A DNA stretch of 64,000 nucleotides, taken from contig NZ_KB235922.1 in assembly GCF_000332195.1 (NCBI RefSeq), forward strand, positions 372,001-436,000, given 5' to 3'. Under the pieces are notes generated by a model. It searched no databases and was not told the origin of the DNA. It saw only the letters and a list, made by a program, of their open reading frames with translations. This DNA is from Pleurocapsa sp. PCC 7319 (GTDB taxonomy: Bacteria; Cyanobacteriota; Cyanobacteriia; Cyanobacteriales; Xenococcaceae). The position numbers were made by a program, and so were the translations under genes. Below are positions 1-64,000 of this stretch, piece by piece (positions within the stretch are counted from its first letter, which is position 1; every line of letters begins with the position of its first letter).

Positions 1-2
1 TA

Positions 3-707
3 GAAAATGCGATCGCCGATCTGGATGAGGGGACTTTACGCCGAGTGGTAGGGATCATGATTGAACCACTCCAAGGAGAGGGAGGAGTACGTCCAGGAGA
101 TTTAGAATATTTTTTGAGACTGCGTAAAATTTGCGACGAAAATCAGATCCTGCTGGTGTTTGACGAAGTACAGGTGGGGATCGGCAGAAGTGGCAAACTC
201 TGGGGTTACGAGAACCTTGGTGTTGAACCAGATATCTTGACAAGTGCCAAAGGTTTAGCAGGAGGCATCCCTATTGGAGCAATGCTTTGCAAAGACTCTT
301 GTGCAGCATTTGAGCCAGGCAACCATGCTAGTACTTTCGGTGGTAATCCTTTTGCTTGTGCAGCAGCATTAGCAGTCTTACAAACTTTAGAGCAGGAAAA
401 TATTTTACACAATGTTCAAACTAGAGGAGAACAACTAAGAGTTCGATTAAGAGCGATCGCCAAACAATATCCTTCTTTATTTAGCGAAGTTCGAGGCTGG
501 GGTTTAATTAACGGTATTGAATTAAGTCCTGATATAGATTTAACCTCAATTGATCTAGTTAAAGCGGCAATGGAAGAGGGGTTATTACTCGCCCCAGCAG
601 GACCAAAGGTTCTTCGCTTCGTTCCACCTTTAATAGTCTCTGAAGCTGAAGTAGATGAGGCTACTAAAATACTGGAAGCTACCATTAGTAAAATAGCGAA
701 AAATTGA
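3..707 (+). CDS. argD: Acetylornithine aminotransferase, 3' part (cut by window edge)
   Basis: PLP-dependent class III aminotransferase that converts N-acetylglutamate semialdehyde to N-acetylornithine in arginine synthesis. The reading frame is open from base 3, so the N-terminal half lies outside the window. Visible family motifs are IEPLQGEGGV, FDEVQVGIGRSG and the Schiff-base lysine region TSAKGLAGGIPIGAM, then the usual C-terminal small domain ending in KIAKN. The next gene on the same strand is argG, another arginine gene, which supports argD over the other class III aminotransferases (for example ornithine or GABA enzymes). No clear terminator follows; a small hairpin and heptamer repeats start 15 bases after the stop. 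Confidence 0.9.
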   Translation, partial: ENAIADLDEGTLRRVVGIMIEPLQGEGGVRPGDLEYFLRLRKICDENQILLVFDEVQVGIGRSGKLWGYENLGVEPDILTSAKGLAGGIPIGAMLCKDSCAAFEPGNHASTFGGNPFACAAALAVLQTLEQENILHNVQTRGEQLRVRLRAIAKQYPSLFSEVRGWGLINGIELSPDIDLTSIDLVKAAMEEGLLLAPAGPKVLRFVPPLIVSEAEVDEATKILEATISKIAKN

Positions 708-1358
708 TTAATTTAAAGTTAAACCGCGAAGCGGTTAGCTATTAGCTATTAGCTATTAGCCGTTAGCTTTTAGCTTTTAGCTCAATCAAAAGTAGATTTA
801 AACTACTGCATGCGGTGAAGCACTTGCGTTGGACTGGTTCCCAGGCTTGAGCAAAGCGCGAAAGTGCGGTCTTGCGAGACAGTCCGTTGGCGGGGTTCCC
901 CCGCTTGAAGGAACTGTCGCCCTAAAGGATACCGCTTCGCATAAGGGCGGGGGTTTCCCCCATGAGCAACTTTCGTAACAAAGGACTTGTCCGCATGTAG
1001 TGCCGAACCCGAAGGGCGAACTACACGCCTTTGTGATTGAAGACTCTTCGTCTCTTAGAGACAGAAGAGGGGACTTAGACCCGTTCAGCTAATAGCTAAT
1101 AGCTTTGTTAAACGAGGTGACAATCATTAAACTGTTACACCTTTAATGGTGTTTTCTCAGCAAATAGGCAAAAATACTAATTGTGTGAGGAGTGAACTTA
1201 TCAGAGGCTTGCTTTTGGGATCGAAACACGGACAGAACCCCAAAGGTGAGCCTCTCATTTTGTCCCCATTATTGATCAGCTTTTTATTCTTGAATATTGA
1301 CTTTCAGATACAATACCCGATTAGTTGTAGATTAATTGTACTTAGGGATAAATAAATT
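708..1358. other. Repeat-rich intergenic region between argD and argG
   Basis: About 650 bases without a convincing gene. It holds a small hairpin (722-736, arms AACCGC/GCGGTT), a heptamer tandem repeat (735-783), a GC-rich patch of dispersed-repeat type (about 815-1080, with short inverted repeats such as GGGGGTTTCCCCC at 949-961) and an imperfect stem at about 1204-1254 ahead of argG. The 69-codon ORF at 1146-1355 has no recognisable features and probably is not a gene. The sequence GTGTGAGGAGT at 1183-1193 is the exact complement of the core of the cyanobacterial sRNA Yfr1 (see findings). Confidence 0.7.
735..783. repeat. Heptanucleotide tandem repeat (STRR)
   Basis: Seven-base units of TAGCTAT type, drifting to TAGCTTT, in tandem. 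Similar heptamer tracts of other sequence occur at 4831, 49481, 55478 and 58895. Short tandemly repeated heptamers are a known feature of cyanobacterial intergenic DNA. Confidence 0.8.
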
Positions 1359-2564
1359 ATGGGACGCGCTGAAAAAGTAGTCTTAGCTTATTCTGGTGGA
1401 GTAGATACCACCGTCTGTATTCCTTATTTAAAGGAGGAATGGGGAGTCAAAGAAGTAATCACCCTTGCTGCAGATTTGGGACAGGGAGATGAATTAGGAC
1501 CAATTCAGCAAAAGGCATTAAAATGTGGTGCCGTTGAATCTTTAGTTGAAGATGCGACTGAAAGTTTCGTGCGAGATTATGCTTTTCCTGCAATCCAAGC
1601 CAATACTTTATATGAAGATCGTTATCCCTTGTCCACAGCCTTAGCACGCCCTTTAATTGCCAAATTATTAGTGGAAGCTGCCGAAAAATACGGTGCAGAT
1701 GCAGTTGCTCATGGTTGTACGGGTAAAGGTAACGACCAAGTGCGCTTTGATGTGGGCATTATGGCATTAAACCCTAATTTAAAAGTATTAGCTCCTGCTC
1801 GGGAGTGGGGTATGAGCCGAGAAGAAGCAATTTCTTACGGTGAGAAGTTTGGCTTAGAATTTCCCGTGAAAAAATCTTCTCCATTTAGTATTGACCGCAA
1901 TTTACTTGGTCGCAGTATCGAAGCTGGTCCCTTGGAAGATCCAATGACTGAGCCTCCTGAAGAGATTTTTGTCATGACTAAAGCGATCGCTGATACTCCC
2001 GATCAACCAGAATATATCACCATTGGTTTTGAAGAGGGTATCCCCGTGAGCCTCAATGATGAAAAACTGGCTCCAGTCGCTTTAATCTCTCAATTAAATG
2101 ACCTTGCTGGTAAACATGGCATTGGACGTATTGATATGCTAGAAAACCGCGTTGTGGGCATTAAATCGCGGGAAATTTACGAAGCGCCAGCCTTGCTAGT
2201 TTTAATTCATGCTCATCGTGATTTAGAAAGCTTAACTCTCACGGCAGATATCACTCAATACAAACGCGGTATCGAACAAACTTACGGTGAATTAATTTAC
2301 CGGGGCTTGTGGTACAGCCCTCTAAAAGAAGCCTTAGATGGCTTTATCCAAAAGACTCAGTCCAGAGTTACTGGGGAAGTGCGGATTAAACTTTTCAAAG
2401 GCAATGCTGTAATTGTTGGTCGTCAGTCAGACAATTCAATTTATACTCCCGATCTGGCTACCTACGGTGCAGAAGACGAGTTTGACCATAAAGCCGCTGA
2501 AGGCTTCATTTATATTTGGGGTTTACCCACCAGGGTTTGGTCACAAAAAACCAGAGGACTTTAA
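1359..2564 (+). CDS. argG: Argininosuccinate synthase
   Basis: Joins citrulline and aspartate with ATP to give argininosuccinate, the penultimate step of arginine synthesis; cytoplasmic. The 401-residue protein has the usual length for the family. The N-terminal ATP PP-loop reads [10 protein letters not shown], followed by [10 protein letters not shown], the substrate-binding [14 protein letters not shown] segment, and [17 protein letters not shown]. The ATG at 1359 gives the normal [14 protein letters not shown] start. It lies downstream of argD on the same strand but about 650 bases away, so it probably has its own promoter in the repeat-rich leader. A perfect 8-bp hairpin follows at 2625. 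Confidence 0.97.
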
Positions 2565-2624
2565 TGAGATTAAGATAAGGGAAGACAGCGTGGAAAATAT
2601 TTAAGACACACAAATATTTCCTGA

Positions 2625-2644
2625 GGGCGAACGGCTGTTCGCCC
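2625..2644. repeat. Perfect 8-bp hairpin downstream of argG
   Basis: Arms GGGCGAAC and GTTCGCCC enclose a GGCT loop. No T-run follows on the + strand, so it looks more like a dispersed palindrome than a classical terminator, although it could stabilise the argG 3' end. Confidence 0.6.
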
Positions 2645-2753
2645 CAACAAAAAATCTGTCTGCATTAAAACATATCGAAGCAATAAAAATTATATCTCAG
2701 GGTGATCGAGCAAGATTATGATTAGGGTTGAAGCGTTTTTTTGAGGTCGAACC

Positions 2754-3218
2754 ATGATGAACTCATTCGATTCAGCTTTCAAGAGATTTATACGACAGTT
2801 TTGGCTGCTGCTAATTCTTAGTTTACTTTGTTTAAGTCTATTGGGAATGCCAAAAGCCTTAGCAAGTCAAAGCAATATTGAAACCCAAGTTAGTTTGGGA
2901 AATAATGCTGGTGAATTAAAATTCTTTCCCAGTGAGCTTGAGTTCCAAGCAGGAAAACAATACAAAATCCTCCTGGATAATCCCAGCCCAGTCAAGCATT
3001 ACTTTACTGCTAAAGATTTTGCTGATGTCAGTTGGACGAGAAAAGTACAAGCGGGAAAAGTGGAAGTTAAAGGTGCAATTCACGAATTAGAATTAAAACC
3101 AGGAGCAACAGCAGAATGGGTTTTAACTCCTATGAAACCTGGACAATACGAACTGCACTGCTCAATCAAAGGTCATGCCACAGCAGGTATGATTGGCAAA
3201 ATTACTGTGGCAGATTAA
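2754..3218 (+). CDS. Secreted plastocyanin/azurin-like cupredoxin
   Basis: A 154-residue blue-copper-type protein. Residues 1-38 form a signal peptide: basic FKRFIRQ, then a long Leu-rich core, then ALA before the mature SQSNIE. The mature part is a single cupredoxin beta-sandwich with apparent copper ligands: His in SPVKHYF, and Cys, His and Met in the C-terminal HCSIKGHATAGMIG. The order H...C-x4-H-x4-M fits a type 1 copper site. It is more divergent than true plastocyanin, whose hallmark is YCxPHxGAGM, so I do not call it petE. It probably acts in the periplasm or thylakoid lumen as an electron carrier or copper-binding protein. It converges on the next gene. Confidence 0.8.
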   Translation: MMNSFDSAFKRFIRQFWLLLILSLLCLSLLGMPKALASQSNIETQVSLGNNAGELKFFPSELEFQAGKQYKILLDNPSPVKHYFTAKDFADVSWTRKVQAGKVEVKGAIHELELKPGATAEWVLTPMKPGQYELHCSIKGHATAGMIGKITVAD

Positions 3219-3243
3219 GCAGATTTACAGCGTTCTTATTGAA

Positions 3244-4071
3244 CTATGATTTCCACTCTGATAAGGCAGGAGTTGTTAATAGAGCTTGACTTAAACTGTC
3301 ATGAATTAAACCATTAGTAGCCAGAATACGACCCGAATTAATATCTAAAGGGCTACCATCATAGGCAGTAACTTTGCCCCCTGCTTCCTCCAAAATCACG
3401 ATTCCTGCTGTGATATCCCAAGGTTGAAGTCCTCTTTCCCAGTAGCCATCCAATCTTCCACAAGCTACTCCTGCTAGATCCATCGAAGCACACCCAAGAC
3501 GACGAACTCCTTGAGTTAAATGAGTTAGGTGGCAGAATTCAGCATAGTTATTATCTGTGGTTTCTCGCCGATCGTAAGCAAAGCCAGTAATGAGAAGACT
3601 TTTACTTAATTCTGCTGTCCGAGATACTTGAATTGGGCGACGATTACAAGTGGCTCCCAGACCTTTTGCGGCACGGAATAGTTCATTGCTAAAAGGATTA
3701 TATACTGCGCCGACAGTGGGAATCCCATCAATCAACAATCCTACAGAAGTTGCTGCAACTGGAAAGCCATGAGCATAGTTAGTTGTGCCATCTAAAGGAT
3801 CGATTGCCCACAGATATTCGCTCTTAGAATTGCCCAAAGCCCCTGATTCTTCGGCTAAAATTTGATGGTCTGGTAAATGGCGATTTAATACTTTTAAAAC
3901 TTCTGCTTCTGCTAATTTATCGGCTTCAGTTACTAAGTCACCTGGACGACCTTTTTCTTGAATATTATTTAATTTACCCCAACGTTCTTTTAACACAGCT
4001 CCCGCAGCCAGGACTGATTCGGTAGCCACATCTAAAAATATTTGTAGTTGTTCAACAGCAGTTTGAGTCAT
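3244..4071 (-). CDS. Inositol monophosphatase family protein
   Basis: Mg-dependent, Li-sensitive-type phosphatase of the IMPase fold, 275 residues. Metal and substrate motifs are complete: EES in ILAEESGAL, WAIDPLDGTTNYAHGFP, and the C-terminal WDITAGIVILEEAGG. Substrates in the family include inositol phosphate, 3'-phosphoadenosine-5'-phosphate and histidinol phosphate; sequence alone does not decide. Its start codon overlaps the stop of the upstream nuclease-like gene by one base (TAATG), which indicates translational coupling. Cyanobacterial genomes usually carry more than one such paralogue. Confidence 0.88.
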   Translation of the reverse strand: MTQTAVEQLQIFLDVATESVLAAGAVLKERWGKLNNIQEKGRPGDLVTEADKLAEAEVLKVLNRHLPDHQILAEESGALGNSKSEYLWAIDPLDGTTNYAHGFPVAATSVGLLIDGIPTVGAVYNPFSNELFRAAKGLGATCNRRPIQVSRTAELSKSLLITGFAYDRRETTDNNYAEFCHLTHLTQGVRRLGCASMDLAGVACGRLDGYWERGLQPWDITAGIVILEEAGGKVTAYDGSPLDINSGRILATNGLIHDSLSQALLTTPALSEWKS

Positions 4072-4631
4072 TATTTAGTATTTGAACGAAATTGATTGGG
4101 AGTATAGCGCATAGCTTGCTGGGGATTCCAGATACCGTAACCCATTAATCGAGCATATTCTTGAGCGTCTATAAGCAGCTTACTATATAAGTGAGGATAT
4201 CTTGTGTTAGCCAATACATATCCTTCTTTAACTAATCGCTGACTGATCAAATTTCCTTCGAGCCACACATGAGCTTGAAGTCGATTATAGGGGTCAGAGA
4301 TTACTCCGCCGTAAGACGACGGAGCCTGCTCTGACCGTTGGTCAATTTCTGAGAAATCTGTTTCTAACTTAATTGACGATCGCATAATTAAATGAGCTAA
4401 TCTCTGTTGAGCTGCTTCTCCCCAAGGAGACTGGCGTAAATCTGGAGCATCAATCCCCATGATTCGCACTTTAGTAACTTCTGATGTTCCTGCCAATTCA
4501 ACCTCTATAGTCTGACCACTAACTACCCTAGTCACGGTAGCAGAAAGCAAATTTATCTTGCCAGAGTCAGAAGTACAGCTCAATAAAAATGTTAAGCAAT
4601 AGCCAAAAATAATTAACTTAATCTTGTTCAT
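4071..4631 (-). CDS. SNase-like (thermonuclease family) lipoprotein with in-frame palindrome
   Basis: About 186 residues from the ATG at 4631; an upstream TTG at 4643 would add four residues. The N terminus is a lipoprotein signal with lipobox LLSC, so export and lipid anchoring are predicted. The rest is a staphylococcal-nuclease OB-fold: VRIMGIDAPDLRQSPWGEAAQQ carries the first arginine and acidic residues, and NRLQAHVWLEGN the later conserved strand. Just before NRLQAHVW lies an extra segment of 15 residues encoded by a 45-nt nested palindrome (4292-4336); related proteins usually pass directly from the acidic turn to a YGRL-type strand. Whether the enzyme still works is unknown. It is coupled to the IMPase gene downstream. 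Confidence 0.8.
   Translation of the reverse strand: MNKIKLIIFGYCLTFLLSCTSDSGKINLLSATVTRVVSGQTIEVELAGTSEVTKVRIMGIDAPDLRQSPWGEAAQQRLAHLIMRSSIKLETDFSEIDQRSEQAPSSYGGVISDPYNRLQAHVWLEGNLISQRLVKEGYVLANTRYPHLYSKLLIDAQEYARLMGYGIWNPQQAMRYTPNQFRSNTK
4292..4336. repeat. 45-nt nested palindrome inserted in frame in the nuclease gene
   Basis: Outer arms GGTCAGAG/CTCTGACC (4292-4299 and 4329-4336) flank an inner 9-bp stem with one G-U pair around a 3-base loop. The length is exactly 15 codons and the frame stays open, so the protein gains 15 residues. It sits at a surface-loop position of the OB-fold. Confidence 0.75.
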
Positions 4632-4830
4632 TCTAGAACTCAAGAGAAGAATATCAACAAGATAAATGGTTAGTTATCAATTGTCAGTGGTTAATTGTAG
4701 AGATTTCTTAAATTGGTATCCTCAAATCTGATTTTAAATTTTGTCAGAAGTTTATACTAAATCCGATTAACAAAGGTAGTGTTTAATTTCTTCATAAAAG
4801 TCTTACCCTGAAATCAGAATACCAATACTT

Positions 4831-4865
4831 GTTACTCGTTACTCGTTACTCGTTACTTATTACTC
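4831..4865. repeat. Heptamer tandem repeat, GTTACTC type
   Basis: Five units of seven bases, the last two diverged, in the intergenic region between the ferredoxin and the nuclease gene. Same class as the other heptamer tracts in this window. Confidence 0.8.
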
Positions 4866-4901
4866 AATTTTTTAAGTGACCTATAGGAAACGGATTTAGT
4901 A

Positions 4902-5270
4902 TTAATCCTCATCTAGAGGTAAGCCAAAGCGAACTTTTCCTCTGCCAAAATAACGACCAAACTGCATTTGATATACTTCGTCTTCTTCTTGAGTTTCCAC
5001 TTCTAAATCTGAGCGAGGATAGCTAACACAAAGTAAAGCGTAACCCTGTTCTTTGAGCTTGGGAGATAATCCCATTGCCTCAGGCTGATATAGTTTTCCC
5101 GAAATAACTTTTACCGCACAGCTAGTGCAAGCACCATTACGACATAAAAAAGGTAATTGGGCATCTTGTTGTTCGGCAGTTTGCAATATGTATTGGTCTT
5201 CAGGAACTTCTACGATGTGTACCTTGCCAGTCGTGCGATCGCGAACCTTAACGACGTGAGTTATGCTCAT
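4902..5270 (-). CDS. FdC2-type [2Fe-2S] ferredoxin with C-terminal extension
   Basis: A plant-type ferredoxin of 122 residues. The cluster cysteines are in LCRNGACTSCAVKV plus the distal Cys in ALLCVSYP. It differs from photosynthetic ferredoxin PetF by a C-terminal extension of about 25 residues (DEVYQMQFGRYFGRGK) and by QPEAMGLSPKLKEQGYALLC. From memory, both features match the FdC2 ferredoxins of plastids and cyanobacteria, which are essential or stress-related electron carriers of incompletely known role. It is monocistronic, with tRNA-Ser on the opposite strand just upstream. Confidence 0.85.
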   Translation of the reverse strand: MSITHVVKVRDRTTGKVHIVEVPEDQYILQTAEQQDAQLPFLCRNGACTSCAVKVISGKLYQPEAMGLSPKLKEQGYALLCVSYPRSDLEVETQEEDEVYQMQFGRYFGRGKVRFGLPLDED

Positions 5271-5396
5271 TAATTAATTAAAGATATTGGTTAAATTCTG
5301 TTTATATTATTCAATTTTCAGTCTACAGCAAAAAAGAATTACTAAAAACTTGGACAAGAACAGCTAACCATGTATAATTAGTATCCGTAGTCGCCT

Positions 5397-5483
5397 GGAG
5401 AGGTGGCCGAGTGGTCGAAGGCGCAGCACTGGAAATGCTGTAACGGGGTAACTCGTTCGAGGGTTCGAATCCCTCCCTCTCCG
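5397..5483 (+). tRNA. trnS: tRNA-Ser(GGA)
   Basis: An 87-base class II tRNA. The acceptor stem GGAGAGG pairs with CCTCTCC, followed by discriminator G. The anticodon stem CAGCA/TGCTG holds loop CTGGAAA with anticodon GGA. A long variable arm (AACGGGGTAACTCGTT) and a T-loop GGTTCGAATCC follow. The CCA end is not encoded. Confidence 0.97.
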
Positions 5484-5525
5484 TCAAATACTAATTCATT
5501 CTTAGCAGATAAAAAATATAATTAT

Positions 5526-6644
5526 CTACTTGTGGGGTGAACGATAAAAAGGTTTTTTTACTACTGTGGCAGGATAGGTTTTGTCGCGAATTTCTATTTC
5601 TAAAGATTGTCCTAGTTTACTTAGATGCTTAGGAACATATGCCAGAGCGATCGCTTTGCCAACTGTAGGAGCTAATGTACCGCTAGTCACTTCTCCTACT
5701 GGTTGCCCCTCAAACATCACCCGATAGCCATGACGGGCTATATATCTCCCTGACATTTCTAACCCCACTAAACGACGCTTGATTCCCTCTGTCTTCTGCT
5801 GTTCTAATACGGAGCGTCCGATAAAGTCACCTTTGGTGTTAAGATGCACCAACCAACCTAGACCTGCTTCTAGAGGGGTAGTAGTTTCATCGATTTCTTG
5901 TCCATAAAGGCTCATAGCAGCCTCTAAACGAAGAGTATCTCTGGCTCCTAAACCACAAGGAGTAACTCCAACTTCCAGAAAATTTTGCCATAACTGCCGC
6001 GCTGCATCAGGTTCGCTCATAATTTCAAACCCATCTTCTCCCGTATAGCCTGTACGAGCAATAAATGCAGATTGACCATTGATATTCACAGACTTATGAG
6101 TAAAAGCTGCCATTGTTGTCAAATCTTCTTTAATCAAGGCTTGTAATACTTCAGTGGACTTAGGACCTTGTAGAGCGATTAAAGCCTGCTGCCGAGAAAT
6201 ATCTGCCATTGTTATGGAATTGTTTTGCAGATGGCTTATAATCCAATCTTTATCTTTATCTGTTGTACCTGCATTAACGATCACAAAAGCTTGTTGTGTA
6301 GTTGCTTGTTCACCTTGATAATAAAAAATAATATCGTCGATGATCCCTCCTTGAGGATTAAGTAAGACAGTATATTGAGCTTGACCAGGTTCTAAACGGC
6401 TTAAATCCGAGGGCACTAAAGCTTGCCAAGTATCAATTAAATCTTCTCCTACAAAGGTAAACTTACCCATGTGAGAAATATCAAACATTCCTACTCCAGA
6501 GCGTACTGCTTGGTGTTCTAGTTTTAATCCTGAATACTGCACAGGCATTTCCCAGCCAGAGAAAGCGGTAAATCTCGCCTGTTGTTCCTGAGCTAGATCG
6601 AATAAAGGAGTGCGTAATAAGTCGGATGATTGGGAGTTAGCCAT
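5526..6644 (-). CDS. gcvT: Glycine cleavage system T protein (aminomethyltransferase)
   Basis: Transfers the methylene group from the aminomethyl-lipoyl H protein to tetrahydrofolate and releases ammonia; part of the photorespiratory glycine pathway in cyanobacteria. The 372-residue protein is of normal length and shows GWEMPVQYSG, GMFDISHMGKF, RTGYTGEDGFEI and the late GARDTLRLEAAMSLYG folate-binding region. The start MANSQSSDLLRTPLFDL fits the family. No other gcv gene lies next to it, which is common in cyanobacteria. The 3' end faces the tRNA-Ser gene. Confidence 0.95.
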   Translation of the reverse strand: MANSQSSDLLRTPLFDLAQEQQARFTAFSGWEMPVQYSGLKLEHQAVRSGVGMFDISHMGKFTFVGEDLIDTWQALVPSDLSRLEPGQAQYTVLLNPQGGIIDDIIFYYQGEQATTQQAFVIVNAGTTDKDKDWIISHLQNNSITMADISRQQALIALQGPKSTEVLQALIKEDLTTMAAFTHKSVNINGQSAFIARTGYTGEDGFEIMSEPDAARQLWQNFLEVGVTPCGLGARDTLRLEAAMSLYGQEIDETTTPLEAGLGWLVHLNTKGDFIGRSVLEQQKTEGIKRRLVGLEMSGRYIARHGYRVMFEGQPVGEVTSGTLAPTVGKAIALAYVPKHLSKLGQSLEIEIRDKTYPATVVKKPFYRSPHK

Positions 6645-6945
6645 GAAATTTTTCTGAGTTTATTTAGATCGATGTCCCAAGAGAGAAATCGAATTATGGT
6701 AATGTATTCGGGTATGATTTAATAATCGCGTAATTATTTGTTTCCAGAGATTAAACTCTGTCTTCGCTTTGCAATTGCATTCTTAGTTACTAAGTTTAAT
6801 GCTGAAACGAAAACGCAAATTAATAATTTGGTCACAGCTTTCTCTACCGTTCCCTTTCGAGGATAAATGAGACGTTAGAGCCTACTGTCACTGTTAGTCA
6901 ATTTATTTGTCAACATTTTTTTAGATTTATTAGGAGAAAAATAAC
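6645..6945. other. Divergent gcvT/psbI intergenic region
   Basis: About 300 bases between the divergent gcvT and psbI starts, presumably carrying both promoters. I see no further gene or clear operator. An AGGAG Shine-Dalgarno (6932-6936) precedes the psbI start. Confidence 0.6.
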
Positions 6946-7062
6946 ATGGCTACTCTCAAAATTGTTGTTTATATTACCGTGTTTTTCTTTATCGGACTAT
7001 TTATTTTCGGCTTTCTCTCTAGCGATCCTTCTCGTAATCCTGGTCGCAAAGATTTGGAGTAA
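6946..7062 (+). CDS. psbI: Photosystem II reaction centre protein I
   Basis: A 38-residue single-span membrane protein with the family's exact length. It begins [20 protein letters not shown] and ends with the hallmark [14 protein letters not shown]. PsbI binds next to D1 and CP43 and helps in early assembly and stability of photosystem II. An AGGAG ribosome-binding site lies about 9 bases upstream. A short GC-rich hairpin followed by a T-rich tract closes the gene. Confidence 0.98.
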
Positions 7063-7096
7063 TTTTGTTTTAGTTCACTTGATACAAACAAAAAAT

Positions 7097-7126
7097 GGGG
7101 CGTTAATCTTCGCCCCTTCTTTATTT
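7097..7126 (+). terminator. Rho-independent terminator of psbI
   Basis: Stem GGGGCG/CGCCCC with an 8-base loop, followed by TTCTTTATTT, 34 bases after the psbI stop. Confidence 0.8.
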
Positions 7127-7131
7127 AATTA

Positions 7132-7338
7132 ATGATTACCGATTTTAGTCTCACGACAGTGAAATCTAATGATAAATTTTGGTATGTAATTAAGCAGCAA
7201 GATGGAACTTGCCAAATAGCCGATTTTGATACTCATCAGCCAAAAACATCAGAGCAGTGGGGAGCTTACGAAACTGAACAAGAAGCAATAGCCAAGAAAA
7301 TAGGTTTAATTCGAGCAGGAAAGTGTAAACCTCAGTAA
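7132..7338 (+). CDS. Small hypothetical protein (68 aa)
   Basis: Not assigned to a named family. The 68-residue protein is soluble, without signal peptide or membrane span; it starts MITDFSLTTVKSNDKFWYV and has alternating strand-like segments (WYVIKQQDGTCQIADF) and a helix rich in Glu/Ala/Lys (ETEQEAIAKKIGLIRAGK). This resembles the small strand-strand-helix proteins common in cyanobacteria. It begins just after the psbI terminator, so it needs its own promoter or readthrough. Codon use looks like its neighbours. Real gene likely, function unknown. Confidence 0.6.
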   Translation: MITDFSLTTVKSNDKFWYVIKQQDGTCQIADFDTHQPKTSEQWGAYETEQEAIAKKIGLIRAGKCKPQ

Positions 7339-7371
7339 TTTATAATTTAAATTTTAAATTTTTCAACCCAA

Positions 7372-8667
7372 TTACTTTGCAGCTTGGGGTTCAGACTGTT
7401 GCTGAGCCTTAATGTTTTCTGACAAAAGATCGATCGCTTTAGCAAATTGAGGGTCTTTCTCTGTACCCAGGTCAGAGCGATCGCCACCGTACAGTTCCTC
7501 TAACTGTTCTTCACTTAACTCCAGAATCACATCAGGGGGAATTCCCTCTTTATTAATATCTCGACCACTAGGAGTAAGGTATTTAGCAATAGTTACCGCC
7601 AGCCCTGAACCATCCCCCAAAGGACGAACTGACTGCACTAGACCTTTGCCAAAAGTTTTGGTTCCTAACAAAGTTGCTCGCTTGTTATCTTGCAGAGCAC
7701 CTGAAAGAATTTCGCTAGCACTGGCGGAGCCTTCATTAACCAAAACTACCAAAGGTTTATCAGTTAAAGCTTTATTTTTAGCAGATTCGCGATCGCTAAC
7801 GCCTTTCCGATTTACAGTCGAAACAATAGTTCCTTCCTCTAGCCACATACGAGCGATACTGATACTGGAGTAAAGTAAACCTCCTGGGTTAGAGCGTAAA
7901 TCTAGGACGTACCCTACTACACCTTCTTTTTCCTGTTGTTTGATCGCTTTCTGCATATCTTTGGCAGCATATTCATTAAAGGTAGTCAGACGAATATAAC
8001 CAACTTTGCCAACAGAAGTATCTCGGATATGAGCTCTTACAGGATGAATTTCAATTTTTTCGCGAATAATATCATAGTCGCTCTCTTTGCCATTACGATC
8101 AATCGTGAGAGTAACTTTGCTGCCCCGTTCTCCTCTAATTAGCTTTACTGCATCGTTAACTTCCATCCCTTTGGTATCAGTGCCGTCAATCTTAACAATT
8201 AAGTCCTGAGCTAAGATCCCCGCTTCGAAGGCTGGTGTATCTTCAATTGGAGCAATGACCAAAAGTCGATCTGATTCTTCATCCTTAGCAATTTGAATTC
8301 CCACTCCAGTCAATTCACCAGAAGTATCAATCCGCATATTTTGAAATTCTTCAGGGTCCATAAAGCGTGTGTAAGGATCTTCTAATTCACCCAACATCTT
8401 GCGAATTGCTTTATAGGCATCCTCATTGCTATTGTAAGATGCATCATTAACATATTCTTGACGTATTTTGAGCCAATCAGTATCGTTAAATGTTGTATCG
8501 ACATATTGATGATTAATAATTTGCCAAACTTCATCAACAGTCTCTTTAGGACCACTTTGAATTAAAGCTTGACTCTGAGATAAGTGAATTCCCGCTCCAG
8601 TAACTGCAACTGTTGATAAAGCTACAGCAGTTGTGCCTAAGATTAGTCTTCGTTTCGTAGTTAACAT
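7372..8667 (-). CDS. Carboxyl-terminal processing protease (S41 family)
   Basis: Periplasmic or lumenal serine protease with a Ser/Lys dyad; in cyanobacteria one member trims the C terminus of the D1 protein and others act in envelope quality control. From the ATG at 8667 the protein has a signal peptide (MLTTKRRLILGTTAVALS), an N-terminal helical part, a PDZ domain (ELTGVGIQI to TLTIDRNGK) and the catalytic core with Ser in NEGSASASEILSGAL and Lys in GTKTFGKGLVQSV. An in-frame start at 8721 would put 18 polar residues before the signal peptide and is less likely. Which paralogue (ctpA, B or C) cannot be decided here. Confidence 0.9.
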   Translation of the reverse strand: MLTTKRRLILGTTAVALSTVAVTGAGIHLSQSQALIQSGPKETVDEVWQIINHQYVDTTFNDTDWLKIRQEYVNDASYNSNEDAYKAIRKMLGELEDPYTRFMDPEEFQNMRIDTSGELTGVGIQIAKDEESDRLLVIAPIEDTPAFEAGILAQDLIVKIDGTDTKGMEVNDAVKLIRGERGSKVTLTIDRNGKESDYDIIREKIEIHPVRAHIRDTSVGKVGYIRLTTFNEYAAKDMQKAIKQQEKEGVVGYVLDLRSNPGGLLYSSISIARMWLEEGTIVSTVNRKGVSDRESAKNKALTDKPLVVLVNEGSASASEILSGALQDNKRATLLGTKTFGKGLVQSVRPLGDGSGLAVTIAKYLTPSGRDINKEGIPPDVILELSEEQLEELYGGDRSDLGTEKDPQFAKAIDLLSENIKAQQQSEPQAAK

Positions 8668-9128
8668 AAGCCCAAAAATATAATAATTACAATAGTTACC
8701 GTTTGGTGAGTAAAATTCCACTAGCCCCCATAGTCAAAGTTTAATCTACCATATGTGACTTGTTTAGCTAATTATGTTAGGGATGTGAGAACTTCACAAT
8801 TGACAGTTGGATTCTTCTTAAAAAAATTATAAAAATCATCAAATCTCAAAAGCATTCTGGATTTTTGATGATGTCTTTAACAAGCCAAGTTTGGTCTGTC
8901 TTAATTAAAGGTCAGGAACAACCTCCTCCTTTAATAGAATATTAATTACATTTTAATGGCAATTGAACTAATAAAACAGTTAGTATTAGTTTCCCCAGCA
9001 AACTCTAATTCTTTGGTTGTTTAGCCTGGGGAGCAAAATCCAGATAGAAATCATCTAGATTATTAGTTAGCGGTAAAAAGATAAACAATAACTGTAAATG
9101 TATTGATTTCAAATTTAAAATTGCTGTT
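8668..9128. other. Divergent protease/ftsQ intergenic region
   Basis: About 460 AT-rich bases between the divergent protease gene and ftsQ; it probably holds both promoters. No gene, clear repeat or conserved RNA was recognised. Confidence 0.6.
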
Positions 9129-9899
9129 ATGAGTACGTTTCCTCGATCTCAACTTGAGCATAAGCTCGATATAGTTGCTAGACAAGACAATCAACTACAT
9201 CGAATTGCTGTGTGGCGTTCCTGTTTAGTCATTGGCTGTGCCATTAGCCTCTGTTTGATAGTTATTTCTCCATATTGGCAAATTAAACATGAATCTCAAA
9301 TTCACATTACTGGCGACAAGTTAGTTAGTGAAAATACTGTTTTTACCGCTTTGGATTTATCTTATCCGAAATCTATTTGGTCCTTAAACGAATTGAATTT
9401 AACCCAAAAGATTGAGTCTGTTCCTTCAATTGCCACTGCCAAGCTAAATAAACAACTCCTTCCACCAGCTTTAATAATTTCTCTTCAAGAAAGAGTGCCT
9501 ATTGCCTTAGCTTCATCTCAAGGAAATGTCGGTTTTTTGGATAGTCAGGGTGAATGGATTGCTCAGGAATTTTATGCTCATGTAAATACTGATTTTGCTC
9601 TACCCAAACTTAAGGTAATCAATTATCAGCCACAGTATCAAAAGTCATGGAGTAGTATTTATCAACTAATATCCCTCTACCCAGAACTAGAAATTGATGA
9701 AGTGCGGTGGAATCAGTCAGGTAGTTTATTTCTGCATACCAAACTGGGAATGGTATTTTTAGGCTCAGATTTATCAAGATTAAAACAGCAATTTAAAATC
9801 ATGCTTAAATTGCGAAATTTACCAACTTATCTTGAACGCAGCAAAATTGCTTATATAGACTTAAGTAATCCTGAGATCAATCTAATTCAAAAGTACTAA
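9129..9899 (+). CDS. ftsQ: Cell division protein FtsQ/DivIB-like
   Basis: Bitopic divisome protein of 256 residues that links the Z ring to septal wall synthesis. It has a short cytoplasmic N terminus, one membrane span (about residues 29-48, SCLVIGCAISLCLIVIS), then a POTRA-type domain (IHITGDKLVSENTVFTAL) and the FtsQ beta domain (ALIISLQERVPIALASSQGN, FLDSQGEWI). Position is the main support: it directly precedes ftsZ, the classical order in cyanobacteria. The 247-base gap to ftsZ suggests ftsZ also has its own promoter. Confidence 0.88.
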   Translation: MSTFPRSQLEHKLDIVARQDNQLHRIAVWRSCLVIGCAISLCLIVISPYWQIKHESQIHITGDKLVSENTVFTALDLSYPKSIWSLNELNLTQKIESVPSIATAKLNKQLLPPALIISLQERVPIALASSQGNVGFLDSQGEWIAQEFYAHVNTDFALPKLKVINYQPQYQKSWSSIYQLISLYPELEIDEVRWNQSGSLFLHTKLGMVFLGSDLSRLKQQFKIMLKLRNLPTYLERSKIAYIDLSNPEINLIQKY

Positions 9900-10146
9900 T
9901 AACAGTGAATTTTGAGAGTAACTACAGCAAAATATTGCTTAATATAAGTGTTTGCCCTGAGTTTTCTTGTCCCTTGGACTTCTTAATCAGTAATTCTTTG
10001 GAGGATAGTTAAATTTATATGTTTAATAATTACAAAAACTTTAATATTTTATACGGATTAAATTACTTGGATGATAATTAGTGGAGCCAAACTGCCAAGC
10101 TAAATTATATATAAGAAAACCTAAGCGGAAACTTTGATATATCCCC

Positions 10147-11415
10147 ATGTCTTTAGAGAAAAAACTCGTTCATACCTTTAACAATGAAATTAACTATAAT
10201 TCTGATTTATCCTTGGCTTTAGGAACTAATTCATTAGGAGGTGGAATGGGAATGCCTTTTAGAGGTAACAATAGTTCTCAGATTCCCAAAGAAGAAATTA
10301 GGAGTAATAAAATAGTGCCTAGTAATGTCGCCAAAATCAAAGTAATGGGAGTGGGCGGCGGTGGCTGCAATGCAGTTAACCGTATGATTGAAAGTCAAGT
10401 ATCAGGAATTGAATTTTGGGCGATAAATACTGATGCTCAAGCTTTAAACAACGCTCAAGCTCCCCAAAAGTTGCAAATTGGACAAAAAATTACTAGGGGC
10501 TTGGGTGCGGGAGGTAATCCAGCTATTGGTCAAAAAGCGGCTGAAGAGTCACGAGATGAACTAGCCCATGCCTTAGAAAATACTGATTTAGTATTTATTA
10601 CCGCTGGGATGGGAGGTGGTACGGGTACAGGAGCTGCTCCGATCGCGGCAGAAGTAGCCAAAGAGATGGGCTGTTTGACCGTGGGAGTTGTAACTCGTCC
10701 TTTTACTTTTGAAGGTAGAAGACGTACTAAACAGGCTGAAAAAGGAATAGATGCCTTTCGCAGTCGGGTTGATACCTTAATTGTAATCCCTAATAATCAG
10801 TTGTTGTCGGTTATTTCCCCGGAAACTCCCGTACAGGAGGCTTTTGGTGTTGCTGATGATGTCCTGCGTCAGGGTGTGCAAGGAATATCGGATATTATTA
10901 CTATTCCTGGTTTAATCAACGTTGACTTTGCCGATGTTAGAGCAATTATGGCAGATGCTGGTTCAGCATTAATGGGAATTGGCATGGGGTCCGGAAAATC
11001 TCGTGCCAGAGAAGCAGCTATAGCTGCGGTCTCTTCTCCCTTACTTGAGGCATCGATCCATGGTGCCAAAGGCGTAGTAATAAATATTACGGGGGGTTAC
11101 GATCTTACTCTGCATGAAGTAAATGCAGCAGCAGATAGTATCTATGAAGTGGTTGATGAGGATGCCAATATTATTTTTGGAGCCGTGATTGATGAGAGCA
11201 TGGATGGAGAAGTGCGAATTACGGTCATTGCTACTGGTTTCGATGCCGAAGGAACAGAAGATTTTGAGCTAGAAGAACCTCAAGCAGAACCTAGAAGTGT
11301 TTTTCCCTCTATGAATGCCATGTCACAGCCAGACAGAAGTAGAACCAGAGAAAGCGATCGCAGTCGGATTGAAATTCCTGATTTTTTACAACGTCGACGT
11401 TTTCCTAAGAATTAA
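10147..11415 (+). CDS. ftsZ: Cell division protein FtsZ
   Basis: Tubulin-like GTPase that forms the division ring. The 422-residue protein has a poorly conserved N-terminal extension of about 60 residues, common in cyanobacteria, then the core starting at [19 protein letters not shown]. The tubulin signature [18 protein letters not shown] is intact, as is the T7 region [12 protein letters not shown] charged linker leads to the C-terminal anchor peptide [11 protein letters not shown]. The start [11 protein letters not shown] at 10147 is the only reasonable ATG that keeps the extension. thiD follows 17 bases downstream, suggesting co-transcription. Confidence 0.98.
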
Positions 11416-11432
11416 ATTTACAGCGTAGATTT

Positions 11433-12245
11433 ATGACTCAAATAGCTCTAACTATTGCTGGTTCTGATAGTGGCGGAGGGGCAGGAGTTCAAGCAGATTT
11501 GCGAACTTTTGCCCTTCATTGTATTCATGGAGCCAGTGCAATCACTTGTGTTACGGCTCAAAATACTGTCGGTGTAACTCAAGTTCAAGCAATGGATGCT
11601 GCGGTGGTTAGATCACAAATCGAGGCAGTTGGGACAGATTTTAAAATCAACTCCTTGAAGACAGGAATGTTATTAAACCGTGACATTATTGAAGTTGTTG
11701 CCCAACAAATACAGAAGTTTGCTTTTAAGCAATTAGTTGTCGATCCAGTTATGGTTTCTCGTACAGGAGTGCAGTTAATTGATGATGATGCGATCGCCAG
11801 TATACAAAACCTGCTGCTCCCTCAGGCGTTAATTATCACTCCTAATCTTTATGAGTCTCAAATTTTAAGTGGTTTGACTATAAATACTATTGAAGACTTA
11901 AAACAAGCTGCGGTCATAATTCAGGAAAGTTTCGGAAGTACTGTGGTTCTGGCAAAAGGTGGAGGACTATCAGGTAATGATCGAGGCAGAGACGTTTGGT
12001 ACGACGGTACAGAAATCAGAACGTTATCAGAAAAAGTTATTAAAACTAAAAATACTCACGGTACAGGATGTACCCTTTCAGCAGCAATCTGTGCCAATTT
12101 AGCTTTAGGTAAAGACTTATGGTCGGCAGTAGTCGCTGCCAAAAAATACGTTACTAATGCTTTAGAACATTCTTTAGATATTGGTGCCGGGAATGGTCCA
12201 ATAGGTCATTTTTTCCCTTTATTAACCTTAAATTCTCAAGCATAA
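11433..12245 (+). CDS. thiD: Hydroxymethylpyrimidine/phosphomethylpyrimidine kinase
   Basis: Phosphorylates HMP and HMP-P to the pyrophosphate used in thiamine synthesis; a ribokinase-like fold of 270 residues. It shows the N-terminal TIAGSDSGGGAGVQADLRTF, GASAITCVTAQNT, the substrate segment VDPVMVSRTG, ITPNLYE, and the anion-hole region NTHGTGCTLSAAI. It begins 17 bases after ftsZ and is followed at 42 bases by scpB. No TPP riboswitch is visible, consistent with transcription from the ftsZ side. Confidence 0.95.
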   Translation: MTQIALTIAGSDSGGGAGVQADLRTFALHCIHGASAITCVTAQNTVGVTQVQAMDAAVVRSQIEAVGTDFKINSLKTGMLLNRDIIEVVAQQIQKFAFKQLVVDPVMVSRTGVQLIDDDAIASIQNLLLPQALIITPNLYESQILSGLTINTIEDLKQAAVIIQESFGSTVVLAKGGGLSGNDRGRDVWYDGTEIRTLSEKVIKTKNTHGTGCTLSAAICANLALGKDLWSAVVAAKKYVTNALEHSLDIGAGNGPIGHFFPLLTLNSQA

Positions 12246-12287
12246 AAACTTTGATATTTTTTTATATGTTTATTTAGGATTAAATCA

Positions 12288-12815
12288 TTGAGATTAGCCA
12301 CAGAAATTGAAGCAATTTTATACATCAAAGGAAGACCACTTTCTATCGAAGAAATCATTACCTGTCTCAATCACCAATCTACAGGACCGGGGAAAATATC
12401 AGAAGGCAAACCTTCACCAAAACTTAGTGAAGACTATCGTGAATTGATAGAGGATGCTTTGATCGAATTGATGAATGACTATGCCCATCGAGAAAGTGCC
12501 TTAGAAATACTGGAAACAGCAGCAGGTTATAGCTTACAACTAAAAAATGAGTATGAACATTTTCTTCAAGAACTAATACCGGCAGAACTAGGTAAAGGAG
12601 CACTAAGGACTTTGGCAGCAGTAGCTTTAAAAAACCCCATATTACAGACGGAACTGATTGACCTACGCGGTAGCAGTGCTTATCAACAGGTTGCTGAATT
12701 AGTAAAATTAGGCTTTATTCGCAAACGGGAACAGGTTGATGGTCGCTCCTATTGGTTAGAGGTGACTAATAAATTCCATCAATACTTTGAAATCAGTAAT
12801 ATGGCTATATCCTAG
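12288..12815 (+). CDS. scpB: Segregation and condensation protein B
   Basis: Subunit of the SMC-ScpA-ScpB chromosome condensin. 175 residues from a TTG start at 12288 (LRLATEIEAILYIKG), which gives the normal family N terminus; no in-frame ATG sits there. Two winged-helix domains are visible: the first with AILYIKGRPLSIEEI, the second with RTLAAVALKNPILQTELIDLRGSSAYQQVAELVKLGFI. A loop around residues 30-45 is longer than in some homologues. It follows thiD by 42 bases. Confidence 0.92.
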   Translation: MRLATEIEAILYIKGRPLSIEEIITCLNHQSTGPGKISEGKPSPKLSEDYRELIEDALIELMNDYAHRESALEILETAAGYSLQLKNEYEHFLQELIPAELGKGALRTLAAVALKNPILQTELIDLRGSSAYQQVAELVKLGFIRKREQVDGRSYWLEVTNKFHQYFEISNMAIS

Positions 12816-12900
12816 CTATTTTAACTTCTACTTTTCTCTAGCGGTTTTCACCATAATTGTGTCAAAGTAGAAGCAGCGTACATCCATATTTGGGTAACGA

Positions 12901-13260
12901 ATGATATTTAACTTTGATTTTTTAAATTCTGAACAACAAGAGCAAAACTACAACACGCTGATGCAGTACTTGCGTCAGCAACACCCCGAGGTGCTGGCAC
13001 AGATTGCCCAATCTGCTAGTCCAGATGTCAAACAGATAATTTCTCAAAACGTACAAGGGTTGGTGGGAATGCTACCAACTGGAGATTTTAACGTTAAAGT
13101 AACTACTGACCGAGAAAATCTAGCTCATCTTCTGGCTTCGGCTATGATGACCGGCTATTTTTTATGTCAGATGGAAAAGAGAATGGATTTAGAAGAAAGC
13201 CTAACTGATTCATCCTCTACTTCTAATCATTCTCTTACAGACGAATTACCCGAATCATAA
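12901..13260 (+). CDS. DUF760 family protein
   Basis: A 119-residue soluble protein of the DUF760 family found in cyanobacteria and plastids. Family features are the N-terminal NYNTLMQYLRQQHPEVLAQIA, SPDVKQIISQNVQGLVGMLP, and the helix ENLAHLLASAMMTGYFLCQMEKRM. A low-complexity Ser/Thr/Glu tail follows. In plants the family has been linked to regulated protein turnover and shade or stress responses, but its role in cyanobacteria is unknown. It is 85 bases after scpB on the same strand. Confidence 0.82.
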   Translation: MIFNFDFLNSEQQEQNYNTLMQYLRQQHPEVLAQIAQSASPDVKQIISQNVQGLVGMLPTGDFNVKVTTDRENLAHLLASAMMTGYFLCQMEKRMDLEESLTDSSSTSNHSLTDELPES

Positions 13261-14065
13261 TCAAGTTAGAACAGAAATCACTACTGCTACGTTTTTTATG
13301 CTAATTGCTATCTAAAATAACTGCTATCTAAATCTTAAATAGTCTCCTGAATAAGAATGTGTGTCAGGTAATTCAAGTCAAGCTCTTAGGCTATTGACCG
13401 ATGGATTTGATTGAAAAATATTTATTATCTAGCCCCCCTTAGAAAAAGTCAGCATAATTAAAACCGATAAAGCCATTCCAGGGCTAAGTAGAATAACTAG
13501 AGTCAATAATTCATTAGGTGTCATTTGCTTGGGTTCAGTTTTAGTAAGTTTAGAATCTTAAACGTTTATACCTGTTCAGATTAACTTTAAATCTACTCTT
13601 TACTAATTGAACTAAATATTTTATTAACAATATTAGTATCCTCTCCGCAGTTGATGCCGTAACCTGAGTTTAATCTGATATATTTCAGGTTTGTACTTTG
13701 GGGATTACTGTTAAAGCTCAGTCTCTACAGTCATAACTTTCAAGACTCAAGAAGATGGAGTGGTAAATCTGACAGCAAACTTTGCTAGAGGCAATAAATA
13801 TAGCTTTTTTAGCTCCAAAATATAATAAAATACCTACTTGATAGCGAAAAGCTCATTATTTTTTCAAAGTTGATTCGTATATCTTAATAACTTAATTGAC
13901 AAGGTAACTTAAGATATCTAAACAAATCACTATGCCATGGATCAAGAGTTATTAAATCTTAATAAATATCAGATGGATACCTATCTCTGGTAATCTGTGA
14001 CTTGAGTGGGCATCAAGCTTTTGAAAAAAATTTATAAAAAAAATAAGCAATTAGGGAGGAAGACC
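13261..14065. other. Long intergenic region before the FBPase/SBPase gene
   Basis: About 800 AT-rich bases. The only coding candidate is a 31-codon minus-strand microprotein (13429-13524). The rest presumably holds the promoter and long leader of the FBPase/SBPase gene, whose ribosome-binding site is AGGGAGGA ending at 14060. No repeat or known RNA was recognised. Confidence 0.6.
13429..13524 (-). CDS. Candidate 31-residue single-span membrane microprotein
   Basis: Reads MTPNELLTLVILLSPGMA, then a second hydrophobic stretch LSVLIMLTF, then SKGG and a TAG stop. The composition (short polar N terminus, one hydrophobic helix, basic C terminus) is like the small single-helix subunits of photosystems, cytochrome b6f and NDH-1, but I cannot match it to a named one such as PetN, PetL, PsbM or PsaM. 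No strong Shine-Dalgarno is visible. It lies alone between DUF760 and the FBPase/SBPase gene. Confidence 0.45.
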   Translation of the reverse strand: MTPNELLTLVILLSPGMALSVLIMLTFSKGG

Positions 14066-15106
14066 TTGCTGGAAAATACCCTCGGTTTAGAAATCATTGA
14101 GGTAGTAGAACAAGCTGCCGTAGCCTCTGCTAAGTGGATGGGTAAAGGCGAAAAGGATACTGCTGATGAGGTAGCAGTAGAAGCGATGCGCGAGCGCATG
14201 AATAAGATTAATATGCGTGGTCGGATCGTAATCGGGGAAGGAGAACGAGATGATGCTCCCATGCTCTATATCGGTGAAGAAGTAGGTATTTGTACTCGTC
14301 CTGATGCTAAGAGCTATTGTAACCCAGACGAGCTGATTGAGATTGATATTGCTGTCGATCCGTGTGAGGGAACTAATTTGGTTGCCTATGGACAAAATGG
14401 TTCTATGGCAGTGTTGGCGATCTCTGAAAAAGGCGGATTGTTTGCAGCACCAGACTTTTACATGAAGAAATTAGCAGCACCACCAGCCGCTAGAGGTCAT
14501 GTAGACATCAATAAATCTGCTACCGAAAACCTAAGAATTCTGGCTGACTGTCTCAACCGCTCTGTTGAAGAACTGGTAGTAGTAGTCATGGATCGTTCTC
14601 GTCACAATGATCTGATTAAAGAAATTCGTGACGCTGGCGCGCGAGTTAGATTAATCAGCGACGGTGATGTATCTGCTGCTATTTCTTGTGCTTTCTCTGG
14701 TACAAACATTCACGCCTTGATGGGTATCGGGGCTGCACCTGAAGGAGTAATTTCCGCTGCTGCAATGCGTTGTTTGGGGGGACATTTCCAAGGACAATTG
14801 ATCTACGACCCTGCCGTGGTTAAGACTGGTCTAATTGGTGAAAGTAAAGAAAGCAATCTGGCAAGATTAGCCGAAATGGGTATCAACGATCCAGACAAAG
14901 TATACAACGCGGAAGAATTGGCTGCTGGCGAAACGGTTTTATTTGCTGCTTGTGGTATTACTCCAGGAACTTTAATGAATGGTGTTCGTTTCTTTAAAGG
15001 CGGTGCCAGAACTCAAAGTCTGGTAATTTCCTCACAGTCTATGACTGCACGCTTTGTTGATACAGTGCATATGTTTGACCAACCTAAGTCTTTACAATTA
15101 AACTAA
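14066..15106 (+). CDS. glpX: Class II fructose-1,6-/sedoheptulose-1,7-bisphosphatase
   Basis: Bifunctional Calvin-cycle phosphatase of cyanobacteria that hydrolyses both FBP and SBP. Start chosen at TTG 14066 because AGGGAGGA lies five bases upstream and the resulting [18 protein letters not shown] matches the family N terminus; the in-frame GTG at 14006 would add 20 basic residues. The resulting 346 residues are the usual length. Metal and phosphate motifs include [34 protein letters not shown] and [14 protein letters not shown]. It is monocistronic, with a long upstream region. A weak A/T-rich hairpin lies downstream. Confidence 0.96.
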
Positions 15107-15257
15107 ACTTTAAGTATTAATGTAAATAAGTGCAGGGAATTAATTGTCAACAACTCCGATTTAGGATCTAGAGACTAGATTGAGAAACTAGGCAATTTTG
15201 CCCTGTGAGATTAGTACTGTCAGAATATATGATTTTCTCAAGTCAAAGGCATGAAGT

Positions 15258-15290
15258 AAAAGGAAAAACTTTTGCTTTTGCCTTTTTCTT
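15258..15290 (+). terminator. Possible terminator after the FBPase/SBPase gene
   Basis: AAAAGG pairs with CCTTTT and AAAA with TTTT around a mismatch; a T-rich tract follows. The stem is weak and AT-rich, about 150 bases past the stop, so this is a tentative call. Confidence 0.35.
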
Positions 15291-15401
15291 GACAATTTTT
15301 GAATAGAAAGCTTTGTTGATAGGTAATTTTAGAGTATAGAGAACCTTTTGCTTTGATTCATATTTTAAGCAATTTAGTTGAAGCAAAATTTGCCAAAAAA
15401 A

Positions 15402-16688
15402 ATGAATATTGTTGTTGTTGGTTTAAGTCACAAAACTGCTTCTGTGGAAGTAAGGGAAAAATTGAGTATCCCAGAAGCTCAAATCGAGGAGGCGATCGCC
15501 ACGCTGCGTAGCTATCCCCATATCCAAGAAATAGCCATTATTAGTACCTGTAATCGTCTAGAGATTTATGGTGTTGCTACAAATATTGAGCAAGGGGTTA
15601 AAGAAATTAGTCAGTTCTTGGCTGATAAAGCTCAGATGCTTCTGAGGCAACTTCGTCCTAATCTGTTTACTCTTCTTAGGGAAGATGCTCTGCGTCATTT
15701 GATGCGGGTTTCTGCTGGGCTAGAAAGTTTAGTCTTAGGGGAAGGACAAATCTTAGCTCAGGTTAAAAACACTCATAAACTAGGACAAAAATATAAAGGT
15801 TTAGGACGATTATTAGACCGTTTGTTTAAACAGGCTATTTCTACGGGAAAAAGAGTTCGTAGTGAAACCAGTATTGGGACAGGAGCAGTTTCGATTAGTT
15901 CTGCTGCCGTGGAGTTAGTTTACACCAAGGTTGAAAATCTTCCTTCCTATAGCATTACGATCATTGGCGCTGGTAAGATGGCTTGCCTACTAGTCAAGCA
16001 TATGCTTTCTAAGGGCGTAACCAATATTTCCATTGTCAATCGTTCTCATAGACGGGCGCAAAAACTCTGTGATAAGTTTGCCAAAGCAAATCTAAAAATT
16101 TATCCCATTAGCGAGATGATGGAAGCGATCGCTACATCTGATCTTGTCTTTACTAGTACAGGGGCAACTGAACCGATATTACATCGGGAAAAATTAGAAG
16201 CTCATCTTGTCTTAGATAAACCCCTCATGCTAGTGGATATTTCTGTACCCCGTAATATTGCGGCGGATGTCAATGATATTGGCTGTGTTAATGCTTTCAA
16301 TGTTGACGATCTTAAAGCAGTGGTGGCAGCAAATCATGAAAGTCGTCGCCGAATGGCACAAGAAGCTGAAGGGATTATTGAAGAGGAAGTTGCTAACTAT
16401 ATTTTATGGTGGCGATCGCTGGAAACTGTTCCCACTATTAGCTGTTTGCGAAGCAAAGTAGAAAATATTCGCGAGCAAGAAATGGAAAAAGCTCTATCCC
16501 GTCTTGGTTCTGAGTTTGCCGAAAAGCATCAAGAAGTAATTGAGGCCTTGACCAGAGGAATTGTCAACAAAATTCTTCACGAACCGATGGTGCAGTTAAG
16601 AGCTCAACAAGATATCGAGGCTCGTCGTCATTGTTTACGTTCTTTACAAATGTTGTTTGATTTGGATACAGAAGAACAATATAGTTAA
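15402..16688 (+). CDS. hemA: Glutamyl-tRNA reductase
   Basis: First committed enzyme of tetrapyrrole (chlorophyll and heme) synthesis; reduces glutamyl-tRNA to glutamate-1-semialdehyde. Start chosen at ATG 15402, giving the canonical [21 protein letters not shown]; an in-frame TTG at 15378 would add eight residues. At 428 residues it has the normal length. Visible motifs: catalytic Cys in [25 protein letters not shown], the NADPH Rossmann segment [15 protein letters not shown], and the C-terminal dimerisation helices. A strong terminator follows. Confidence 0.97.
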
Positions 16689-16721
16689 TTTCTACTAGGT
16701 TGAAAATTTTTATCGAAAAAA

Positions 16722-16755
16722 CGCGGCTCATTAATTTTTTTGAGTCGCGCTTTTT
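16722..16755 (+). terminator. Rho-independent terminator of hemA
   Basis: Nine-base stem CGCGGCTCA/TGAGTCGCG with one G-U pair, a 10-base T-rich loop, then C and five T. It starts 34 bases after the hemA stop. Confidence 0.88.
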
Positions 16756-16819
16756 ATGTCAATATTTTGACCAATCGGTTTTTCCTGATTTAGCATTATG
16801 CTGTCGAACAAAGCGAGTT

Positions 16820-17881
16820 TTAATTTTTTCGATCTACTTCTTGCGACTCCAATTCCCAATTGTAATTTTCAATTAATTGAGTAAAATCGAAATTTAAAAA
16901 GCTAAAGAAGATTCCGATTATTCCTAACGCCAATAAAAATAAGATTAAGGTAACTTTGATTTCTGAGTTAAAAATTGCAGAGTTAGACCAGAATTTTTTG
17001 GTTGGTTGATTTTCAACAGATCTGGGAATTAGTACCAACTGGGAATGTAAGGCTTGCAGCATTTCTTCTGCACTAGCAAAGCGAGCTTGAGGACTGGGGC
17101 AAATCGCCCGATCAATTATTCTTACAAGGTTAGTTTTTAACTCAGAAGCCTCACCTTGCCACATCATTCGATTAATGGAGTAGTCAAATTCTAATTCTGA
17201 GGGAGTTTTTGCTGTCAACATGAAAATTGCAGTTAATCCCAAACTGTAAAGATCGCTTGCATAGACAGATTTGCCTCGTTCTTGTTCTGGAGGAATGTAC
17301 TCCTTTTGTTTTGCTAAGACATAAAAGCTATTCTGAATTACACTTATTTTTTCTTTTGCCAATTCTTTAACACCACTAAAATAGATTGGTACGGGAACTA
17401 AATTTCTCCCTCTAAGCTTTCCCAGCCAATCAACCTGGCGTAAAACAATACTACTCGGCTTAAGATCGCGATAAACAATACCATAGCTATGAATATATTT
17501 CAAAACAGATAAAATACTGCTCAAAACATTTTTGACTTCAGTTTCTGCTAATCTGCCTTGTTGCCGTATTTTTTGTTCTAACGTAATGCCTGGAATCCAT
17601 TCTCGAACTAAGTAAAAATCTTCTCCATCCATAAAATACTCATAAAGTCGAGGAATTTGGCAACTATCTCCACTTAAACGCTTGAGAACACTAGCCTCTT
17701 GGTAAAAACCTAGTTTAGTAGCTTGTCCTTGAAGATTACCTAAAATTGGTCTAAATTTTTTAATTACATAGCGACGATGAGACAGCAATCTGTGATCTTG
17801 CGCTAAAAAAGTTTCGCTAAACTTATCTTGACCAAGGGTTTTTAGAATACGGTAGTTACTACTAAATAATTTACCGTTCAT
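16820..17881 (-). CDS. Ser/Thr kinase-like protein, probable pseudokinase, membrane-anchored
   Basis: A 353-residue protein with a Hanks-type kinase fold (about residues 10-270) and one membrane span near the C terminus (about 310-330, VTLILFLLALGIIGIFFSFL). The VIK lysine (Lys41) and the catalytic-loop YRDLKP aspartate (Asp139) are kept, but three key sites are lost: the glycine loop reads GQDKFSET, the metal-binding Asn of the catalytic loop is Ser144, and the DFG aspartate is Tyr167 (IYFSG). Active cyanobacterial kinases normally read LGQGGFG, RDxKPxN and IDFG. It is therefore probably a non-catalytic or very weak kinase that acts as a scaffold or sensor. Its 3' end faces hemA. Confidence 0.8.
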   Translation of the reverse strand: MNGKLFSSNYRILKTLGQDKFSETFLAQDHRLLSHRRYVIKKFRPILGNLQGQATKLGFYQEASVLKRLSGDSCQIPRLYEYFMDGEDFYLVREWIPGITLEQKIRQQGRLAETEVKNVLSSILSVLKYIHSYGIVYRDLKPSSIVLRQVDWLGKLRGRNLVPVPIYFSGVKELAKEKISVIQNSFYVLAKQKEYIPPEQERGKSVYASDLYSLGLTAIFMLTAKTPSELEFDYSINRMMWQGEASELKTNLVRIIDRAICPSPQARFASAEEMLQALHSQLVLIPRSVENQPTKKFWSNSAIFNSEIKVTLILFLLALGIIGIFFSFLNFDFTQLIENYNWELESQEVDRKN

Positions 17882-18630
17882 TTAAGGTATTGATATTATT
17901 TACACAAAAATACTTTTTAAGTTTAGTAGACGTAAATTATCGATTCTATAAAACAGAATACAAAGTTTCATTGTAGTCTTTCTAGAACATGATACTATCG
18001 GGCTTAAAATCCTCACCTAGTCGTCTTCAGCTTCAACAACTATGGTTCGATAAACAGCATCATACTCTGATTGCTGTTTTAGCATCCCCCGCGAGAAGCC
18101 CCACACCATAGCCCCAAGGATGCAGGGTTTGGTATCGGGATGGCAATAGCTTTAAGCGGGGTTCCCCCGCCAACGCTTTGCCGCATGAATCGTGGGCTGG
18201 CATTTTGTTTATAACTGGTTAAGTTGATATTCATGTAATCTTTATATAGCAAGGGTTTCAGTTGTTGTAAGATAGTTCTAGAGCGTATGAATGGGATGCC
18301 AATATCCGAACATCGGTAGTAAAACAAAAAACTAAAATTGGCAGCACCTTGAAAATCAAACATATAGGGTTACAGCTAAGAAATAGTCTCGATTGGAGAC
18401 TCGGTAGCTGTGTAAAATGTTTGCCGTAATAAGCGAAAAATGCGGTCTTGGGGGTTTCCCCCATGAGCAATTTTTGTAAGAAGGAGACATTCTAAAAACT
18501 GTACGCACGGACTATGCGGAACGGAAACTGCCTGGGCAATCGATCTGTCGGGGGTGTGATTTTTTTCATATCTAGATAAGTGGTGCAAGATCTTGAAAGA
18601 GAAAACAACCAGGAAAACCTAGTCGTGAGT
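17882..18630. other. Repeat-rich intergenic region with possible mobile-element remnants
   Basis: About 750 bases. It carries a short + strand reading frame of 40 codons (17989-18111) that looks like a gene scrap, GC-rich inverted repeats such as GCGGGGTTCCCCCGC (about 18157-18171) and GGGGGTTTCCCCC (18450-18462, the same motif as at 949), and AGAAGCCCCACAC (about 18094-18106), which resembles the end region of IS200/IS605-type elements. Minus-strand ORFs of 70-94 codons here have no family features and run through the repeats, so I do not call them genes. Confidence 0.55.
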
Positions 18631-19431
18631 CTAGGGAAGCCCAGACTGTATTGCGAAGCAATCAGTCTGGGAGGAGGTCACTTGACCATATCTAAGTTCC
18701 CAAACTCCATTATCGAGGTCGGCAGTAAGTTTCTTGATCCCCAACTCAAGTTCGTCTAGTGGCATTTTAGAGAAAGTAGAAATTCCGTTACGGACATCTG
18801 GATTTAAATAAATTTCTGGTTTGCACCATCCCGCAGCAGCAAATAAATCCTTCAAATCAGCAGGGAGTAAAAAAGGAAGCACTTTCACCTTTTTTTGAGT
18901 AATTCGATGAATATTTTTGGCGATCTTCTGAAGGGAGGTGGCTTCGCCAATCGCTTTGGTGTCAGGAAAAGTCTCCAAAGTATCACGAATAAAGTAGGGA
19001 AAATAATCAGTTAACCAAAAATCGGCAATTTTACTTTGTTCAAAGGCAAAAATGACAATCTTGCCGTTTGCCACAATGCGATTAATTTCTCTAATTCCTG
19101 CAGTTAGGTCACTAAAATGGTGTAGAGCCAACATAACTATTGCTCCATCAACAGCATTATCGGCTAAGGGAATTTTCTCCGCTACAGCAGTGATCCAAGT
19201 AACTTGAGGATGAGGCTTTGCTTGAGTTTGCATCATTTCTGATGGTTCGATCGCTATAACTTGATATCCAAGATTAGCGATCGCACCTGTATAATTTCCC
19301 GTTCCTGCACCAACATCAGCAATCACTTTTTCAGGGGGTAAATCTAACAAGTTAACTAATTGCTCAACTATTCTCGGATCTGCCTGGCGGGTGCAATTGT
19401 ATCCTTGACCAATAGAATTGTATAAAGTCAT
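18631..19431 (-). CDS. Class I SAM-dependent methyltransferase with altered C terminus
   Basis: A 266-residue methyltransferase with the Rossmann SAM-binding signature ADVGAGTGNYTGAIANLG, acidic motif IAIEPSEMM, motif AVAEKIPLADNAVDGAIV and ALHHFSDL. This is the UbiE/Methyltransf_11 type; the substrate is unknown. The last about 15 codons, encoding SQTDCFAIQSGLP, lie inside a strong hairpin (18640-18671) of mobile-element-end type, so the native C terminus was probably replaced or extended by that repeat. The catalytic fold appears complete upstream. It is divergent from the propeller gene at 20208. Confidence 0.8.
   Translation of the reverse strand: MTLYNSIGQGYNCTRQADPRIVEQLVNLLDLPPEKVIADVGAGTGNYTGAIANLGYQVIAIEPSEMMQTQAKPHPQVTWITAVAEKIPLADNAVDGAIVMLALHHFSDLTAGIREINRIVANGKIVIFAFEQSKIADFWLTDYFPYFIRDTLETFPDTKAIGEATSLQKIAKNIHRITQKKVKVLPFLLPADLKDLFAAAGWCKPEIYLNPDVRNGISTFSKMPLDELELGIKKLTADLDNGVWELRYGQVTSSQTDCFAIQSGLP
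18640..18671. repeat. Strong hairpin at the methyltransferase 3' end (IS605-end-like)
   Basis: CCCAGACTG/CAGTCTGGG nine-base perfect arms, then ATTGC/GCAAT around GAA with one bulged base. The context GGGAAGCCCAGACT...AGTCTGGGAGG...GTCAC recalls the right-end hairpin found beside IS200/IS605 tnpB genes, but no transposase is present here. Confidence 0.6.
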
Positions 19432-20207
19432 TTAGCTATTTGCAATTAATTTTTTTTCGATTTACTTTAATTAATTTTACATTTACCTATCAGATTAGTT
19501 TATAACTTCTTTAGCTCCTTATCTGTTGCCAAGAGATTATCAATACAGTATAAACTTAGTTAATATTTTTATTAACTAAGTTTATACTGTAAAAGTTGTA
19601 TATAAAGTAAATTTTATTACCTGATAATTGGATTGAATACGTAGAAAATAAAATTGTTGTTGTATCGGGTTTATTCGGCAAATTTTACTATAATTAAGGT
19701 AAAAAATACTTTTAAGACGTTCTCAAAAGTGATTATTAAGACATTGATAAATGTATAATGATCGAGCATCATCTAGTTTTTAGCCTGTTAAAAAAAACTT
19801 AACATTACTCGGATTAACTACTTGATAACTGACTGGTGCCAACAATAATAGTTTTTAAGCTATTCGTAAAATAGACAACATTTTTCAATTAAAAATTCTG
19901 TATCAGAATTGACATAAAATACTCTTCTATAATTAGTGAAAATAAATAAAATGCTTACAAATTTTTTGAAGAAACGTCAAATACTTTTCTGAAACTTTAG
20001 AAAACTTGGAAATATCTATTTTGAATCTTTAAATACATTTAAAAATTATAGTTTTATACTTATTTATTAATGCGAAATATACAAGTTTAACTAGTTAAAA
20101 TCATTAGTTATTGAGGTAATACTCTCTCTAGCTCGATGTTTAATAACTTAGTTAGATTTATTTTGCTCTGTCTACTTGTCTCAATGATATCTGGAGGATA
20201 AACGCAA
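19432..20207. other. AT-rich divergent intergenic region with long perfect hairpin
   Basis: About 775 very AT-rich bases between the methyltransferase and the propeller gene. Apart from the 21-bp perfect hairpin at 19545-19590 I see no gene or conserved site. A GGAGG ribosome-binding site (20191-20195) precedes the propeller gene. Confidence 0.6.
19545..19590. repeat. Perfect 21-bp inverted repeat with TTTT loop
   Basis: Arms at 19545-19565 and 19570-19590 are exact reverse complements over 21 bases, separated only by TTTT. No T-run typical of a terminator follows (AAAAGTTG). It may be a small palindromic repeat, a processed RNA or an operator-like cruciform. Confidence 0.85.
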
Positions 20208-22154
20208 ATGACTTCTGATGAACAAATGCAAATGATATCTGACGAACAACTGGAAATACTTATTGATTTTTTTAACCTAAGGTTTGCTAGCCCCGGAAAT
20301 GACTTCGTTATAGGATCGCCTGTCAGCGTTTTAAATAGCGATCCTGAAAACCCAATATTGGGAGACTTAATGGTTGGTCGTACTGGTAATGATGTTTTTC
20401 TTGCTGTTGATCCTGCTGCCGACAATCCAGGTCAAGGAGAATTAGATTTATTTGTCGGTGGTTTCGAAGAAACTGATGAACAAACTGACGGGGTTGGAAC
20501 TAGTGTCAACCCTGATGAGGATACATTTCGTCTTGGGGACGCAAATAAAGTTTATTACCAGGGTTTAGGTGCAGAAGATTTCGCATTTATTACGGATTTC
20601 GACCCCGCAGAGGATACTATTCAGCTAAATGGCTCAGCTGATGATTACTTCTTGAGAGTAATTAATGTCAACTCTCTATTTGATGAGTTTTCCGAGTTTT
20701 CTGTTCTAGAAACTATGGTCGAAGAGATGGAAGCCGTAGTTCAAGAAATGGGAATCACAACTGTAACGGCTCTAATCCGAAGCAATAATCAAGATGAGAT
20801 TGATGAAACCTCAACATCTCTTGATGATCCTGCATTGGATATCATCGGCATCGTTGCTGGAGATTTAAATCTCAATCTTGCAGAAAGCTATTTTGAATTT
20901 GTAGATACTCCTCCATCGTCAGATCCAGTGCTACCCCAGATCGAACAGTTTGGCACTCCAGGTATTGACTTTTCCTTTGGCATAGCGACTAGTAATGGTG
21001 GTGATATTGCTATCGACAGTAGCGGCGATCTCTATCAGGTAGGAGGAACCTCTCGTGACTTAGCCGCACCTAATGCTGGAGGAAATGATGTTTGGATATC
21101 TAAGTTTGACGAGGATGGCGACCAAATGTTCATCAACCAGTTTGGAACTTCCTCTGCTGAAACTGCTTTTAGTGTTGCGGTCGATAGCAACGACAATTTT
21201 TTTGCTTCGGGAGTCACTACTGGTGATTTGGGAGGAACAGCTGCTGGAGGAAATGATGCTTGGGTAGCCAAGTTTAACGAAAATGGTGAACAGCAATGGA
21301 TTGAGCAGTTTGGCACTAGCGACCGTGATAATTCCTTTGGAAGTAGTCTAGCAGTCGACACTTCAGACAATGTTATTCAGGGAGGATATACTCTGGGTGA
21401 CTTGGCAGGATCTAATGCAGGCGAGGGTCCCGATCCCTGGGTAATCAAGTTTGACAATGATGGAAACGAATTGTGGAGAAGGCAATTTGGAACACCTGAA
21501 TTTGACGAATTATTCGGCGTTGCCACTGACAGTGAAGACAATATTTTCCTGACTGGTTGGACTATTGGAGACCTAGGAGGAACCAATGCCGGCTTATATG
21601 ACACTTGGATAGCCAAGTACGATGAGGATGGGAATCAACTCTGGACTACCCAATTTGGTACCAGCGACTTTGATTTTGCTAGGGGTGCTGCCATTGACAG
21701 TGAGGGAAATTTCTATACTACCGGATTTACTCTAGGGGACCTAGAGGGTACTAATGAAGGGTTATATGACACTTGGGTAGCAAAGTACGACACCAATGGC
21801 AACCAATTGTGGATTGAACAGTTTGGTAGTGCTGGGTCTGATACCCCTTTTAGTATTGATATTAATGACAATGATGAGATTTTCATCGGAGGGGTTACGG
21901 ATGGCTATTTCCCAGGAGATAATGCTGGAGGAGAAGATGCTTGGTCGGCTAAGCTTGACAGTAATGGCAATCTGCTGGAAGTTGTACAATTTGGAACAGC
22001 CGAGGATGAGCGTGCTCTAGATATTGCCACTGGTCATAATAACGATATATTCCTGAGCGGATATACAGAAGGTTCTCTCGGTGCATCTAATGCAGGGTCT
22101 ATCGATGCTTGGTTGGCTCAACTCTCAGCAACAGATTTAGACTTAATAGGCTAA
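20208..22154 (+). CDS. Leaderless RTX-like protein with seven SBBP beta-propeller repeats
   Basis: A 648-residue acidic protein without signal peptide. Residues about 8-42 (MISDEQLEILIDFF...VIGSPVSVLN) are homologous to the 35-residue microprotein at 24843-24950. Residues about 55-235 resemble the calcium-binding RTX-type modules of cyanobacterial secreted proteins (GELDLFVGG, DTFRLGDANKVYYQGLG, ITDFDPAEDTIQLNGSADDY). Residues about 240-640 hold seven repeats of about 53 residues with QFGT at each start and WxAKxDxNGxxxW cores, the SBBP pattern expected to form a seven-bladed propeller. Export by a type I (HlyD/TolC) system is likely from the RTX module and lack of a signal. It converges on the sulfotransferase end of the biosynthetic cluster. 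Confidence 0.8.
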   Translation: MTSDEQMQMISDEQLEILIDFFNLRFASPGNDFVIGSPVSVLNSDPENPILGDLMVGRTGNDVFLAVDPAADNPGQGELDLFVGGFEETDEQTDGVGTSVNPDEDTFRLGDANKVYYQGLGAEDFAFITDFDPAEDTIQLNGSADDYFLRVINVNSLFDEFSEFSVLETMVEEMEAVVQEMGITTVTALIRSNNQDEIDETSTSLDDPALDIIGIVAGDLNLNLAESYFEFVDTPPSSDPVLPQIEQFGTPGIDFSFGIATSNGGDIAIDSSGDLYQVGGTSRDLAAPNAGGNDVWISKFDEDGDQMFINQFGTSSAETAFSVAVDSNDNFFASGVTTGDLGGTAAGGNDAWVAKFNENGEQQWIEQFGTSDRDNSFGSSLAVDTSDNVIQGGYTLGDLAGSNAGEGPDPWVIKFDNDGNELWRRQFGTPEFDELFGVATDSEDNIFLTGWTIGDLGGTNAGLYDTWIAKYDEDGNQLWTTQFGTSDFDFARGAAIDSEGNFYTTGFTLGDLEGTNEGLYDTWVAKYDTNGNQLWIEQFGSAGSDTPFSIDINDNDEIFIGGVTDGYFPGDNAGGEDAWSAKLDSNGNLLEVVQFGTAEDERALDIATGHNNDIFLSGYTEGSLGASNAGSIDAWLAQLSATDLDLIG

Positions 22155-22214
22155 ACTTTAACGATTATGGATTAATAGTGAGGTAGAGAATTTATTCTTT
22201 CTTCATTAAGCTAA

Positions 22215-22239
22215 AGTTCGCAGCACAGTGCTGCGAACT
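22215..22239. repeat. Palindrome between convergent genes
   Basis: AGTTCGCAGC and GCTGCGAACT form a perfect ten-base stem with loop ACAGT between the propeller gene and the sulfotransferase gene. It could act as a bidirectional terminator, although no long T-run follows on either side. Confidence 0.6.
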
Positions 22240-22283
22240 CTGTCAGAAAATAGAAGAGATTTGTCTATCTATCTACTTGTTTT

Positions 22284-23540
22284 CTAGATTCCTAATGGAC
22301 TTTGAAATTGCTCATAGTAATTAGTAAATCTTTGGTTTACTAGCCCAGCATCGAGACCAAACTGCTCTGAAGAATAACGATGAACTCCATGTTTATGCTG
22401 AGGATTCCTAGATAACCATTGCTTCATATTTGTCTCTACTTGAATATTCCAATCGTAGTCAAAGAAATTATAAATCTGACGAGCAGTACCAACCGGATCG
22501 TGAATCAAGCTTCGATAACTGACATCATAAAAGCATTTCGAGTTCATTTGCTGACGAACTTCCATAGCTCGCTCGATACCATTTACTAGGCGATTCAACC
22601 AGTATTCTCCTAACTCTTCTAGATCGGTTTCATTGGTGAAGACATTTCGCACGATCGCCACCAAACTACACATTGAAGGCATTACTTCAAAAGGAGCTCG
22701 ATGTGTCTGTACTATACAAGCGTCTGGAAATACTTCTAGTAGCGCATCAAGATGGAACAAATGAACGGGTTCCTTAAGAACCCAGCGTCCGCTCCAATGC
22801 CAGCCCAAAAGTTGCAATTGCTGTCGAAAATACTGATACTGTGCCACCATATCTTGAGTTTTGAGCCAGGCTCCGTAAGATGGAACACAAAATCGAAACT
22901 CAAACAGCATTGACGCAAACGAATGCTCAAATAACTGGTTGCCCTCTTCTGGAGCTTGGGCATCCAAAGCATGGGCTATTGCTAAGGCAGGGGCTAAGTT
23001 TTGCTGGCGTTGAATAAATTTACGAGCTATCTCTATGCGAGCATCGGTTTCAGCATTATACTTCTCTGGAGGCGGACAGGGATTATACAACTCCCAAAGA
23101 TGCAACCAACGACAATTTGGATCTTGAGCTAAAAGCCGATGTAAGAAGGTCGTTCCTGTTCGCGGCAATCCGGTAATAAATAGCGGTTTCCGTATTGGAA
23201 CTTGTAGAATTTCAGGATGATGCTTGAAAGTATCTTGAATTTTTAGCCGATTTACCAGCAGTTGCAGAAAGTATTTTCGCAGTATCAACCGTCCCATAAA
23301 GTTGAGATTAGCCTCTCTTTCTAGAGATTTTAGGAGAATTTGCAATGCTACCCGAAAATCTTCATTACCCCAGTCACTTAACTGAGATTGGTTTTGAGCA
23401 GTAGACAACAGTGAAGTTTCACTGAGATCTGCGAGAGGTACTCCGATTTGTCTTAATTTAGTCCCTCCCCAATCAAGCCAATTTGTCCACTGAGGTCGGG
23501 TATTCTTTTCTATAGTTGCTTGAGTAGAATTAGATGTCAT
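22284..23540 (-). CDS. Sulfotransferase 1 of the biosynthetic cluster
   Basis: A 418-residue PAPS-dependent sulfotransferase of the Sulfotransfer_3 type. The 5'-phosphosulfate loop is ITGLPRTGTTFLHRLLAQDP and the 3'-phosphate site is in VQTHRAPFEVMPSM. The expected acceptors are hydroxyl groups of a small molecule; the actual substrate is unknown. It is the last gene of the long minus-strand cluster, 16 bases after the MFS transporter, which suggests co-transcription and a role in sulfating the cluster product before or at export. Tail region includes the usual QWLSRNPQHKHG motif. Confidence 0.85.
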   Translation of the reverse strand: MTSNSTQATIEKNTRPQWTNWLDWGGTKLRQIGVPLADLSETSLLSTAQNQSQLSDWGNEDFRVALQILLKSLEREANLNFMGRLILRKYFLQLLVNRLKIQDTFKHHPEILQVPIRKPLFITGLPRTGTTFLHRLLAQDPNCRWLHLWELYNPCPPPEKYNAETDARIEIARKFIQRQQNLAPALAIAHALDAQAPEEGNQLFEHSFASMLFEFRFCVPSYGAWLKTQDMVAQYQYFRQQLQLLGWHWSGRWVLKEPVHLFHLDALLEVFPDACIVQTHRAPFEVMPSMCSLVAIVRNVFTNETDLEELGEYWLNRLVNGIERAMEVRQQMNSKCFYDVSYRSLIHDPVGTARQIYNFFDYDWNIQVETNMKQWLSRNPQHKHGVHRYSSEQFGLDAGLVNQRFTNYYEQFQSPLGI

Positions 23541-23556
23541 AGTAATTCAAACCTGC

Positions 23557-24843
23557 TTATTTTTTGATGGGATAAAAAGCAAATGCTACTGCTGCCCCCA
23601 AGGCAAATAGTCCTGCCACCGGAAAGGCTATTTGTACTCCCCAAGGCTGTGCGGGAGTTTTGCCCAACATTAATAAGGCGCCTGCCAGCAGAGAACCGAT
23701 TCCCACACTTATCTCTACCAATAAACCTCGGGCACCAAAATAAATAGCTTCCCGGCGCATTCCAAATTGTTTGGTATCGCGATCAATGACATCGGGTAAC
23801 ATGGCATTAGGTAAAATAAAAAAACTTGCAGCCCCTAAATTGCTAATTGCCAGCAGTGCTAACCAAGGTAGAAGTGCTGAGCCCACCAAAAATGGCCAAA
23901 TTGCTACAGCTAAAAGTCCACCACCTAACCACACCATCGAAAGCTGGAAAGTATAACTTTTACCCCAACGTCGAGCCAAAGGAATTACCAGAGCAAATCC
24001 GCTCATTGTCCCGCCCAGAACCAAACCATTGACAACTGAGCCAAAACTAATATCTTTATTTAAGAGTGCTACCGCCAAAAAAGTAGAACTTACCGACAAT
24101 ATACTAATCGTAATCCAAGCTGAGGCAATCCCTGTCAGATAAATGCGGAAGCAATCATTTTGCCATCCAGATTTAAAAGACTTCCAGAAGGGAAGGTACT
24201 CTGGCTTAGATACAGTGACATCCTCGTGCACAATTAAAGGCATCAGCATGGTCACAAAACTGGCGCTTCCAATCATAATTGCCATCCTTGGAAAGCCATA
24301 CTGCTGGGTTAACAAAGGGGCTGCGATTCCTCCGAAGGCACTTCCCAATAGACCAAAAGCCGCCATTAAAGAAGAAAGATTAATCCTTTGTTTGACCGTT
24401 GGGGCTAGTACAGGTAGCAAAGCTAAATAGGGAATTTGATAAGCTGCTAGTGCTAAATAAAATATACACAGCAATATTCCTAGATAAACTACATTGCCAA
24501 TGCTGTTAGAGCCAAGGGGAGGAATAAATAGTAAGATAAAGCTGAGAGTTAAAGGCAAGACTGCGATAGCCAAGAAGGGTCGCCGCTTTCCCCAACGGCT
24601 CTGAAACCGATCTGAGCAATATCCGATCGCTGGTTGAGTTAAGGCACCGATAATACGACTGACAAACATGGCTATGCCTACGATGAGCGATGATACCAAA
24701 AATGGCAGATGACTAGAATTCGGTATTCCCGGATCGTAACGATAGATCAACATGGTTAACAAGGCTCTGTTGAGCGAAAGCAAACCAAAAAAACCAGTAA
24801 TGTATGGCAGCCATTTTGTAACCAATATGGAAATTTTTATCAT
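23557..24843 (-). CDS. MFS transporter (GPH-like)
   Basis: A 428-residue polytopic membrane protein with about 12 hydrophobic spans. The loop GYCSDRFQSRWGKRRPFLAIA has the D-R-x-G-[KR]-R-R signature of the major facilitator superfamily, and the layout resembles the glycoside-pentoside-hexuronide group. A second copy of this type of loop occurs at DVIDRDTKQFGMRREA. The likely job is export of the cluster product, or uptake of a precursor. Its ATG overlaps the stop of the 35-residue microprotein (TAATG), so the two are translationally coupled. The second sulfotransferase follows 16 bases later. Confidence 0.85.
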   Translation of the reverse strand: MIKISILVTKWLPYITGFFGLLSLNRALLTMLIYRYDPGIPNSSHLPFLVSSLIVGIAMFVSRIIGALTQPAIGYCSDRFQSRWGKRRPFLAIAVLPLTLSFILLFIPPLGSNSIGNVVYLGILLCIFYLALAAYQIPYLALLPVLAPTVKQRINLSSLMAAFGLLGSAFGGIAAPLLTQQYGFPRMAIMIGSASFVTMLMPLIVHEDVTVSKPEYLPFWKSFKSGWQNDCFRIYLTGIASAWITISILSVSSTFLAVALLNKDISFGSVVNGLVLGGTMSGFALVIPLARRWGKSYTFQLSMVWLGGGLLAVAIWPFLVGSALLPWLALLAISNLGAASFFILPNAMLPDVIDRDTKQFGMRREAIYFGARGLLVEISVGIGSLLAGALLMLGKTPAQPWGVQIAFPVAGLFALGAAVAFAFYPIKK

Positions 24844-24950
24844 TAATTTAAAATGTTGATAGGCGATCCAATGACCGAGTCCTGAGCTGGACTAGCAAAG
24901 CTGGGTTTAAAAATTTCTAACAGAAAATCTAGTTGTTCTTCAGATATCAT
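24843..24950 (-). CDS. 35-residue microprotein homologous to the propeller protein N terminus
   Basis: Reads MISEEQLDFLLEIFKPSF, then ASPAQDSVIGSPINILN, then TAA. By eye 20 of 35 positions match residues 9-43 of the protein at 20208, including FASP, VIGSP and the final LN. The stop codon overlaps the MFS start codon. It could be a real coupled microprotein, a conserved N-terminal module used alone (for example an export or docking signal), or the stump of a decayed RTX gene. Conservation of the reading frame and the tight coupling favour something functional. Confidence 0.65.
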   Translation of the reverse strand: MISEEQLDFLLEIFKPSFASPAQDSVIGSPINILN

Positions 24951-24977
24951 GTAGGCTGTTAAATTTTCTTTATCACT

Positions 24978-26102
24978 TTACACAGCTGCTTTTGGCACTT
25001 GGTTTTTATCGAAACCGTATTCTTCAAAAACAAATGACAGGTCATTGGCAATTTGCTCCTGGGTTAAGTCAAACTCCTCAAGAGACATAACCTTATGTTG
25101 GCGTTTATAGTTTTTCTGAATTTGAGCTTGGTTTTCGACTACCTGTCGCAACTGATCGCTGGGTTTAATTCCAGTAAAAGCTAGGATTTTGGCAAACGCA
25201 TTGGGTAGGGATGAGCGCAATTCATCGTATTTCAAGATTAAGAGCCTATCTTCGGGAATTACTCTCTCTTGCCGCAGCTTGGAGAAGTAGCGATAAAGCT
25301 CGATGTCATAGCGATATCTTCTGTCTAGGTACAGCTTCAATTTATTTGGGGAAATCTTTTGAGTTATCTTTCGATGTTTGAGGGTATTGTAATTGAGAGA
25401 AAGGTGGGAAGAAATCGTAGCATAAGGCGATCGCACTAAATAAATAAACTTAGCATCGGGAAAAGTCTCTCGCAGAGTCTTAAGACGGTGAATCGAAAAA
25501 TGTAAATGAGCGATTACCTGTTCATTTTGAGTGTAATATATTTGGCGCTGAAGACAGCTTTTGAGAAATCTAATCGAGAAGCAACGACGAGATTCTGGTT
25601 GTTTGTCGTGAAAGCGCAGCTCTGGATATTCACGAGTATCAAAACCTAAGGGAGATAAGGCAGTAACGAATTGAGTATCAAGTTGATGAAAGAATAAGAA
25701 TTCATCGTGTTCTACTTGATCGAGAGCAAGTTCATGACCTACTTGAGCCGGAACGAGGATTCCCAGGTCTTTTTTGATTAAGTAATCAATTAGTGGTTTT
25801 AATAAAGTGCGTGCTGTAAGTGCTGGAAACAGAAGCTGCCACGTCTCGAAAGCTGCAAACTCCTTGGTCTGAGTTAATAAGCAATGTAAAAAGCTAGTTC
25901 CACTGCGGGGATTTCCAATAATGAAAATTGGTTCCTTGACTTGGACTTGGCGATATTGAGGAAAGAATATCCTATCTAAAAAAAGGGTTAGGTGTGTGAA
26001 AGCAAGAAAAAGCGGAAACAGAAATAACCATTGTAAAAAAGTTGTTTTCACTCCAAAATTTTTCCAGCAAGACTTCAAAATCGAAAAGTAAACTTTCAGC
26101 AT
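24978..26102 (-). CDS. Sulfotransferase 2 of the biosynthetic cluster
   Basis: A 374-residue sulfotransferase, only distantly similar to the one at 22284. The PAPS loop is IIGNPRSGTSFLHCLLTQ and the 3'-phosphate site is in IYLVRSPYATISSHLSL. The N terminus has a hydrophobic segment (FLQWLFLFPLFLAFTHLTLFL) that may anchor it to the membrane, fitting a lipid-like acceptor. It lies 33 bases after the TauE/SafE gene and 27 bases before the microprotein. Its presence beside a second sulfotransferase suggests two sulfation sites or a paired reaction. Substrate is not known. Confidence 0.85.
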   Translation of the reverse strand: MLKVYFSILKSCWKNFGVKTTFLQWLFLFPLFLAFTHLTLFLDRIFFPQYRQVQVKEPIFIIGNPRSGTSFLHCLLTQTKEFAAFETWQLLFPALTARTLLKPLIDYLIKKDLGILVPAQVGHELALDQVEHDEFLFFHQLDTQFVTALSPLGFDTREYPELRFHDKQPESRRCFSIRFLKSCLQRQIYYTQNEQVIAHLHFSIHRLKTLRETFPDAKFIYLVRSPYATISSHLSLNYNTLKHRKITQKISPNKLKLYLDRRYRYDIELYRYFSKLRQERVIPEDRLLILKYDELRSSLPNAFAKILAFTGIKPSDQLRQVVENQAQIQKNYKRQHKVMSLEEFDLTQEQIANDLSFVFEEYGFDKNQVPKAAV

Positions 26103-26135
26103 TTTTTAGTTTTAAAATTCTCAACATTGCAACTT

Positions 26136-27185
26136 TCATTTGTGAGATTCGGATACGGCTGTTTCTCGAATGATTATGTCTTTGACATTTTGTCTGTTGG
26201 ATAGCAATCGCTGATAGCCCGAGTAATTCATTACTGAAAAAAAGCAAAAACCAACTAAAAATGTTGCTGCACTAAAGAGCATTAAGTTATGAGTTAGGGG
26301 CAAGATCAGCAAAGCAGCGCCAAATTGGAGAATGATGGTAGTTAGTAAAAGATAGATAACAAAAAGATTTGAGCGATTAGCGATAAATTTCGCACCTAGG
26401 GGGGCGCCGATAACCACTACAGGCACAGATACCCACCAATAGCTCCAAGTCTCAGGCAAAACGGGCGTTGAGCTGAAGAAGACACGCCAACCAAAACCAA
26501 CTAAGGCATTAACTGCCATTAGTACAACTGAGGTTGGAGTAGCAATTTTCTCATCAAGGCGGAATGCTAGTACTAGCAGCGAAAAGGTCAAGATATCCAG
26601 TCCGCTACCAGTGATGCCACTTACCATTCCTCCCACTAAACCGACAGCAATCAGCACCAGCATATCCTGTCTTTGAAAGCCGGAAATTCGCTTGTTAAGA
26701 ACCCGTTGGCGATCGCGGTTCATCGAAAGCAGTGCTACACCAAAGCTTAACCATAGGGTCACAAAAAATAGCTTAGTTACCACAGGGGGCAGAAGCGGAG
26801 CGATATATTCGAGGCTGAACATGATTCCTAAGGCTCCCCCTAGGCTGGAAAACAGCAAAGCACGGGGTTCGATAGCAATGCGATTAACAAAAATCGCGAT
26901 CGTAGCGGAAGTCATCCCCACCGACTGAATCATCAAAGAGAAATCTCTAGCTACCGCTGGCTCAATATCAAACATCAAAGTCATGACCGGAAATGCCACC
27001 GCACCACCCCCTTCGCTAGTTGAACCAGCGATAAAAGAGCCGACAGCCATGGTGACAGACATAAACCAATTATCGACAAACAAATGCCATTGGTTTCTGG
27101 CAACCATTAACAGCAGCCAAAATGACCAAACGAACAAGGGAACCAGAAGATCTAGCTTCTTAAATTTAAATTTCAATACACTCAT
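26136..27185 (-). CDS. TauE/SafE family permease
   Basis: A 349-residue membrane protein with about eight to nine spans and the family repeat: GSFIAGSTSEGGGAVAFPVMTLMF in the first half and VGGMVSGITGSGLDILTFSLLV in the second. The family moves sulfite, sulfonates, sulfoacetate or other organosulfur anions. In this place, between two flavin monooxygenases and two sulfotransferases, an export or import role tied to sulfur metabolism or the sulfated product is plausible, but it is inference. A 113-base gap separates it from the monooxygenase upstream. Confidence 0.85.
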   Translation of the reverse strand: MSVLKFKFKKLDLLVPLFVWSFWLLLMVARNQWHLFVDNWFMSVTMAVGSFIAGSTSEGGGAVAFPVMTLMFDIEPAVARDFSLMIQSVGMTSATIAIFVNRIAIEPRALLFSSLGGALGIMFSLEYIAPLLPPVVTKLFFVTLWLSFGVALLSMNRDRQRVLNKRISGFQRQDMLVLIAVGLVGGMVSGITGSGLDILTFSLLVLAFRLDEKIATPTSVVLMAVNALVGFGWRVFFSSTPVLPETWSYWWVSVPVVVIGAPLGAKFIANRSNLFVIYLLLTTIILQFGAALLILPLTHNLMLFSAATFLVGFCFFSVMNYSGYQRLLSNRQNVKDIIIRETAVSESHK

Positions 27186-27298
27186 AAAATTGACAGAGAT
27201 CTGACTATTGATAGAAGTCTCGGGAAAATAAAATGTTTAGCGAATTTACGTTGTCATAGCTTCTATTTTCAAGACAGAGGTTTATAGAAGGAGTGCAG

Positions 27299-28906
27299 TC
27301 AAAGACTTAATTCGGGATTTAGAAAGTTTAAGCCTCTTAAAGAGGAGATAACTTTCAAAATGGGATACCCAATCAGGGCGCTTCCACCCCAAACTACTTG
27401 TAAAAACAAGAACAAAAATATTTCATGGGGGGTCTTGAGTTTCCAAATGTGCAGACCTTCACGTTCAATGACATCTAATGCTAATGGATTAGCATGGGGT
27501 CCACAGATGCGGAAGTGGGGGGCTGCAACACTTCCAAACAAAACACTCCAGAGCACGAGCGGTCGTTTGATTAATTTCCATAGAACAGGACGACAACCAA
27601 TTAACTCGGCCAACTCATACATAAATGGCACGTAGGAGACAATTCCCGTAATGCGATCGCTGACAAGAGGCTTTAACTCAGCAGATTTCTTGGCATCTTT
27701 TTCAATTGTTGCCTTCATCTGTGCGGTTGAAGGAAGAGATAATCTACCACTGGCAATTCCAGCAAAATAACGAGCTTGTAGTTCGATAATAGGAGGCATC
27801 GCACCTATGTTGGGACGGGCAAAGCCTATAAAACCAATATTGGGGAGGTCTAGATGAAAGATTTTTTTATAGAGCTGGCGCCAATCCCACCCCTCATTCT
27901 CTATTGGTAAAAAGGGGAATTTAACTTTGAAACCACTACAAAAGATAACTGTATCCGCCTTTACTTTGCTCCCATCGCTAAAGACGATCCCGTCTGGATT
28001 GAATTGGTGAATTCCAGATTTGAGAGCAACATTAGGTTTTGTAAGGGCCTGCATGAATACATCCGATTTAGTTATGAATTGTTTGTGATAGCTACCTCCA
28101 GATAAATCGATCAGTTTTTGTCTGATCTGCCAGGATTTATATTTACGGTTGATAAAAGTTAACAAGTGTTGAATCGCAGTTTCGATACGGTCGTAAAGTA
28201 CAGGTGGCAATTGATATGTGGTTCGGTGATGAAAGTAATCTCCGGGAAGAGTCATACGCTTGTCGAGTTTGGGCATAATAAACACTCCTCTTCTCAAACT
28301 AAGTGTCACCTTTGTCGCCACCTGAGAAAGTTCATTCACGAGATCGCCACCGCTTTCTCCACCGCCAACTACTACCACATGCTTACCGTGATAAGGGCTA
28401 TTGTCTTTGTAGGTCGATGAGTGAACAATTTTTCCCTGGAATTCTGACATATTCTCAATGGCAGGCAACTCCTTTTCTTCATTTAGTCCCGTACAAACTG
28501 CCACAGAGTCAACTTCGTATTCATCTACGGCATCAGGTTTGACCACGCAAACGATCCACTTGTCTCCTTTACGCGATACAGATTTGACCGAAGCATTATA
28601 GATTATGTGCTTTTCAAGATCGAAGTGACGAGTATAAGCCAAGAGATATTCAAGGTACTGTTCGTGCTTTAAGAAGTGAGGATAGCGATCGGGCATGGGA
28701 AAGTCAGAGAATGCAGTTATATACTTTGAGGAACTCAGTTCGGTATTGCGAAATACGCTGACCCCTTGCTTGCGGAACTTCCAGTTTCCACCGATATGAG
28801 GAGAGGACTCGAAGGCCACAACCTCCATCCCTTCTTCTAGGCAGGACTTAATTGTTACTAAACCAGCAAGTCCAGCCCCGATAACGGCAACTTTTTTCTT
28901 ATCCAT
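27299..28906 (-). CDS. Flavin-containing monooxygenase, copy 1
   Basis: Class B flavin monooxygenase of 535 residues. FAD motif VAVIGAGLAGLVTIKSC at the N terminus, NADPH motif VVVVGGGESGGDLVNEL around residue 180, and the FMO identifying motif FQGKIVHSSTY between them. A hydrophobic C-terminal segment (FLFLFLQVVWGGSALIGYPI) suggests membrane association, as in eukaryotic FMOs. Possible reactions are N- or S-oxygenation or Baeyer-Villiger oxidation of the cluster product. It is a tandem paralogue of the next gene upstream, with the same length and closely similar sequence from end to end. Confidence 0.88.
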   Translation of the reverse strand: MDKKKVAVIGAGLAGLVTIKSCLEEGMEVVAFESSPHIGGNWKFRKQGVSVFRNTELSSSKYITAFSDFPMPDRYPHFLKHEQYLEYLLAYTRHFDLEKHIIYNASVKSVSRKGDKWIVCVVKPDAVDEYEVDSVAVCTGLNEEKELPAIENMSEFQGKIVHSSTYKDNSPYHGKHVVVVGGGESGGDLVNELSQVATKVTLSLRRGVFIMPKLDKRMTLPGDYFHHRTTYQLPPVLYDRIETAIQHLLTFINRKYKSWQIRQKLIDLSGGSYHKQFITKSDVFMQALTKPNVALKSGIHQFNPDGIVFSDGSKVKADTVIFCSGFKVKFPFLPIENEGWDWRQLYKKIFHLDLPNIGFIGFARPNIGAMPPIIELQARYFAGIASGRLSLPSTAQMKATIEKDAKKSAELKPLVSDRITGIVSYVPFMYELAELIGCRPVLWKLIKRPLVLWSVLFGSVAAPHFRICGPHANPLALDVIEREGLHIWKLKTPHEIFLFLFLQVVWGGSALIGYPILKVISSLRGLNFLNPELSL

Positions 28907-28949
28907 AACTTTTTACCTAGACTAATAAAAATCTTGTCAATTAATTAAT

Positions 28950-30557
28950 TTAAAAATCTAACTGGGGTTCGAGCAATTTACAGCCTGGTAAGCGATAAAC
29001 CGCTTTAAAGAGGGGATAGCTGAGTATCCCACCAACGCCCCAAATTATTTGAAAAGCAAAAAACAAAAATTTTTCCTGAGGCGTTTTTAACTTTTGTAGG
29101 TGTAAGCCTTCCTGTGCGATAATCTCAAAGGCTTTGGGATCGGCATGAGGCCCACAAAGACGAAAATGAGGTGGTGCTACGGTACCAAACAAAACACTCC
29201 ACAGCACTAACGGCCTGTTCAAAAGCTGTTTCAAAATTGGGCGACAGCCAATTAGCCCCGCTAGTTCGTACATGTAAGGAACAAATGAGACGATTGAAGT
29301 AACTCGTTCGCAAACTAGTGGTTTCAGTTTGGCAGTTTCCCGAGCATCTCGTTTGATAACTGACTCCATCTCAGCAAGAGATGGCAGCGATAATCTGCCA
29401 CTAGCTACACCGGCAAAATAGCGCGACTGAAGCTCGGTAACGGGAGGGATAGCACCAATATTAGGACGTGCAAAGCCGATAAAACCGAGATTGGTTAGTT
29501 CAGGATGGAAGATATTTTTATATAGTTTGCGCCAATCCCATCCTCGACTCTCGATGGGGAGAAATGGGAAGAAAACCTTGAAGCCACTGGAGAAGATTAC
29601 AGCCTCTGCTTTGACTTTGCTACCATCGGCAAACACCACACCATCAGTGTCAAACCTTTGAATTGCTGGCTTGAGGAATACATGTGGTTGGGCAAGGGCT
29701 GTTAAGAAAACGTCTGACTTGGTAATAAATTGTTGGTGGTAACTTCCTCCAGATAGCTCAATCAACTTTTGCCGAATCTGCCAAGCTTTTTGTCGGCGGT
29801 TGATAAAGTTGAAAAGATTTTGGAATAGAGTTTCTATGCGATCGTAAATTGCTGGAGGGAAGTGGTAAGTAGAGCGGTGATGGAAATAATCTCCCGGTAG
29901 TGTCATTGTCTTGTCAAGTTTAGGCATGACAAATACACCCCTCCTCAAACTCAGTGTTACCTCTTTGGCAACTTGAGATATTTCATTCAGAATATCTCCT
30001 CCACTTTCACCACCACCGACAATGACAACATTTTGCTCTCGGTATGGGATATTGTCTTTATAGGCAGATGAATGAACAATTTTTCCCTGAAAATTCTCTT
30101 GATTGGGAATCGCTGGGAGATTACGCTTTTCATTTAAACCCGTACAAACTGCTACTGCATCGAATTCACACCTACTAACCGTACCACCATGAGAAACATT
30201 AAGCAGCCATTTTCCCTCTTGTCGTTGCATGCGAGTCACTGTTGCTTCAAATTTAATGTGCCGTTGCAAATCGAAATGGCGAGCATAATCTAGCAAATAA
30301 TCAAGATACTGTTCGTGCTTTAAAAAATGTGGGAAATTCTCTGGCATAGGAAAGTCAGAAAAGGCAGTTAGATACTTTGAGGAAGTTAATTCGGTATGCC
30401 GAAAGACGCTTACACCTCCCTCTTGGAAATGCCAGTTTCCCCCCAGCCGCTCGTTCTTCTCAAAGGCTATAACCTCCATTCCTTCCTCAAGACAAGACTT
30501 AATCGTTACTAAACCAGCAAGTCCAGCTCCGATGATGGCAACTTTCTTTTTTTCCAT
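28950..30557 (-). CDS. Flavin-containing monooxygenase, copy 2
   Basis: Paralogue of the downstream neighbour, also 535 residues, separated from it by 43 bases. FAD motif VAIIGAGLAGLVTIKSC, FMO motif FQGKIVHSSAY and NADPH motif VVIVGGGESGGDILNEI are all intact, and the C-terminal hydrophobic segment is present (FLFFAFQIIWGVGGILSYPL). Both copies look catalytically complete, so the duplication was probably kept for two oxidation steps or two positions. Divergence is spread along the whole length, so it is not a very recent copy. Confidence 0.88.
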   Translation of the reverse strand: MEKKKVAIIGAGLAGLVTIKSCLEEGMEVIAFEKNERLGGNWHFQEGGVSVFRHTELTSSKYLTAFSDFPMPENFPHFLKHEQYLDYLLDYARHFDLQRHIKFEATVTRMQRQEGKWLLNVSHGGTVSRCEFDAVAVCTGLNEKRNLPAIPNQENFQGKIVHSSAYKDNIPYREQNVVIVGGGESGGDILNEISQVAKEVTLSLRRGVFVMPKLDKTMTLPGDYFHHRSTYHFPPAIYDRIETLFQNLFNFINRRQKAWQIRQKLIELSGGSYHQQFITKSDVFLTALAQPHVFLKPAIQRFDTDGVVFADGSKVKAEAVIFSSGFKVFFPFLPIESRGWDWRKLYKNIFHPELTNLGFIGFARPNIGAIPPVTELQSRYFAGVASGRLSLPSLAEMESVIKRDARETAKLKPLVCERVTSIVSFVPYMYELAGLIGCRPILKQLLNRPLVLWSVLFGTVAPPHFRLCGPHADPKAFEIIAQEGLHLQKLKTPQEKFLFFAFQIIWGVGGILSYPLFKAVYRLPGCKLLEPQLDF

Positions 30558-30610
30558 AACTTCTTACCTAAACTGAAATTACCAAAACTACATCCCAACC
30601 ATGGCGATCG

Positions 30611-31207
30611 CTAAGTGGTTTTTGCGGCTTTAAAAAATCTGATGCCGGGGATGAAACGAGGCTTGTAGCCAAAAACATAAGCATAGTTAGTGTCTTCACT
30701 CAAAGCTCGTTCTTCAGCTTTTATTCGCTTACTCATTAACCAGGCGTTGGCGATGCTAAAAAAGATCGCGGTGAGATAGGCTGAATGGATTAGAGGTAAA
30801 GCCGCAATTTCGAGGATTACCCCCAGCCAATTGGGGTGTCGCAGATAACTATAAATACCAGAGTCAACCACTGGCTGATGAGGCAGAGTCATAATCGGAA
30901 GAGTCCAACGCTGTCCTAGCGATCGCATAGACAAATAGCGCAAAACCTGACCCGCTAGCGTTGCTAATAGCGCAGCAGCAGCTAAAACTGGGATAAAAGG
31001 ACGCTCAAGCCACCAGACTTCTACAATCATCGCCATCCACCAACTCACTTGCAGCACTTTTACGGCACCTAAAAGGTTGTCATTATACTCTCGTCCTCCT
31101 TGAGCCAGGATATATGCAGCATTTTGCTTGCTATGGCGCAGCTCCAAAAGTCTCTGCAAGATAATAGCAGCAATAATTCCCATGAAGATCGATTTACTTA
31201 ACACCAA
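30611..31207 (-). CDS. ICMT-like membrane methyltransferase
   Basis: A 198-residue polytopic protein of the isoprenylcysteine carboxyl methyltransferase/phospholipid methyltransferase family: VVDSGIYSYLRHPNWLGVILEI is the RHPNY-type SAM/substrate motif and KRIKAEERAL the C-terminal EE motif. Small ICMT-like enzymes often accompany type III polyketide synthases; SrsB of Streptomyces griseus and BpsB of Bacillus subtilis O-methylate alkylresorcinols and alkylpyrones. That is the likely role here. The gene overlaps the upstream 2-oxoglutarate enzyme by 14 bases, so expression is coupled. Confidence 0.85.
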   Translation of the reverse strand: MVLSKSIFMGIIAAIILQRLLELRHSKQNAAYILAQGGREYNDNLLGAVKVLQVSWWMAMIVEVWWLERPFIPVLAAAALLATLAGQVLRYLSMRSLGQRWTLPIMTLPHQPVVDSGIYSYLRHPNWLGVILEIAALPLIHSAYLTAIFFSIANAWLMSKRIKAEERALSEDTNYAYVFGYKPRFIPGIRFFKAAKTT

Positions 31208-32393
31208 CTATTTCTCCTTGTGACTTGGTTGATTCTTCAAGTAGCCTGTTGTATCCAAAACGATCTTCACCACGAATTAAAGCTGCTCTCCAGTTGTCTA
31301 ACTTAATTTTGCTCACACCTGCGATTGAATAACTGTGGCCTTCTGACAACATTTTTTGGCTATATAGGCGCGTACTTGTGGGAACGACCCGACCATTTAC
31401 GCCCCATCGCCACTGGTTAGTTTGATTATCTAACGAGCCATGGATGGCCCGCTCGCTAAAGATATAAAATTGTCCTGCCTTCATTTCAATGGCCTTAATA
31501 TTGTCGGAATGGATCGGATAATCAATTTCGATTTGGAGATTGCCAAATCGACCTTTTCCATTACCAGCTTTACTGGGGTCAAATATTTCAAACTTAATCG
31601 GATAGATTTTTTGGCTGGAGCCAGAAACGACTGTCATGCATCCATTTTCTTTGGTGGCATCGGTAAGAGCAAACCAACAGGTTAACTGAAACAGGTCTTC
31701 AACATCGGGAGGATTGACAACCGATTCTACTCGATTATCAAGCAGGTAGGTACTTGCTTGGTGAAATGGAGTTCCAGGACTCTTAGGTGCCTTGGGAAAA
31801 AATTGAGTACGCCAGAGCAAAAGATCGGGACCTAACAGTTGAGCACACCGCTCGGTTAGGGCTGGATGCTTAAACAAATTCAGCAAGATGGGATTATCCA
31901 GATAGCGATCGCGGAAGTTCATCCCCCTCATCGCAATCTTCTCATTACTCATTCGTTCATCAGCGGGTTGCGATTTATCTTTGGTTAGAATTTCATAGGC
32001 CCCTTGAGAGTAGGGATAAATTGGAGATTCTGTGTTTTCTATCTGCTCGATGAAAAGATCTTTCACCGATTTTGCCTCTTCCGGAGACATTATGGTAAAA
32101 GGACCGAGATAACCATGCTCATAAAAAAATCGAATATCCTCTTCAGAGAGACGGTATTTTTCATCCACCAAGACTTTTGGTTGATAAGCATTTGGTTCCC
32201 GCTGCTGACAATAATAGTCATAGTAAATTTTTTGTCCTCCGGACTTAAATGCCGTCAAAAACATTTGATCGTTCCACCCTATTGGTAAACGATCTCTCAT
32301 TCTTTGAGGAAATAAACCCTGGAGAAATTTGAGTTTGACCAGAAGATAACTGAGAGCAATTTTGAGGCGAAATAAAAACTTATTACGTTTCAT
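31194..32393 (-). CDS. SyrB2-like Fe(II)/2-oxoglutarate halogenase (predicted)
   Basis: A 399-residue enzyme of the PhyH/chlorinating-enzyme fold. The iron triad that reads HxD in hydroxylases reads His211-Gln-Ala213 here (GTPFHQASTYLL), with distal His318 (RAIHGSLDN) and 2-oxoglutarate Arg335 (GVNGR). Replacement of the carboxylate by Ala, leaving room for a halide on iron, is the hallmark of SyrB2, CytC3 and related halogenases. The flanking LTCWFALTDATKENGCM and MKAGQFYIFSERAIH also follow the SyrB2 pattern rather than ordinary PhyH. Such enzymes usually act on carrier-protein-bound substrates. The N-terminal 80 residues are an extension. Chlorination of the cluster product is the best guess; the true substrate is unknown. 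Confidence 0.85.
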   Translation of the reverse strand: MKRNKFLFRLKIALSYLLVKLKFLQGLFPQRMRDRLPIGWNDQMFLTAFKSGGQKIYYDYYCQQREPNAYQPKVLVDEKYRLSEEDIRFFYEHGYLGPFTIMSPEEAKSVKDLFIEQIENTESPIYPYSQGAYEILTKDKSQPADERMSNEKIAMRGMNFRDRYLDNPILLNLFKHPALTERCAQLLGPDLLLWRTQFFPKAPKSPGTPFHQASTYLLDNRVESVVNPPDVEDLFQLTCWFALTDATKENGCMTVVSGSSQKIYPIKFEIFDPSKAGNGKGRFGNLQIEIDYPIHSDNIKAIEMKAGQFYIFSERAIHGSLDNQTNQWRWGVNGRVVPTSTRLYSQKMLSEGHSYSIAGVSKIKLDNWRAALIRGEDRFGYNRLLEESTKSQGEIVGVK

Positions 32394-32478
32394 GGTCAGA
32401 TTTTCCTTAATTGATAGTTTTGTCTCGTAACTTTTGAGAACGAGTTATTTAATAAAAGATATGAATAGGCCGATTACC

Positions 32479-33861
32479 TTAAACTGGATTGGCGACAGGT
32501 TGAGACATTTGTTGACGTAGACGTTGACCTTGTAAGATCATCCTCACCCCACCAGCAGGTATTAAAGTAATAGCTTGACGAATTGGTTTCACTGGTTTGT
32601 TATCTGCCAGCAACAGTCGATAACGAGAGAGGATTGTTGCTATAACTAGCTTCATTTCAAACATTGCCAATGCTGCTCCTAAACAACGACGGCTGCCGCC
32701 ACCAAAAGGAATAAATTCATATGGGGAAAATTGATGCTCAATAAATCGCTCTGGCTGAAATTGTTTAGAATTTGGATATAAATCTTCACGATGGTGAGTC
32801 AAATATATACAACAGTGCAATGCAGTACCCGGTTGTATCTCGTAACCCATTAGTTCAAATGATTCTTTTACCATCCTGGGTCCGCTGATTGGCACCACTG
32901 GATAAATGCGCAGAGTTTCATTACATACAGCAGTTAGATAGGGGAGACGGAAAATATCCATTGGGTCTGGAGAGTCTCCTAGACGATCAATTTCCTTAAG
33001 CAATTTAGCTCTAATTTCGGGATGATAATGAATCCAGTACAACGCCCAAGCCATTGACGTAGCCGTAGTTTCATGTCCAGTCAACAGCAGAGTGATTAAC
33101 TGATCTCGAATTTCTACATCGGACATTCGTTCTCCGTCCTCATCCCTTGCGAGCAGTAACATCGATAGGATATCTGTCCGCTCTGGGTCTGGTTTGGCTC
33201 GGCGCTCTTTGATTTCAGCATAGAGCAGTTGGTCAATCTGTTGACGTTTGTGTAAAAAGTTTTGCCAAGAGTTTAAAAAACCTAATTTTTTTTGGAGTGA
33301 AGGAGACAATAGCAGAAGGTTAAATATCTTAGATTGAAAAACCCCCGAATAATAGACCAACAATTCTTTTAGTATTTGATATCGCTCTCCTTCGGACAAG
33401 CCAAAGATCACTTCTAGAATCACTTCTAAGGAAATATCTTCCATGATTGCCCTTGCCGAAAAAATCTCGCCAGAAGATAATTCCTCGCTGACTTGCTGGG
33501 CAAGATTACAGATGGCTCTGCCATAAGCAGTCATTCTTTCGCCATGAAAAGAAGGCATCAGCAACTTTCTTTGGCGCAAATGATGCTTTGGATCTTGGAA
33601 AAGTAGTGATTCGTCACCAAAGACAGGACGCATCAAATTACCATCTGGAGCAGCATATTCACTCTTGACATCTTGGGTCATGATTTGCTGGATGGCTTGG
33701 GGGTGACTTACTAATACTTGAGTATTACCAACGGGAGTAATTTTGGCCTCAAAAATATCGGGAAACTTTTGAGCAGCCGCATCCATATAGCCGATCGGAT
33801 CGCTACTCCACTGAATTTTTTGGACAAAACCGGGCGTTCTTGGACCTTTTAGTTGTTTCAT
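32479..33861 (-). CDS. Cytochrome P450 (CYP110-like)
   Basis: A 460-residue bacterial P450. Heme-binding motif FGGGSRRCLG near residue 390, K-helix ExxR in NETLRIYP, I-helix oxygen-activation motif LLLTGHETTATS. The segment KLLMPSFHGERMTAYG is typical of the cyanobacterial CYP110 family, whose members hydroxylate fatty acids and terpenes. A role in hydroxylating the acyl chain or creating a hydroxyl for sulfation is reasonable here. It follows the type III PKS by 16 bases and precedes the 2-oxoglutarate enzyme by 85 bases. Confidence 0.92.
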   Translation of the reverse strand: MKQLKGPRTPGFVQKIQWSSDPIGYMDAAAQKFPDIFEAKITPVGNTQVLVSHPQAIQQIMTQDVKSEYAAPDGNLMRPVFGDESLLFQDPKHHLRQRKLLMPSFHGERMTAYGRAICNLAQQVSEELSSGEIFSARAIMEDISLEVILEVIFGLSEGERYQILKELLVYYSGVFQSKIFNLLLLSPSLQKKLGFLNSWQNFLHKRQQIDQLLYAEIKERRAKPDPERTDILSMLLLARDEDGERMSDVEIRDQLITLLLTGHETTATSMAWALYWIHYHPEIRAKLLKEIDRLGDSPDPMDIFRLPYLTAVCNETLRIYPVVPISGPRMVKESFELMGYEIQPGTALHCCIYLTHHREDLYPNSKQFQPERFIEHQFSPYEFIPFGGGSRRCLGAALAMFEMKLVIATILSRYRLLLADNKPVKPIRQAITLIPAGGVRMILQGQRLRQQMSQPVANPV

Positions 33862-33877
33862 TTTCTTAATTCCCTAT

Positions 33878-34999
33878 CTACCACTGCAAAAGAATGACTT
33901 CTTGAGAAAAGCCAGGACCCATGGCGATCGCCAAACCATAGGAACCAGGAGGCGGTTGTTCTCCCGCCAAGGTGCGATCAAGGATGTAAAGCACTGTAGG
34001 CGATGAAATATTGCCAATTTTTGCTAAAGCATCACGACTTAGTTGTAAAGCTTGGTCGTCCAGGGCAAACTCATCTTCTACTGCATTGATAATCTTGGGA
34101 CCACCAGGATGTACGAGCCAGCGAGAGATTTTATCTACTGCTAGATCGTGCTTGGCTAGCAGAGGGTCGATCGCCTGTCTTAGACCGACTTTGACATGAT
34201 CGGCTACTTTAGGTCTGAGGATATTTCTCGTGCCAGTGTCAACCACATCCATCCCCATCAAATTGATGGTATCGGGAAGCATAATGGATCTGCTGTCAAT
34301 TACCTGTGGTTGTCCAGGACAAGCAAGAGGATGATCGTCACCAACCATTAACACTGCTCCCGCACCGTCGCCAAACAAAGCCGCCGTAACAATTGTCATA
34401 ATGATGTCACTGTACTGAGACGGATCTGTAGGTAGTTTCTTAATCATTGAATTCAAATCTCGTTGCAAAGAACCTTGCCAAAGTGCGGAGGAAGGTTCTG
34501 CTGCTACCAGAATTGCTGCTTCAGTGGGATGTCCCCGCAGGTATTCCGCAACCCTAGAGATACCAAAGGCTCCCCCTAAACAACCAACGCCACCAAGAGG
34601 CATTCGCTTGAGACTGGAAGAAAAGGGGAGTAGATTCATCAAGCGAGTATCGATGGCAGGAACCGCTGGAGCAAGGCTAACTGATGTAAGCTGAGAAATA
34701 TCTTTTGGTTCGAGAGCTACCTTGTCAAGTAATTTGCTGATAGTTTCGCCAATTAAATTCACAGTAGCCTCGATCGCCTTACTAACACTTACTTCCATTC
34801 CTGGGGGGTCAAAAAAAGAATCAAGGGGCAACATAAAGTAGCGACCATCAATCGCCACATTAGTAAAGAAGCGATCAATAATCTCAAGATCGAAATCCAG
34901 ATCCATCGCCAAAAAGTACTTTCTTAGAGCGTTTGCTAGTACTTCCTGAGGATAATAATGGGTCGGAAAGCCAATCGATGTAGCAACAATAAAAGCCAT
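33878..34999 (-). CDS. Type III polyketide synthase
   Basis: Chalcone-synthase-fold enzyme of 373 residues. The catalytic triad is complete: Cys140 (GGVGCLGGAFG), His297 (WLVHPGG) and Asn330 (IGNISSPT). Such enzymes extend an acyl starter with malonyl-CoA and cyclise it to alkylresorcinols, pyrones or phloroglucinols without a carrier protein, although some take acyl groups directly from an ACP (CylI in cylindrocyclophane synthesis). Next to an FAAL, ACP and type I PKS, loading from the PKS ACP is likely. It sits 22 bases after the PKS stop. Confidence 0.93.
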   Translation of the reverse strand: MAFIVATSIGFPTHYYPQEVLANALRKYFLAMDLDFDLEIIDRFFTNVAIDGRYFMLPLDSFFDPPGMEVSVSKAIEATVNLIGETISKLLDKVALEPKDISQLTSVSLAPAVPAIDTRLMNLLPFSSSLKRMPLGGVGCLGGAFGISRVAEYLRGHPTEAAILVAAEPSSALWQGSLQRDLNSMIKKLPTDPSQYSDIIMTIVTAALFGDGAGAVLMVGDDHPLACPGQPQVIDSRSIMLPDTINLMGMDVVDTGTRNILRPKVADHVKVGLRQAIDPLLAKHDLAVDKISRWLVHPGGPKIINAVEDEFALDDQALQLSRDALAKIGNISSPTVLYILDRTLAGEQPPPGSYGLAIAMGPGFSQEVILLQW

Positions 35000-35021
35000 A
35001 GTTATTTCTCTTCTCTTCGGT

Positions 35022-38000
35022 TTATTTAAGAATTAGAAGCTGCTGCAGCTCCTGAGCTATAGTTTGCAAGAGGTTCTGACCTTCAACATGCAGAAAGAAA
35101 TGATCTCCAGGAAACATTTTCAGTGTGAAATCTTGATTAGTTTGTTCGCGCCAGGCTGCCAAAGCTTCAGGACTAACTTTGCTATCTTGTTGACCGCCAA
35201 AGACAGAGATGGGAACGTTGAGGGGAGACTCATTAGCATAGAAGTAGGTCTCCAAAAGCGCAAAATCAGCTTTTAAAGCGGGGAGATACAGCTCCATCAA
35301 TTCGGCATCTTGCAAAACTTCATCTGGCGTCCCCTTGAGTTGTTTCAATTTCTCTTTGAACTTAGAGTCAGGCAGTCGATGAATCGGCGGCTCTAAATCT
35401 GGAACTTGGGGTGCTTGGCTACCAGAAACAAATAGGCAAACTGGACAGGGCAATTGTCGCCGGCGGAGTTCGCGAACAAGTTCAAAGCTCAAAATTGCCC
35501 CCACACTATGACCAAAAAAGGCAAAGGGAATGTCTAGGTGGGGACATAATAGTGGTGTTAAGGTTTCAATTAGAGGCTTCAACCGTTCCAGGGGAGTCTC
35601 TCCTAAGCGATTTTCTCTTCCTGGTAACTGAATCGGACAAACTTCGATCTCTGGGGGGAGAGCTTCCGACCAAGAATGGAAAATAGACGCACCCGCACCA
35701 GCATAAGGGAAACAGAATAGACGGAAGCAAGTTTGAGAATTTGATTCTAGAGGGTTAACCCAACGATTAGCTTGGGATCTAGAGCCTACAAGAGAATCAG
35801 CAGCATTGAGCTGTGGAATTTGTTTGGTCAGAGTTTGACCCTCAAGTAGCAAGAGAACTTGGGTGACAAACTGATCGATACTCAGACCAGCAAAATACTC
35901 GATTGGCACGACTATCCCTAAGTTGACCTCAATTCTTCTTCTTAAATCGGCAGCCATCAGGGAGTCAATTCCCAGCGTTGACAAAGGTTGTTCCCAGTTC
36001 AGTTTTGGTGTAGGTATTCCCGAAACTTTGGTTAATAATTGACTTAAATATGACACTAACAAACTGCGACGTTCTCTAGGTTCGGCAGTCAAGAGTTGAT
36101 ACAAGTCTTGTTGATAAATCTGTTGTAATGTTTGGCGGTTGACTTGTCTGACCGATAATTCTTCTAACTGAGCAACCGTAGTACCATGCTCATCGAACAG
36201 GCGTAAATTGACTGTCTGGAACTGTTGATTTAAACCTTGAGGAAGTATTTGAGCCTTAATCCACAGGGAGCTGCTAGGACTTTGATACACTTGTAGCGAT
36301 TTTAATCCAACTGGTAAATAAACATCTTCCTGACCTGCTTGAGGTAAGAAGCTACCTAAAATTTGAAAGCAGGTATCCATTAACACTGGATGTAATTGAT
36401 AGTTGGCGACGTCTGTAACTAAGGTTTCGGGCAACCGAATCTGAGCTACAGCTTGTCCTTTCTGCATCCAAATCTTTTCCACAGCTTGGAAACTAGAACC
36501 ATATTTTATTTGTCGTTGAAGACAATTTTGGTAGTGGGTTTCACCAGATATCTCCTCGATATATTGTGCTTGCAGAACAGCTAGGTCAACTTCAGCAGAT
36601 TGGGGAGTTGATGTTTTCAGCCTAATTTTTCCAGAGGCATGAATTGTCCAAGTTGGCTCGGTAGTTTCTGACTCGGATGTAAGGCTAAAAATTTGCCAGG
36701 AAAATAATTCAGGTGATTCAGGTAACAAAATCGATTGAAGGGTTTTACTTTCAGCTTCTGATAAAATTAGCTCTTCCTGGAATGTGACTTCCTCAACTGA
36801 GAAATTGTCCGCTGGGCAAATAGTCTTTCCAGCAGCTAAAGCCATCTCTAAGTAACCTGATGCGGGGAAAATTACAGTTTGGCAAATGTGATGATCTGAT
36901 AAATAAGCTGGAGATTCCTGACTAATCTGAGATTCAAACTGAATTTCTTTGAGCGCAGAATGAAGCCTTTGACCAAGGAGGGGGTGAAAATTATTCTGGA
37001 TGGAAACTTTCTTTCTCGACCATTTAGCTATATTGGAAGCTGCGAAATCAGTCCCCTCAATCCAATATCGCTGTCTTTGCCAAGGATAAGTTGGCAGAGA
37101 TAGGCGTTGACGGCAATAAGCCCGATCAAAGCCCGACCAGTTTACTGAGAGTCCCCGTAAGTATAAAGTGGTTAAACTCTGGAGCATCTGTTCCCAATCT
37201 TCTTGTTCTGGATGCAGACTGGGTAACAAAGCTAAGTTTTTTGTCTCTAGCTTATTTAATAGACAATAACGACCCATGCCCAGGAGGGTCGGTTTTGGTC
37301 CGATTTCTAGAAATACTTCATAACCCTGCTCAACCAAGTTATCCATGCTGGCATAGAATCTGACAGGCTGTAGTATATGACTGCACCAATACTCGGAAGT
37401 AGCAACTTCAGTAGTAACTTGCTTTCCTGTAACATTGGAAATCAAGCTTAATTGAGGTGGAGAATAAGTTACTTCCTCAGCTACCCGCCTAAAGGCAGAC
37501 AGCATTGGCTCCATCATGGGAGAGTGGAAAGCATGGGAAACCTGCAACTTTTTCGTCTTGACCTCTTTGATTTCTAAGTCTGAAATCACTGCCTGTACCA
37601 AGTTCCGGTGACCAGAAATGACTGTAAGTTCGGGTCCATTAATGGCGGCGATCGCAACATGAGGATGATAGGGCTGGATCATGGCTCGCACCTTGCTCTC
37701 CTCAGCAAACACTGCCACCATTTCCCCCTCTTGAGGTAATTCCTGCATTAGACGTGCTCGGGCAGCAATCAGCTTCAAGCCATCCTCTAAACTAAATACC
37801 CCTGCTACGCAGGCTGCGACATATTCCCCGACGCTATGACCCATGACGGCAGTAGGTTCGACTCCCCATGACTGCCATAAAGTAGCTAAAGCATATTCAA
37901 GAGCAAATAAGGCAGGTTGGGTATAGGCAGTATCGTCTAGAGTGTCAAGTTTTGAGGGTGTAATTTGAAGATTGTCTACTAATGTAAAACTGTTTGAATC

Positions 38001-39803
38001 GGAGTTAAGTACTTGCGATTTGCCATTACTTTTTTCAGTTTCTCTGGCTTCAGCAGAATGGGGATATAAAACTTCTATTAAGGGGGTATTTAAATATGGT
38101 GCGAGAATCTGATTACATCGATCAATTTCAGCGCGGAAAATGGGTTCAGTTTCATAAAGTTGTTGTCCCATGCCTACATACTGGGAACCCTGACCTGTAA
38201 ATAAAAAGGCTATTTGCTCCCTCTTCTTGCCTTTTATTTGACCGCTCGCTAATCCGACAGCTTTCCTGCCACTGGCAAAAATATCTAACTGTTCGCCTAA
38301 CTGCTCCCTAGATTCAGACACGATAGCTAAACGATATTCAAAATGCGATCGCCCTGTATTAGCAGTGAAGCAAATATCTGCTAGGGAGTTTTCAGAATGG
38401 GACTGAAGATAAGTTTGATACCTACCAGCTAGCGCTTTTAAAGCTAGCTCACTTTTTGCCGACAAGGTAAGAAGATGTAAAGGTCGTTCAGTATTATTAG
38501 GTAACGCATTTGGTATAGGTGCTTCTTCGACAATGACATGACAATTAGTACCACCAAACCCAAACGCACTGACCCCAGCCAAACGACTTCCAGAGTAATT
38601 CCATGACTGGCGCTCAGTAGGAATAGAAAAAGTGGTTTTTTTCAAAGAAATGTAAGGATTGAGCTGCTGAAAGTGCAAGTTGGGGGGAATTTCCTGATGT
38701 TGCAGCGAGAGTACCACCTTAATTAGACCAGCAACCCCAGCAGCAGCTTCTAAATGACCTATATTGGTCTTGACCGAACCTAAATAGCAGGGCTGATCTG
38801 GTTCTCGGTATTTCATTAACACTGTTTTGAGAGATTTAACCTCAATGGGATCGCCTAAAGCAGTTCCTGTACCATGAGCTTCAACATAACTAATTTGCGC
38901 TGGCTCCACCTCGGCGTTTTTCAAAGCTTGGCGAATTACTGTCTGTTGAGAAGGTCCGTTAGGAGCGGTAATACCATTACTCTGACCATCCTGATTTACT
39001 GCTGTGCCTCGAATAATTGCCTGAATCCGATCGCCATCCCTCTGGGCATCTGAGAGACGCTTGAGCACCACTATTCCGCATCCCTCTCCTCGAACATAAC
39101 CGTCAGCCTTGGCATCAAAAGTCTTGCATCGTCCATCAGCGGCCATCATTCGAGCTTGAGAGAAAATTACGTTTAGCTCTGGCGATAAAACTAAATTGAC
39201 TCCACCGACCAAGCACAGATTAGACTCTTTACTCCTTAAACTCTGGCAGGCCAAATGAACGCTAACCAGAGAAGAAGAACAAGCAGTCTCGATCGCCAGA
39301 CTGGGTCCTCGCAGATTCAGTAAGTACGATAGGCGATTGGCGGCAAGGCTGAAAGTAGTACCAGTGCCATCATAGGCACTTAAAAGCGAGAGATCATTAA
39401 CCCCCTTAAACAGAAAGCGATCGTAGCTAATCGAGGCGATCGACACAAACACCCCTGTCTGGCTGCCAGATAACTTATTTGGAGCTATGCCAGCATTTTC
39501 CAGTGCTTCCCACCCTACTTCCATGAATAGCCTCTGCTGAGGATCCATTCGCTCCGCTTCGCGGGGAGAAATGCCAAAAAATCCTGGATCGAATTGCTCT
39601 ACATCTTCAAGAAAGCCGCCCCAGCGAGTATTCATCTTTCCCGATGTTCCTGGTTCTGGGTCGTATAAAGCATCGACATCCCATCTTTCTGGTGGTACTT
39701 CGGTAATGGCATCACCCCCCTCTCGCAAAAGATGCCAGAAGGCTTCAGGATTATTAGCTTGGGGAAAACGACAGCCAATGCCGATAATTGCAATAGGTTC
39801 CAT
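35022..39803 (-). CDS. Type I PKS: KS-AT-DH-ACP-TE, no KR
   Basis: A single 1593-residue module. KS: residues 1-430 with Cys about 174 (TACSSSLVS) and His in VEAHGTGTALGD and NIGHLEAAAG. AT: about 530-850 with GHSVGEYVAA near 655 and HAFHSP near 759, predicting malonyl-CoA. DH: about 935-1215 with His near 970 (DHHICQTVIFP, where the usual Gly is Gln) and Asp near 1141 (HPVLMDTC). ACP: Ser near 1280 (LGIDSLMA). TE: about 1365-1590 with GHSVG near 1432 and a distal His in GDHFFLHVEG; the TE is of the type II-like alpha/beta fold. No KR, ER or MT is present between DH and ACP, so the DH has no beta-hydroxyl to act on within this module unless a KR acts in trans or the DH is idle. Confidence 0.92.
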   Translation of the reverse strand: MEPIAIIGIGCRFPQANNPEAFWHLLREGGDAITEVPPERWDVDALYDPEPGTSGKMNTRWGGFLEDVEQFDPGFFGISPREAERMDPQQRLFMEVGWEALENAGIAPNKLSGSQTGVFVSIASISYDRFLFKGVNDLSLLSAYDGTGTTFSLAANRLSYLLNLRGPSLAIETACSSSLVSVHLACQSLRSKESNLCLVGGVNLVLSPELNVIFSQARMMAADGRCKTFDAKADGYVRGEGCGIVVLKRLSDAQRDGDRIQAIIRGTAVNQDGQSNGITAPNGPSQQTVIRQALKNAEVEPAQISYVEAHGTGTALGDPIEVKSLKTVLMKYREPDQPCYLGSVKTNIGHLEAAAGVAGLIKVVLSLQHQEIPPNLHFQQLNPYISLKKTTFSIPTERQSWNYSGSRLAGVSAFGFGGTNCHVIVEEAPIPNALPNNTERPLHLLTLSAKSELALKALAGRYQTYLQSHSENSLADICFTANTGRSHFEYRLAIVSESREQLGEQLDIFASGRKAVGLASGQIKGKKREQIAFLFTGQGSQYVGMGQQLYETEPIFRAEIDRCNQILAPYLNTPLIEVLYPHSAEARETEKSNGKSQVLNSDSNSFTLVDNLQITPSKLDTLDDTAYTQPALFALEYALATLWQSWGVEPTAVMGHSVGEYVAACVAGVFSLEDGLKLIAARARLMQELPQEGEMVAVFAEESKVRAMIQPYHPHVAIAAINGPELTVISGHRNLVQAVISDLEIKEVKTKKLQVSHAFHSPMMEPMLSAFRRVAEEVTYSPPQLSLISNVTGKQVTTEVATSEYWCSHILQPVRFYASMDNLVEQGYEVFLEIGPKPTLLGMGRYCLLNKLETKNLALLPSLHPEQEDWEQMLQSLTTLYLRGLSVNWSGFDRAYCRQRLSLPTYPWQRQRYWIEGTDFAASNIAKWSRKKVSIQNNFHPLLGQRLHSALKEIQFESQISQESPAYLSDHHICQTVIFPASGYLEMALAAGKTICPADNFSVEEVTFQEELILSEAESKTLQSILLPESPELFSWQIFSLTSESETTEPTWTIHASGKIRLKTSTPQSAEVDLAVLQAQYIEEISGETHYQNCLQRQIKYGSSFQAVEKIWMQKGQAVAQIRLPETLVTDVANYQLHPVLMDTCFQILGSFLPQAGQEDVYLPVGLKSLQVYQSPSSSLWIKAQILPQGLNQQFQTVNLRLFDEHGTTVAQLEELSVRQVNRQTLQQIYQQDLYQLLTAEPRERRSLLVSYLSQLLTKVSGIPTPKLNWEQPLSTLGIDSLMAADLRRRIEVNLGIVVPIEYFAGLSIDQFVTQVLLLLEGQTLTKQIPQLNAADSLVGSRSQANRWVNPLESNSQTCFRLFCFPYAGAGASIFHSWSEALPPEIEVCPIQLPGRENRLGETPLERLKPLIETLTPLLCPHLDIPFAFFGHSVGAILSFELVRELRRRQLPCPVCLFVSGSQAPQVPDLEPPIHRLPDSKFKEKLKQLKGTPDEVLQDAELMELYLPALKADFALLETYFYANESPLNVPISVFGGQQDSKVSPEALAAWREQTNQDFTLKMFPGDHFFLHVEGQNLLQTIAQELQQLLILK

Positions 39804-39851
39804 TGATAATTGCGCTGAGTTATTTCTAGTTATTCCTATCGGGATTTGGTT

Positions 39852-41192
39852 TTAGTCCTGACTACAAAATCTGGAAAATCGCTTAAAGGTTCTGATATTG
39901 TTTTGAATCGCTTTGTGAATTGAACCACCCGAAGCCATGGCACGCATTTCACGATTAATAGGCCACAAATAGTCAAGATTACCTACAAACCGACGTTGCT
40001 CTTCTAAAAGACTTTGGTGATTTTTCGCTGCTAAGTGAAAACTTTCCTGTTCGTGACATAAACACTGCTCCAGCCAATGGAGTGCTTCTCGCTCAGACAT
40101 ACCGAATATAGGAGCTTGGAGCAATCTATATATTAGTTCCATCAAAGAAATATCGTCTTGAAAATAGCGATGAGGAAATGCCCCGGAAAGATGTGCCAGA
40201 GTTCCGCTTTGAATAAAATAGACTGCTAGATTAACGACGAACTTCTCATAAGCCGTTGGTGGCGAAAAGTCCTTATACATATCCCGAGAAAGTGTCTGAG
40301 ATATTGTCGTGTGAAAAGACTCGTCTAAAAAATGATAATGAGATACTGCTGTTGGCTCAGGGATTGATTCTCCTTTTTTCTGCTGCTTCTTGTAATATTT
40401 GAAGATCGGATGCTCCATGTTCTTCAGAGTCAGATTGGACATCATCCGTAAGACATAGTACTCGCAAGCCAAGAACGGAGAACCTCCCCCCCAGTTAAAA
40501 AGAAAGAAACGTTGTAGAGAGGATGGTACATTTCGCCCCATCACACCAGTCGTCCGCTTTTGACCAATGAATCCTTCCTTTGCTTCGACTTCCTGTAAGT
40601 GCCGAGAATAAAATTGCTTTTTACTTTTATTCATCGTCTGGCTCAATTTACGCAGGGCATAATATTGAAAAGTTGCCCAAGAATTTTGCCCCAAAGTCAA
40701 TTGGTAGGAGTGCCATTTGAGCATCGCTTTTAGTGTATCCCTCCCCATCAGAGTCTTGGCAGTAGTTAAACCGATCTTCCGAAAGGTATGAATGTGGGCA
40801 TATTCCTGCTGAGTCTCTAACTCTAGTTCTTGGGCAATGGTTTCGTAACCACCAAGGGAGGCAAAAATGCTTGCCGTAGACTGATTATTAATTAGAGTTT
40901 CGGTTTCGGTATCAGCAACATAATTGTAGTTGGCAAACCAATGCAGGTGATTGAGAGCCATTCTTTGAGTAGAAGAAGCAGCATCGTAGAGTGGAGTGCC
41001 ATAAAGCAGTGATTGCTCTGGCACGCTCCAATAGCGATCGCTATTAGAATGATAGTCAAAGTTTTTCGCCAGCTCCTCCATTTTTTCGGTATAGTCAGAA
41101 CTGGTGTTACTGCGATAAGTGGTTTCAATAAGTTTGAAATGTTTCTTGCCTGTCTGTTTATGGTTTTCTAATGCGGAGGTAATATCTACCAT
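39852..41192 (-). CDS. AurF/CylC-like dimetal oxygenase or halogenase
   Basis: A 446-residue ferritin-like protein. Putative dimetal ligands follow the AurF spacing: Glu96 or Glu98, Glu130-x2-His133 (EYAHIH), Glu244 (ACEYYVL), and His287-x3-Glu291-x2-His294 (HFLDESFH). A further ExxH is at 383-386 (ESFH). In cyanobacteria, proteins of this type that sit directly between an FAAL/ACP pair and a PKS are CylC-type halogenases, which chlorinate unactivated carbons of acyl chains on the ACP (cylindrocyclophane, columbamide, bartoloside pathways). The FAAL-ACP-this gene-PKS order here is the same. Halogenation is inferred from context; the sequence alone would also allow an N-oxygenase or another oxidation. 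Confidence 0.75.
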   Translation of the reverse strand: MVDITSALENHKQTGKKHFKLIETTYRSNTSSDYTEKMEELAKNFDYHSNSDRYWSVPEQSLLYGTPLYDAASSTQRMALNHLHWFANYNYVADTETETLINNQSTASIFASLGGYETIAQELELETQQEYAHIHTFRKIGLTTAKTLMGRDTLKAMLKWHSYQLTLGQNSWATFQYYALRKLSQTMNKSKKQFYSRHLQEVEAKEGFIGQKRTTGVMGRNVPSSLQRFFLFNWGGGSPFLACEYYVLRMMSNLTLKNMEHPIFKYYKKQQKKGESIPEPTAVSHYHFLDESFHTTISQTLSRDMYKDFSPPTAYEKFVVNLAVYFIQSGTLAHLSGAFPHRYFQDDISLMELIYRLLQAPIFGMSEREALHWLEQCLCHEQESFHLAAKNHQSLLEEQRRFVGNLDYLWPINREMRAMASGGSIHKAIQNNIRTFKRFSRFCSQD

Positions 41193-41221
41193 GATGTTCT
41201 CCTTGTGATTTTTCCCATCTC

Positions 41222-41530
41222 CTAAGGATGATTACATTCCAATTCCTCAGCTAAGTGAGTAACCAAAGCTTCAATTGTCGGATAATCGTAAAGTAGAGTA
41301 GGGTCAATATCCTGTCCGAGCCAAATTTCCAGGTCCCCTGTCAGGTCGATTGCTGCCGAAGAATCCAGACCATAGCGATCAAAGGGAGTAACATCATCAA
41401 TTTGACTAGAATCCACTTGCAAAAGTCGAGCTAAATAGGAGATTATCCAGGCTTGAATCTCCGATTTAGTTGGCAGCTTCTGTAATGATGTTTTCCCTTT
41501 CGACTCAACTTGAAAACTCTTAATTTCCAT
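41222..41530 (-). CDS. Acyl carrier protein
   Basis: A 102-residue discrete ACP. Phosphopantetheine Ser57 is in YGLDSSAAIDLTGDLE, followed by a helix-rich C terminus with LLYDYPTIEALVTHLAEEL. It lies 29 bases upstream of the dimetal enzyme and after the FAAL, the usual arrangement in which the FAAL loads a fatty acid on the ACP and a CylC-type enzyme acts on the tethered chain. The N-terminal 20 residues are an extension not found in FabF-type AcpP. Confidence 0.92.
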   Translation of the reverse strand: MEIKSFQVESKGKTSLQKLPTKSEIQAWIISYLARLLQVDSSQIDDVTPFDRYGLDSSAAIDLTGDLEIWLGQDIDPTLLYDYPTIEALVTHLAEELECNHP

Positions 41531-41642
41531 TCTTTAGACGTCAAATATAGTTCAATGTAATTTTTATTAAGTACTAGTAATCCGAGACTCAGACATCATC
41601 AATCTGAGCAATCAATCCGATGCTCCAAAATAGTCGGAAGTT

Positions 41643-43472
41643 TCAAAGTTTTTGCAGTTTCTGTAAAACCGACTCCACTTCAGTCTGGAGATGCAAAAAT
41701 TTTACTTTCCCCTGAGGGTTTATACTCCAATCCTCAACAACATTCAAACTGCCACTGAGAAATCCAGCCCGACAAGCATGACGTTGAATCTTGCCACTTG
41801 AAGTTTTAGGAATGCTTCCGGTTTTTACCAAAACTATCGCATAGACTTGTAAGCCATGTTCTGCTGTCACCGCCTGACGGATACTCTCTACTACTGCATT
41901 CACCTTCAGCTTACGTAGGTAGCTTCGCTCGATCTCCTGTACTATTACTAATCGCGCTGCACTATTGACATCTACTGTAAAAGCTGCTCCACAACTAGGT
42001 CGCAGTGCTGGATGACTATTCTGTACAGTCAGTTCGATATCTTGAGGATAATGGTTTTGTCCTCGAACGATAATCACATCTTTGATTCGTCCGGTAACAA
42101 ATAACTCCCCATCCTGCAAAAATCCTAAGTCTCCTGTGCGCAGAAACGGTCCCTCACCCGTATTTGCTATGTATGCATTAAAAGTCTGTTCAGTTTCAGC
42201 TGGGCGATTCCAATAACCCTTAGCTACATTTGAACCTGATACCCAAATCTCTCCTATGTTTCCTGTTGGACAGAGAGTTAAAGTTTCAGGATTGACAATC
42301 GAGATTTTTTGGTTCAACCATGTCTGACCGCAACCCACAATTGTCTGAACCTGTTCATCATTCTCATTAGTAGCTGTAACTACCCGATTTTTCTCTAAAG
42401 CAGACTTTTCCACTTTCTGTATGACAGGCAATGCTGTTTTTACTCCTCCAGAGATAAATAAAGCTGTTTCTGCCATACCATAACAAGGATAAAATGCCTC
42501 CCGACGAAAGCCACAAGGTTCAAAAGTAGCACTAAATTGCTCCAAAGTATGGGCATGAACAGTTTCAGCTCCGTTAAAAGCAATCTCCCAGCTACTGAGA
42601 TCGAGGCTTTCAATCTGTTCGGGAGTAATTTTGCGAACGCACAGATCGTAAGCAAAGTTAGGACCTCCACTAGTAGTTGCTCGATAGCGAGAAATCGCCT
42701 GTAGCCAACGAAAAGGTCTCTGAAGAAAATCTACTGGGGACATTAAAAAGGAGGGAATTCCCAAGTACATTGGTTGTAGAACATTCCCAATTAATCCCAT
42801 GTCGTGGAATAAGGGCAACCAACCAACAAAGATTGTTTTCTCGGTATGCTGGTAAGCGACCTTGACCATTTCCTCGTTATATAGCAAATTACCATGACTC
42901 AACATCACTCCTTTTGGCTTACCTGTAGAGCCAGAGGTATATTGAAGAAAAGCAAGAGTATCAATGTCTACTTTAGGTTGTTGCCAAATGCTTGCGTAGT
43001 CACTGTCTAGATCGTCGGTAGTTAGCCAGCTTATTGCTGCTAATTCTGGGCTAAGGCTCAAGCGCTCTTCCATCTTATCCATTAGGGACTTAGTAGTCAG
43101 AGCAAAATTAGCTTGAGAATCTTCCATAATTGACAGTAACCGCGATAAGTTTTGATTGCGTCGCGGTGGGTAAGCGGGAACAGCTACTACCCCAGCATAT
43201 AAACAACCAAAAAAGGCAGCAATAAATTCTAGACCTGGCGGATAAAGCAACAAGGCTCGTTTACTAGTAGCTTCCATCGACTGGAGAGATGCTGCGATCG
43301 CTCTTGCCTGTCGATCTAGTGCAAAATAAGTTAGCCTATTTACTTCTTCACCATGCTGGAGAAAAGTATAAGTTGTATAGTCAGGCTGATTTTGCGCTCT
43401 ATAGCTTAGTAACTCTACTAAAGTCGAAAATTTGTGCTTGGTTTTGAGTGTGTTTCCAAGACAGTCAGTCAT
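41643..43472 (-). CDS. Fatty acyl-AMP ligase (FAAL)
   Basis: A 609-residue adenylate-forming enzyme. AMP-binding P-loop FLQYTSGSTGKPKGVMLSHG (about 166-185), VGWLPLFHDMGLIGNVLQP, ACYGMAETAL-type motif FYPCYGMAE, and the C-terminal RTGDLGFLQDGELFVTGR and IPKTSSGKIQRHACR. The FAAL group, as opposed to acyl-CoA ligases, contains a loop insertion in the C-terminal half, and the length fits. It activates a free fatty acid as AMP ester and hands it to the neighbouring ACP. It is the first gene of the minus-strand cluster; its promoter must lie in the 2.6-kb gene-free stretch upstream. Confidence 0.92.
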   Translation of the reverse strand: MTDCLGNTLKTKHKFSTLVELLSYRAQNQPDYTTYTFLQHGEEVNRLTYFALDRQARAIAASLQSMEATSKRALLLYPPGLEFIAAFFGCLYAGVVAVPAYPPRRNQNLSRLLSIMEDSQANFALTTKSLMDKMEERLSLSPELAAISWLTTDDLDSDYASIWQQPKVDIDTLAFLQYTSGSTGKPKGVMLSHGNLLYNEEMVKVAYQHTEKTIFVGWLPLFHDMGLIGNVLQPMYLGIPSFLMSPVDFLQRPFRWLQAISRYRATTSGGPNFAYDLCVRKITPEQIESLDLSSWEIAFNGAETVHAHTLEQFSATFEPCGFRREAFYPCYGMAETALFISGGVKTALPVIQKVEKSALEKNRVVTATNENDEQVQTIVGCGQTWLNQKISIVNPETLTLCPTGNIGEIWVSGSNVAKGYWNRPAETEQTFNAYIANTGEGPFLRTGDLGFLQDGELFVTGRIKDVIIVRGQNHYPQDIELTVQNSHPALRPSCGAAFTVDVNSAARLVIVQEIERSYLRKLKVNAVVESIRQAVTAEHGLQVYAIVLVKTGSIPKTSSGKIQRHACRAGFLSGSLNVVEDWSINPQGKVKFLHLQTEVESVLQKLQKL

Positions 43473-46091
43473 TAACCTTCTCCTGAATCAATTTCTCAAT
43501 TCTTTTCTACTACTAATCTTCACAAATGATTTAGGATTGCTATATGTTAAAAACCTTCACTATCTAAAGCTTTTAACGATTACGAGCACCATGTTTGCGA
43601 GAAATGTGGTTACTCCGAAAACCAATTTATTCGCTAATACACTAATTTTTATACAGGTCAAATTCTTAGTCTCAACACAATAAATTTCGAACGAAAATGT
43701 CCTTAGAACCTGTATATTTTCAAGCTAAAAAAAATTCTATGCAATCTATTTTTACAACTATTTCTAGAGTTGCAAAATCAAATTAAAATGTACAACCAAC
43801 ATGAATTACTTCTGCTTGTTTAAGAAAACTGCAGTTGCAATATTAGCCCAAGACATCTGGGGAAACTATGAAGTTGTTTATTGCATTCAAATAATCAACT
43901 TGATTAAAGTCAATTATCATTATTGATTTGACTTTACAAGCCCAACTAATTAAGTGTTTATCTCTAAGCACAAATTAATTGGCAACAATTAATTTCAGAA
44001 ACAAGTACAAAATAGCTTGTTCGCCAGATAGTAATGCAATCAACTCTTATTAACAAATGCCATTTACAAAAGAGCTTTAATTTTGCTATGGAGATAACTC
44101 TCTCTGTTTAGTATTATATGCTTGCATTGTAATTGCAGCTAAAACTACTAATCCAAATTCCTAAACTTGCGATGATAATCAAAAATGTTTCGATCAGACA
44201 CTCGCCTAGGAATCGGCGAAGCGAAGATATAGTAGTTTAGATGTGGAATTAGAAAGCTTTTGTAATGTGTCATAATGGGATACGTCTCTGGATAAGAATG
44301 GTTTATTCAGAAGTCATGATCTAGGCTTGGTGTTGGGAGCACTAAGTCTAGATTGAAAAAGTCTTTCTTAGCTCGGCTTAAAGAGATAACAGTTTAAGGT
44401 TCCTTTCTTTAGCAGATTATTAACTAAGGCTAGTATGTCTGGTTTAATAAAAAAGCGGAGATGCAAGTCAACCATATGCTTGATGCTATAACGTTACAAC
44501 GATACAAAAGATAAATTTGACTGACTGGCTTTTTTGATTTTTGCTCTTGAACAATCGCTCCTTAATCTAATCTTCAGCTACTTACTCAGTAAGTTTTTTA
44601 CTAATCTTGGGAATAAGTTTTGAAAGCCATATTTGACAAGCGTGTAACAACGCGCCATAGCTAACTAACTAACTACTAGACTGTATTTTCTACTTAATAA
44701 TATTGTTTGTTATCTAGCTCTTACGATGAAGATAGCATAAAGAATTCAAAAAATAAAGTAATTTTGATAACAATTCCAAGTTTCTTTGAATATATACTTC
44801 TTTGCAAGGATTATTCGACAGTTAAATTACCCCAGAATTACTTTAATTGATATTAATATTAATTTGACTGCTACAAGGTTCAACGAGGCTTTTAGGTCAG
44901 TATATGATTCTCAAGTTAATAGAAACCAAGACTGAATATTAATTTATTTAAAGGTTTTTTGTGCTGCGTCCTCCCCTAAAACCCTCTTATTAGCTCAATC
45001 GGATTTAAGTTTGGTTGAGTATCTTGATACAGAAACTTCTTAAGGAAAGTTTTTTTTGGAGGAGGTAACTTACGTTTCTCAGATTAGTGATTTCAATGTT
45101 TACTATAAAGACAAAATGGCGAAACCTTAAGAACATCATGGTAGACCTATTTACATTTACTTGACATACTCAACTGCAATACAAAATATCTCAAAAGTAT
45201 TGCGTCAAGAAAAATTAATATTTCTTAACAAGGAATTTTGCACATTTATGAAAATGTTTTATACTCCCAGGTAAGGAATGAATTCGAAGGGTTAAAAAAG
45301 GCAGATATATAATTGTTTGATCGTTTTAACTTTTAGCAAGGTTTCTTAATCTAGACTTGATTTTTACTCGTTCTTCGAAAAATCTGAAAGTAAGTCTTTA
45401 GTAAGTCAATATCAAATTTGTAGAGATATTTCTTCCAACATTGCTGTCAGTAATCAATCTATTATGTTAATAGCCATATGGCTATAGACGGGGTGCTCTA
45501 ATAACTATGGAATTGACGTAATAGTTAACTGATTAGAGATTAGAAAAGTTTAAAGTATTTTTCGTAGATATATTTAGCTCTTCAAATTGCTGATTATTTA
45601 TTTGACTGCTCAAGACCTCAAATAAATTGTGGGCGTTGGTAAGTGCGTAATGCTTTTGATGCAACTGTCCACGAAAAAATCAATGTTTCAATAATTTGAT
45701 TTCTTGACTAGCATTTTCTATTCACCAATGCCAAATTGTGAAATATTCAATTTAAAATGTTTTATCCGAAAGCTTTTCCACATAAACGTTTCCAAAAGAT
45801 CGTAATTTATAACTTGAACTACGAAATGTCCGTTTGAGAATTTTCAAACACGATTACATACACGACAGTACAGAAAAGTAACATCATCAGAGACTTTAAT
45901 CTACTGAACTTAAAGGATTAGTTGACAATACAGTTCCAGACATTATTACAGAAGCACCAGGTAGAGACATATTCTCCTTTTGCTCTACAGAACCATCTAA
46001 CATATTTTTGGGAACGTAAAATTAACGATATCTTGAGCGGTTTTTGCTCTGGTGCTACTCCTTACTTAATTTAATCCAGGAGATAGCAAAA
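43473..46091. other. 2.6-kb AT-rich region without genes
   Basis: Between the divergent FAAL and sulfatase genes. I find no convincing gene. There are scraps that look like decayed coding sequence (for example 45065-45165, reading SDFNVYYKDKMA then, in another frame, LKNIMVDLF, like the start of an ABC ATPase) and a 16-base palindrome at 45470-45485. It must contain the promoters of the biosynthetic cluster and of the sulfatase. A good Shine-Dalgarno AGGAGA lies before the sulfatase start. Confidence 0.6.
45470..45485. promoter_or_regulatory. Perfect 16-bp palindrome, possible operator
   Basis: ATAGCCATATGGCTAT is exactly self-complementary. It lies about 600 bases upstream of the sulfatase and 2 kb upstream of the FAAL gene. 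The symmetry would suit a dimeric regulator, but no regulator gene is nearby. Confidence 0.25.
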
Positions 46092-48086
46092 ATGAACAAT
46101 GAATCACCAAACATTCTGCTAATTATTGCCGATGACTTAAGTCCTTCTTCTCTAGAATCGGTAAATACTCCCAATATTGATGAGTTAGCTGACAATGGGA
46201 TTGTGTTTGAAAATGCATGGGCTACTCCTCAATGTTCTCCAACGCGAGCCACTATCGCAACTGGGCGTTATGGGTTCCGCACAGGAGTGGGCAATGTTAT
46301 TACTGGTAATGATCCCGGGCTTTTAGAAAACGAAGTTACTATTGCCGAAGCTTTGGATGCCAATCCCGAACTAGGTTACTCTGAGGCAGTTATCGGCAAA
46401 TGGCATTTAGGTTCTGATAGTAGCAATGCTAATAGTCAAGGTTATGATTATTATGCTGGTAATGAATCAGGGGGTTTGCGAGATTACTATTCATGGACGA
46501 AAGCAATAGATAGCGATTTATTATCAGCTCCTATTGAGATAAATGTTAGTGAATATGTTACTAAAGTAAATGTAGATGATGCCACAGAATGGTTGAACGG
46601 CGATAAACGGGCACATACTCCTAATTTAGACGATCCTTGGTTTTTACAGCTAGCTGTTAATGCTCCTCACACACCCTATCATAAACCCCCTGAGGAATTG
46701 CTTGTCGACCAAGAATATATAGATTTGCCTAATACTCCCGAAGATATTGAGGCTAATCCAGAACCTTATTATGAAGCAGCAATTCAAGCTCTAGATACTG
46801 AAATTGGTCGCTTACTTGGAGATCTTGAAAATAAGGGAGAATTAGAGGACACTCTAGTCATGTTTATTGGCGATAATGGCTCTCCAACTGAAGTTGCTGA
46901 CGATCCAGACCGAGCCAAATCGACTTTATACGAAGGGGGGATTGAGATCCCCATGATTATTTCTGGACATGGAGTTATTCAGGGTGATGGCACAGAAGAT
47001 AGTTTAGTCAACACCACAGATTTATTTGCCACTGTTTTAGAACTGGCAGGAGCTGATTATGACGTACCTTCAGACTCTGTTAGCTTGGTACCATATTTAA
47101 CAAACCAATCTCATCCCAACGAACGAGAGTGGGCTTATAGCGAATTCTTTGATGAGTCAAACGATAACACCTTTGGTGGTAGTCGTTCTAATTACGGTCA
47201 GACAATTCGCAATCAAGAATATAAGCTAATTCGTTTTGATGAAGATGGTCGAGAGGAATTTTACACTTTAGATTCATCCGGAGAAAGATTTGACGAACAA
47301 AGTGAAAGTGAGTTACTGCAAGGGAATGTTGACAATCTGACCCCGATCCAAAGAGAGAACTATGAATTTTTGGTTGAGCAACTCGATGCCTTGAATAACT
47401 CTGAAACTGCAGATGATACTTCGACCAACGTATCAAGTGAACTTGCAGTAGGTAGTTCTATTTCCGCTACAGATATTAATTTCGACAGCACCTTTAATAA
47501 TCACGAAAATGAAGGTATCGATTTTGCGGATAATAATCAAATAGATTTAAGAACAAGTAGTGATAGCGACAATGCTAACGATGGTTTATTACTTGGAAGT
47601 GACAACATCGTAGAAATTAAAGACACAACTTTTAACAATCAACTTGAAAGCGGGATCGACATAATAGGCAATAATAGCCAAGCATTGATAGAAAATAACT
47701 TTTTCAGTGGTAAGCAATTTAGTGGAATTGACATTACTCAACCAGAACCTAGTATAACCAGTATTGACGGCAATACTGTTAACGCAAGAAATACTCAGAT
47801 TATTAAAAATGTAGCATCAGATTATAAAAGCGTTGTTGGTGGTGGGATATTTAGTAATACTGACAGCATCTCAATAGTAGAAGATAGGCGCATTGCTAAT
47901 AATATAGCCCAGGTGAATGGTGGTGGGATCTATAATGCTGGTCAAACTACAGTAACTAGAAGTTCAATCATTGGTAATGAGGCTGTGATTGGAAATGGAG
48001 GAGGTGTTTTTAATCTTGAGGGTTCTTCTTTTACTAACAACAATTCCTCTATTTTGGACAATACCCCTGATGAGATATTTATCTAA
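46092..48086 (+). CDS. Leaderless sulfatase with C-terminal beta-helix tail
   Basis: Type I (formylglycine) sulfatase. Start chosen at ATG 46092 because AGGAGA precedes it; an upstream ATG at 46044 adds 16 residues. Metal ligands Asp14-Asp15 (LLIIADDLSP), formylglycine Cys48 in CSPTRAT, GKWHLG, and FIGDNGSP are all present, so the catalytic domain (about 1-460) should be active if matured. Residues about 480-665 are Asn/Gly-rich repeats (GGGIFSNT, GGGIYNAG, GGGVFNLEG) typical of a right-handed parallel beta-helix. There is no signal peptide; export by a type I system is possible. It is divergent from the cluster that holds two sulfotransferases. Confidence 0.85.
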   Translation: MNNESPNILLIIADDLSPSSLESVNTPNIDELADNGIVFENAWATPQCSPTRATIATGRYGFRTGVGNVITGNDPGLLENEVTIAEALDANPELGYSEAVIGKWHLGSDSSNANSQGYDYYAGNESGGLRDYYSWTKAIDSDLLSAPIEINVSEYVTKVNVDDATEWLNGDKRAHTPNLDDPWFLQLAVNAPHTPYHKPPEELLVDQEYIDLPNTPEDIEANPEPYYEAAIQALDTEIGRLLGDLENKGELEDTLVMFIGDNGSPTEVADDPDRAKSTLYEGGIEIPMIISGHGVIQGDGTEDSLVNTTDLFATVLELAGADYDVPSDSVSLVPYLTNQSHPNEREWAYSEFFDESNDNTFGGSRSNYGQTIRNQEYKLIRFDEDGREEFYTLDSSGERFDEQSESELLQGNVDNLTPIQRENYEFLVEQLDALNNSETADDTSTNVSSELAVGSSISATDINFDSTFNNHENEGIDFADNNQIDLRTSSDSDNANDGLLLGSDNIVEIKDTTFNNQLESGIDIIGNNSQALIENNFFSGKQFSGIDITQPEPSITSIDGNTVNARNTQIIKNVASDYKSVVGGGIFSNTDSISIVEDRRIANNIAQVNGGGIYNAGQTTVTRSSIIGNEAVIGNGGGVFNLEGSSFTNNNSSILDNTPDEIFI

Positions 48087-48117
48087 TAATTAAATATTTA
48101 ATATAAATATTTAATAG

Positions 48118-49323
48118 CTAGACGATCGCCACAGCCTTTAAGTCAAATATTTTTTCAATTACATCAGCCACCACTTTATCAGGAGTAGAAGCCCCAGAGG
48201 TCACACCGACGTTAATAGCTCCCTTTGGAAGCCAGTTTTCGGCAATAGTAATTTCCTGATTTAAGGGTTTATGTTCTAGGCGATCGCGACTTAAAATTCG
48301 CTCAACACTGTCAATATGATAGGAGGGAATATTATTCTCGACCGCAATTTCTTGTAAATGGGTTGTATTGGAAGAATTAAAACCACCAATGACGATCATT
48401 AAAGACAAATCTTCTTTAACCAAGTCGAACATAGCATCCTGTCTTTCTTGAGTCGCATCGCAGATGGTATTGAAGCTCATAAAATGGTTGTTTAGCTCAG
48501 TTGGACCATACTTTTTGAGCATTGTTTGCTCCAGTAACTTACCGATGTGCTCGGTTTCACTCTTGAGCATTGTAGTTTGATTAGCAATACCTACTCTCTC
48601 TAAATCTCGGTCGGGATCGAATCCCTCAGAGTAGGCGTTTTGGAACTTGGTGAGAAATTCTTGGCGATCGCCGCCATGAAGAATATAGTTGGTGACATAT
48701 TCTGCCTGTTCCAAATTGAGCACCACTAAATAGCGATCGGCAAAAGAACTAGTGGCAACAGTTTCTTCGTGGGCATATTTTCCGTGAATAATGGAAGTGT
48801 AGTCACGTTTTTTATGCTTTTCAACGGAGTTCCAGACTTTAGATACCCAAGGACAGGTAGTATCGACGATTTTACAGCCTTTATCATTGAGTAGTTGCAT
48901 TTCATTGATACTGGCACCAAAAGCTGGCAAGATCACCACATCACCCTGACCAACAACTGAAAAGTCTTTGTCGCCATCGACAACCTGGATAAAACCAACA
49001 TTCATTTCCCGTAAACGCTGATTTACCGAGGGGTTATGGATAATTTCATTGGTAATCCAAATTTTTTCACTGGGGAAATGTTGACGAGTTTCATAAGCCA
49101 TGGCTACAGCTCTTTCCACGCCCCAACAAAAGCCAAAGGACTCTGCTAATAGGATAGTGACATCTCCCCGTTGTAAACGATAATTGCGATCGCGAATAGT
49201 TTGAATTAAATCACTTTGATACTCCGTGTTCATTGCTCCTGAAACTTCAGCATCATGCCCAAATCCTCGACGATGATAGTTTTCAGACTGCTGCAAAGTA
49301 CGTTTAAAAGCTTTGGTATCCAT
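48118..49323 (-). CDS. ispH: 4-hydroxy-3-methylbut-2-enyl diphosphate reductase
   Basis: Last enzyme of the MEP isoprenoid pathway; an iron-sulfur reductase making IPP and DMAPP. The three cluster cysteines are in [24 protein letters not shown] and [11 protein letters not shown]. Start taken at ATG 49323 ([20 protein letters not shown]), the usual cyanobacterial N terminus; in-frame ATGs at 49338 and upstream to 49380 are possible. Length about 401 residues, longer than E. coli IspH because of the cyanobacterial/plastid N-terminal extension. It converges on the sulfatase gene. Confidence 0.95.
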
Positions 49324-49480
49324 TTTTTTATCAGTCATATCCATTGTCAAAGAAAAGTGATTGTAACCATTAGAGTGCAAGCCTCGGAGAAAAATGATGA
49401 GAACGCACTAAATACCTAATTCACATATTACAGTAGTTTTTAATCGGTAAAGATTAGGCTTCGGTAAACCTTAAGCAAAA

Positions 49481-49511
49481 AGCTATCAGCTATCAGCTAT
49501 CAGCCATCAGC
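49481..49511. repeat. Heptamer tandem repeat, AGCTATC type
   Basis: Four units of seven bases, the last diverged, between ispH and lptB. Confidence 0.8.
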
Positions 49512-49541
49512 GAAATTTATTTATAGGGATTACGAAAAGTA

Positions 49542-50270
49542 CTATTTCTGAAAATTGTCTCCCAGATAATATTGCTTAACTAAAGGATTGTTATATAATT
49601 CTTCGGCTGTACCAGAAGCCAAAATTTGACCATCTCGCATTACATAAGCTCGATCAGTAATCGCTAAAGTTTCGCGAAAATTGTGGTCGGTAATCAAAAT
49701 ACCCATTTGGCGATCGCGCAATTGAGCAATAATTGCTTGGATTTCCGCCACCGCAATTGGATCGACACCAGCAAATGGTTCATCTAACAATAGATACTTA
49801 GGACCATCTAACCCTGCGGCTAAAGCTCTAGCCAACTCAGTGCGTCTTCTCTCTCCCCCTGAAACTAGAGAACCTAAAGTATCTGCGACTTGTTCGAGGC
49901 GAAACTCCCGCAATAACTGTTGTAGGCGTATCGGTCGAGCAGGACGGGGAATTCCTGTTTGTTCTAATACCAGTAAAATATTCTCTTGAACACTGAGATT
50001 GCGAAAAATGCTAGCTTGTTGGGTTAAATAACCCATTCCCAAACGAGCCCTTTTATGAAGAGCTAAGGTGGTAATGTCGCGCTCGTTTAACTTAACTCGT
50101 CCCTGATTAGGCTTAATCAAACCGGTAGCAATATAAAATGTGGTGGTTTTACCAGCACCATTGGGACCAAGTAAGCCAACAATTTCTCCTGGCAAAACCT
50201 GAAGATTTACACGATGGACTACAGCCCTTTTACTATAGAATTTGTGAATGTTTTCTAAAACTAGAGCCAC
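49542..50270 (-). CDS. lptB: LPS export ABC transporter ATPase
   Basis: A 242-residue ABC ATPase. Walker A LLGPNGAGKTTTFYIATGLI, signature LVSGGERRRTELARAL, Walker B YLLLDEPFAGVDP, H-loop ITDHNFRE. With LptF and LptG it powers lipopolysaccharide transport from the inner membrane. It follows an LptA-like gene by 22 bases, which is the classical pair and supports LptB rather than a branched-chain amino-acid ATPase (LivG), to which it is similar. Confidence 0.93.
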   Translation of the reverse strand: MALVLENIHKFYSKRAVVHRVNLQVLPGEIVGLLGPNGAGKTTTFYIATGLIKPNQGRVKLNERDITTLALHKRARLGMGYLTQQASIFRNLSVQENILLVLEQTGIPRPARPIRLQQLLREFRLEQVADTLGSLVSGGERRRTELARALAAGLDGPKYLLLDEPFAGVDPIAVAEIQAIIAQLRDRQMGILITDHNFRETLAITDRAYVMRDGQILASGTAEELYNNPLVKQYYLGDNFQK

Positions 50271-50292
50271 AATTTAGATAGTAGATAATTAA

Positions 50293-50712
50293 CTATTGAG
50301 GATTGGTAATAATATAAGTAGACTCTACTTGGCGATCGCTTTGGGGAGTAGCAATAAAACGCCCCTCATCCACGAGATAAGTCATAGTTTCAGCGCGCAT
50401 ACTATTGCCCTGCTGAATCACATAAACATTACCTGTGAGAATTAGGCGACGCTCACGGCTAAAATATTGAGCTTGTGCAGCAGTAGCCTGAATTTGTCGG
50501 GCGGGATAATTAATTTTGACGTTCCCCCTGGCGGTGATGACTCCCGTCTCAGAATTAGATTCTTGAATGTCGGATTGGAGAGTAATTGATCCTGATTGAT
50601 CAGGAGATTGTGCCAGTAAAGCCGGAGGAAAACCTAAACCAGCGATCGCTCCAACTAGACTAGCCGCCATTAACCCCAGCGATCGAGCACGTAATAATAA
50701 AACAGAGGACAT
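50293..50712 (-). CDS. LptA/OstA-like periplasmic protein
   Basis: A 139-residue secreted protein: N-terminal signal (RSLGLMAASLVGAIAGLGFPPALLA) then a short OstA-fold domain with SETGVITARGNVKINYPARQIQATAAQAQYFSRERRLILTGNVYV. OstA proteins form the beta-jellyroll bridge that carries LPS across the periplasm. Its position directly upstream of lptB supports that role. It is shorter than E. coli LptA, as in other cyanobacteria. Confidence 0.85.
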   Translation of the reverse strand: MSSVLLLRARSLGLMAASLVGAIAGLGFPPALLAQSPDQSGSITLQSDIQESNSETGVITARGNVKINYPARQIQATAAQAQYFSRERRLILTGNVYVIQQGNSMRAETMTYLVDEGRFIATPQSDRQVESTYIITNPQ

Positions 50713-50836
50713 AGATAGGGAAATTAACTGAGCTTGAGTAATGGTAATTAATTTTTGATATTAACAATTTCTCAGACGCTTCTAATTACAGAGAAGTTGC
50801 ATTTTAGAAACAATGCTCAGTGATATTTTTCTACCT

Positions 50837-51283
50837 TCACACTTTAGCTATATATGGGAGTCTACAATTAACTACTAACTGGCTAGCAGAATTATCATCT
50901 TCTACTGATAACTCAACTTGTCCTTCGGATTGCTGTTGTTGTAGCTGAGCAAAAAAACTTTTTGTTTGTTCTGGCTGAAGTTGCTGTAATGCCTGAAGCA
51001 ACCGACTAGATTGCTCTAATAATAGTTCTACATTAATCCCTTCATAGGATGGTTGATAATCACATAAGCGTCTGATAGCTTCCCCCAAGAGAATAATAGC
51101 CCCCCGCAGATTATCATTGCTTAAGTGATAGCAGCCCACAGCAACCTGGAGAATTCCTTGATAAAATCTTTTATCTGCTTCTGGAGCTTCCACCCAAATA
51201 GCTTCTAAAGTATCGTGACAAGCGTAAAACTGCTGCTGATTGAATTCAGCAATTCCTTGTTGAAATTCTGGCGGTGCGACCAT
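50837..51283 (-). CDS. DUF309 domain protein
   Basis: From ATG 51283, 148 residues. The DUF309 signature is clear: GIAEFNQQQFYACHDTLEAIWVE, then FYQGILQVAVGCYHLSNDN and the GAIILLGEAIRRL helix. An in-frame start at 51358 would overlap ftrC by 71 bases and is unlikely. The family is widespread in bacteria and of unknown function. The start is 4 bases after the ftrC stop, so the two are almost certainly co-transcribed. Confidence 0.85.
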   Translation of the reverse strand: MVAPPEFQQGIAEFNQQQFYACHDTLEAIWVEAPEADKRFYQGILQVAVGCYHLSNDNLRGAIILLGEAIRRLCDYQPSYEGINVELLLEQSSRLLQALQQLQPEQTKSFFAQLQQQQSEGQVELSVEDDNSASQLVVNCRLPYIAKV

Positions 51284-51287
51284 AATA

Positions 51288-51659
51288 CTACTGCATTCCC
51301 TGACAGAATTGATTAATCTGTTCTGTGGAAATCTGTTGTGTATCCCCTGCAAAGGCATTGTCAGGGGTCAGAAATAACATGCAATGGCATTTTTTTTCTT
51401 CTCGCATAGGTACGCAAGGGCAATTCCAGTAAGCTTTTTTTACTTCCGCCTGTTTATCTTCGTAATGGCGGCAAGGACACAAAGGACAACCCAATTCTTG
51501 TTTATGTTTAGCTAATCCTTTGATAACGGCTGCAGTTACTGACAAGTCACTACAAAAATAAGTATCAGTACGTTTGGCATACTGTTCAGCAAATTTTTTC
51601 ATCGACTCTAAAATTTTATCTGGACTTTTACCTTGAGATACTGATTCTGTCGTGGTCAT
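51288..51659 (-). CDS. ftrC: Ferredoxin-thioredoxin reductase catalytic chain
   Basis: A 123-residue iron-sulfur protein that passes electrons from photoreduced ferredoxin to thioredoxin, activating Calvin-cycle enzymes in light. The diagnostic cysteines are all present: YFCSDLSVTAAVIKGLA, CPLCPCRHYEDK, WNCPCVPMREEKKCHCMLFL. These provide the redox disulfide and the [4Fe-4S] ligands. The variable chain (ftrV) is elsewhere. DUF309 follows directly. Confidence 0.97.
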   Translation of the reverse strand: MTTTESVSQGKSPDKILESMKKFAEQYAKRTDTYFCSDLSVTAAVIKGLAKHKQELGCPLCPCRHYEDKQAEVKKAYWNCPCVPMREEKKCHCMLFLTPDNAFAGDTQQISTEQINQFCQGMQ

Positions 51660-52106
51660 AACATTAAATAATTGAACTAATTTAGGATTAACAAATTTTT
51701 ACTTATTTTTGTTGTTTGTATTGTAAGCCAAATTAACTGCTGCCAAATTCTCTCACATCATGCAATGCTAGTCAAAACGATAAACTGAGATATTATCTGA
51801 AAATTTATGGCACCACAAATCAGATATTTTTCTGTGTCGAATAGATCAAAAATTAGTTATAAAGGATGAGTTATGTTAAATGTCTTAGTTATCTTGATAA
51901 ATTTAGTTGCAGATTACACTAAGATTTCTGTGAATAGTATCTAACAATTATGCTGCTGTTTTACCAATAACGGTTGTTGGTAGCACCATCGAGTTAAAGT
52001 AGTGTTGCTCATAGATAATTAAGTGTTACTCAATTATTAACTAAATATTATTTCTTTTTAGAAGCTAGCTCTTAACCCAAGATTTGAATAAGTTACTAAT
52101 AATCTC
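51660..52106. other. Divergent ftrC / receiver-HlyD intergenic region
   Basis: About 450 AT-rich bases between the divergent ftrC and receiver-HlyD genes. No gene, repeat or terminator recognised; both promoters should lie here. Confidence 0.55.
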
Positions 52107-54380
52107 ATGATGAACTCATCTAGGAATGGTAGTGGAGATAAACCGGCGGGCAATAGTCAAACAAGCTTAGCCGATGTTAATGACGCTAATTCTCCGACCA
52201 ATAAAATTCGTGTCTTGATTGTAGACGATCAAAAAATGATTAGGGAAGGATTAAAAGCCCTAATTAAAACAGAAAATGATATTGAAATAATCGGTATTGC
52301 CGAAAATGGGAAACACGCAATCAAACAAGCAGAAGTTCTTCGGCCTGACATTATCCTCATGGATATGGAAATGCCAGGTATGGATGGGATGGAGGCGACC
52401 AAGATTATTTGCCAAAAGTTTCCTAGTGTTAAGGTTTTAGTCCTCAGCACATTTGATACTCAAGAATATGTTGCTCGTTCTCTTAGCTCTGGAGCAATGG
52501 GCTACTTGCTAAAAGGCACTCCAGCTAAAGAACTTACTGATGCCATTAGATCGATTCATCGTGGTTATGCTCAAATTGGACCGGGAGTTTATCGTAATTT
52601 AACTTTACCTCAACAGCCAGAAGCTGAAAAGCTGCCGATAACATCTCCTCTAGCAACTCGTAAATCAGAAGTAGAGACGCTTCCTGAGCGTTCTTATCCT
52701 AAGGGAGAGTTAGTGACTACCGACTCTAATAAAGATGGCTCTGCTCTTGCTAAACGTAACGCTGCTAGCCTTAATCCTCGTAAATTTGAGCAGTCAGTAA
52801 TGCTTCGTCGCTCTCCTAAATGGTCTCGATTGACCATGGGAGGAATCATGGGGGTAACTATTTTTGCAATTGGTTGGTCGATAGTAGCCAAGATTGAGCA
52901 GGTAATTCCGGCCCAAGGACTCATACAGCCAACTGGAAAGCTCCAAGAAATTCAAGTTCCTACAAATGGGGTAGTTCAAGAGGTAAAGGTTGAAGAAGGA
53001 CAGCGAGTAGAAAAAGGCGATGTATTGCTGGTTTTAGACTCTACAACTTCTCAAGCACAGGTTGATTCCCTCAGCCAAGTTCGTAAGTCTTTAACCCAAG
53101 AAAATAAATTTTATCGGGCATTAATGGCAGGGAAGATTAATTCCAATAACATTGATGAGACGATCACTGCTTTAGAAATTCCCCGTGAAATTGCTTATCT
53201 CACCCGTAACCGAGCAGAACTTAAGGACGAAAACGAAATGTTTAATGCTCTTTTGGGAAGCTCAGGGGGCAATTTAAACCCAGAACAACAGTCTCGATTG
53301 GAAGCATCTCAAGCTGATTTAAGAGAAAGAACTGCATCAGCCAGACTAGAAGTGGAACAACTAGAAAAACAATTAGAGCAAAATAAAATTCAACTTGAGG
53401 ATAATCGAGCGCAGCTAGCTACCTCCAAACAAAACCTAGCAGAAATCAAACAACGGAATCAAGAAGCAATGCAACAGGCAAAAGACAGCCTGGAAATTGA
53501 ACAGGAAACTCTCAAGGCAATTTTACCCGTGTACGAAGAGGGAGGAATTGCCAAGGTTCAAGTAGATCAGCAAAGACAAAGAATTAACGATCGCAATGCC
53601 TCTATGGTTGATTTGATGAAAGAGGGCAACCTAGAGCGCGATCGCCAGCAACAAGAGGTGACATCTCTGCAAGCAGAAATTCAACGCCTATTACAGGAAG
53701 AACAAAGATTAACCCTAGATATTTCACAAGCCAGAGAACAGTTAAGCAACACGACAACCTTATCTAGAAAGGAGATTCTCGATCAAATTGCTGACAACCG
53801 CAAGCGACTATCAGAAATTGACAGTCAACTCAACAAAACTATTGTCGAAAATGATAAACGGATTGCCGAAACCAATAGTCAAATTAGCAGTGCTGAACAA
53901 AACCTTAAATATCAGACTATAGTTGCTCCCGTTACAGGAGATATCTTTGACTTGAGAGCCTATCCTGGTTATGTTCCGCCTTCGGGTCAAGCAGCCCGTC
54001 ATGTGCTTCAAATAGTACCGACAGAAGACTTGATTGCTGAAGTGTTCATCACCCCTCAAGATATTGGTTTTGTAGAGAAGGGAATGACAACCGATGTCCG
54101 AGTTAGTACCTTTAACTACAGTGAGCATGGTGATATCAAAGGAAAAGTCGACTTTATCAGTAAAAGTGCTTTAGAACCAGAGCCTCCTTATGATTTTTTC
54201 CGTTATGTTGCCAAAGTTAAGTTAGAAAAAGACTATTTTAATATTAGAGGTCAAAAGAAATTCATTCAGCCAGGAATGGAAGTTCAAGCTAATATCAGAA
54301 TTAACGAAAATCGAACTGTATTTAATTTATTAAGTGAGAAGTTCTTAGGTGGTCTCGATAAGTTTAAAGAATTAGAGTAG
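52107..54380 (+). CDS. Response-regulator receiver fused to HlyD-type membrane fusion protein
   Basis: A 757-residue fusion. Residues about 33-155 are a complete receiver domain: Asp40/Asp41 (IVDDQ), phospho-acceptor Asp86 (LMDMEMP), Ser114 (VLST) and Lys136 (YLLKG). A polar linker follows with no helix-turn-helix. One membrane span lies at about 245-265. Then comes a periplasmic adaptor: lipoyl half-motif GVVQEVKVEEGQRVEKGDVLLVLD, a long coiled coil (about 380-610, rich in Gln/Glu/Leu), the second half-motif IVAPVTGDIFDLRAYPG, and the C-terminal barrel. The adaptor is of the type used in type I secretion or RND efflux. No ABC transporter or TolC gene is adjacent. A good terminator follows. 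The reading frame is continuous, so this is a natural fusion rather than a frameshift artefact. Confidence 0.85.
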   Translation: MMNSSRNGSGDKPAGNSQTSLADVNDANSPTNKIRVLIVDDQKMIREGLKALIKTENDIEIIGIAENGKHAIKQAEVLRPDIILMDMEMPGMDGMEATKIICQKFPSVKVLVLSTFDTQEYVARSLSSGAMGYLLKGTPAKELTDAIRSIHRGYAQIGPGVYRNLTLPQQPEAEKLPITSPLATRKSEVETLPERSYPKGELVTTDSNKDGSALAKRNAASLNPRKFEQSVMLRRSPKWSRLTMGGIMGVTIFAIGWSIVAKIEQVIPAQGLIQPTGKLQEIQVPTNGVVQEVKVEEGQRVEKGDVLLVLDSTTSQAQVDSLSQVRKSLTQENKFYRALMAGKINSNNIDETITALEIPREIAYLTRNRAELKDENEMFNALLGSSGGNLNPEQQSRLEASQADLRERTASARLEVEQLEKQLEQNKIQLEDNRAQLATSKQNLAEIKQRNQEAMQQAKDSLEIEQETLKAILPVYEEGGIAKVQVDQQRQRINDRNASMVDLMKEGNLERDRQQQEVTSLQAEIQRLLQEEQRLTLDISQAREQLSNTTTLSRKEILDQIADNRKRLSEIDSQLNKTIVENDKRIAETNSQISSAEQNLKYQTIVAPVTGDIFDLRAYPGYVPPSGQAARHVLQIVPTEDLIAEVFITPQDIGFVEKGMTTDVRVSTFNYSEHGDIKGKVDFISKSALEPEPPYDFFRYVAKVKLEKDYFNIRGQKKFIQPGMEVQANIRINENRTVFNLLSEKFLGGLDKFKELE

Positions 54381-54423
54381 ATAGTTTTCTAGATAAAATT
54401 ATGAATCGATACTAAAAATTCCC

Positions 54424-54450
54424 AGACGTTCAAATCGAACGTCTTTTTTT
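54424..54450 (+). terminator. Rho-independent terminator of the receiver-HlyD gene
   Basis: AGACGTTC pairs with GAACGTCT around AAATC, followed by a run of T. It lies 44 bases after the stop. Confidence 0.9.
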
Positions 54451-54489
54451 ATATTCACGCTGAGAGGGATTATTGTTTTTTGGGGTTTT

Positions 54490-55284
54490 TCAAGAAAACA
54501 TTAACTTTCGCATCACAAAAGCTAGCAAGCTAACTACACAAATTACAGCTAATTGTCCTGGTAGAGGGTGAACCGAATAAATAGCTATTCCTTGAAACAA
54601 AGAATTAATTTCTGTTCCAAAACTAGTTGTGTAATATACGATACTGAGGTAAACAATACCAATCAAATGAATGGTAATTAAACCCACAAGACAACTAGCT
54701 ATTAAAGCCGAGAATCGTACTAAACTTTGAAAAGCGAGCCAACCGCAGAGCCAAGAACCGCAGATAAAGCCCAAAAGATAACCAAAATTTGGTTGTTGTA
54801 GATAGCTTAAACCACCTCCACGATCAAAAATTGGCAGTCCAGCTAAACCCAATAGTATGTAAGCAATTTGGGATATTAAGGCGGCATTTCTGCCTCCTAA
54901 ACAAGCAGTCAATAATACCGCTCCAATTTGATAACTTACTCCTAAAGTCTGAACTTGAAATCCAGTTTCCCACCAAGACCAGGGTGAAATGATCGTATAA
55001 GCTTGGACAAAGGTTCCACCAATAGTAAGTATCAAGCCCATAGCAGCCCAAAGCAATACTTCGGGTAGAGGTGGTACGTAAGCTCGATTTGGTTTGTCTA
55101 ATTTTAAGTCAAGCTGGTGTCTTAACCACTTGTTCTCAGTTTGTAAATTCTCTAAATTTTGCTGCTTCTGTAGGAGGAGTTGCTGAAGCCTTTCAATAAT
55201 TGCTTTGACTGTACGGGGGGTAACTCCCCATTCATAATCCGTAATGTCTGAATTGGGCTTCGGTAATTCTTTGAGGTTAGACAT
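54490..55284 (-). CDS. bioY: BioY-family biotin transporter with N-terminal coiled coil
   Basis: A 264-residue protein. Residues 85-260 are the BioY fold with six hydrophobic spans: LPEVLLWAAMGLILTIGGTF, GVSYQIGAVLLTACLGGRNA, LLGLAGLPIF and the LQQPNFGYLLGFICGSWLCG motif. BioY is the substrate-binding S component of the energy-coupling-factor biotin uptake system and can also work alone. The first 80 residues form a cytoplasmic segment with a heptad-type helix (ERLQQLLLQKQQNLENLQTE), absent from most BioY proteins. No bioM/bioN genes are nearby. Confidence 0.85.
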   Translation of the reverse strand: MSNLKELPKPNSDITDYEWGVTPRTVKAIIERLQQLLLQKQQNLENLQTENKWLRHQLDLKLDKPNRAYVPPLPEVLLWAAMGLILTIGGTFVQAYTIISPWSWWETGFQVQTLGVSYQIGAVLLTACLGGRNAALISQIAYILLGLAGLPIFDRGGGLSYLQQPNFGYLLGFICGSWLCGWLAFQSLVRFSALIASCLVGLITIHLIGIVYLSIVYYTTSFGTEINSLFQGIAIYSVHPLPGQLAVICVVSLLAFVMRKLMFS

Positions 55285-55750
55285 GGACAGATGCTGTTGA
55301 GGGCAACTCCTAGTTTAGCTTCGATTAGCTATATTGCTTAAAATTGATAGTTAACCTAAATAGTGATTTCGCGATGATTAAAAAATAATAATTTTGATAG
55401 TTTTGAGTATTAGTCAAATTTCCTTAAGATAATTGTTTTATGCTTAATGAGAATTTAATGCGTTCAGATTAAACGGCTTTTAGTTCTTAGCTTTTAGCTT
55501 TTAGCCTCTTTGGTAAATGTATTTGTGGCGAACATTATCGCACGCTCTCACAAATTTAGCTATTATTACTCATAAACTTCAATTTTCTAGATATATTTAG
55601 ATAATATTTGCTGATTATATGTTGGGTGCTAGATTCAATATTTTTGTATATCTGATCAATAATTATTTTCAATATAGTTTTGGTCAGAATTATAGATATT
55701 GATTAGCGTGGTAAGTTAACTGCTGGATTTACAGGATAACCGTTTACTGC
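55285..55750. other. Intergenic region between bioY and the proline-rich protein
   Basis: About 465 AT-rich bases with no gene recognised. It contains a heptamer tandem repeat (55478-55506) and presumably the bioY promoter at its left end. Confidence 0.55.
55478..55506. repeat. Heptamer tandem repeat, TTAGCTT type
   Basis: Four seven-base units with drift (TTAGTTC, TTAGCTT, TTAGCTT, TTAGCCT), similar to the tract at 735. Confidence 0.75.
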
Positions 55751-56302
55751 TCAGTTCGATGTCGAACTATATGCAGATTGAGTTGTTCGAGTAGAAGTTG
55801 CGCCATTATTAGCTACTGCCGAATTTTGATTAATCATAGTGCTAGAAGAAACACTACCTTGCTGTTGAGCAATAGGTGCAGGAACTCTTGTGGGTGCGAC
55901 TTGTTGTGGATAACGTGTGGGAACTCTTGTGGGTACTACTTGTTGAGGATAACGCATAGGAACTTGTGCAGGGACTACTTGTTGTGGGTAACGTGCAGGG
56001 ACAGTACCATGACCTGAAGGTAAACAATTAGAAATACAGAGGTTAAAGTTATTGCCGTTAGCGTTGTTTGTACCAACGTTGAATTCTGGTCCCCGAGGTT
56101 GGGAAGGAGTAGGAACAGGTACAGGAACTCGTTGCTGAATAACTTGAGGTTGAGGTTTTTTACTTTTAACAAAAGCATTAAATGCTCCAGCAGCTATGTC
56201 TAATAGTTGCGCTGATGCTGGTTGTGGTTGAGCTACGGTAGCTAGAGTTGCGGTTAAAGCGATTAATAATCCTTGGTTGAATTTACGGTTGATTTTTGTC
56301 AT
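55751..56302 (-). CDS. Secreted Pro/Val/Gln repeat protein, function unknown
   Basis: A 183-residue protein not assigned to a family. It has a signal peptide (MTKINRKFNQGLLIALTATLA, cut near ASAQ). The middle (about 100-145) has three to four copies of a repeat of the form V-P-x-[QR]-V-P-x-R-Y-P-Q-Q-V, and the C terminus is Ser/Thr/Asn-rich (SSSTMINQNSAV). A short Cys pair motif (NLCISNCLPSG) lies at about 86-96. This looks like an extracellular or cell-wall protein. Repeat number is likely variable between strains. Confidence 0.65.
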   Translation of the reverse strand: MTKINRKFNQGLLIALTATLATVAQPQPASAQLLDIAAGAFNAFVKSKKPQPQVIQQRVPVPVPTPSQPRGPEFNVGTNNANGNNFNLCISNCLPSGHGTVPARYPQQVVPAQVPMRYPQQVVPTRVPTRYPQQVAPTRVPAPIAQQQGSVSSSTMINQNSAVANNGATSTRTTQSAYSSTSN

Positions 56303-56574
56303 TTTTCTGTCCTCACTGATCTTGATTAACTTAATTCGTTTGGTTATTTATCTAATATGTTCCAAAGATTTAACTTATGCAGGGGAATAACAAAATACTT
56401 TTAAAACTAGGATTTCAGAATTAATCAAATGAACTTTTGACACTCCAATGGCTAAAAGCCTGTTGGCTTTCTTTCTCTCGTCTTTAACTGTAATAATTGA
56501 GAATCAGGATTATTTCTCCTGTATTACTTAGAAAACATTTTATAATAGTTGACTTGTGCTAGGGAAAACAAAAG

Positions 56575-57030
56575 ATGAGTCTTAAAGAAAGAATTGGAGA
56601 AGACATCAAACTGGCAATGAAAGCCAAAGACAAAATTCGTTTACAAACAGTACGCAGTATCAAAAAAGTAATCTTAGAAAAAGAAGTAGAGGTACGTCCC
56701 CAAGGTCAGGATAGTCTCACTGAAGAGCAAGAAATCGAATTACTATCCCAACAAGCAAAACAACGTCGTGATTCTATTGAGCAGTTTCAGAATGCAGGAA
56801 GAGACGATTTAGCTGAGAAAGAAGCTCAAGAACTAGCCATTATCGAAACCTATCTGCCAGAACAAGTAAGCGATCGCGAATTGGAAGCCATCATTGATGA
56901 AATTATTGTTAATTCTGGTGCAGAGTCAGTCAAGGACATAGGTAAAGTAATGGGTCCCGCGATAAAGCAGCTCAAAGGGAAAGCTGATGGTAAAAAAATT
57001 CAAGCATTGGTTAGAAGTAAACTTGCTTAA
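56575..57030 (+). CDS. GatB/YqeY domain protein
   Basis: A 151-residue soluble protein of the YqeY family, which resembles the tail domain of the GatB amidotransferase subunit. The family pattern is clear: MSLKERIGEDIKLAMKAKDKIRL at the N terminus, a basic ELLSQQAKQRRDSIEQFQNAGRDD segment, ETYLPEQVSD, and GKVMGPAIKQLKGKADGKKI near the end. The molecular role is uncertain; a tRNA-related function has been proposed from similarity to GatB. It converges on hfq across a shared terminator. Confidence 0.9.
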   Translation: MSLKERIGEDIKLAMKAKDKIRLQTVRSIKKVILEKEVEVRPQGQDSLTEEQEIELLSQQAKQRRDSIEQFQNAGRDDLAEKEAQELAIIETYLPEQVSDRELEAIIDEIIVNSGAESVKDIGKVMGPAIKQLKGKADGKKIQALVRSKLA

Positions 57031-57040
57031 TGCTTAATAA

Positions 57041-57068
57041 AAAAGGGCTTGAAGATTCAAACCCTTTT
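57041..57068. terminator. Bidirectional terminator between yqeY and hfq
   Basis: AAAAGGG, a C-A mismatch, TTGAA/TTCAA, then CCCTTTT: the A-run and T-run flank the stem, so it can work on both strands for the two convergent genes. Confidence 0.85.
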
Positions 57069-57080
57069 ATAGATAAATTT

Positions 57081-57293
57081 TCAAGCTTTTGGTTTGAGAT
57101 AAACTAGAGCTTGTCGCCAAATAATCGTGGGATGGTTGTAATGATCCATTAAACAAAGAGAGTCAGCATCCTGCCAAATAATTTTACCGACGACCAGATC
57201 GTCGGTAACTAGTTTTAGTTCTACTTCCTGCTTATCTTTGATGTAAGTTTGGACTTGTCTTACACCAGGTAAAGCAGTATCAAATTCAGTCAT
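57081..57293 (-). CDS. hfq: Cyanobacterial Hfq
   Basis: A 70-residue Sm-fold RNA-binding protein from ATG 57293 ([20 protein letters not shown]). The upstream in-frame start at 57347 would overlap dapF and is not likely. Sm1-like [22 protein letters not shown] and Sm2-like [16 protein letters not shown] are present. Cyanobacterial Hfq lacks the classical RNA-binding residues of the E. coli protein and in Synechocystis binds the pilus ATPase PilB1, affecting motility and phototaxis. Its position next to dapF is typical for cyanobacteria. Confidence 0.93.
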
Positions 57294-57327
57294 ATTCTCA
57301 GTTCTTGTTGATAAAGGAAAATCTAAG

Positions 57328-58167
57328 ATGGTAATCGAGTTTAGCAAATATCAAGGATTAGGCAATGATTTTATTTTGATTGATAATCGTCAATCTGCCG
57401 ACCCCATAATCACTCCTGAACAAGCTATTAAAATGTGCGATCGCCATTTCGGCATTGGTGCGGATGGTGTAATTTTCGCTTTGCCAGGAACAGAAAGCGC
57501 AGAATACACCATGAGAATTTATAATTCTGACGGTTCAGAACCAGAGATGTGTGGCAATGGGATACGCTGTCTTGCTAAGTTTATCGCCGATCTTGAGGGA
57601 AACTCAGAAGTTAATAAATCTTACAGAATTGATACGTTAGCGGGGATCATTATTCCCAAGCTAGAAAGTAACGGTGAAGTGACTGTAGATATGGGCAAAC
57701 CGCAATTAGCAGCAGCAGAAATTCCGACTACCCTTAATTCCAGTAACGGCAAAGTTGTTGCCCAACCCTTAACAGTTGACAATCGCTCTTGGTCAGTTAC
57801 CGCAGTCAGTATGGGCAATCCTCACTGTATTACTTTCGTCGAAGATAGCTCGGCGATCGCTCTCGAAAAAATTGGACCTTTGTTTGAACATCATTCGGCG
57901 TTTCCTCAACGTACCAATACCGAGTTTATTCAAGTAGTTAAATCAAACTATATCAAGATGCGTGTCTGGGAAAGGGGTGCAGGTATTACACTTGCCTGTG
58001 GGACCGGGGCTTGCGCTTCAGTAGTAGCGGGGGTCTTAAATGAGAAATGCGATCGCTTGTGCACAGTAGAATTACCTGGAGGATGCTTACAGATTAACTG
58101 GTCTGAAGACGATAACAGGGTTTATATGACTGGACCCGCCACTGAAGTATTTAAAGGTAAGTATTGA
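57328..58167 (+). CDS. dapF: Diaminopimelate epimerase
   Basis: Converts LL- to meso-diaminopimelate for lysine and peptidoglycan synthesis. The 279-residue protein has the two catalytic cysteines in [14 protein letters not shown] and [16 protein letters not shown], plus the substrate motif [13 protein letters not shown] at the start. It is divergent from hfq with only 34 bases between starts, so the two share a promoter region. A hairpin lies about 120 bases past the stop. Confidence 0.96.
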
Positions 58168-58288
58168 AGATTATGTATCGAAATTGCTTGCCCTCGAATG
58201 GGGGTAAACCGATAAATCTTATCTAAAATTTATCTTTTTGCTGAAATGAGAAGTTTTTTGGGCAAGAATTTAAAAATCAATATAAAAA

Positions 58289-58318
58289 ATCCCACTGCTT
58301 ATTTATTAAGAGTGGGAT
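58289..58318. terminator. Hairpin downstream of dapF
   Basis: ATCCCACT pairs with AGTGGGAT over a 14-base loop. On the + strand no T-run follows; on the minus strand a TTTTT run follows, so a classical terminator is formed only on that strand. It may still mark the dapF 3' end. Confidence 0.5.
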
Positions 58319-58894
58319 ATTAAGAAGAAGGATACCACAAAACACACGAAACTTATAATTTAGACAATAGAAAAAAAAAGCTAAAACTACTTTTTATTAG
58401 CCAGCATTTTAATAGCTTTGTCAAAAACTTTTATCAAGTAATTTTACTTAAATTACTTTGTTTATTGACTACTATTATAAACATGTTTAGTAGAAAATAT
58501 CTACTGCTAGTTCGCTCTTCATCAAATCATTAAAAAAGTAACGTAAATCTGTGGCAGACTAATTAATCCAAGAATAATTGGAATTTTTTTTCAAATCAGA
58601 GTTGACTAGTAAACAATGAAAAAAATAGTTAATATTGCATAAAGCCGTTCCTGTTATACCTTCTAAAGTATGATTTTCAATAACTTTCAAAGATATAGGA
58701 CGAAGTTCAAAAACGCCAAAGTTCGATAGTTGTAATATTATTTAACCGTAATTTATCTAGTTGATATAATTGTCTTAACTTTATAAAGATACTTTACATT
58801 TAAAATTCTAAATTAGAGTTCAAAAATAATTGATAAGTAGGTAGGCATAATAATTTATAAAACCCAGGTAATTAATCTTTTCCCTATCACCCAT

Positions 58895-58912
58895 CCCCTA
58901 ACCCCTAACCCC
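58895..58912. repeat. Short CCCCTAA heptamer repeat
   Basis: Two and a half units of CCCCTAA in the long gap before the phosphoesterase gene. Confidence 0.6.
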
Positions 58913-59105
58913 GGTCAAAATCGTTTTACATTTAATTTTACACACCTACTTATTATGCTGTGTTGCTTGGTGTTTAAGCTAATTAATGAAGCATTAGTTA
59001 ATTCTCCCGTTAAAATTAGATACATCAACTATAAATAGTTGAATAGTCATACTGTGCCGTAATAAATTTTTGTTCACTAACAGGTTGTAACAGTTAATCA
59101 GATTC

Positions 59106-60875
59106 ATGAAAATCAGTAAATTGATGTTGATGGTCCTGATAATCTTGATGCTGATCGCTATTAATTATTTACCCATGACTTTTGCTACAGAAAAACCGTT
59201 GATTGATCGCCAGAACTACTCATTACTAAGCGATCCTTTCCTGCAATTACCGACAAAAAATACTGTAAATATCGTTTGGTTTACTGAGTTCCAAGGCGAT
59301 CGCCATCTAATCAAATACGGCGCAGAACTAGAAAAACAAGTAACCGCCACTACTACTAAGTTAAGCCAAGTTAGAGAAGATGAAGATTCCCAATTAGACA
59401 GTCCTCCCGCTCAATCTATTTCCAGAGATATTTGGCGGCACGAAGCTACAGTGGGAGGTCTAATCCCTAATCAACGTCTGCCCTATCAGGTCGTAAGCAT
59501 TGAGGATCGGCAAACAATCCCTAGCAATGTATTTACCCTTGCTAGTAACCCAACGACCGAAACATCACTCAAAATTTTACTGACATCCGATCATCAGTTG
59601 AAGCCGATGACTACTGCTAATTTAGCCAAAGTTGTCGAAACTGTTGGTCAAGTCGATGCGGTGTTCTTTCCAGGAGATTTAGTTGATATTCCAGACCGCG
59701 CCTCGGAATGGTTTGATGACCGTCGTGGTGGGGCTTTTTTTCCTAGTTTGCAGGGTCGAGCTAATTATGAATTAGAAAGTAATGGGCTGAAAACCATCTA
59801 TAAAGGAGGAGAAATAATTCAACATGCCCCTCTATTTACTGCGGTGGGTAATCATGAGGTTATGGGTCGATCTTCCCCTGAAATCAAGCTCAAACAAGCG
59901 TATAGCAACTCTATTCCCCGTAAGGTTGGCGCAAAACTGTATCAGCAGAAGGCATCACAAATCAACCCCACTGAAGATCCTCAAGTAAAAGTTAACTGGA
60001 TCAAAAATAATTCTTTTAGTACTGATACTTATGAAGAGATTTTTAGCCTACCTCAAAGCGCAACTGGCGGCAAGCTCTATTATGCGACGACTTTTGGTGA
60101 TATTAGATTAATTTCTTTATATGTGACTAATATTTGGCGCAGTCCTAGTCTAGAAGCTGACGATCAAGGTCGATATAAAGAAAGTACTGAAAATCTAGAA
60201 AATCCTGAAGCTTGGGGTTATGGACAACATATTTTTGAACCAATTGCCCAAGGAAGTCCTCAATATAAATGGTTAACACAAGAACTACAGAGTGAAGCTT
60301 ATCAACAGGCAAAGTATAAAATAGTGATGCTACATCATCCTCCCCATACTCTAGGAGGTAATATTGTTCCGCCCTTTACAGAGCCACGAGCGAAACTAGA
60401 TTACACCGAAGATGGAAAAGTGCAATCACGATATTATGACTATCCTATTGAAGAAGACTATATTATTCGCGATTTAATTCCATTACTAGAATCAGCAGGA
60501 GTGCAACTAGTTTATTATGGTCACTCCCATTTATGGAATCGTTTTCAAAGTACTTCAGGAATGCACTTTTTAGAATCCTCCAATGTTGGTAATAGTTATG
60601 GAGCTCATTTAGGAGACAATAAACGCCCAATCCCTTTCTATAGTCCGCAAAATTATGCTGCTACTGGTAATCCCAATGGCTTAGAACCAATTGTGCCTAA
60701 TATTGCTCCTCTAATCGATGAGTCTGGACAATCATTACCTTATATAGCAAGTAACGACATCACCGTCTTTAGTATTTTTGATACCCAAACAGGAACAGTT
60801 AGTAGCTATCGTTATGATACTCGTCAACCAAATTCAGAAGTTGTTAAATTTGATGAGTTTAAATTAACCAAATAA
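59106..60875 (+). CDS. Secreted metallophosphoesterase (purple-acid-phosphatase-like)
   Basis: A 589-residue protein with signal peptide (MKISKLMLMVLIILMLIAIN). An N-terminal fibronectin-like domain (NTVNIVWFTEFQGD) precedes a calcineurin-like catalytic domain with the full metal set: SDHQ, FFPGDLVDIPD, AVGNHEVMGR, MLHHPPHT and YYGHSHLWNR. This order matches purple acid phosphatase-type proteins. It probably releases phosphate from organic esters outside the cell or in the periplasm. No Pho-box was recognised. The stop codon lies inside a tandem 9-base repeat. No partner gene is adjacent. Confidence 0.88.
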   Translation: MKISKLMLMVLIILMLIAINYLPMTFATEKPLIDRQNYSLLSDPFLQLPTKNTVNIVWFTEFQGDRHLIKYGAELEKQVTATTTKLSQVREDEDSQLDSPPAQSISRDIWRHEATVGGLIPNQRLPYQVVSIEDRQTIPSNVFTLASNPTTETSLKILLTSDHQLKPMTTANLAKVVETVGQVDAVFFPGDLVDIPDRASEWFDDRRGGAFFPSLQGRANYELESNGLKTIYKGGEIIQHAPLFTAVGNHEVMGRSSPEIKLKQAYSNSIPRKVGAKLYQQKASQINPTEDPQVKVNWIKNNSFSTDTYEEIFSLPQSATGGKLYYATTFGDIRLISLYVTNIWRSPSLEADDQGRYKESTENLENPEAWGYGQHIFEPIAQGSPQYKWLTQELQSEAYQQAKYKIVMLHHPPHTLGGNIVPPFTEPRAKLDYTEDGKVQSRYYDYPIEEDYIIRDLIPLLESAGVQLVYYGHSHLWNRFQSTSGMHFLESSNVGNSYGAHLGDNKRPIPFYSPQNYAATGNPNGLEPIVPNIAPLIDESGQSLPYIASNDITVFSIFDTQTGTVSSYRYDTRQPNSEVVKFDEFKLTK

Positions 60876-60910
60876 CCTGAATAACCTGAATAACCTGAAT
60901 AACCTGAATA
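60871..60910. repeat. Tandem 9-mer AATAACCTG, four copies
   Basis: Four exact copies of AATAACCTG plus AATAA, starting at the stop codon of the phosphoesterase gene. The first copy supplies the TAA stop, so expansion of the repeat would not change the protein. Confidence 0.9.
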
Positions 60911-61023
60911 ATTAGTCTCCTGGTTAATTCTTCCTCATCAGGCGTTAATTTTGTGGTCGATTGGAAAAATTGTAGTTACAATGACCGCTATTTAAACTGG
61001 TTCAAGATTAATTTGAAGTCAAT

Positions 61024-62313
61024 ATGAACAGTGATCGCGAAGAGATAATAAAAGATATCGATAGTTTAGAAATAGCTTATCAGATAAAATTATGTTCATC
61101 AGAGAAAGAAGATTGGCAACAACACTTTCATATATTATCTCTAGACTCTCATCTAAACAATCAGTTGTTCTTAGATTACAATCAGTTGTTTTTAAATCAC
61201 AAGCCATCAATTACTCTTAGTGGACTTGCTCTCAGTCAAAAAAATCCAATAAAAAAAATTGAAGTTGTAGGAAAAAATCATTGTTTTCTCGCGAAAATAG
61301 GACTGTCATCTGCCAGACTAGGACAAAGATTCGCACATATTCAAACAAGCTCTAATTCTCGCTGGAAATGTTGTATCAATCTTACTCATAAAAAAAAACA
61401 AAGTTTTGATGTAGTAGTAACGCTAGATAATAATCAAGAAATTACTTATAAAAAAATAGAATTTCGCTCCGTAAAATTAAGTAACCTCTCTAGAGACAAG
61501 ATTTATAATCAAGAAACAAATAATAAGTTACTTGACAAAATAAAATCAATTCATATTAGTCGTCAGCTTATGATTGATAATTTGTCTAAAAATAAAAAAT
61601 ATTTATTTGTCATCGGCAATGCAAGATCGGGAACAACTGCTTTAGCAAGATTACTCAATTTTAGTCCAGAAATTTGTTTGGGTATTGAAAGATATTCTCT
61701 CAATGACGATGTTTCTGCTTTGTCTTTTGAAAGAGATTTTTTTTTCAATCCTAAGAGTGAGGGATATTTAGTTCGTCCTCATTTTTATAAAAAAATTAAT
61801 GACAAATTTGATACAGTTAAATATGTTGGAGATAAAAGACCAAGATTTATTAAAAGTTGGAAAAATACTTTTTTAAATTTACCTCAAGCCAAAATTATTT
61901 ACATTTTCCGAAATATTTATGATGTCGCTTGTTCTTATAACATTAGAGCAAGCGATGCTGCTCAGGGAATTGATCGATCTTGGTCTAGGAATAGAGATTT
62001 CTCTCAGGCAGTAGAAGACTGGAATGAAGGACTGCAAGAAATTAGAAACTTAGCACGATTTTACGAAGTTTATTTTGTAAAATATGAAGATTTTTTTGTT
62101 GATAAATTACGGATAAATAATCTTTTTAACCATCTGGAAGTAAATGCAGAAGAGCAAAATACTTTGATGGGTATTAGACAAATTCATAACACTGCTTTAT
62201 CTTTGCAAAAAAAAGAAAGAAATTTATCAGATTACGAAACAGAATACATTGACTCTAAAGCAGATTTGGCTTCTTATAAAGATATCTTGGCTCTATATCA
62301 AAAACAATTTTAA
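61024..62313 (+). CDS. Sulfotransferase family protein (third in window)
   Basis: A 429-residue protein. Residues 1-180 have no recognised domain. The C-terminal part is a sulfotransferase: PAPS loop VIGNARSGTTALARLLNFSP (about 198-217) and 3'-phosphate motif IIYIFRNIYDVACSY. It differs clearly from the two cluster enzymes and lies 18 kb beyond the FAAL gene, next to a membrane glycosyltransferase. It may sulfate a surface polysaccharide rather than the cluster product. The gene is notably AT-rich with many Lys/Asn codons. Confidence 0.75.
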   Translation: MNSDREEIIKDIDSLEIAYQIKLCSSEKEDWQQHFHILSLDSHLNNQLFLDYNQLFLNHKPSITLSGLALSQKNPIKKIEVVGKNHCFLAKIGLSSARLGQRFAHIQTSSNSRWKCCINLTHKKKQSFDVVVTLDNNQEITYKKIEFRSVKLSNLSRDKIYNQETNNKLLDKIKSIHISRQLMIDNLSKNKKYLFVIGNARSGTTALARLLNFSPEICLGIERYSLNDDVSALSFERDFFFNPKSEGYLVRPHFYKKINDKFDTVKYVGDKRPRFIKSWKNTFLNLPQAKIIYIFRNIYDVACSYNIRASDAAQGIDRSWSRNRDFSQAVEDWNEGLQEIRNLARFYEVYFVKYEDFFVDKLRINNLFNHLEVNAEEQNTLMGIRQIHNTALSLQKKERNLSDYETEYIDSKADLASYKDILALYQKQF

Positions 62314-62353
62314 TAATAGCTTGTAAACAAATTTGCTAAATCCTTAACTTTGC

Positions 62354-63949
62354 TCAAATTGGACGAAGTTTAGTTGCCAGTTCATATAAATAAGCTGATG
62401 CTCCCGTTTTTTGAAAAGAATCCAACTGCTGACCCACTTGATTGAGATATTGCAGTACCTCTGCCTCAAATGATTGATCTTCTCGAAGGATAAACCAAAC
62501 TCTTGATTCACCTATTAACGGCTTAAGCTCCATAGCAAATTCTTGCCATTTATCCGACAAGCTTCTGGTCTTATTAGACACTTTATCTGAAAAATTAATT
62601 GTTCCCCGAATATAGTCTAAGCCTGAATAGTCTTTTTGCTCAGTGTAATAAAGAAATGCTGTGTATCCACGACTATAAACGTAGATCTTATCTCCTGGTT
62701 GTTCTTGAGATACAACGTATTCTAGGACTGGTTTGACCTCATGTTTTAATTCTGGATGAATGACAAAGTTACTGGCTCTGGCGATCGCCGGCACGAGCAA
62801 ACCCCAAAGACAAATAATTCCCAACAACCCCATCAGAAATGTTAGTTTCGGGCGATTTATCTTTTCACTATTTCTTGACCAATGGAATTCGCCAAGTTTG
62901 AGCAGCAAAAATCTAATTCCTTCTGCCACAATTAACATTCCTAAGGGAGCTAGAAAGAGAACTAATCGATCGCGAAATGGATATTGTTGTAAATAAGCAG
63001 CGATTATCGTAGCGACAAAAGGAGCAACTAAAGCTCCAAAAATAGTTCGGTTATGACGATACCAGGCGATACAACCAAATATAAAAGCGACGATTCCGAT
63101 ACCATCGGTGATTCCCAAAAAACCCATTGGATGGTAAAAAAATCTACCCAACGCATCAAGCAACCAGATGATATCTCCAAAAGAATTCGGGTATCTAGAC
63201 TCCCAAGATGAGCTTAATTCTTCATTATTTAAGGTGTTAGCAATGGTCAGAAAATAAAGTGAAGCGAAACTACCGACCCAGACCAGATAAATAACTATAC
63301 GGTTGGCTAAAATTCGACGTAGATATTTTTTAGAGGCAGTCAGAAGATAATATGCTTCTAGTCCCCCCAAAATAAAAATTACTGGATAAGAAAGCCAAAT
63401 AGATAAAGCACCCAGCAAGGCAAGACCAAAAATTGCTCTTATTTTAAGAATTTGATGACGAATTCTAGTTAAAATCCAGAACAGAAGTAAGGCGATCGCC
63501 ACATCGCTAGAATAGGGTTTAAGTTCCGTCGCAAAATAAAGAGTATATCGGCTACAAGCAAATAGTGCGATCGCTATAGGAGTAGCGAATTTCGAGCAAT
63601 AACGGTTTGCAAGAAAATAAAAGATTACTAGAGCTACGATACCTGCTACTGTTGGCAATAATCTGAGAGCATATTCATTGTTGCCGAATACCTGAATTGC
63701 TAGCTTTTCGAGCCAAAGAAACCCTAATGGAGCTGCTTGATTGTGATCGAGAGTCTGAACTAATTCCCCGTAAGAGCGATGAACAATATTAAGTGCTAAA
63801 TTAGCCTCATCAAACCAAAGCGAACGATTACTTAAGTATTGGATTATGCGAACCAGAATTCCTAATATAAGAAAAAATAAAGACAAATATCTCAGGAATT
63901 TAGACCAGTTGACCCGATTGAAGAAACTGTTATTTAATCTGCCCAACAT
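62354..63949 (-). CDS. GT39-type membrane glycosyltransferase
   Basis: A 531-residue polytopic protein of the PMT/ArnT (GT-C, family 39) type. About ten to twelve hydrophobic spans. The first loop carries the catalytic-type acidic motif WFDEANLALNI and a later DHNQAAPLGFLWLEK; a soluble C-terminal domain of about 120 residues follows. Such enzymes transfer a sugar from a polyprenyl-phosphate donor to lipids or proteins on the outer face of the membrane. Acceptor and sugar are unknown. It converges on the sulfotransferase gene. Confidence 0.85.
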   Translation of the reverse strand: MLGRLNNSFFNRVNWSKFLRYLSLFFLILGILVRIIQYLSNRSLWFDEANLALNIVHRSYGELVQTLDHNQAAPLGFLWLEKLAIQVFGNNEYALRLLPTVAGIVALVIFYFLANRYCSKFATPIAIALFACSRYTLYFATELKPYSSDVAIALLLFWILTRIRHQILKIRAIFGLALLGALSIWLSYPVIFILGGLEAYYLLTASKKYLRRILANRIVIYLVWVGSFASLYFLTIANTLNNEELSSSWESRYPNSFGDIIWLLDALGRFFYHPMGFLGITDGIGIVAFIFGCIAWYRHNRTIFGALVAPFVATIIAAYLQQYPFRDRLVLFLAPLGMLIVAEGIRFLLLKLGEFHWSRNSEKINRPKLTFLMGLLGIICLWGLLVPAIARASNFVIHPELKHEVKPVLEYVVSQEQPGDKIYVYSRGYTAFLYYTEQKDYSGLDYIRGTINFSDKVSNKTRSLSDKWQEFAMELKPLIGESRVWFILREDQSFEAEVLQYLNQVGQQLDSFQKTGASAYLYELATKLRPI

Positions 63950-64000
63950 TTTCTACTGTTAATTTTTTGCTGTGAACCAGTATAGTCATTCCCCATCAAA

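Follow-up and report, generated by a model that had tools for sequence, protein, structure and literature searches.

A candidate gene cluster for a sulfated alkylresorcinol-type product, with an adjacent CylK homolog, in Pleurocapsa sp. PCC 7319

Results

Gene content of the cluster

The window analyzed, a 64,000-nucleotide stretch of the Pleurocapsa sp. PCC 7319 genome (contig NZ_KB235922.1), contains 14 genes at positions 22284-43472 that an open reading frame check confirmed to lie on a single (minus) strand and to be spaced by -14 to 134 bp. An earlier sequence-only reading had proposed these coordinates and this order and strand, and Pfam profiles and motifs bore out the broad gene families that it had named, with the CylC-like protein below the AurF cut-off. 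Two related clusters, from a Xenococcaceae MAG (L034, also L158-L159) and Hyella patelloides (L035, also L175), were used for comparison.

The core begins with a FAAL (fatty acyl-AMP ligase) of predicted CylA-type role (41643-43472; Pfam AMP-binding, 6.5e-69; motifs TSGSTG and YGMAE), 67% identical to that of L034, and a discrete acyl carrier protein (41222-41530; PP-binding, 3.4e-15; GLDS motif); Rfam had no match at E<=0.1 to the AT-rich stretch that precedes the FAAL gene. A gene for a CylC-like dimetal-carboxylate enzyme (39852-41192), a presumed acyl-ACP halogenase, is followed by that for a type I PKS (35022-39803) whose Pfam domains form one KS-AT-DH-ACP-TE module with no KR match, the KS having C/H/H, the AT and TE each GHSVG, and the ACP GLDS. 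The type III PKS (33878-34999) is a CylI homolog of the alkylresorcinol synthase class, identical to CylI at 238 of 373 positions (64%; PDB 8ysp, E 1e-159), and its Cys140, His297 and Asn330 are invariant in a six-row alignment.

The tailoring genes encode a cytochrome P450 (32479-33861; Pfam p450, 3.4e-80; heme motif FGGGSRRCLG) that is 59% identical to its counterpart in the Hyella cluster, a SyrB2-like Fe/2OG enzyme (31194-32393), an ICMT-like methyltransferase (30611-31207; ICMT, 5.6e-27) and two flavin monooxygenases. FMO2 (28950-30557; FMO-like, 1.7e-84) has ancestral FMO5 as its best solved relative (E 3.5e-73), and FMO1 (27299-28906; 2.3e-83) is a tandem copy of it, identical without gaps at 359 of 535 positions. 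Two sulfotransferase genes complete the set: ST2 (24978-26102; Sulfotransfer_3, 1.2e-23; PRSGTS loop), with homologs in L034, L035 and four Moorena loci, and ST1 (22284-23540; Sulfotransfer_3, 8e-46; PRTGTT loop), with homologs in Hyella (34%) and Calothrix NIES-4105 (49%). The transporters are a TauE/SafE-type protein (26136-27185; TauE, 6.6e-19), 69-71% identical in L034 and L035, and an MFS/GPH-type protein (23557-24843; MFS_2, 3.6e-48), 60% identical in both clusters. The core and tailoring set are thus as the sequence-only reading had described them. A sulfatase gene at 46044-48086 was set aside as a cluster member because neither of two related genomes (G669 and G670) yielded a match to it at E<=1e-15.

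Two predicted halogenases

The CylC-like protein scored 20.9 bits against Pfam AurF (2.2e-4; cut-off 29.6), and it carries ExxH at 130-133 and HxxxExxH at 287-294, which we take to correspond to the AurF ligand pattern. It is 47-51% identical to co-clustered homologs in L034 and in two further loci, L036 and L037, and 47.5% identical over 99% of its length to a plasmid-borne protein of Stanieria sp. NIES-3757 whose gene has a sulfotransferase and a P450 gene as neighbours; four plasmid records matched CylC, and two of the four were examined. Judged from these homologs, which are co-clustered with CylK, and from the Stanieria protein, it can be regarded as a putative CylC homolog. A profile search of the PDB returned hits at E 0.27 only, with no solved relative, and an AlphaFold model from an eight-row alignment (pLDDT 40.7) was too poor for use.

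The SyrB2-like enzyme aligned over nearly its full length to SyrB2 in the PDB (E 6e-31), with HQA, a motif of the HxA type, at 211-213 and a distal His318; HQA is also found in the Hyella enzyme. Replacement of HxD/E by HxA or HxG, together with a distal His, is the signature of SyrB2-type halogenases. Its match to the NCBIfam chlorinating-enzyme family TIGR01762 (E 1.6e-41, 142.5 bits) was below the cut-off of 226.3, and an AlphaFold model from a two-row alignment (pLDDT 32.3) was again too poor for use. The enzyme shares the HxA motif and the distal His with SyrB2 and CytC3 but differs from them in having about 75 extra N-terminal residues and no NRPS setting, and its halogenase role is putative.

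A CylK homolog beside the cluster and a CylK-like remnant within it

The sequence-only reading had held that a CylK-type enzyme was absent. A CylK homolog is, in fact, encoded at 20208-22154 on the plus strand, opposite to the other genes and 129 bp outside the 22284-43472 interval (E 1.1e-105 to solved CylK, PDB 7fh6), and the pathway proposed below takes the cluster as 20208-43472, with this convergent gene included. The protein, which is the sole match to its own sequence in the genome at E<=1e-60, is identical to solved CylK at 226 of 551 aligned positions and has both the N-terminal Ca-binding and the beta-propeller domains. In this alignment the halide-binding residues Arg105 and Tyr473 are kept, the second bromide site is not, and the nucleophile side is changed at three positions (Asp440 to Glu, Glu374 to Asn and His391 to Tyr).

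In a CylK tree built without the 218-273 aa fragments of L046, L047 and L049, and with the L034 and L035 genes taken as they stand in L158/L159 and L175, the window CylK groups with Moorena. It lies outside the well-supported clade containing CylK, in which Asp440 occurs in 9 of 9 rows. Glu at this position is found in 22 of the 32 rows of the alignment, most of them with an unknown reaction, so Glu440 is not diagnostic of reaction type. The window protein is 46% identical (259/567) to the internal CylK of Hyella, and the two are not paired in the tree. The type III PKS of the window groups with Cylindrospermum NIES-4074 and not with Hyella; the trees are therefore mosaic, the type III PKS and CylK having different nearest relatives.

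A microprotein had also been listed earlier with no position, and the likeliest candidate is the 35-aa ORF at 24843-24950 (minus strand). Across six genomes its translation matches, apart from itself, CylK alone, and does so at the N-terminal end (E 8.6e-8); its DNA is 74% identical over 105 nt to 20232-20336, with 17 of the 27 differences at third codon positions. Because of this likeness, and because the ORF sits where the CylK gene stands in two related clusters, it is probably the remnant of a CylK gene.

Conservation in related loci

The combination of genes is conserved in Hyella, where the contig reads CylC-PKS1-PKS3-P450-PhyH-ICMT-FMO-TauE-ST2-CylK-MFS-ST1; in Hyella, as in the Xenococcaceae MAG, CylK is internal, with a sulfotransferase gene on one side and that for MFS on the other. 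Two minimal relatives (L036 and L037) carry FAAL-ACP-CylC-PKS-type III PKS-ICMT-CylK. Genes F0, F2 and F3 of the relatives were rejected as a beta-branching cassette, Pfam having identified one set of three as an ABC exporter.

Among 28 cyanobacterial type III PKS loci, CylC and CylK occur jointly in at least five, a lower bound because the flanks covered at most 10 kb; within such flanks, 23 of the 28 have no CylC, 17 have no CylK and six have ST2. In 20 of the 28, the gene immediately after the type III PKS is an ICMT-like one.

Discussion

Proposed pathway

Taken together, these results suggest, with a probability that we put at about 0.55, that the cluster including CylK makes a sulfated alkylresorcinol-type product by cyclophane logic. 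From the gene content we infer a route in which FAAL would charge the ACP with a fatty acid, CylC would chlorinate an unactivated chain carbon and the KR-less type I module would add one ketide, after which the CylI-like type III PKS would extend the chain and close the resorcinol. The CylK homolog may then hold the alkyl chloride through Arg105 and Tyr473 while a nucleophile displaces chloride; the simplest nucleophile would be another molecule's resorcinol, in which case a cyclophane-like macrocycle would form. The P450, the two FMOs and the ICMT-like enzyme would oxidize and methylate, the SyrB2-like enzyme may introduce a second, possibly retained, chlorine, the two sulfotransferases would cap hydroxyls, and MFS and TauE may move the product or sulfur compounds.

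This proposal would agree with the two-domain CylK and its halide residues beside the cluster, with CylK inside two relatives and the probable remnant here, with the closeness of the type III PKS to CylI, the minimal relatives and the CylC-CylK co-occurrence, and with the HxA motif kept in Hyella and the recurrence of ST2; by analogy, it would also follow the published precedent of CylC making an alkyl chloride that CylK consumes (PMC8916777). The earlier expectation that no cyclophane would be formed falls because CylK is not absent. Speaking against the proposal, as far as comparison of sequences goes, would be the altered nucleophile side, the position of CylK outside the Asp440 clade and on the opposite strand, the mosaic trees and the unpaired Hyella CylK, the many type III PKS loci with no CylC or CylK within flanks of at most 10 kb, and CylC and SyrB2-like matches under curated cut-offs.

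The same pathway might instead use CylK for alkylation at oxygen, the reaction of BrtB, on a phenol or a carboxylate; the product would then be a linear or macrocyclic ether or ester rather than a C-C cyclophane. We regard this as possible but less probable: Glu440 is as in BrtB, Arg and Tyr remain in place on the halide side, and the residues of the second bromide site and Glu374 are not kept, but position 374 is Arg in BrtB and Asn here, Glu440 is too widespread to be diagnostic, and the CylI-type resorcinol synthase present here would make the carbon nucleophile on which CylK acts. More speculatively, a resorcinol chain halogenated by both CylC and the SyrB2-like enzyme could be closed by O-alkylation, or alkylated twice, through a CylK that keeps its alkyl-chloride pocket but is altered on the nucleophile side, to give a sulfated macrocycle; its skeleton, an ether, an ester or a cross-linked one, would have no precedent among cyclophanes.

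The linear chlorinated, sulfated phenolic lipid of the sequence-only reading, with the neighbouring CylK gene uninvolved, appears unlikely. CylK does lie beyond the operon and on the other strand, the CylK-like ORF inside it has 35 aa only, and chlorine could remain in the final product through the SyrB2-like enzyme; against this, the catalytic halide pair is present in the full-length CylK, which has no second copy at E<=1e-60 and is retained within the cluster in two relatives. The product class that fits best is still a sulfated, chlorine-using alkylresorcinol; since CylK is present, the CylC chlorine may serve as a leaving group and be lost, and a chlorinated product is not assured. That the cluster is decaying or silent with no product is very improbable, for although one CylK-like copy is cut down to its start, CylK and all 14 genes are long reading frames that show the motifs expected of them and are uninterrupted by stops.

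A CylK-family alkylating enzyme here shares one cluster with two sulfotransferases and two mechanistically different presumed C-H halogenases. If CylK uses the CylC product, it would be a natural active-site variant, with Arg105 and Tyr473 kept and 374, 391 and 440 changed, for the choice between carbon and oxygen alkylation.

Comparison with known systems

The sequence-only reading named no known cluster with the same tailoring set and called this one uncharacterised, which holds for the product and not for the cluster. Brito et al. 2020 (PMC7381351) describe family CF-46 as an orphan cluster common to Hyella patelloides LEGE 07179 and Pleurocapsa sp. PCC 7319, with a single PKS module (with DH in PCC 7319), a 3-oxoacyl synthase, a P450, a methyltransferase, sulfotransferases and transporters; the window, too, has a single DH-containing PKS module, its gene order agrees with that in Hyella patelloides LEGE 07179, and its cluster is very probably CF-46. 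The main text of PMC7381351 mentions no halogenase, CylC, cyclophane, type III PKS or alkylresorcinol. The published drawing of what is probably this cluster gives no product. The Hyella cluster differs from the window in having one FMO rather than two, an operon that includes CylK, and a PKS of 1351 rather than 1593 aa. Halogenase clusters are also named in Hyella disjuncta in PMC8472315, whose accessible text makes no mention of CylC or cyclophanes there.

Eusebio et al. 2021 (PMC8406957) report a P450/sulfotransferase-type cluster with a CylC homolog in Stanieria sp., which we take, from that name, to be the Stanieria sp. NIES-3757 plasmid locus. Like the window, this locus has a CylC homolog alongside a sulfotransferase and a P450, but the 20 annotated features covered there include neither a PKS nor an FAAL nor a carrier protein. 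In the open-licence literature, including the accessible text of PMC8406957, we found no sulfated cyclophane or CylK-sulfotransferase product, and a chlorosulfolipid lead was dropped, having found no support there.

The bartoloside pathway (BrtJ, BrtB) has Glu440 in common with the window, and its CylK-family enzyme acts on a halogenated intermediate, as is predicted here; the Arg374 that accompanies Glu440 in BrtB is Asn in the window. Where bartoloside-like clusters carry the dialkylresorcinol enzymes DarA/DarB (PMC8406957), the window has a CylI-type PKS. The paracyclophane clusters for cylindrocyclophane, carbamidocyclophane and merocyclophane (cyl, cab and mer), compared by their cluster descriptions (including PMC8086630), share with the window FAAL with a discrete ACP, CylC, a type I PKS beside the CylI-type PKS, and a CylK with both domains, Arg105 and Tyr473, but they have two type I PKSs where the window has one and, at the CylK nucleophile residue, Asp440 where the window has Glu. 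Beyond the content of cyl, cab and mer so described, the window carries sulfotransferases, the SyrB2-like enzyme, the FMO pair and TauE.

A CylK homolog adjoins the cluster

The sequence-only reading of a cluster without a CylK-type alkylating enzyme was not upheld, as the next gene beyond the cluster, at 20208-22154 on the plus strand, encodes a CylK homolog (best E 1.1e-105 to solved CylK). All four solved sequences matching its product at E<=0.001 are CylK, and both the propeller and the N-terminal calcium-binding part are present. The alignment with solved CylK revealed that Arg105 and Tyr473 are retained, with Asp440 replaced by Glu, Glu374 by Asn, and His391 by Tyr. According to the mutagenesis described in parts of the CylK paper, Arg105 and Tyr473 are required, the Tyr473Phe change being milder and lowering activity only moderately (PMC8916777).

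These positions were compared in 32 sequences, i.e. the window protein, solved CylK, and 30 homologs that are 420 residues long or more. Arg105 was retained in all 31 sequences covering that site and Tyr473 in 32 of 32, whereas position 440 was Glu in 22 and Asp in 10. A clade of nine sequences that includes solved CylK (support 100/100) has Asp440 throughout; the window protein lies outside it, next to two presumed Moorena homologs (100/98). A passage of the CylK paper describes Asp440 as highly conserved within its own CylK subset (PMC8916777). Because Glu is the commoner residue in our 32-sequence sample, Glu440 alone does not predict the reaction. A CylC-CylK pair with Asp440, beside a 1586-residue ORF, was found in another genome of the window's genus (locus L162) and apparently belongs to a different CylK pathway.

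A reported microprotein had been given without coordinates, and its likeliest candidate is a CylK-like ORF at 24843-24950, which begins in the gap between the sulfotransferase gene ST2 and the MFS transporter gene and whose stop overlaps the MFS start by 1 base. Its 35 residues correspond to residues 9-43 of the window CylK (alignment score 108, compared with at most 43 in 500 shuffles), and the two genes share 74% DNA identity over 105 nucleotides in inverted orientation. In six genomes searched, the peptide matched only itself and CylK, both in the window's genome, and no clear match to the N termini of the other CylK sequences was observed (scores up to 35). Third codon positions account for 17 of the 27 differences (dN 0.25, dS 0.62), a pattern that suggests constraint on both copies during part of their history, albeit over few codons. 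In two related clusters, the exact position between ST2 and MFS is occupied by CylK. We infer that a CylK gene formerly stood there and would have been lost except for its start, the full copy being at the cluster end; chance can also keep a short ORF open, and the codons are few.

Gene content of the cluster

The 14 ORFs at 22284-43472 all lie on the minus strand with intergenic gaps of -14 to 134 bp, in agreement with the earlier description of 14 larger one-strand genes with short gaps; the source genome comprises 7,386,997 bases in 10 contigs. Pfam supported the function of each ORF except the CylC-like protein, whose match to AurF (E 2.2e-4) was under the family cut-off, and motif scans found the expected catalytic residues in the synthases, the P450, and the sulfotransferases. 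The type I polyketide synthase (PKS) has the Pfam domain order KS-AT-DH-ACP-TE, with no Pfam match to a ketoreductase, and the type III PKS is identical to CylI, a solved type III PKS, at 238 of 373 positions.

The CylC-like enzyme shares 47.5% identity with a plasmid protein of Stanieria sp. NIES-3757 that is encoded beside a sulfotransferase and a P450. Since Eusebio et al. list, in a part of their paper, one CylC homolog in a Stanieria cluster of such layout (PMC8406957), this match connects the window enzyme with the CylC family known from the literature, via homologs rather than a characterised CylC. The Stanieria locus (11980-19112) also carries a DevBCA-type exporter, and its plasmid is typed as conjugative, which offers a possible route for the movement of such genes. 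On a Planktothrix plasmid, a CylC-like homolog comes after FAAL and ACP genes.

When the SyrB2-like enzyme was aligned to SyrB2, HQA was found at the iron-ligand position. A curated chlorinating-enzyme model matched it over the full model length (E 1.6e-41), below the cut-off. HQA is retained in the homologs of Hyella and genome G376, and the 49% relative in genome G155 (locus L110) has HQE, a natural contrast of halogenase and hydroxylase type; thus, some members of the family are likely hydroxylases, and it matters whether HxA is present. FAAL genes elsewhere adjoin SyrB2-like enzymes and a type I PKS, with HQA in locus L115 and HQV in L116 and L177; these enzymes would form another FAAL-linked Fe/2OG family, in which Val at the ligand position is unusual.

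Between the FAAL gene and a sulfatase gene lies a 2.6-kb AT-rich stretch (43473-46043; GC 0.32 at 44-46 kb) with no long ORF and no match in an Rfam search. The sulfatase (46044-48086, plus strand; Pfam 3.5e-45) is divergent from the cluster that carries two sulfotransferases and has a C-terminal repeat region and a CSPTR motif, which we take to be of the formylglycine type. No match to it at E<=1e-15 was found in two related genomes.

Related loci

A genome scan with a type III PKS profile yielded 86 related loci, of which the best 80 were kept, 28 of them cyanobacterial; gene counts refer to flanks of at most 10 kb, many contigs being shorter. Among these 28, the type I PKS immediately precedes the type III PKS in 22, and an ICMT-like gene immediately follows it in 20. 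CylK homologs or fragments occur in 11, CylC in 5, both together in 5, ST2 in 6, TauE in 2, and the P450 in 1; the SyrB2-like enzyme occurs in 1 (59% identical), with a 22% relative in one further locus. In phylum-wide samples, relatives of the type III PKS (E<=1e-30) were found in 10 of 386 genomes and those of the SyrB2-like enzyme (E<=1e-15) in 8 of 386; at the level of the order, 32 of 388 genomes had CylK relatives (E<=1e-60), the window genome being counted each time.

In Hyella patelloides LEGE 07179 the order is CylC, type I PKS, type III PKS, P450, SyrB2-like enzyme, ICMT, FMO, TauE, ST2, CylK, MFS, ST1 (the other sulfotransferase), and a second CylK at the contig end. A Xenococcaceae MAG has FAAL, ACP, two CylC, type I PKS, type III PKS, ICMT, FMO, TauE, ST2, FAD monooxygenase, a further ST2, CylK, MFS, and a second CylK-like gene. 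Loci L036 and L037 consist of a FAAL-ACP-CylC-type I PKS-type III PKS-ICMT-CylK core. The second CylK-like gene terminates both related clusters (L158 of the MAG, 3961-7590; L175 of Hyella, 18660-20000) and has the same states as BrtB, an O-alkylating CylK relative, at two positions, Glu440 and Arg374.

Four Moorena loci (L045, L046, L047, and L049) combine a type III PKS, ICMT, an ST2-type sulfotransferase, and a further gene, an O-methyltransferase in the sole copy scanned; in three of the four, an ABC exporter is also present and the edge of the locus bears a CylK fragment. They possibly represent another sulfated resorcinol family.

Proposed pathway and comparison with known systems

A sulfated alkylresorcinol pathway is the most economical account of the cluster, its chemistry being read wholly from the genes. 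CylC would install chlorine, and the CylK homolog would then use it up in forming a bond, either C-C, giving a cyclophane, or C-O. In the type III PKS tree the window gene groups with Cylindrospermum NIES-4074 (98/94), and in the CylK tree with Moorena; for the P450, SyrB2-like, FMO, and TauE genes, Hyella or the Xenococcaceae MAG provides close relatives. Such mosaic trees indicate that pieces of the cluster were probably exchanged.

The cluster fits closely an orphan cluster outlined by Brito et al. (2020), in a portion of their article, as 13 syntenic genes common to Pleurocapsa sp. PCC 7319 and Hyella patelloides LEGE 07179, with one PKS module that in PCC 7319 includes a dehydratase, a P450, methyl- and sulfotransferases, and transporters (PMC7381351). 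The window is presumably from PCC 7319 itself. Nowhere does the main text of that article use the words halogenase, CylC, cyclophane, type III, or alkylresorcinol (PMC7381351). Excerpts of Eusebio et al. (2021) list Pleurocapsales type III PKS clusters with CylC and name Hyella patelloides LEGE 07179 with no detail on its genes (PMC8406957), and Larsen et al. (2021) associate, in a section of theirs, CylI-type enzymes with type I PKS clusters (PMC8086630). Finally, a passage of the CylK paper mentions a few Fe/2OG halogenases near CylK that likewise cluster with CylC (PMC8916777), so the combination present in the window may already have been seen there.
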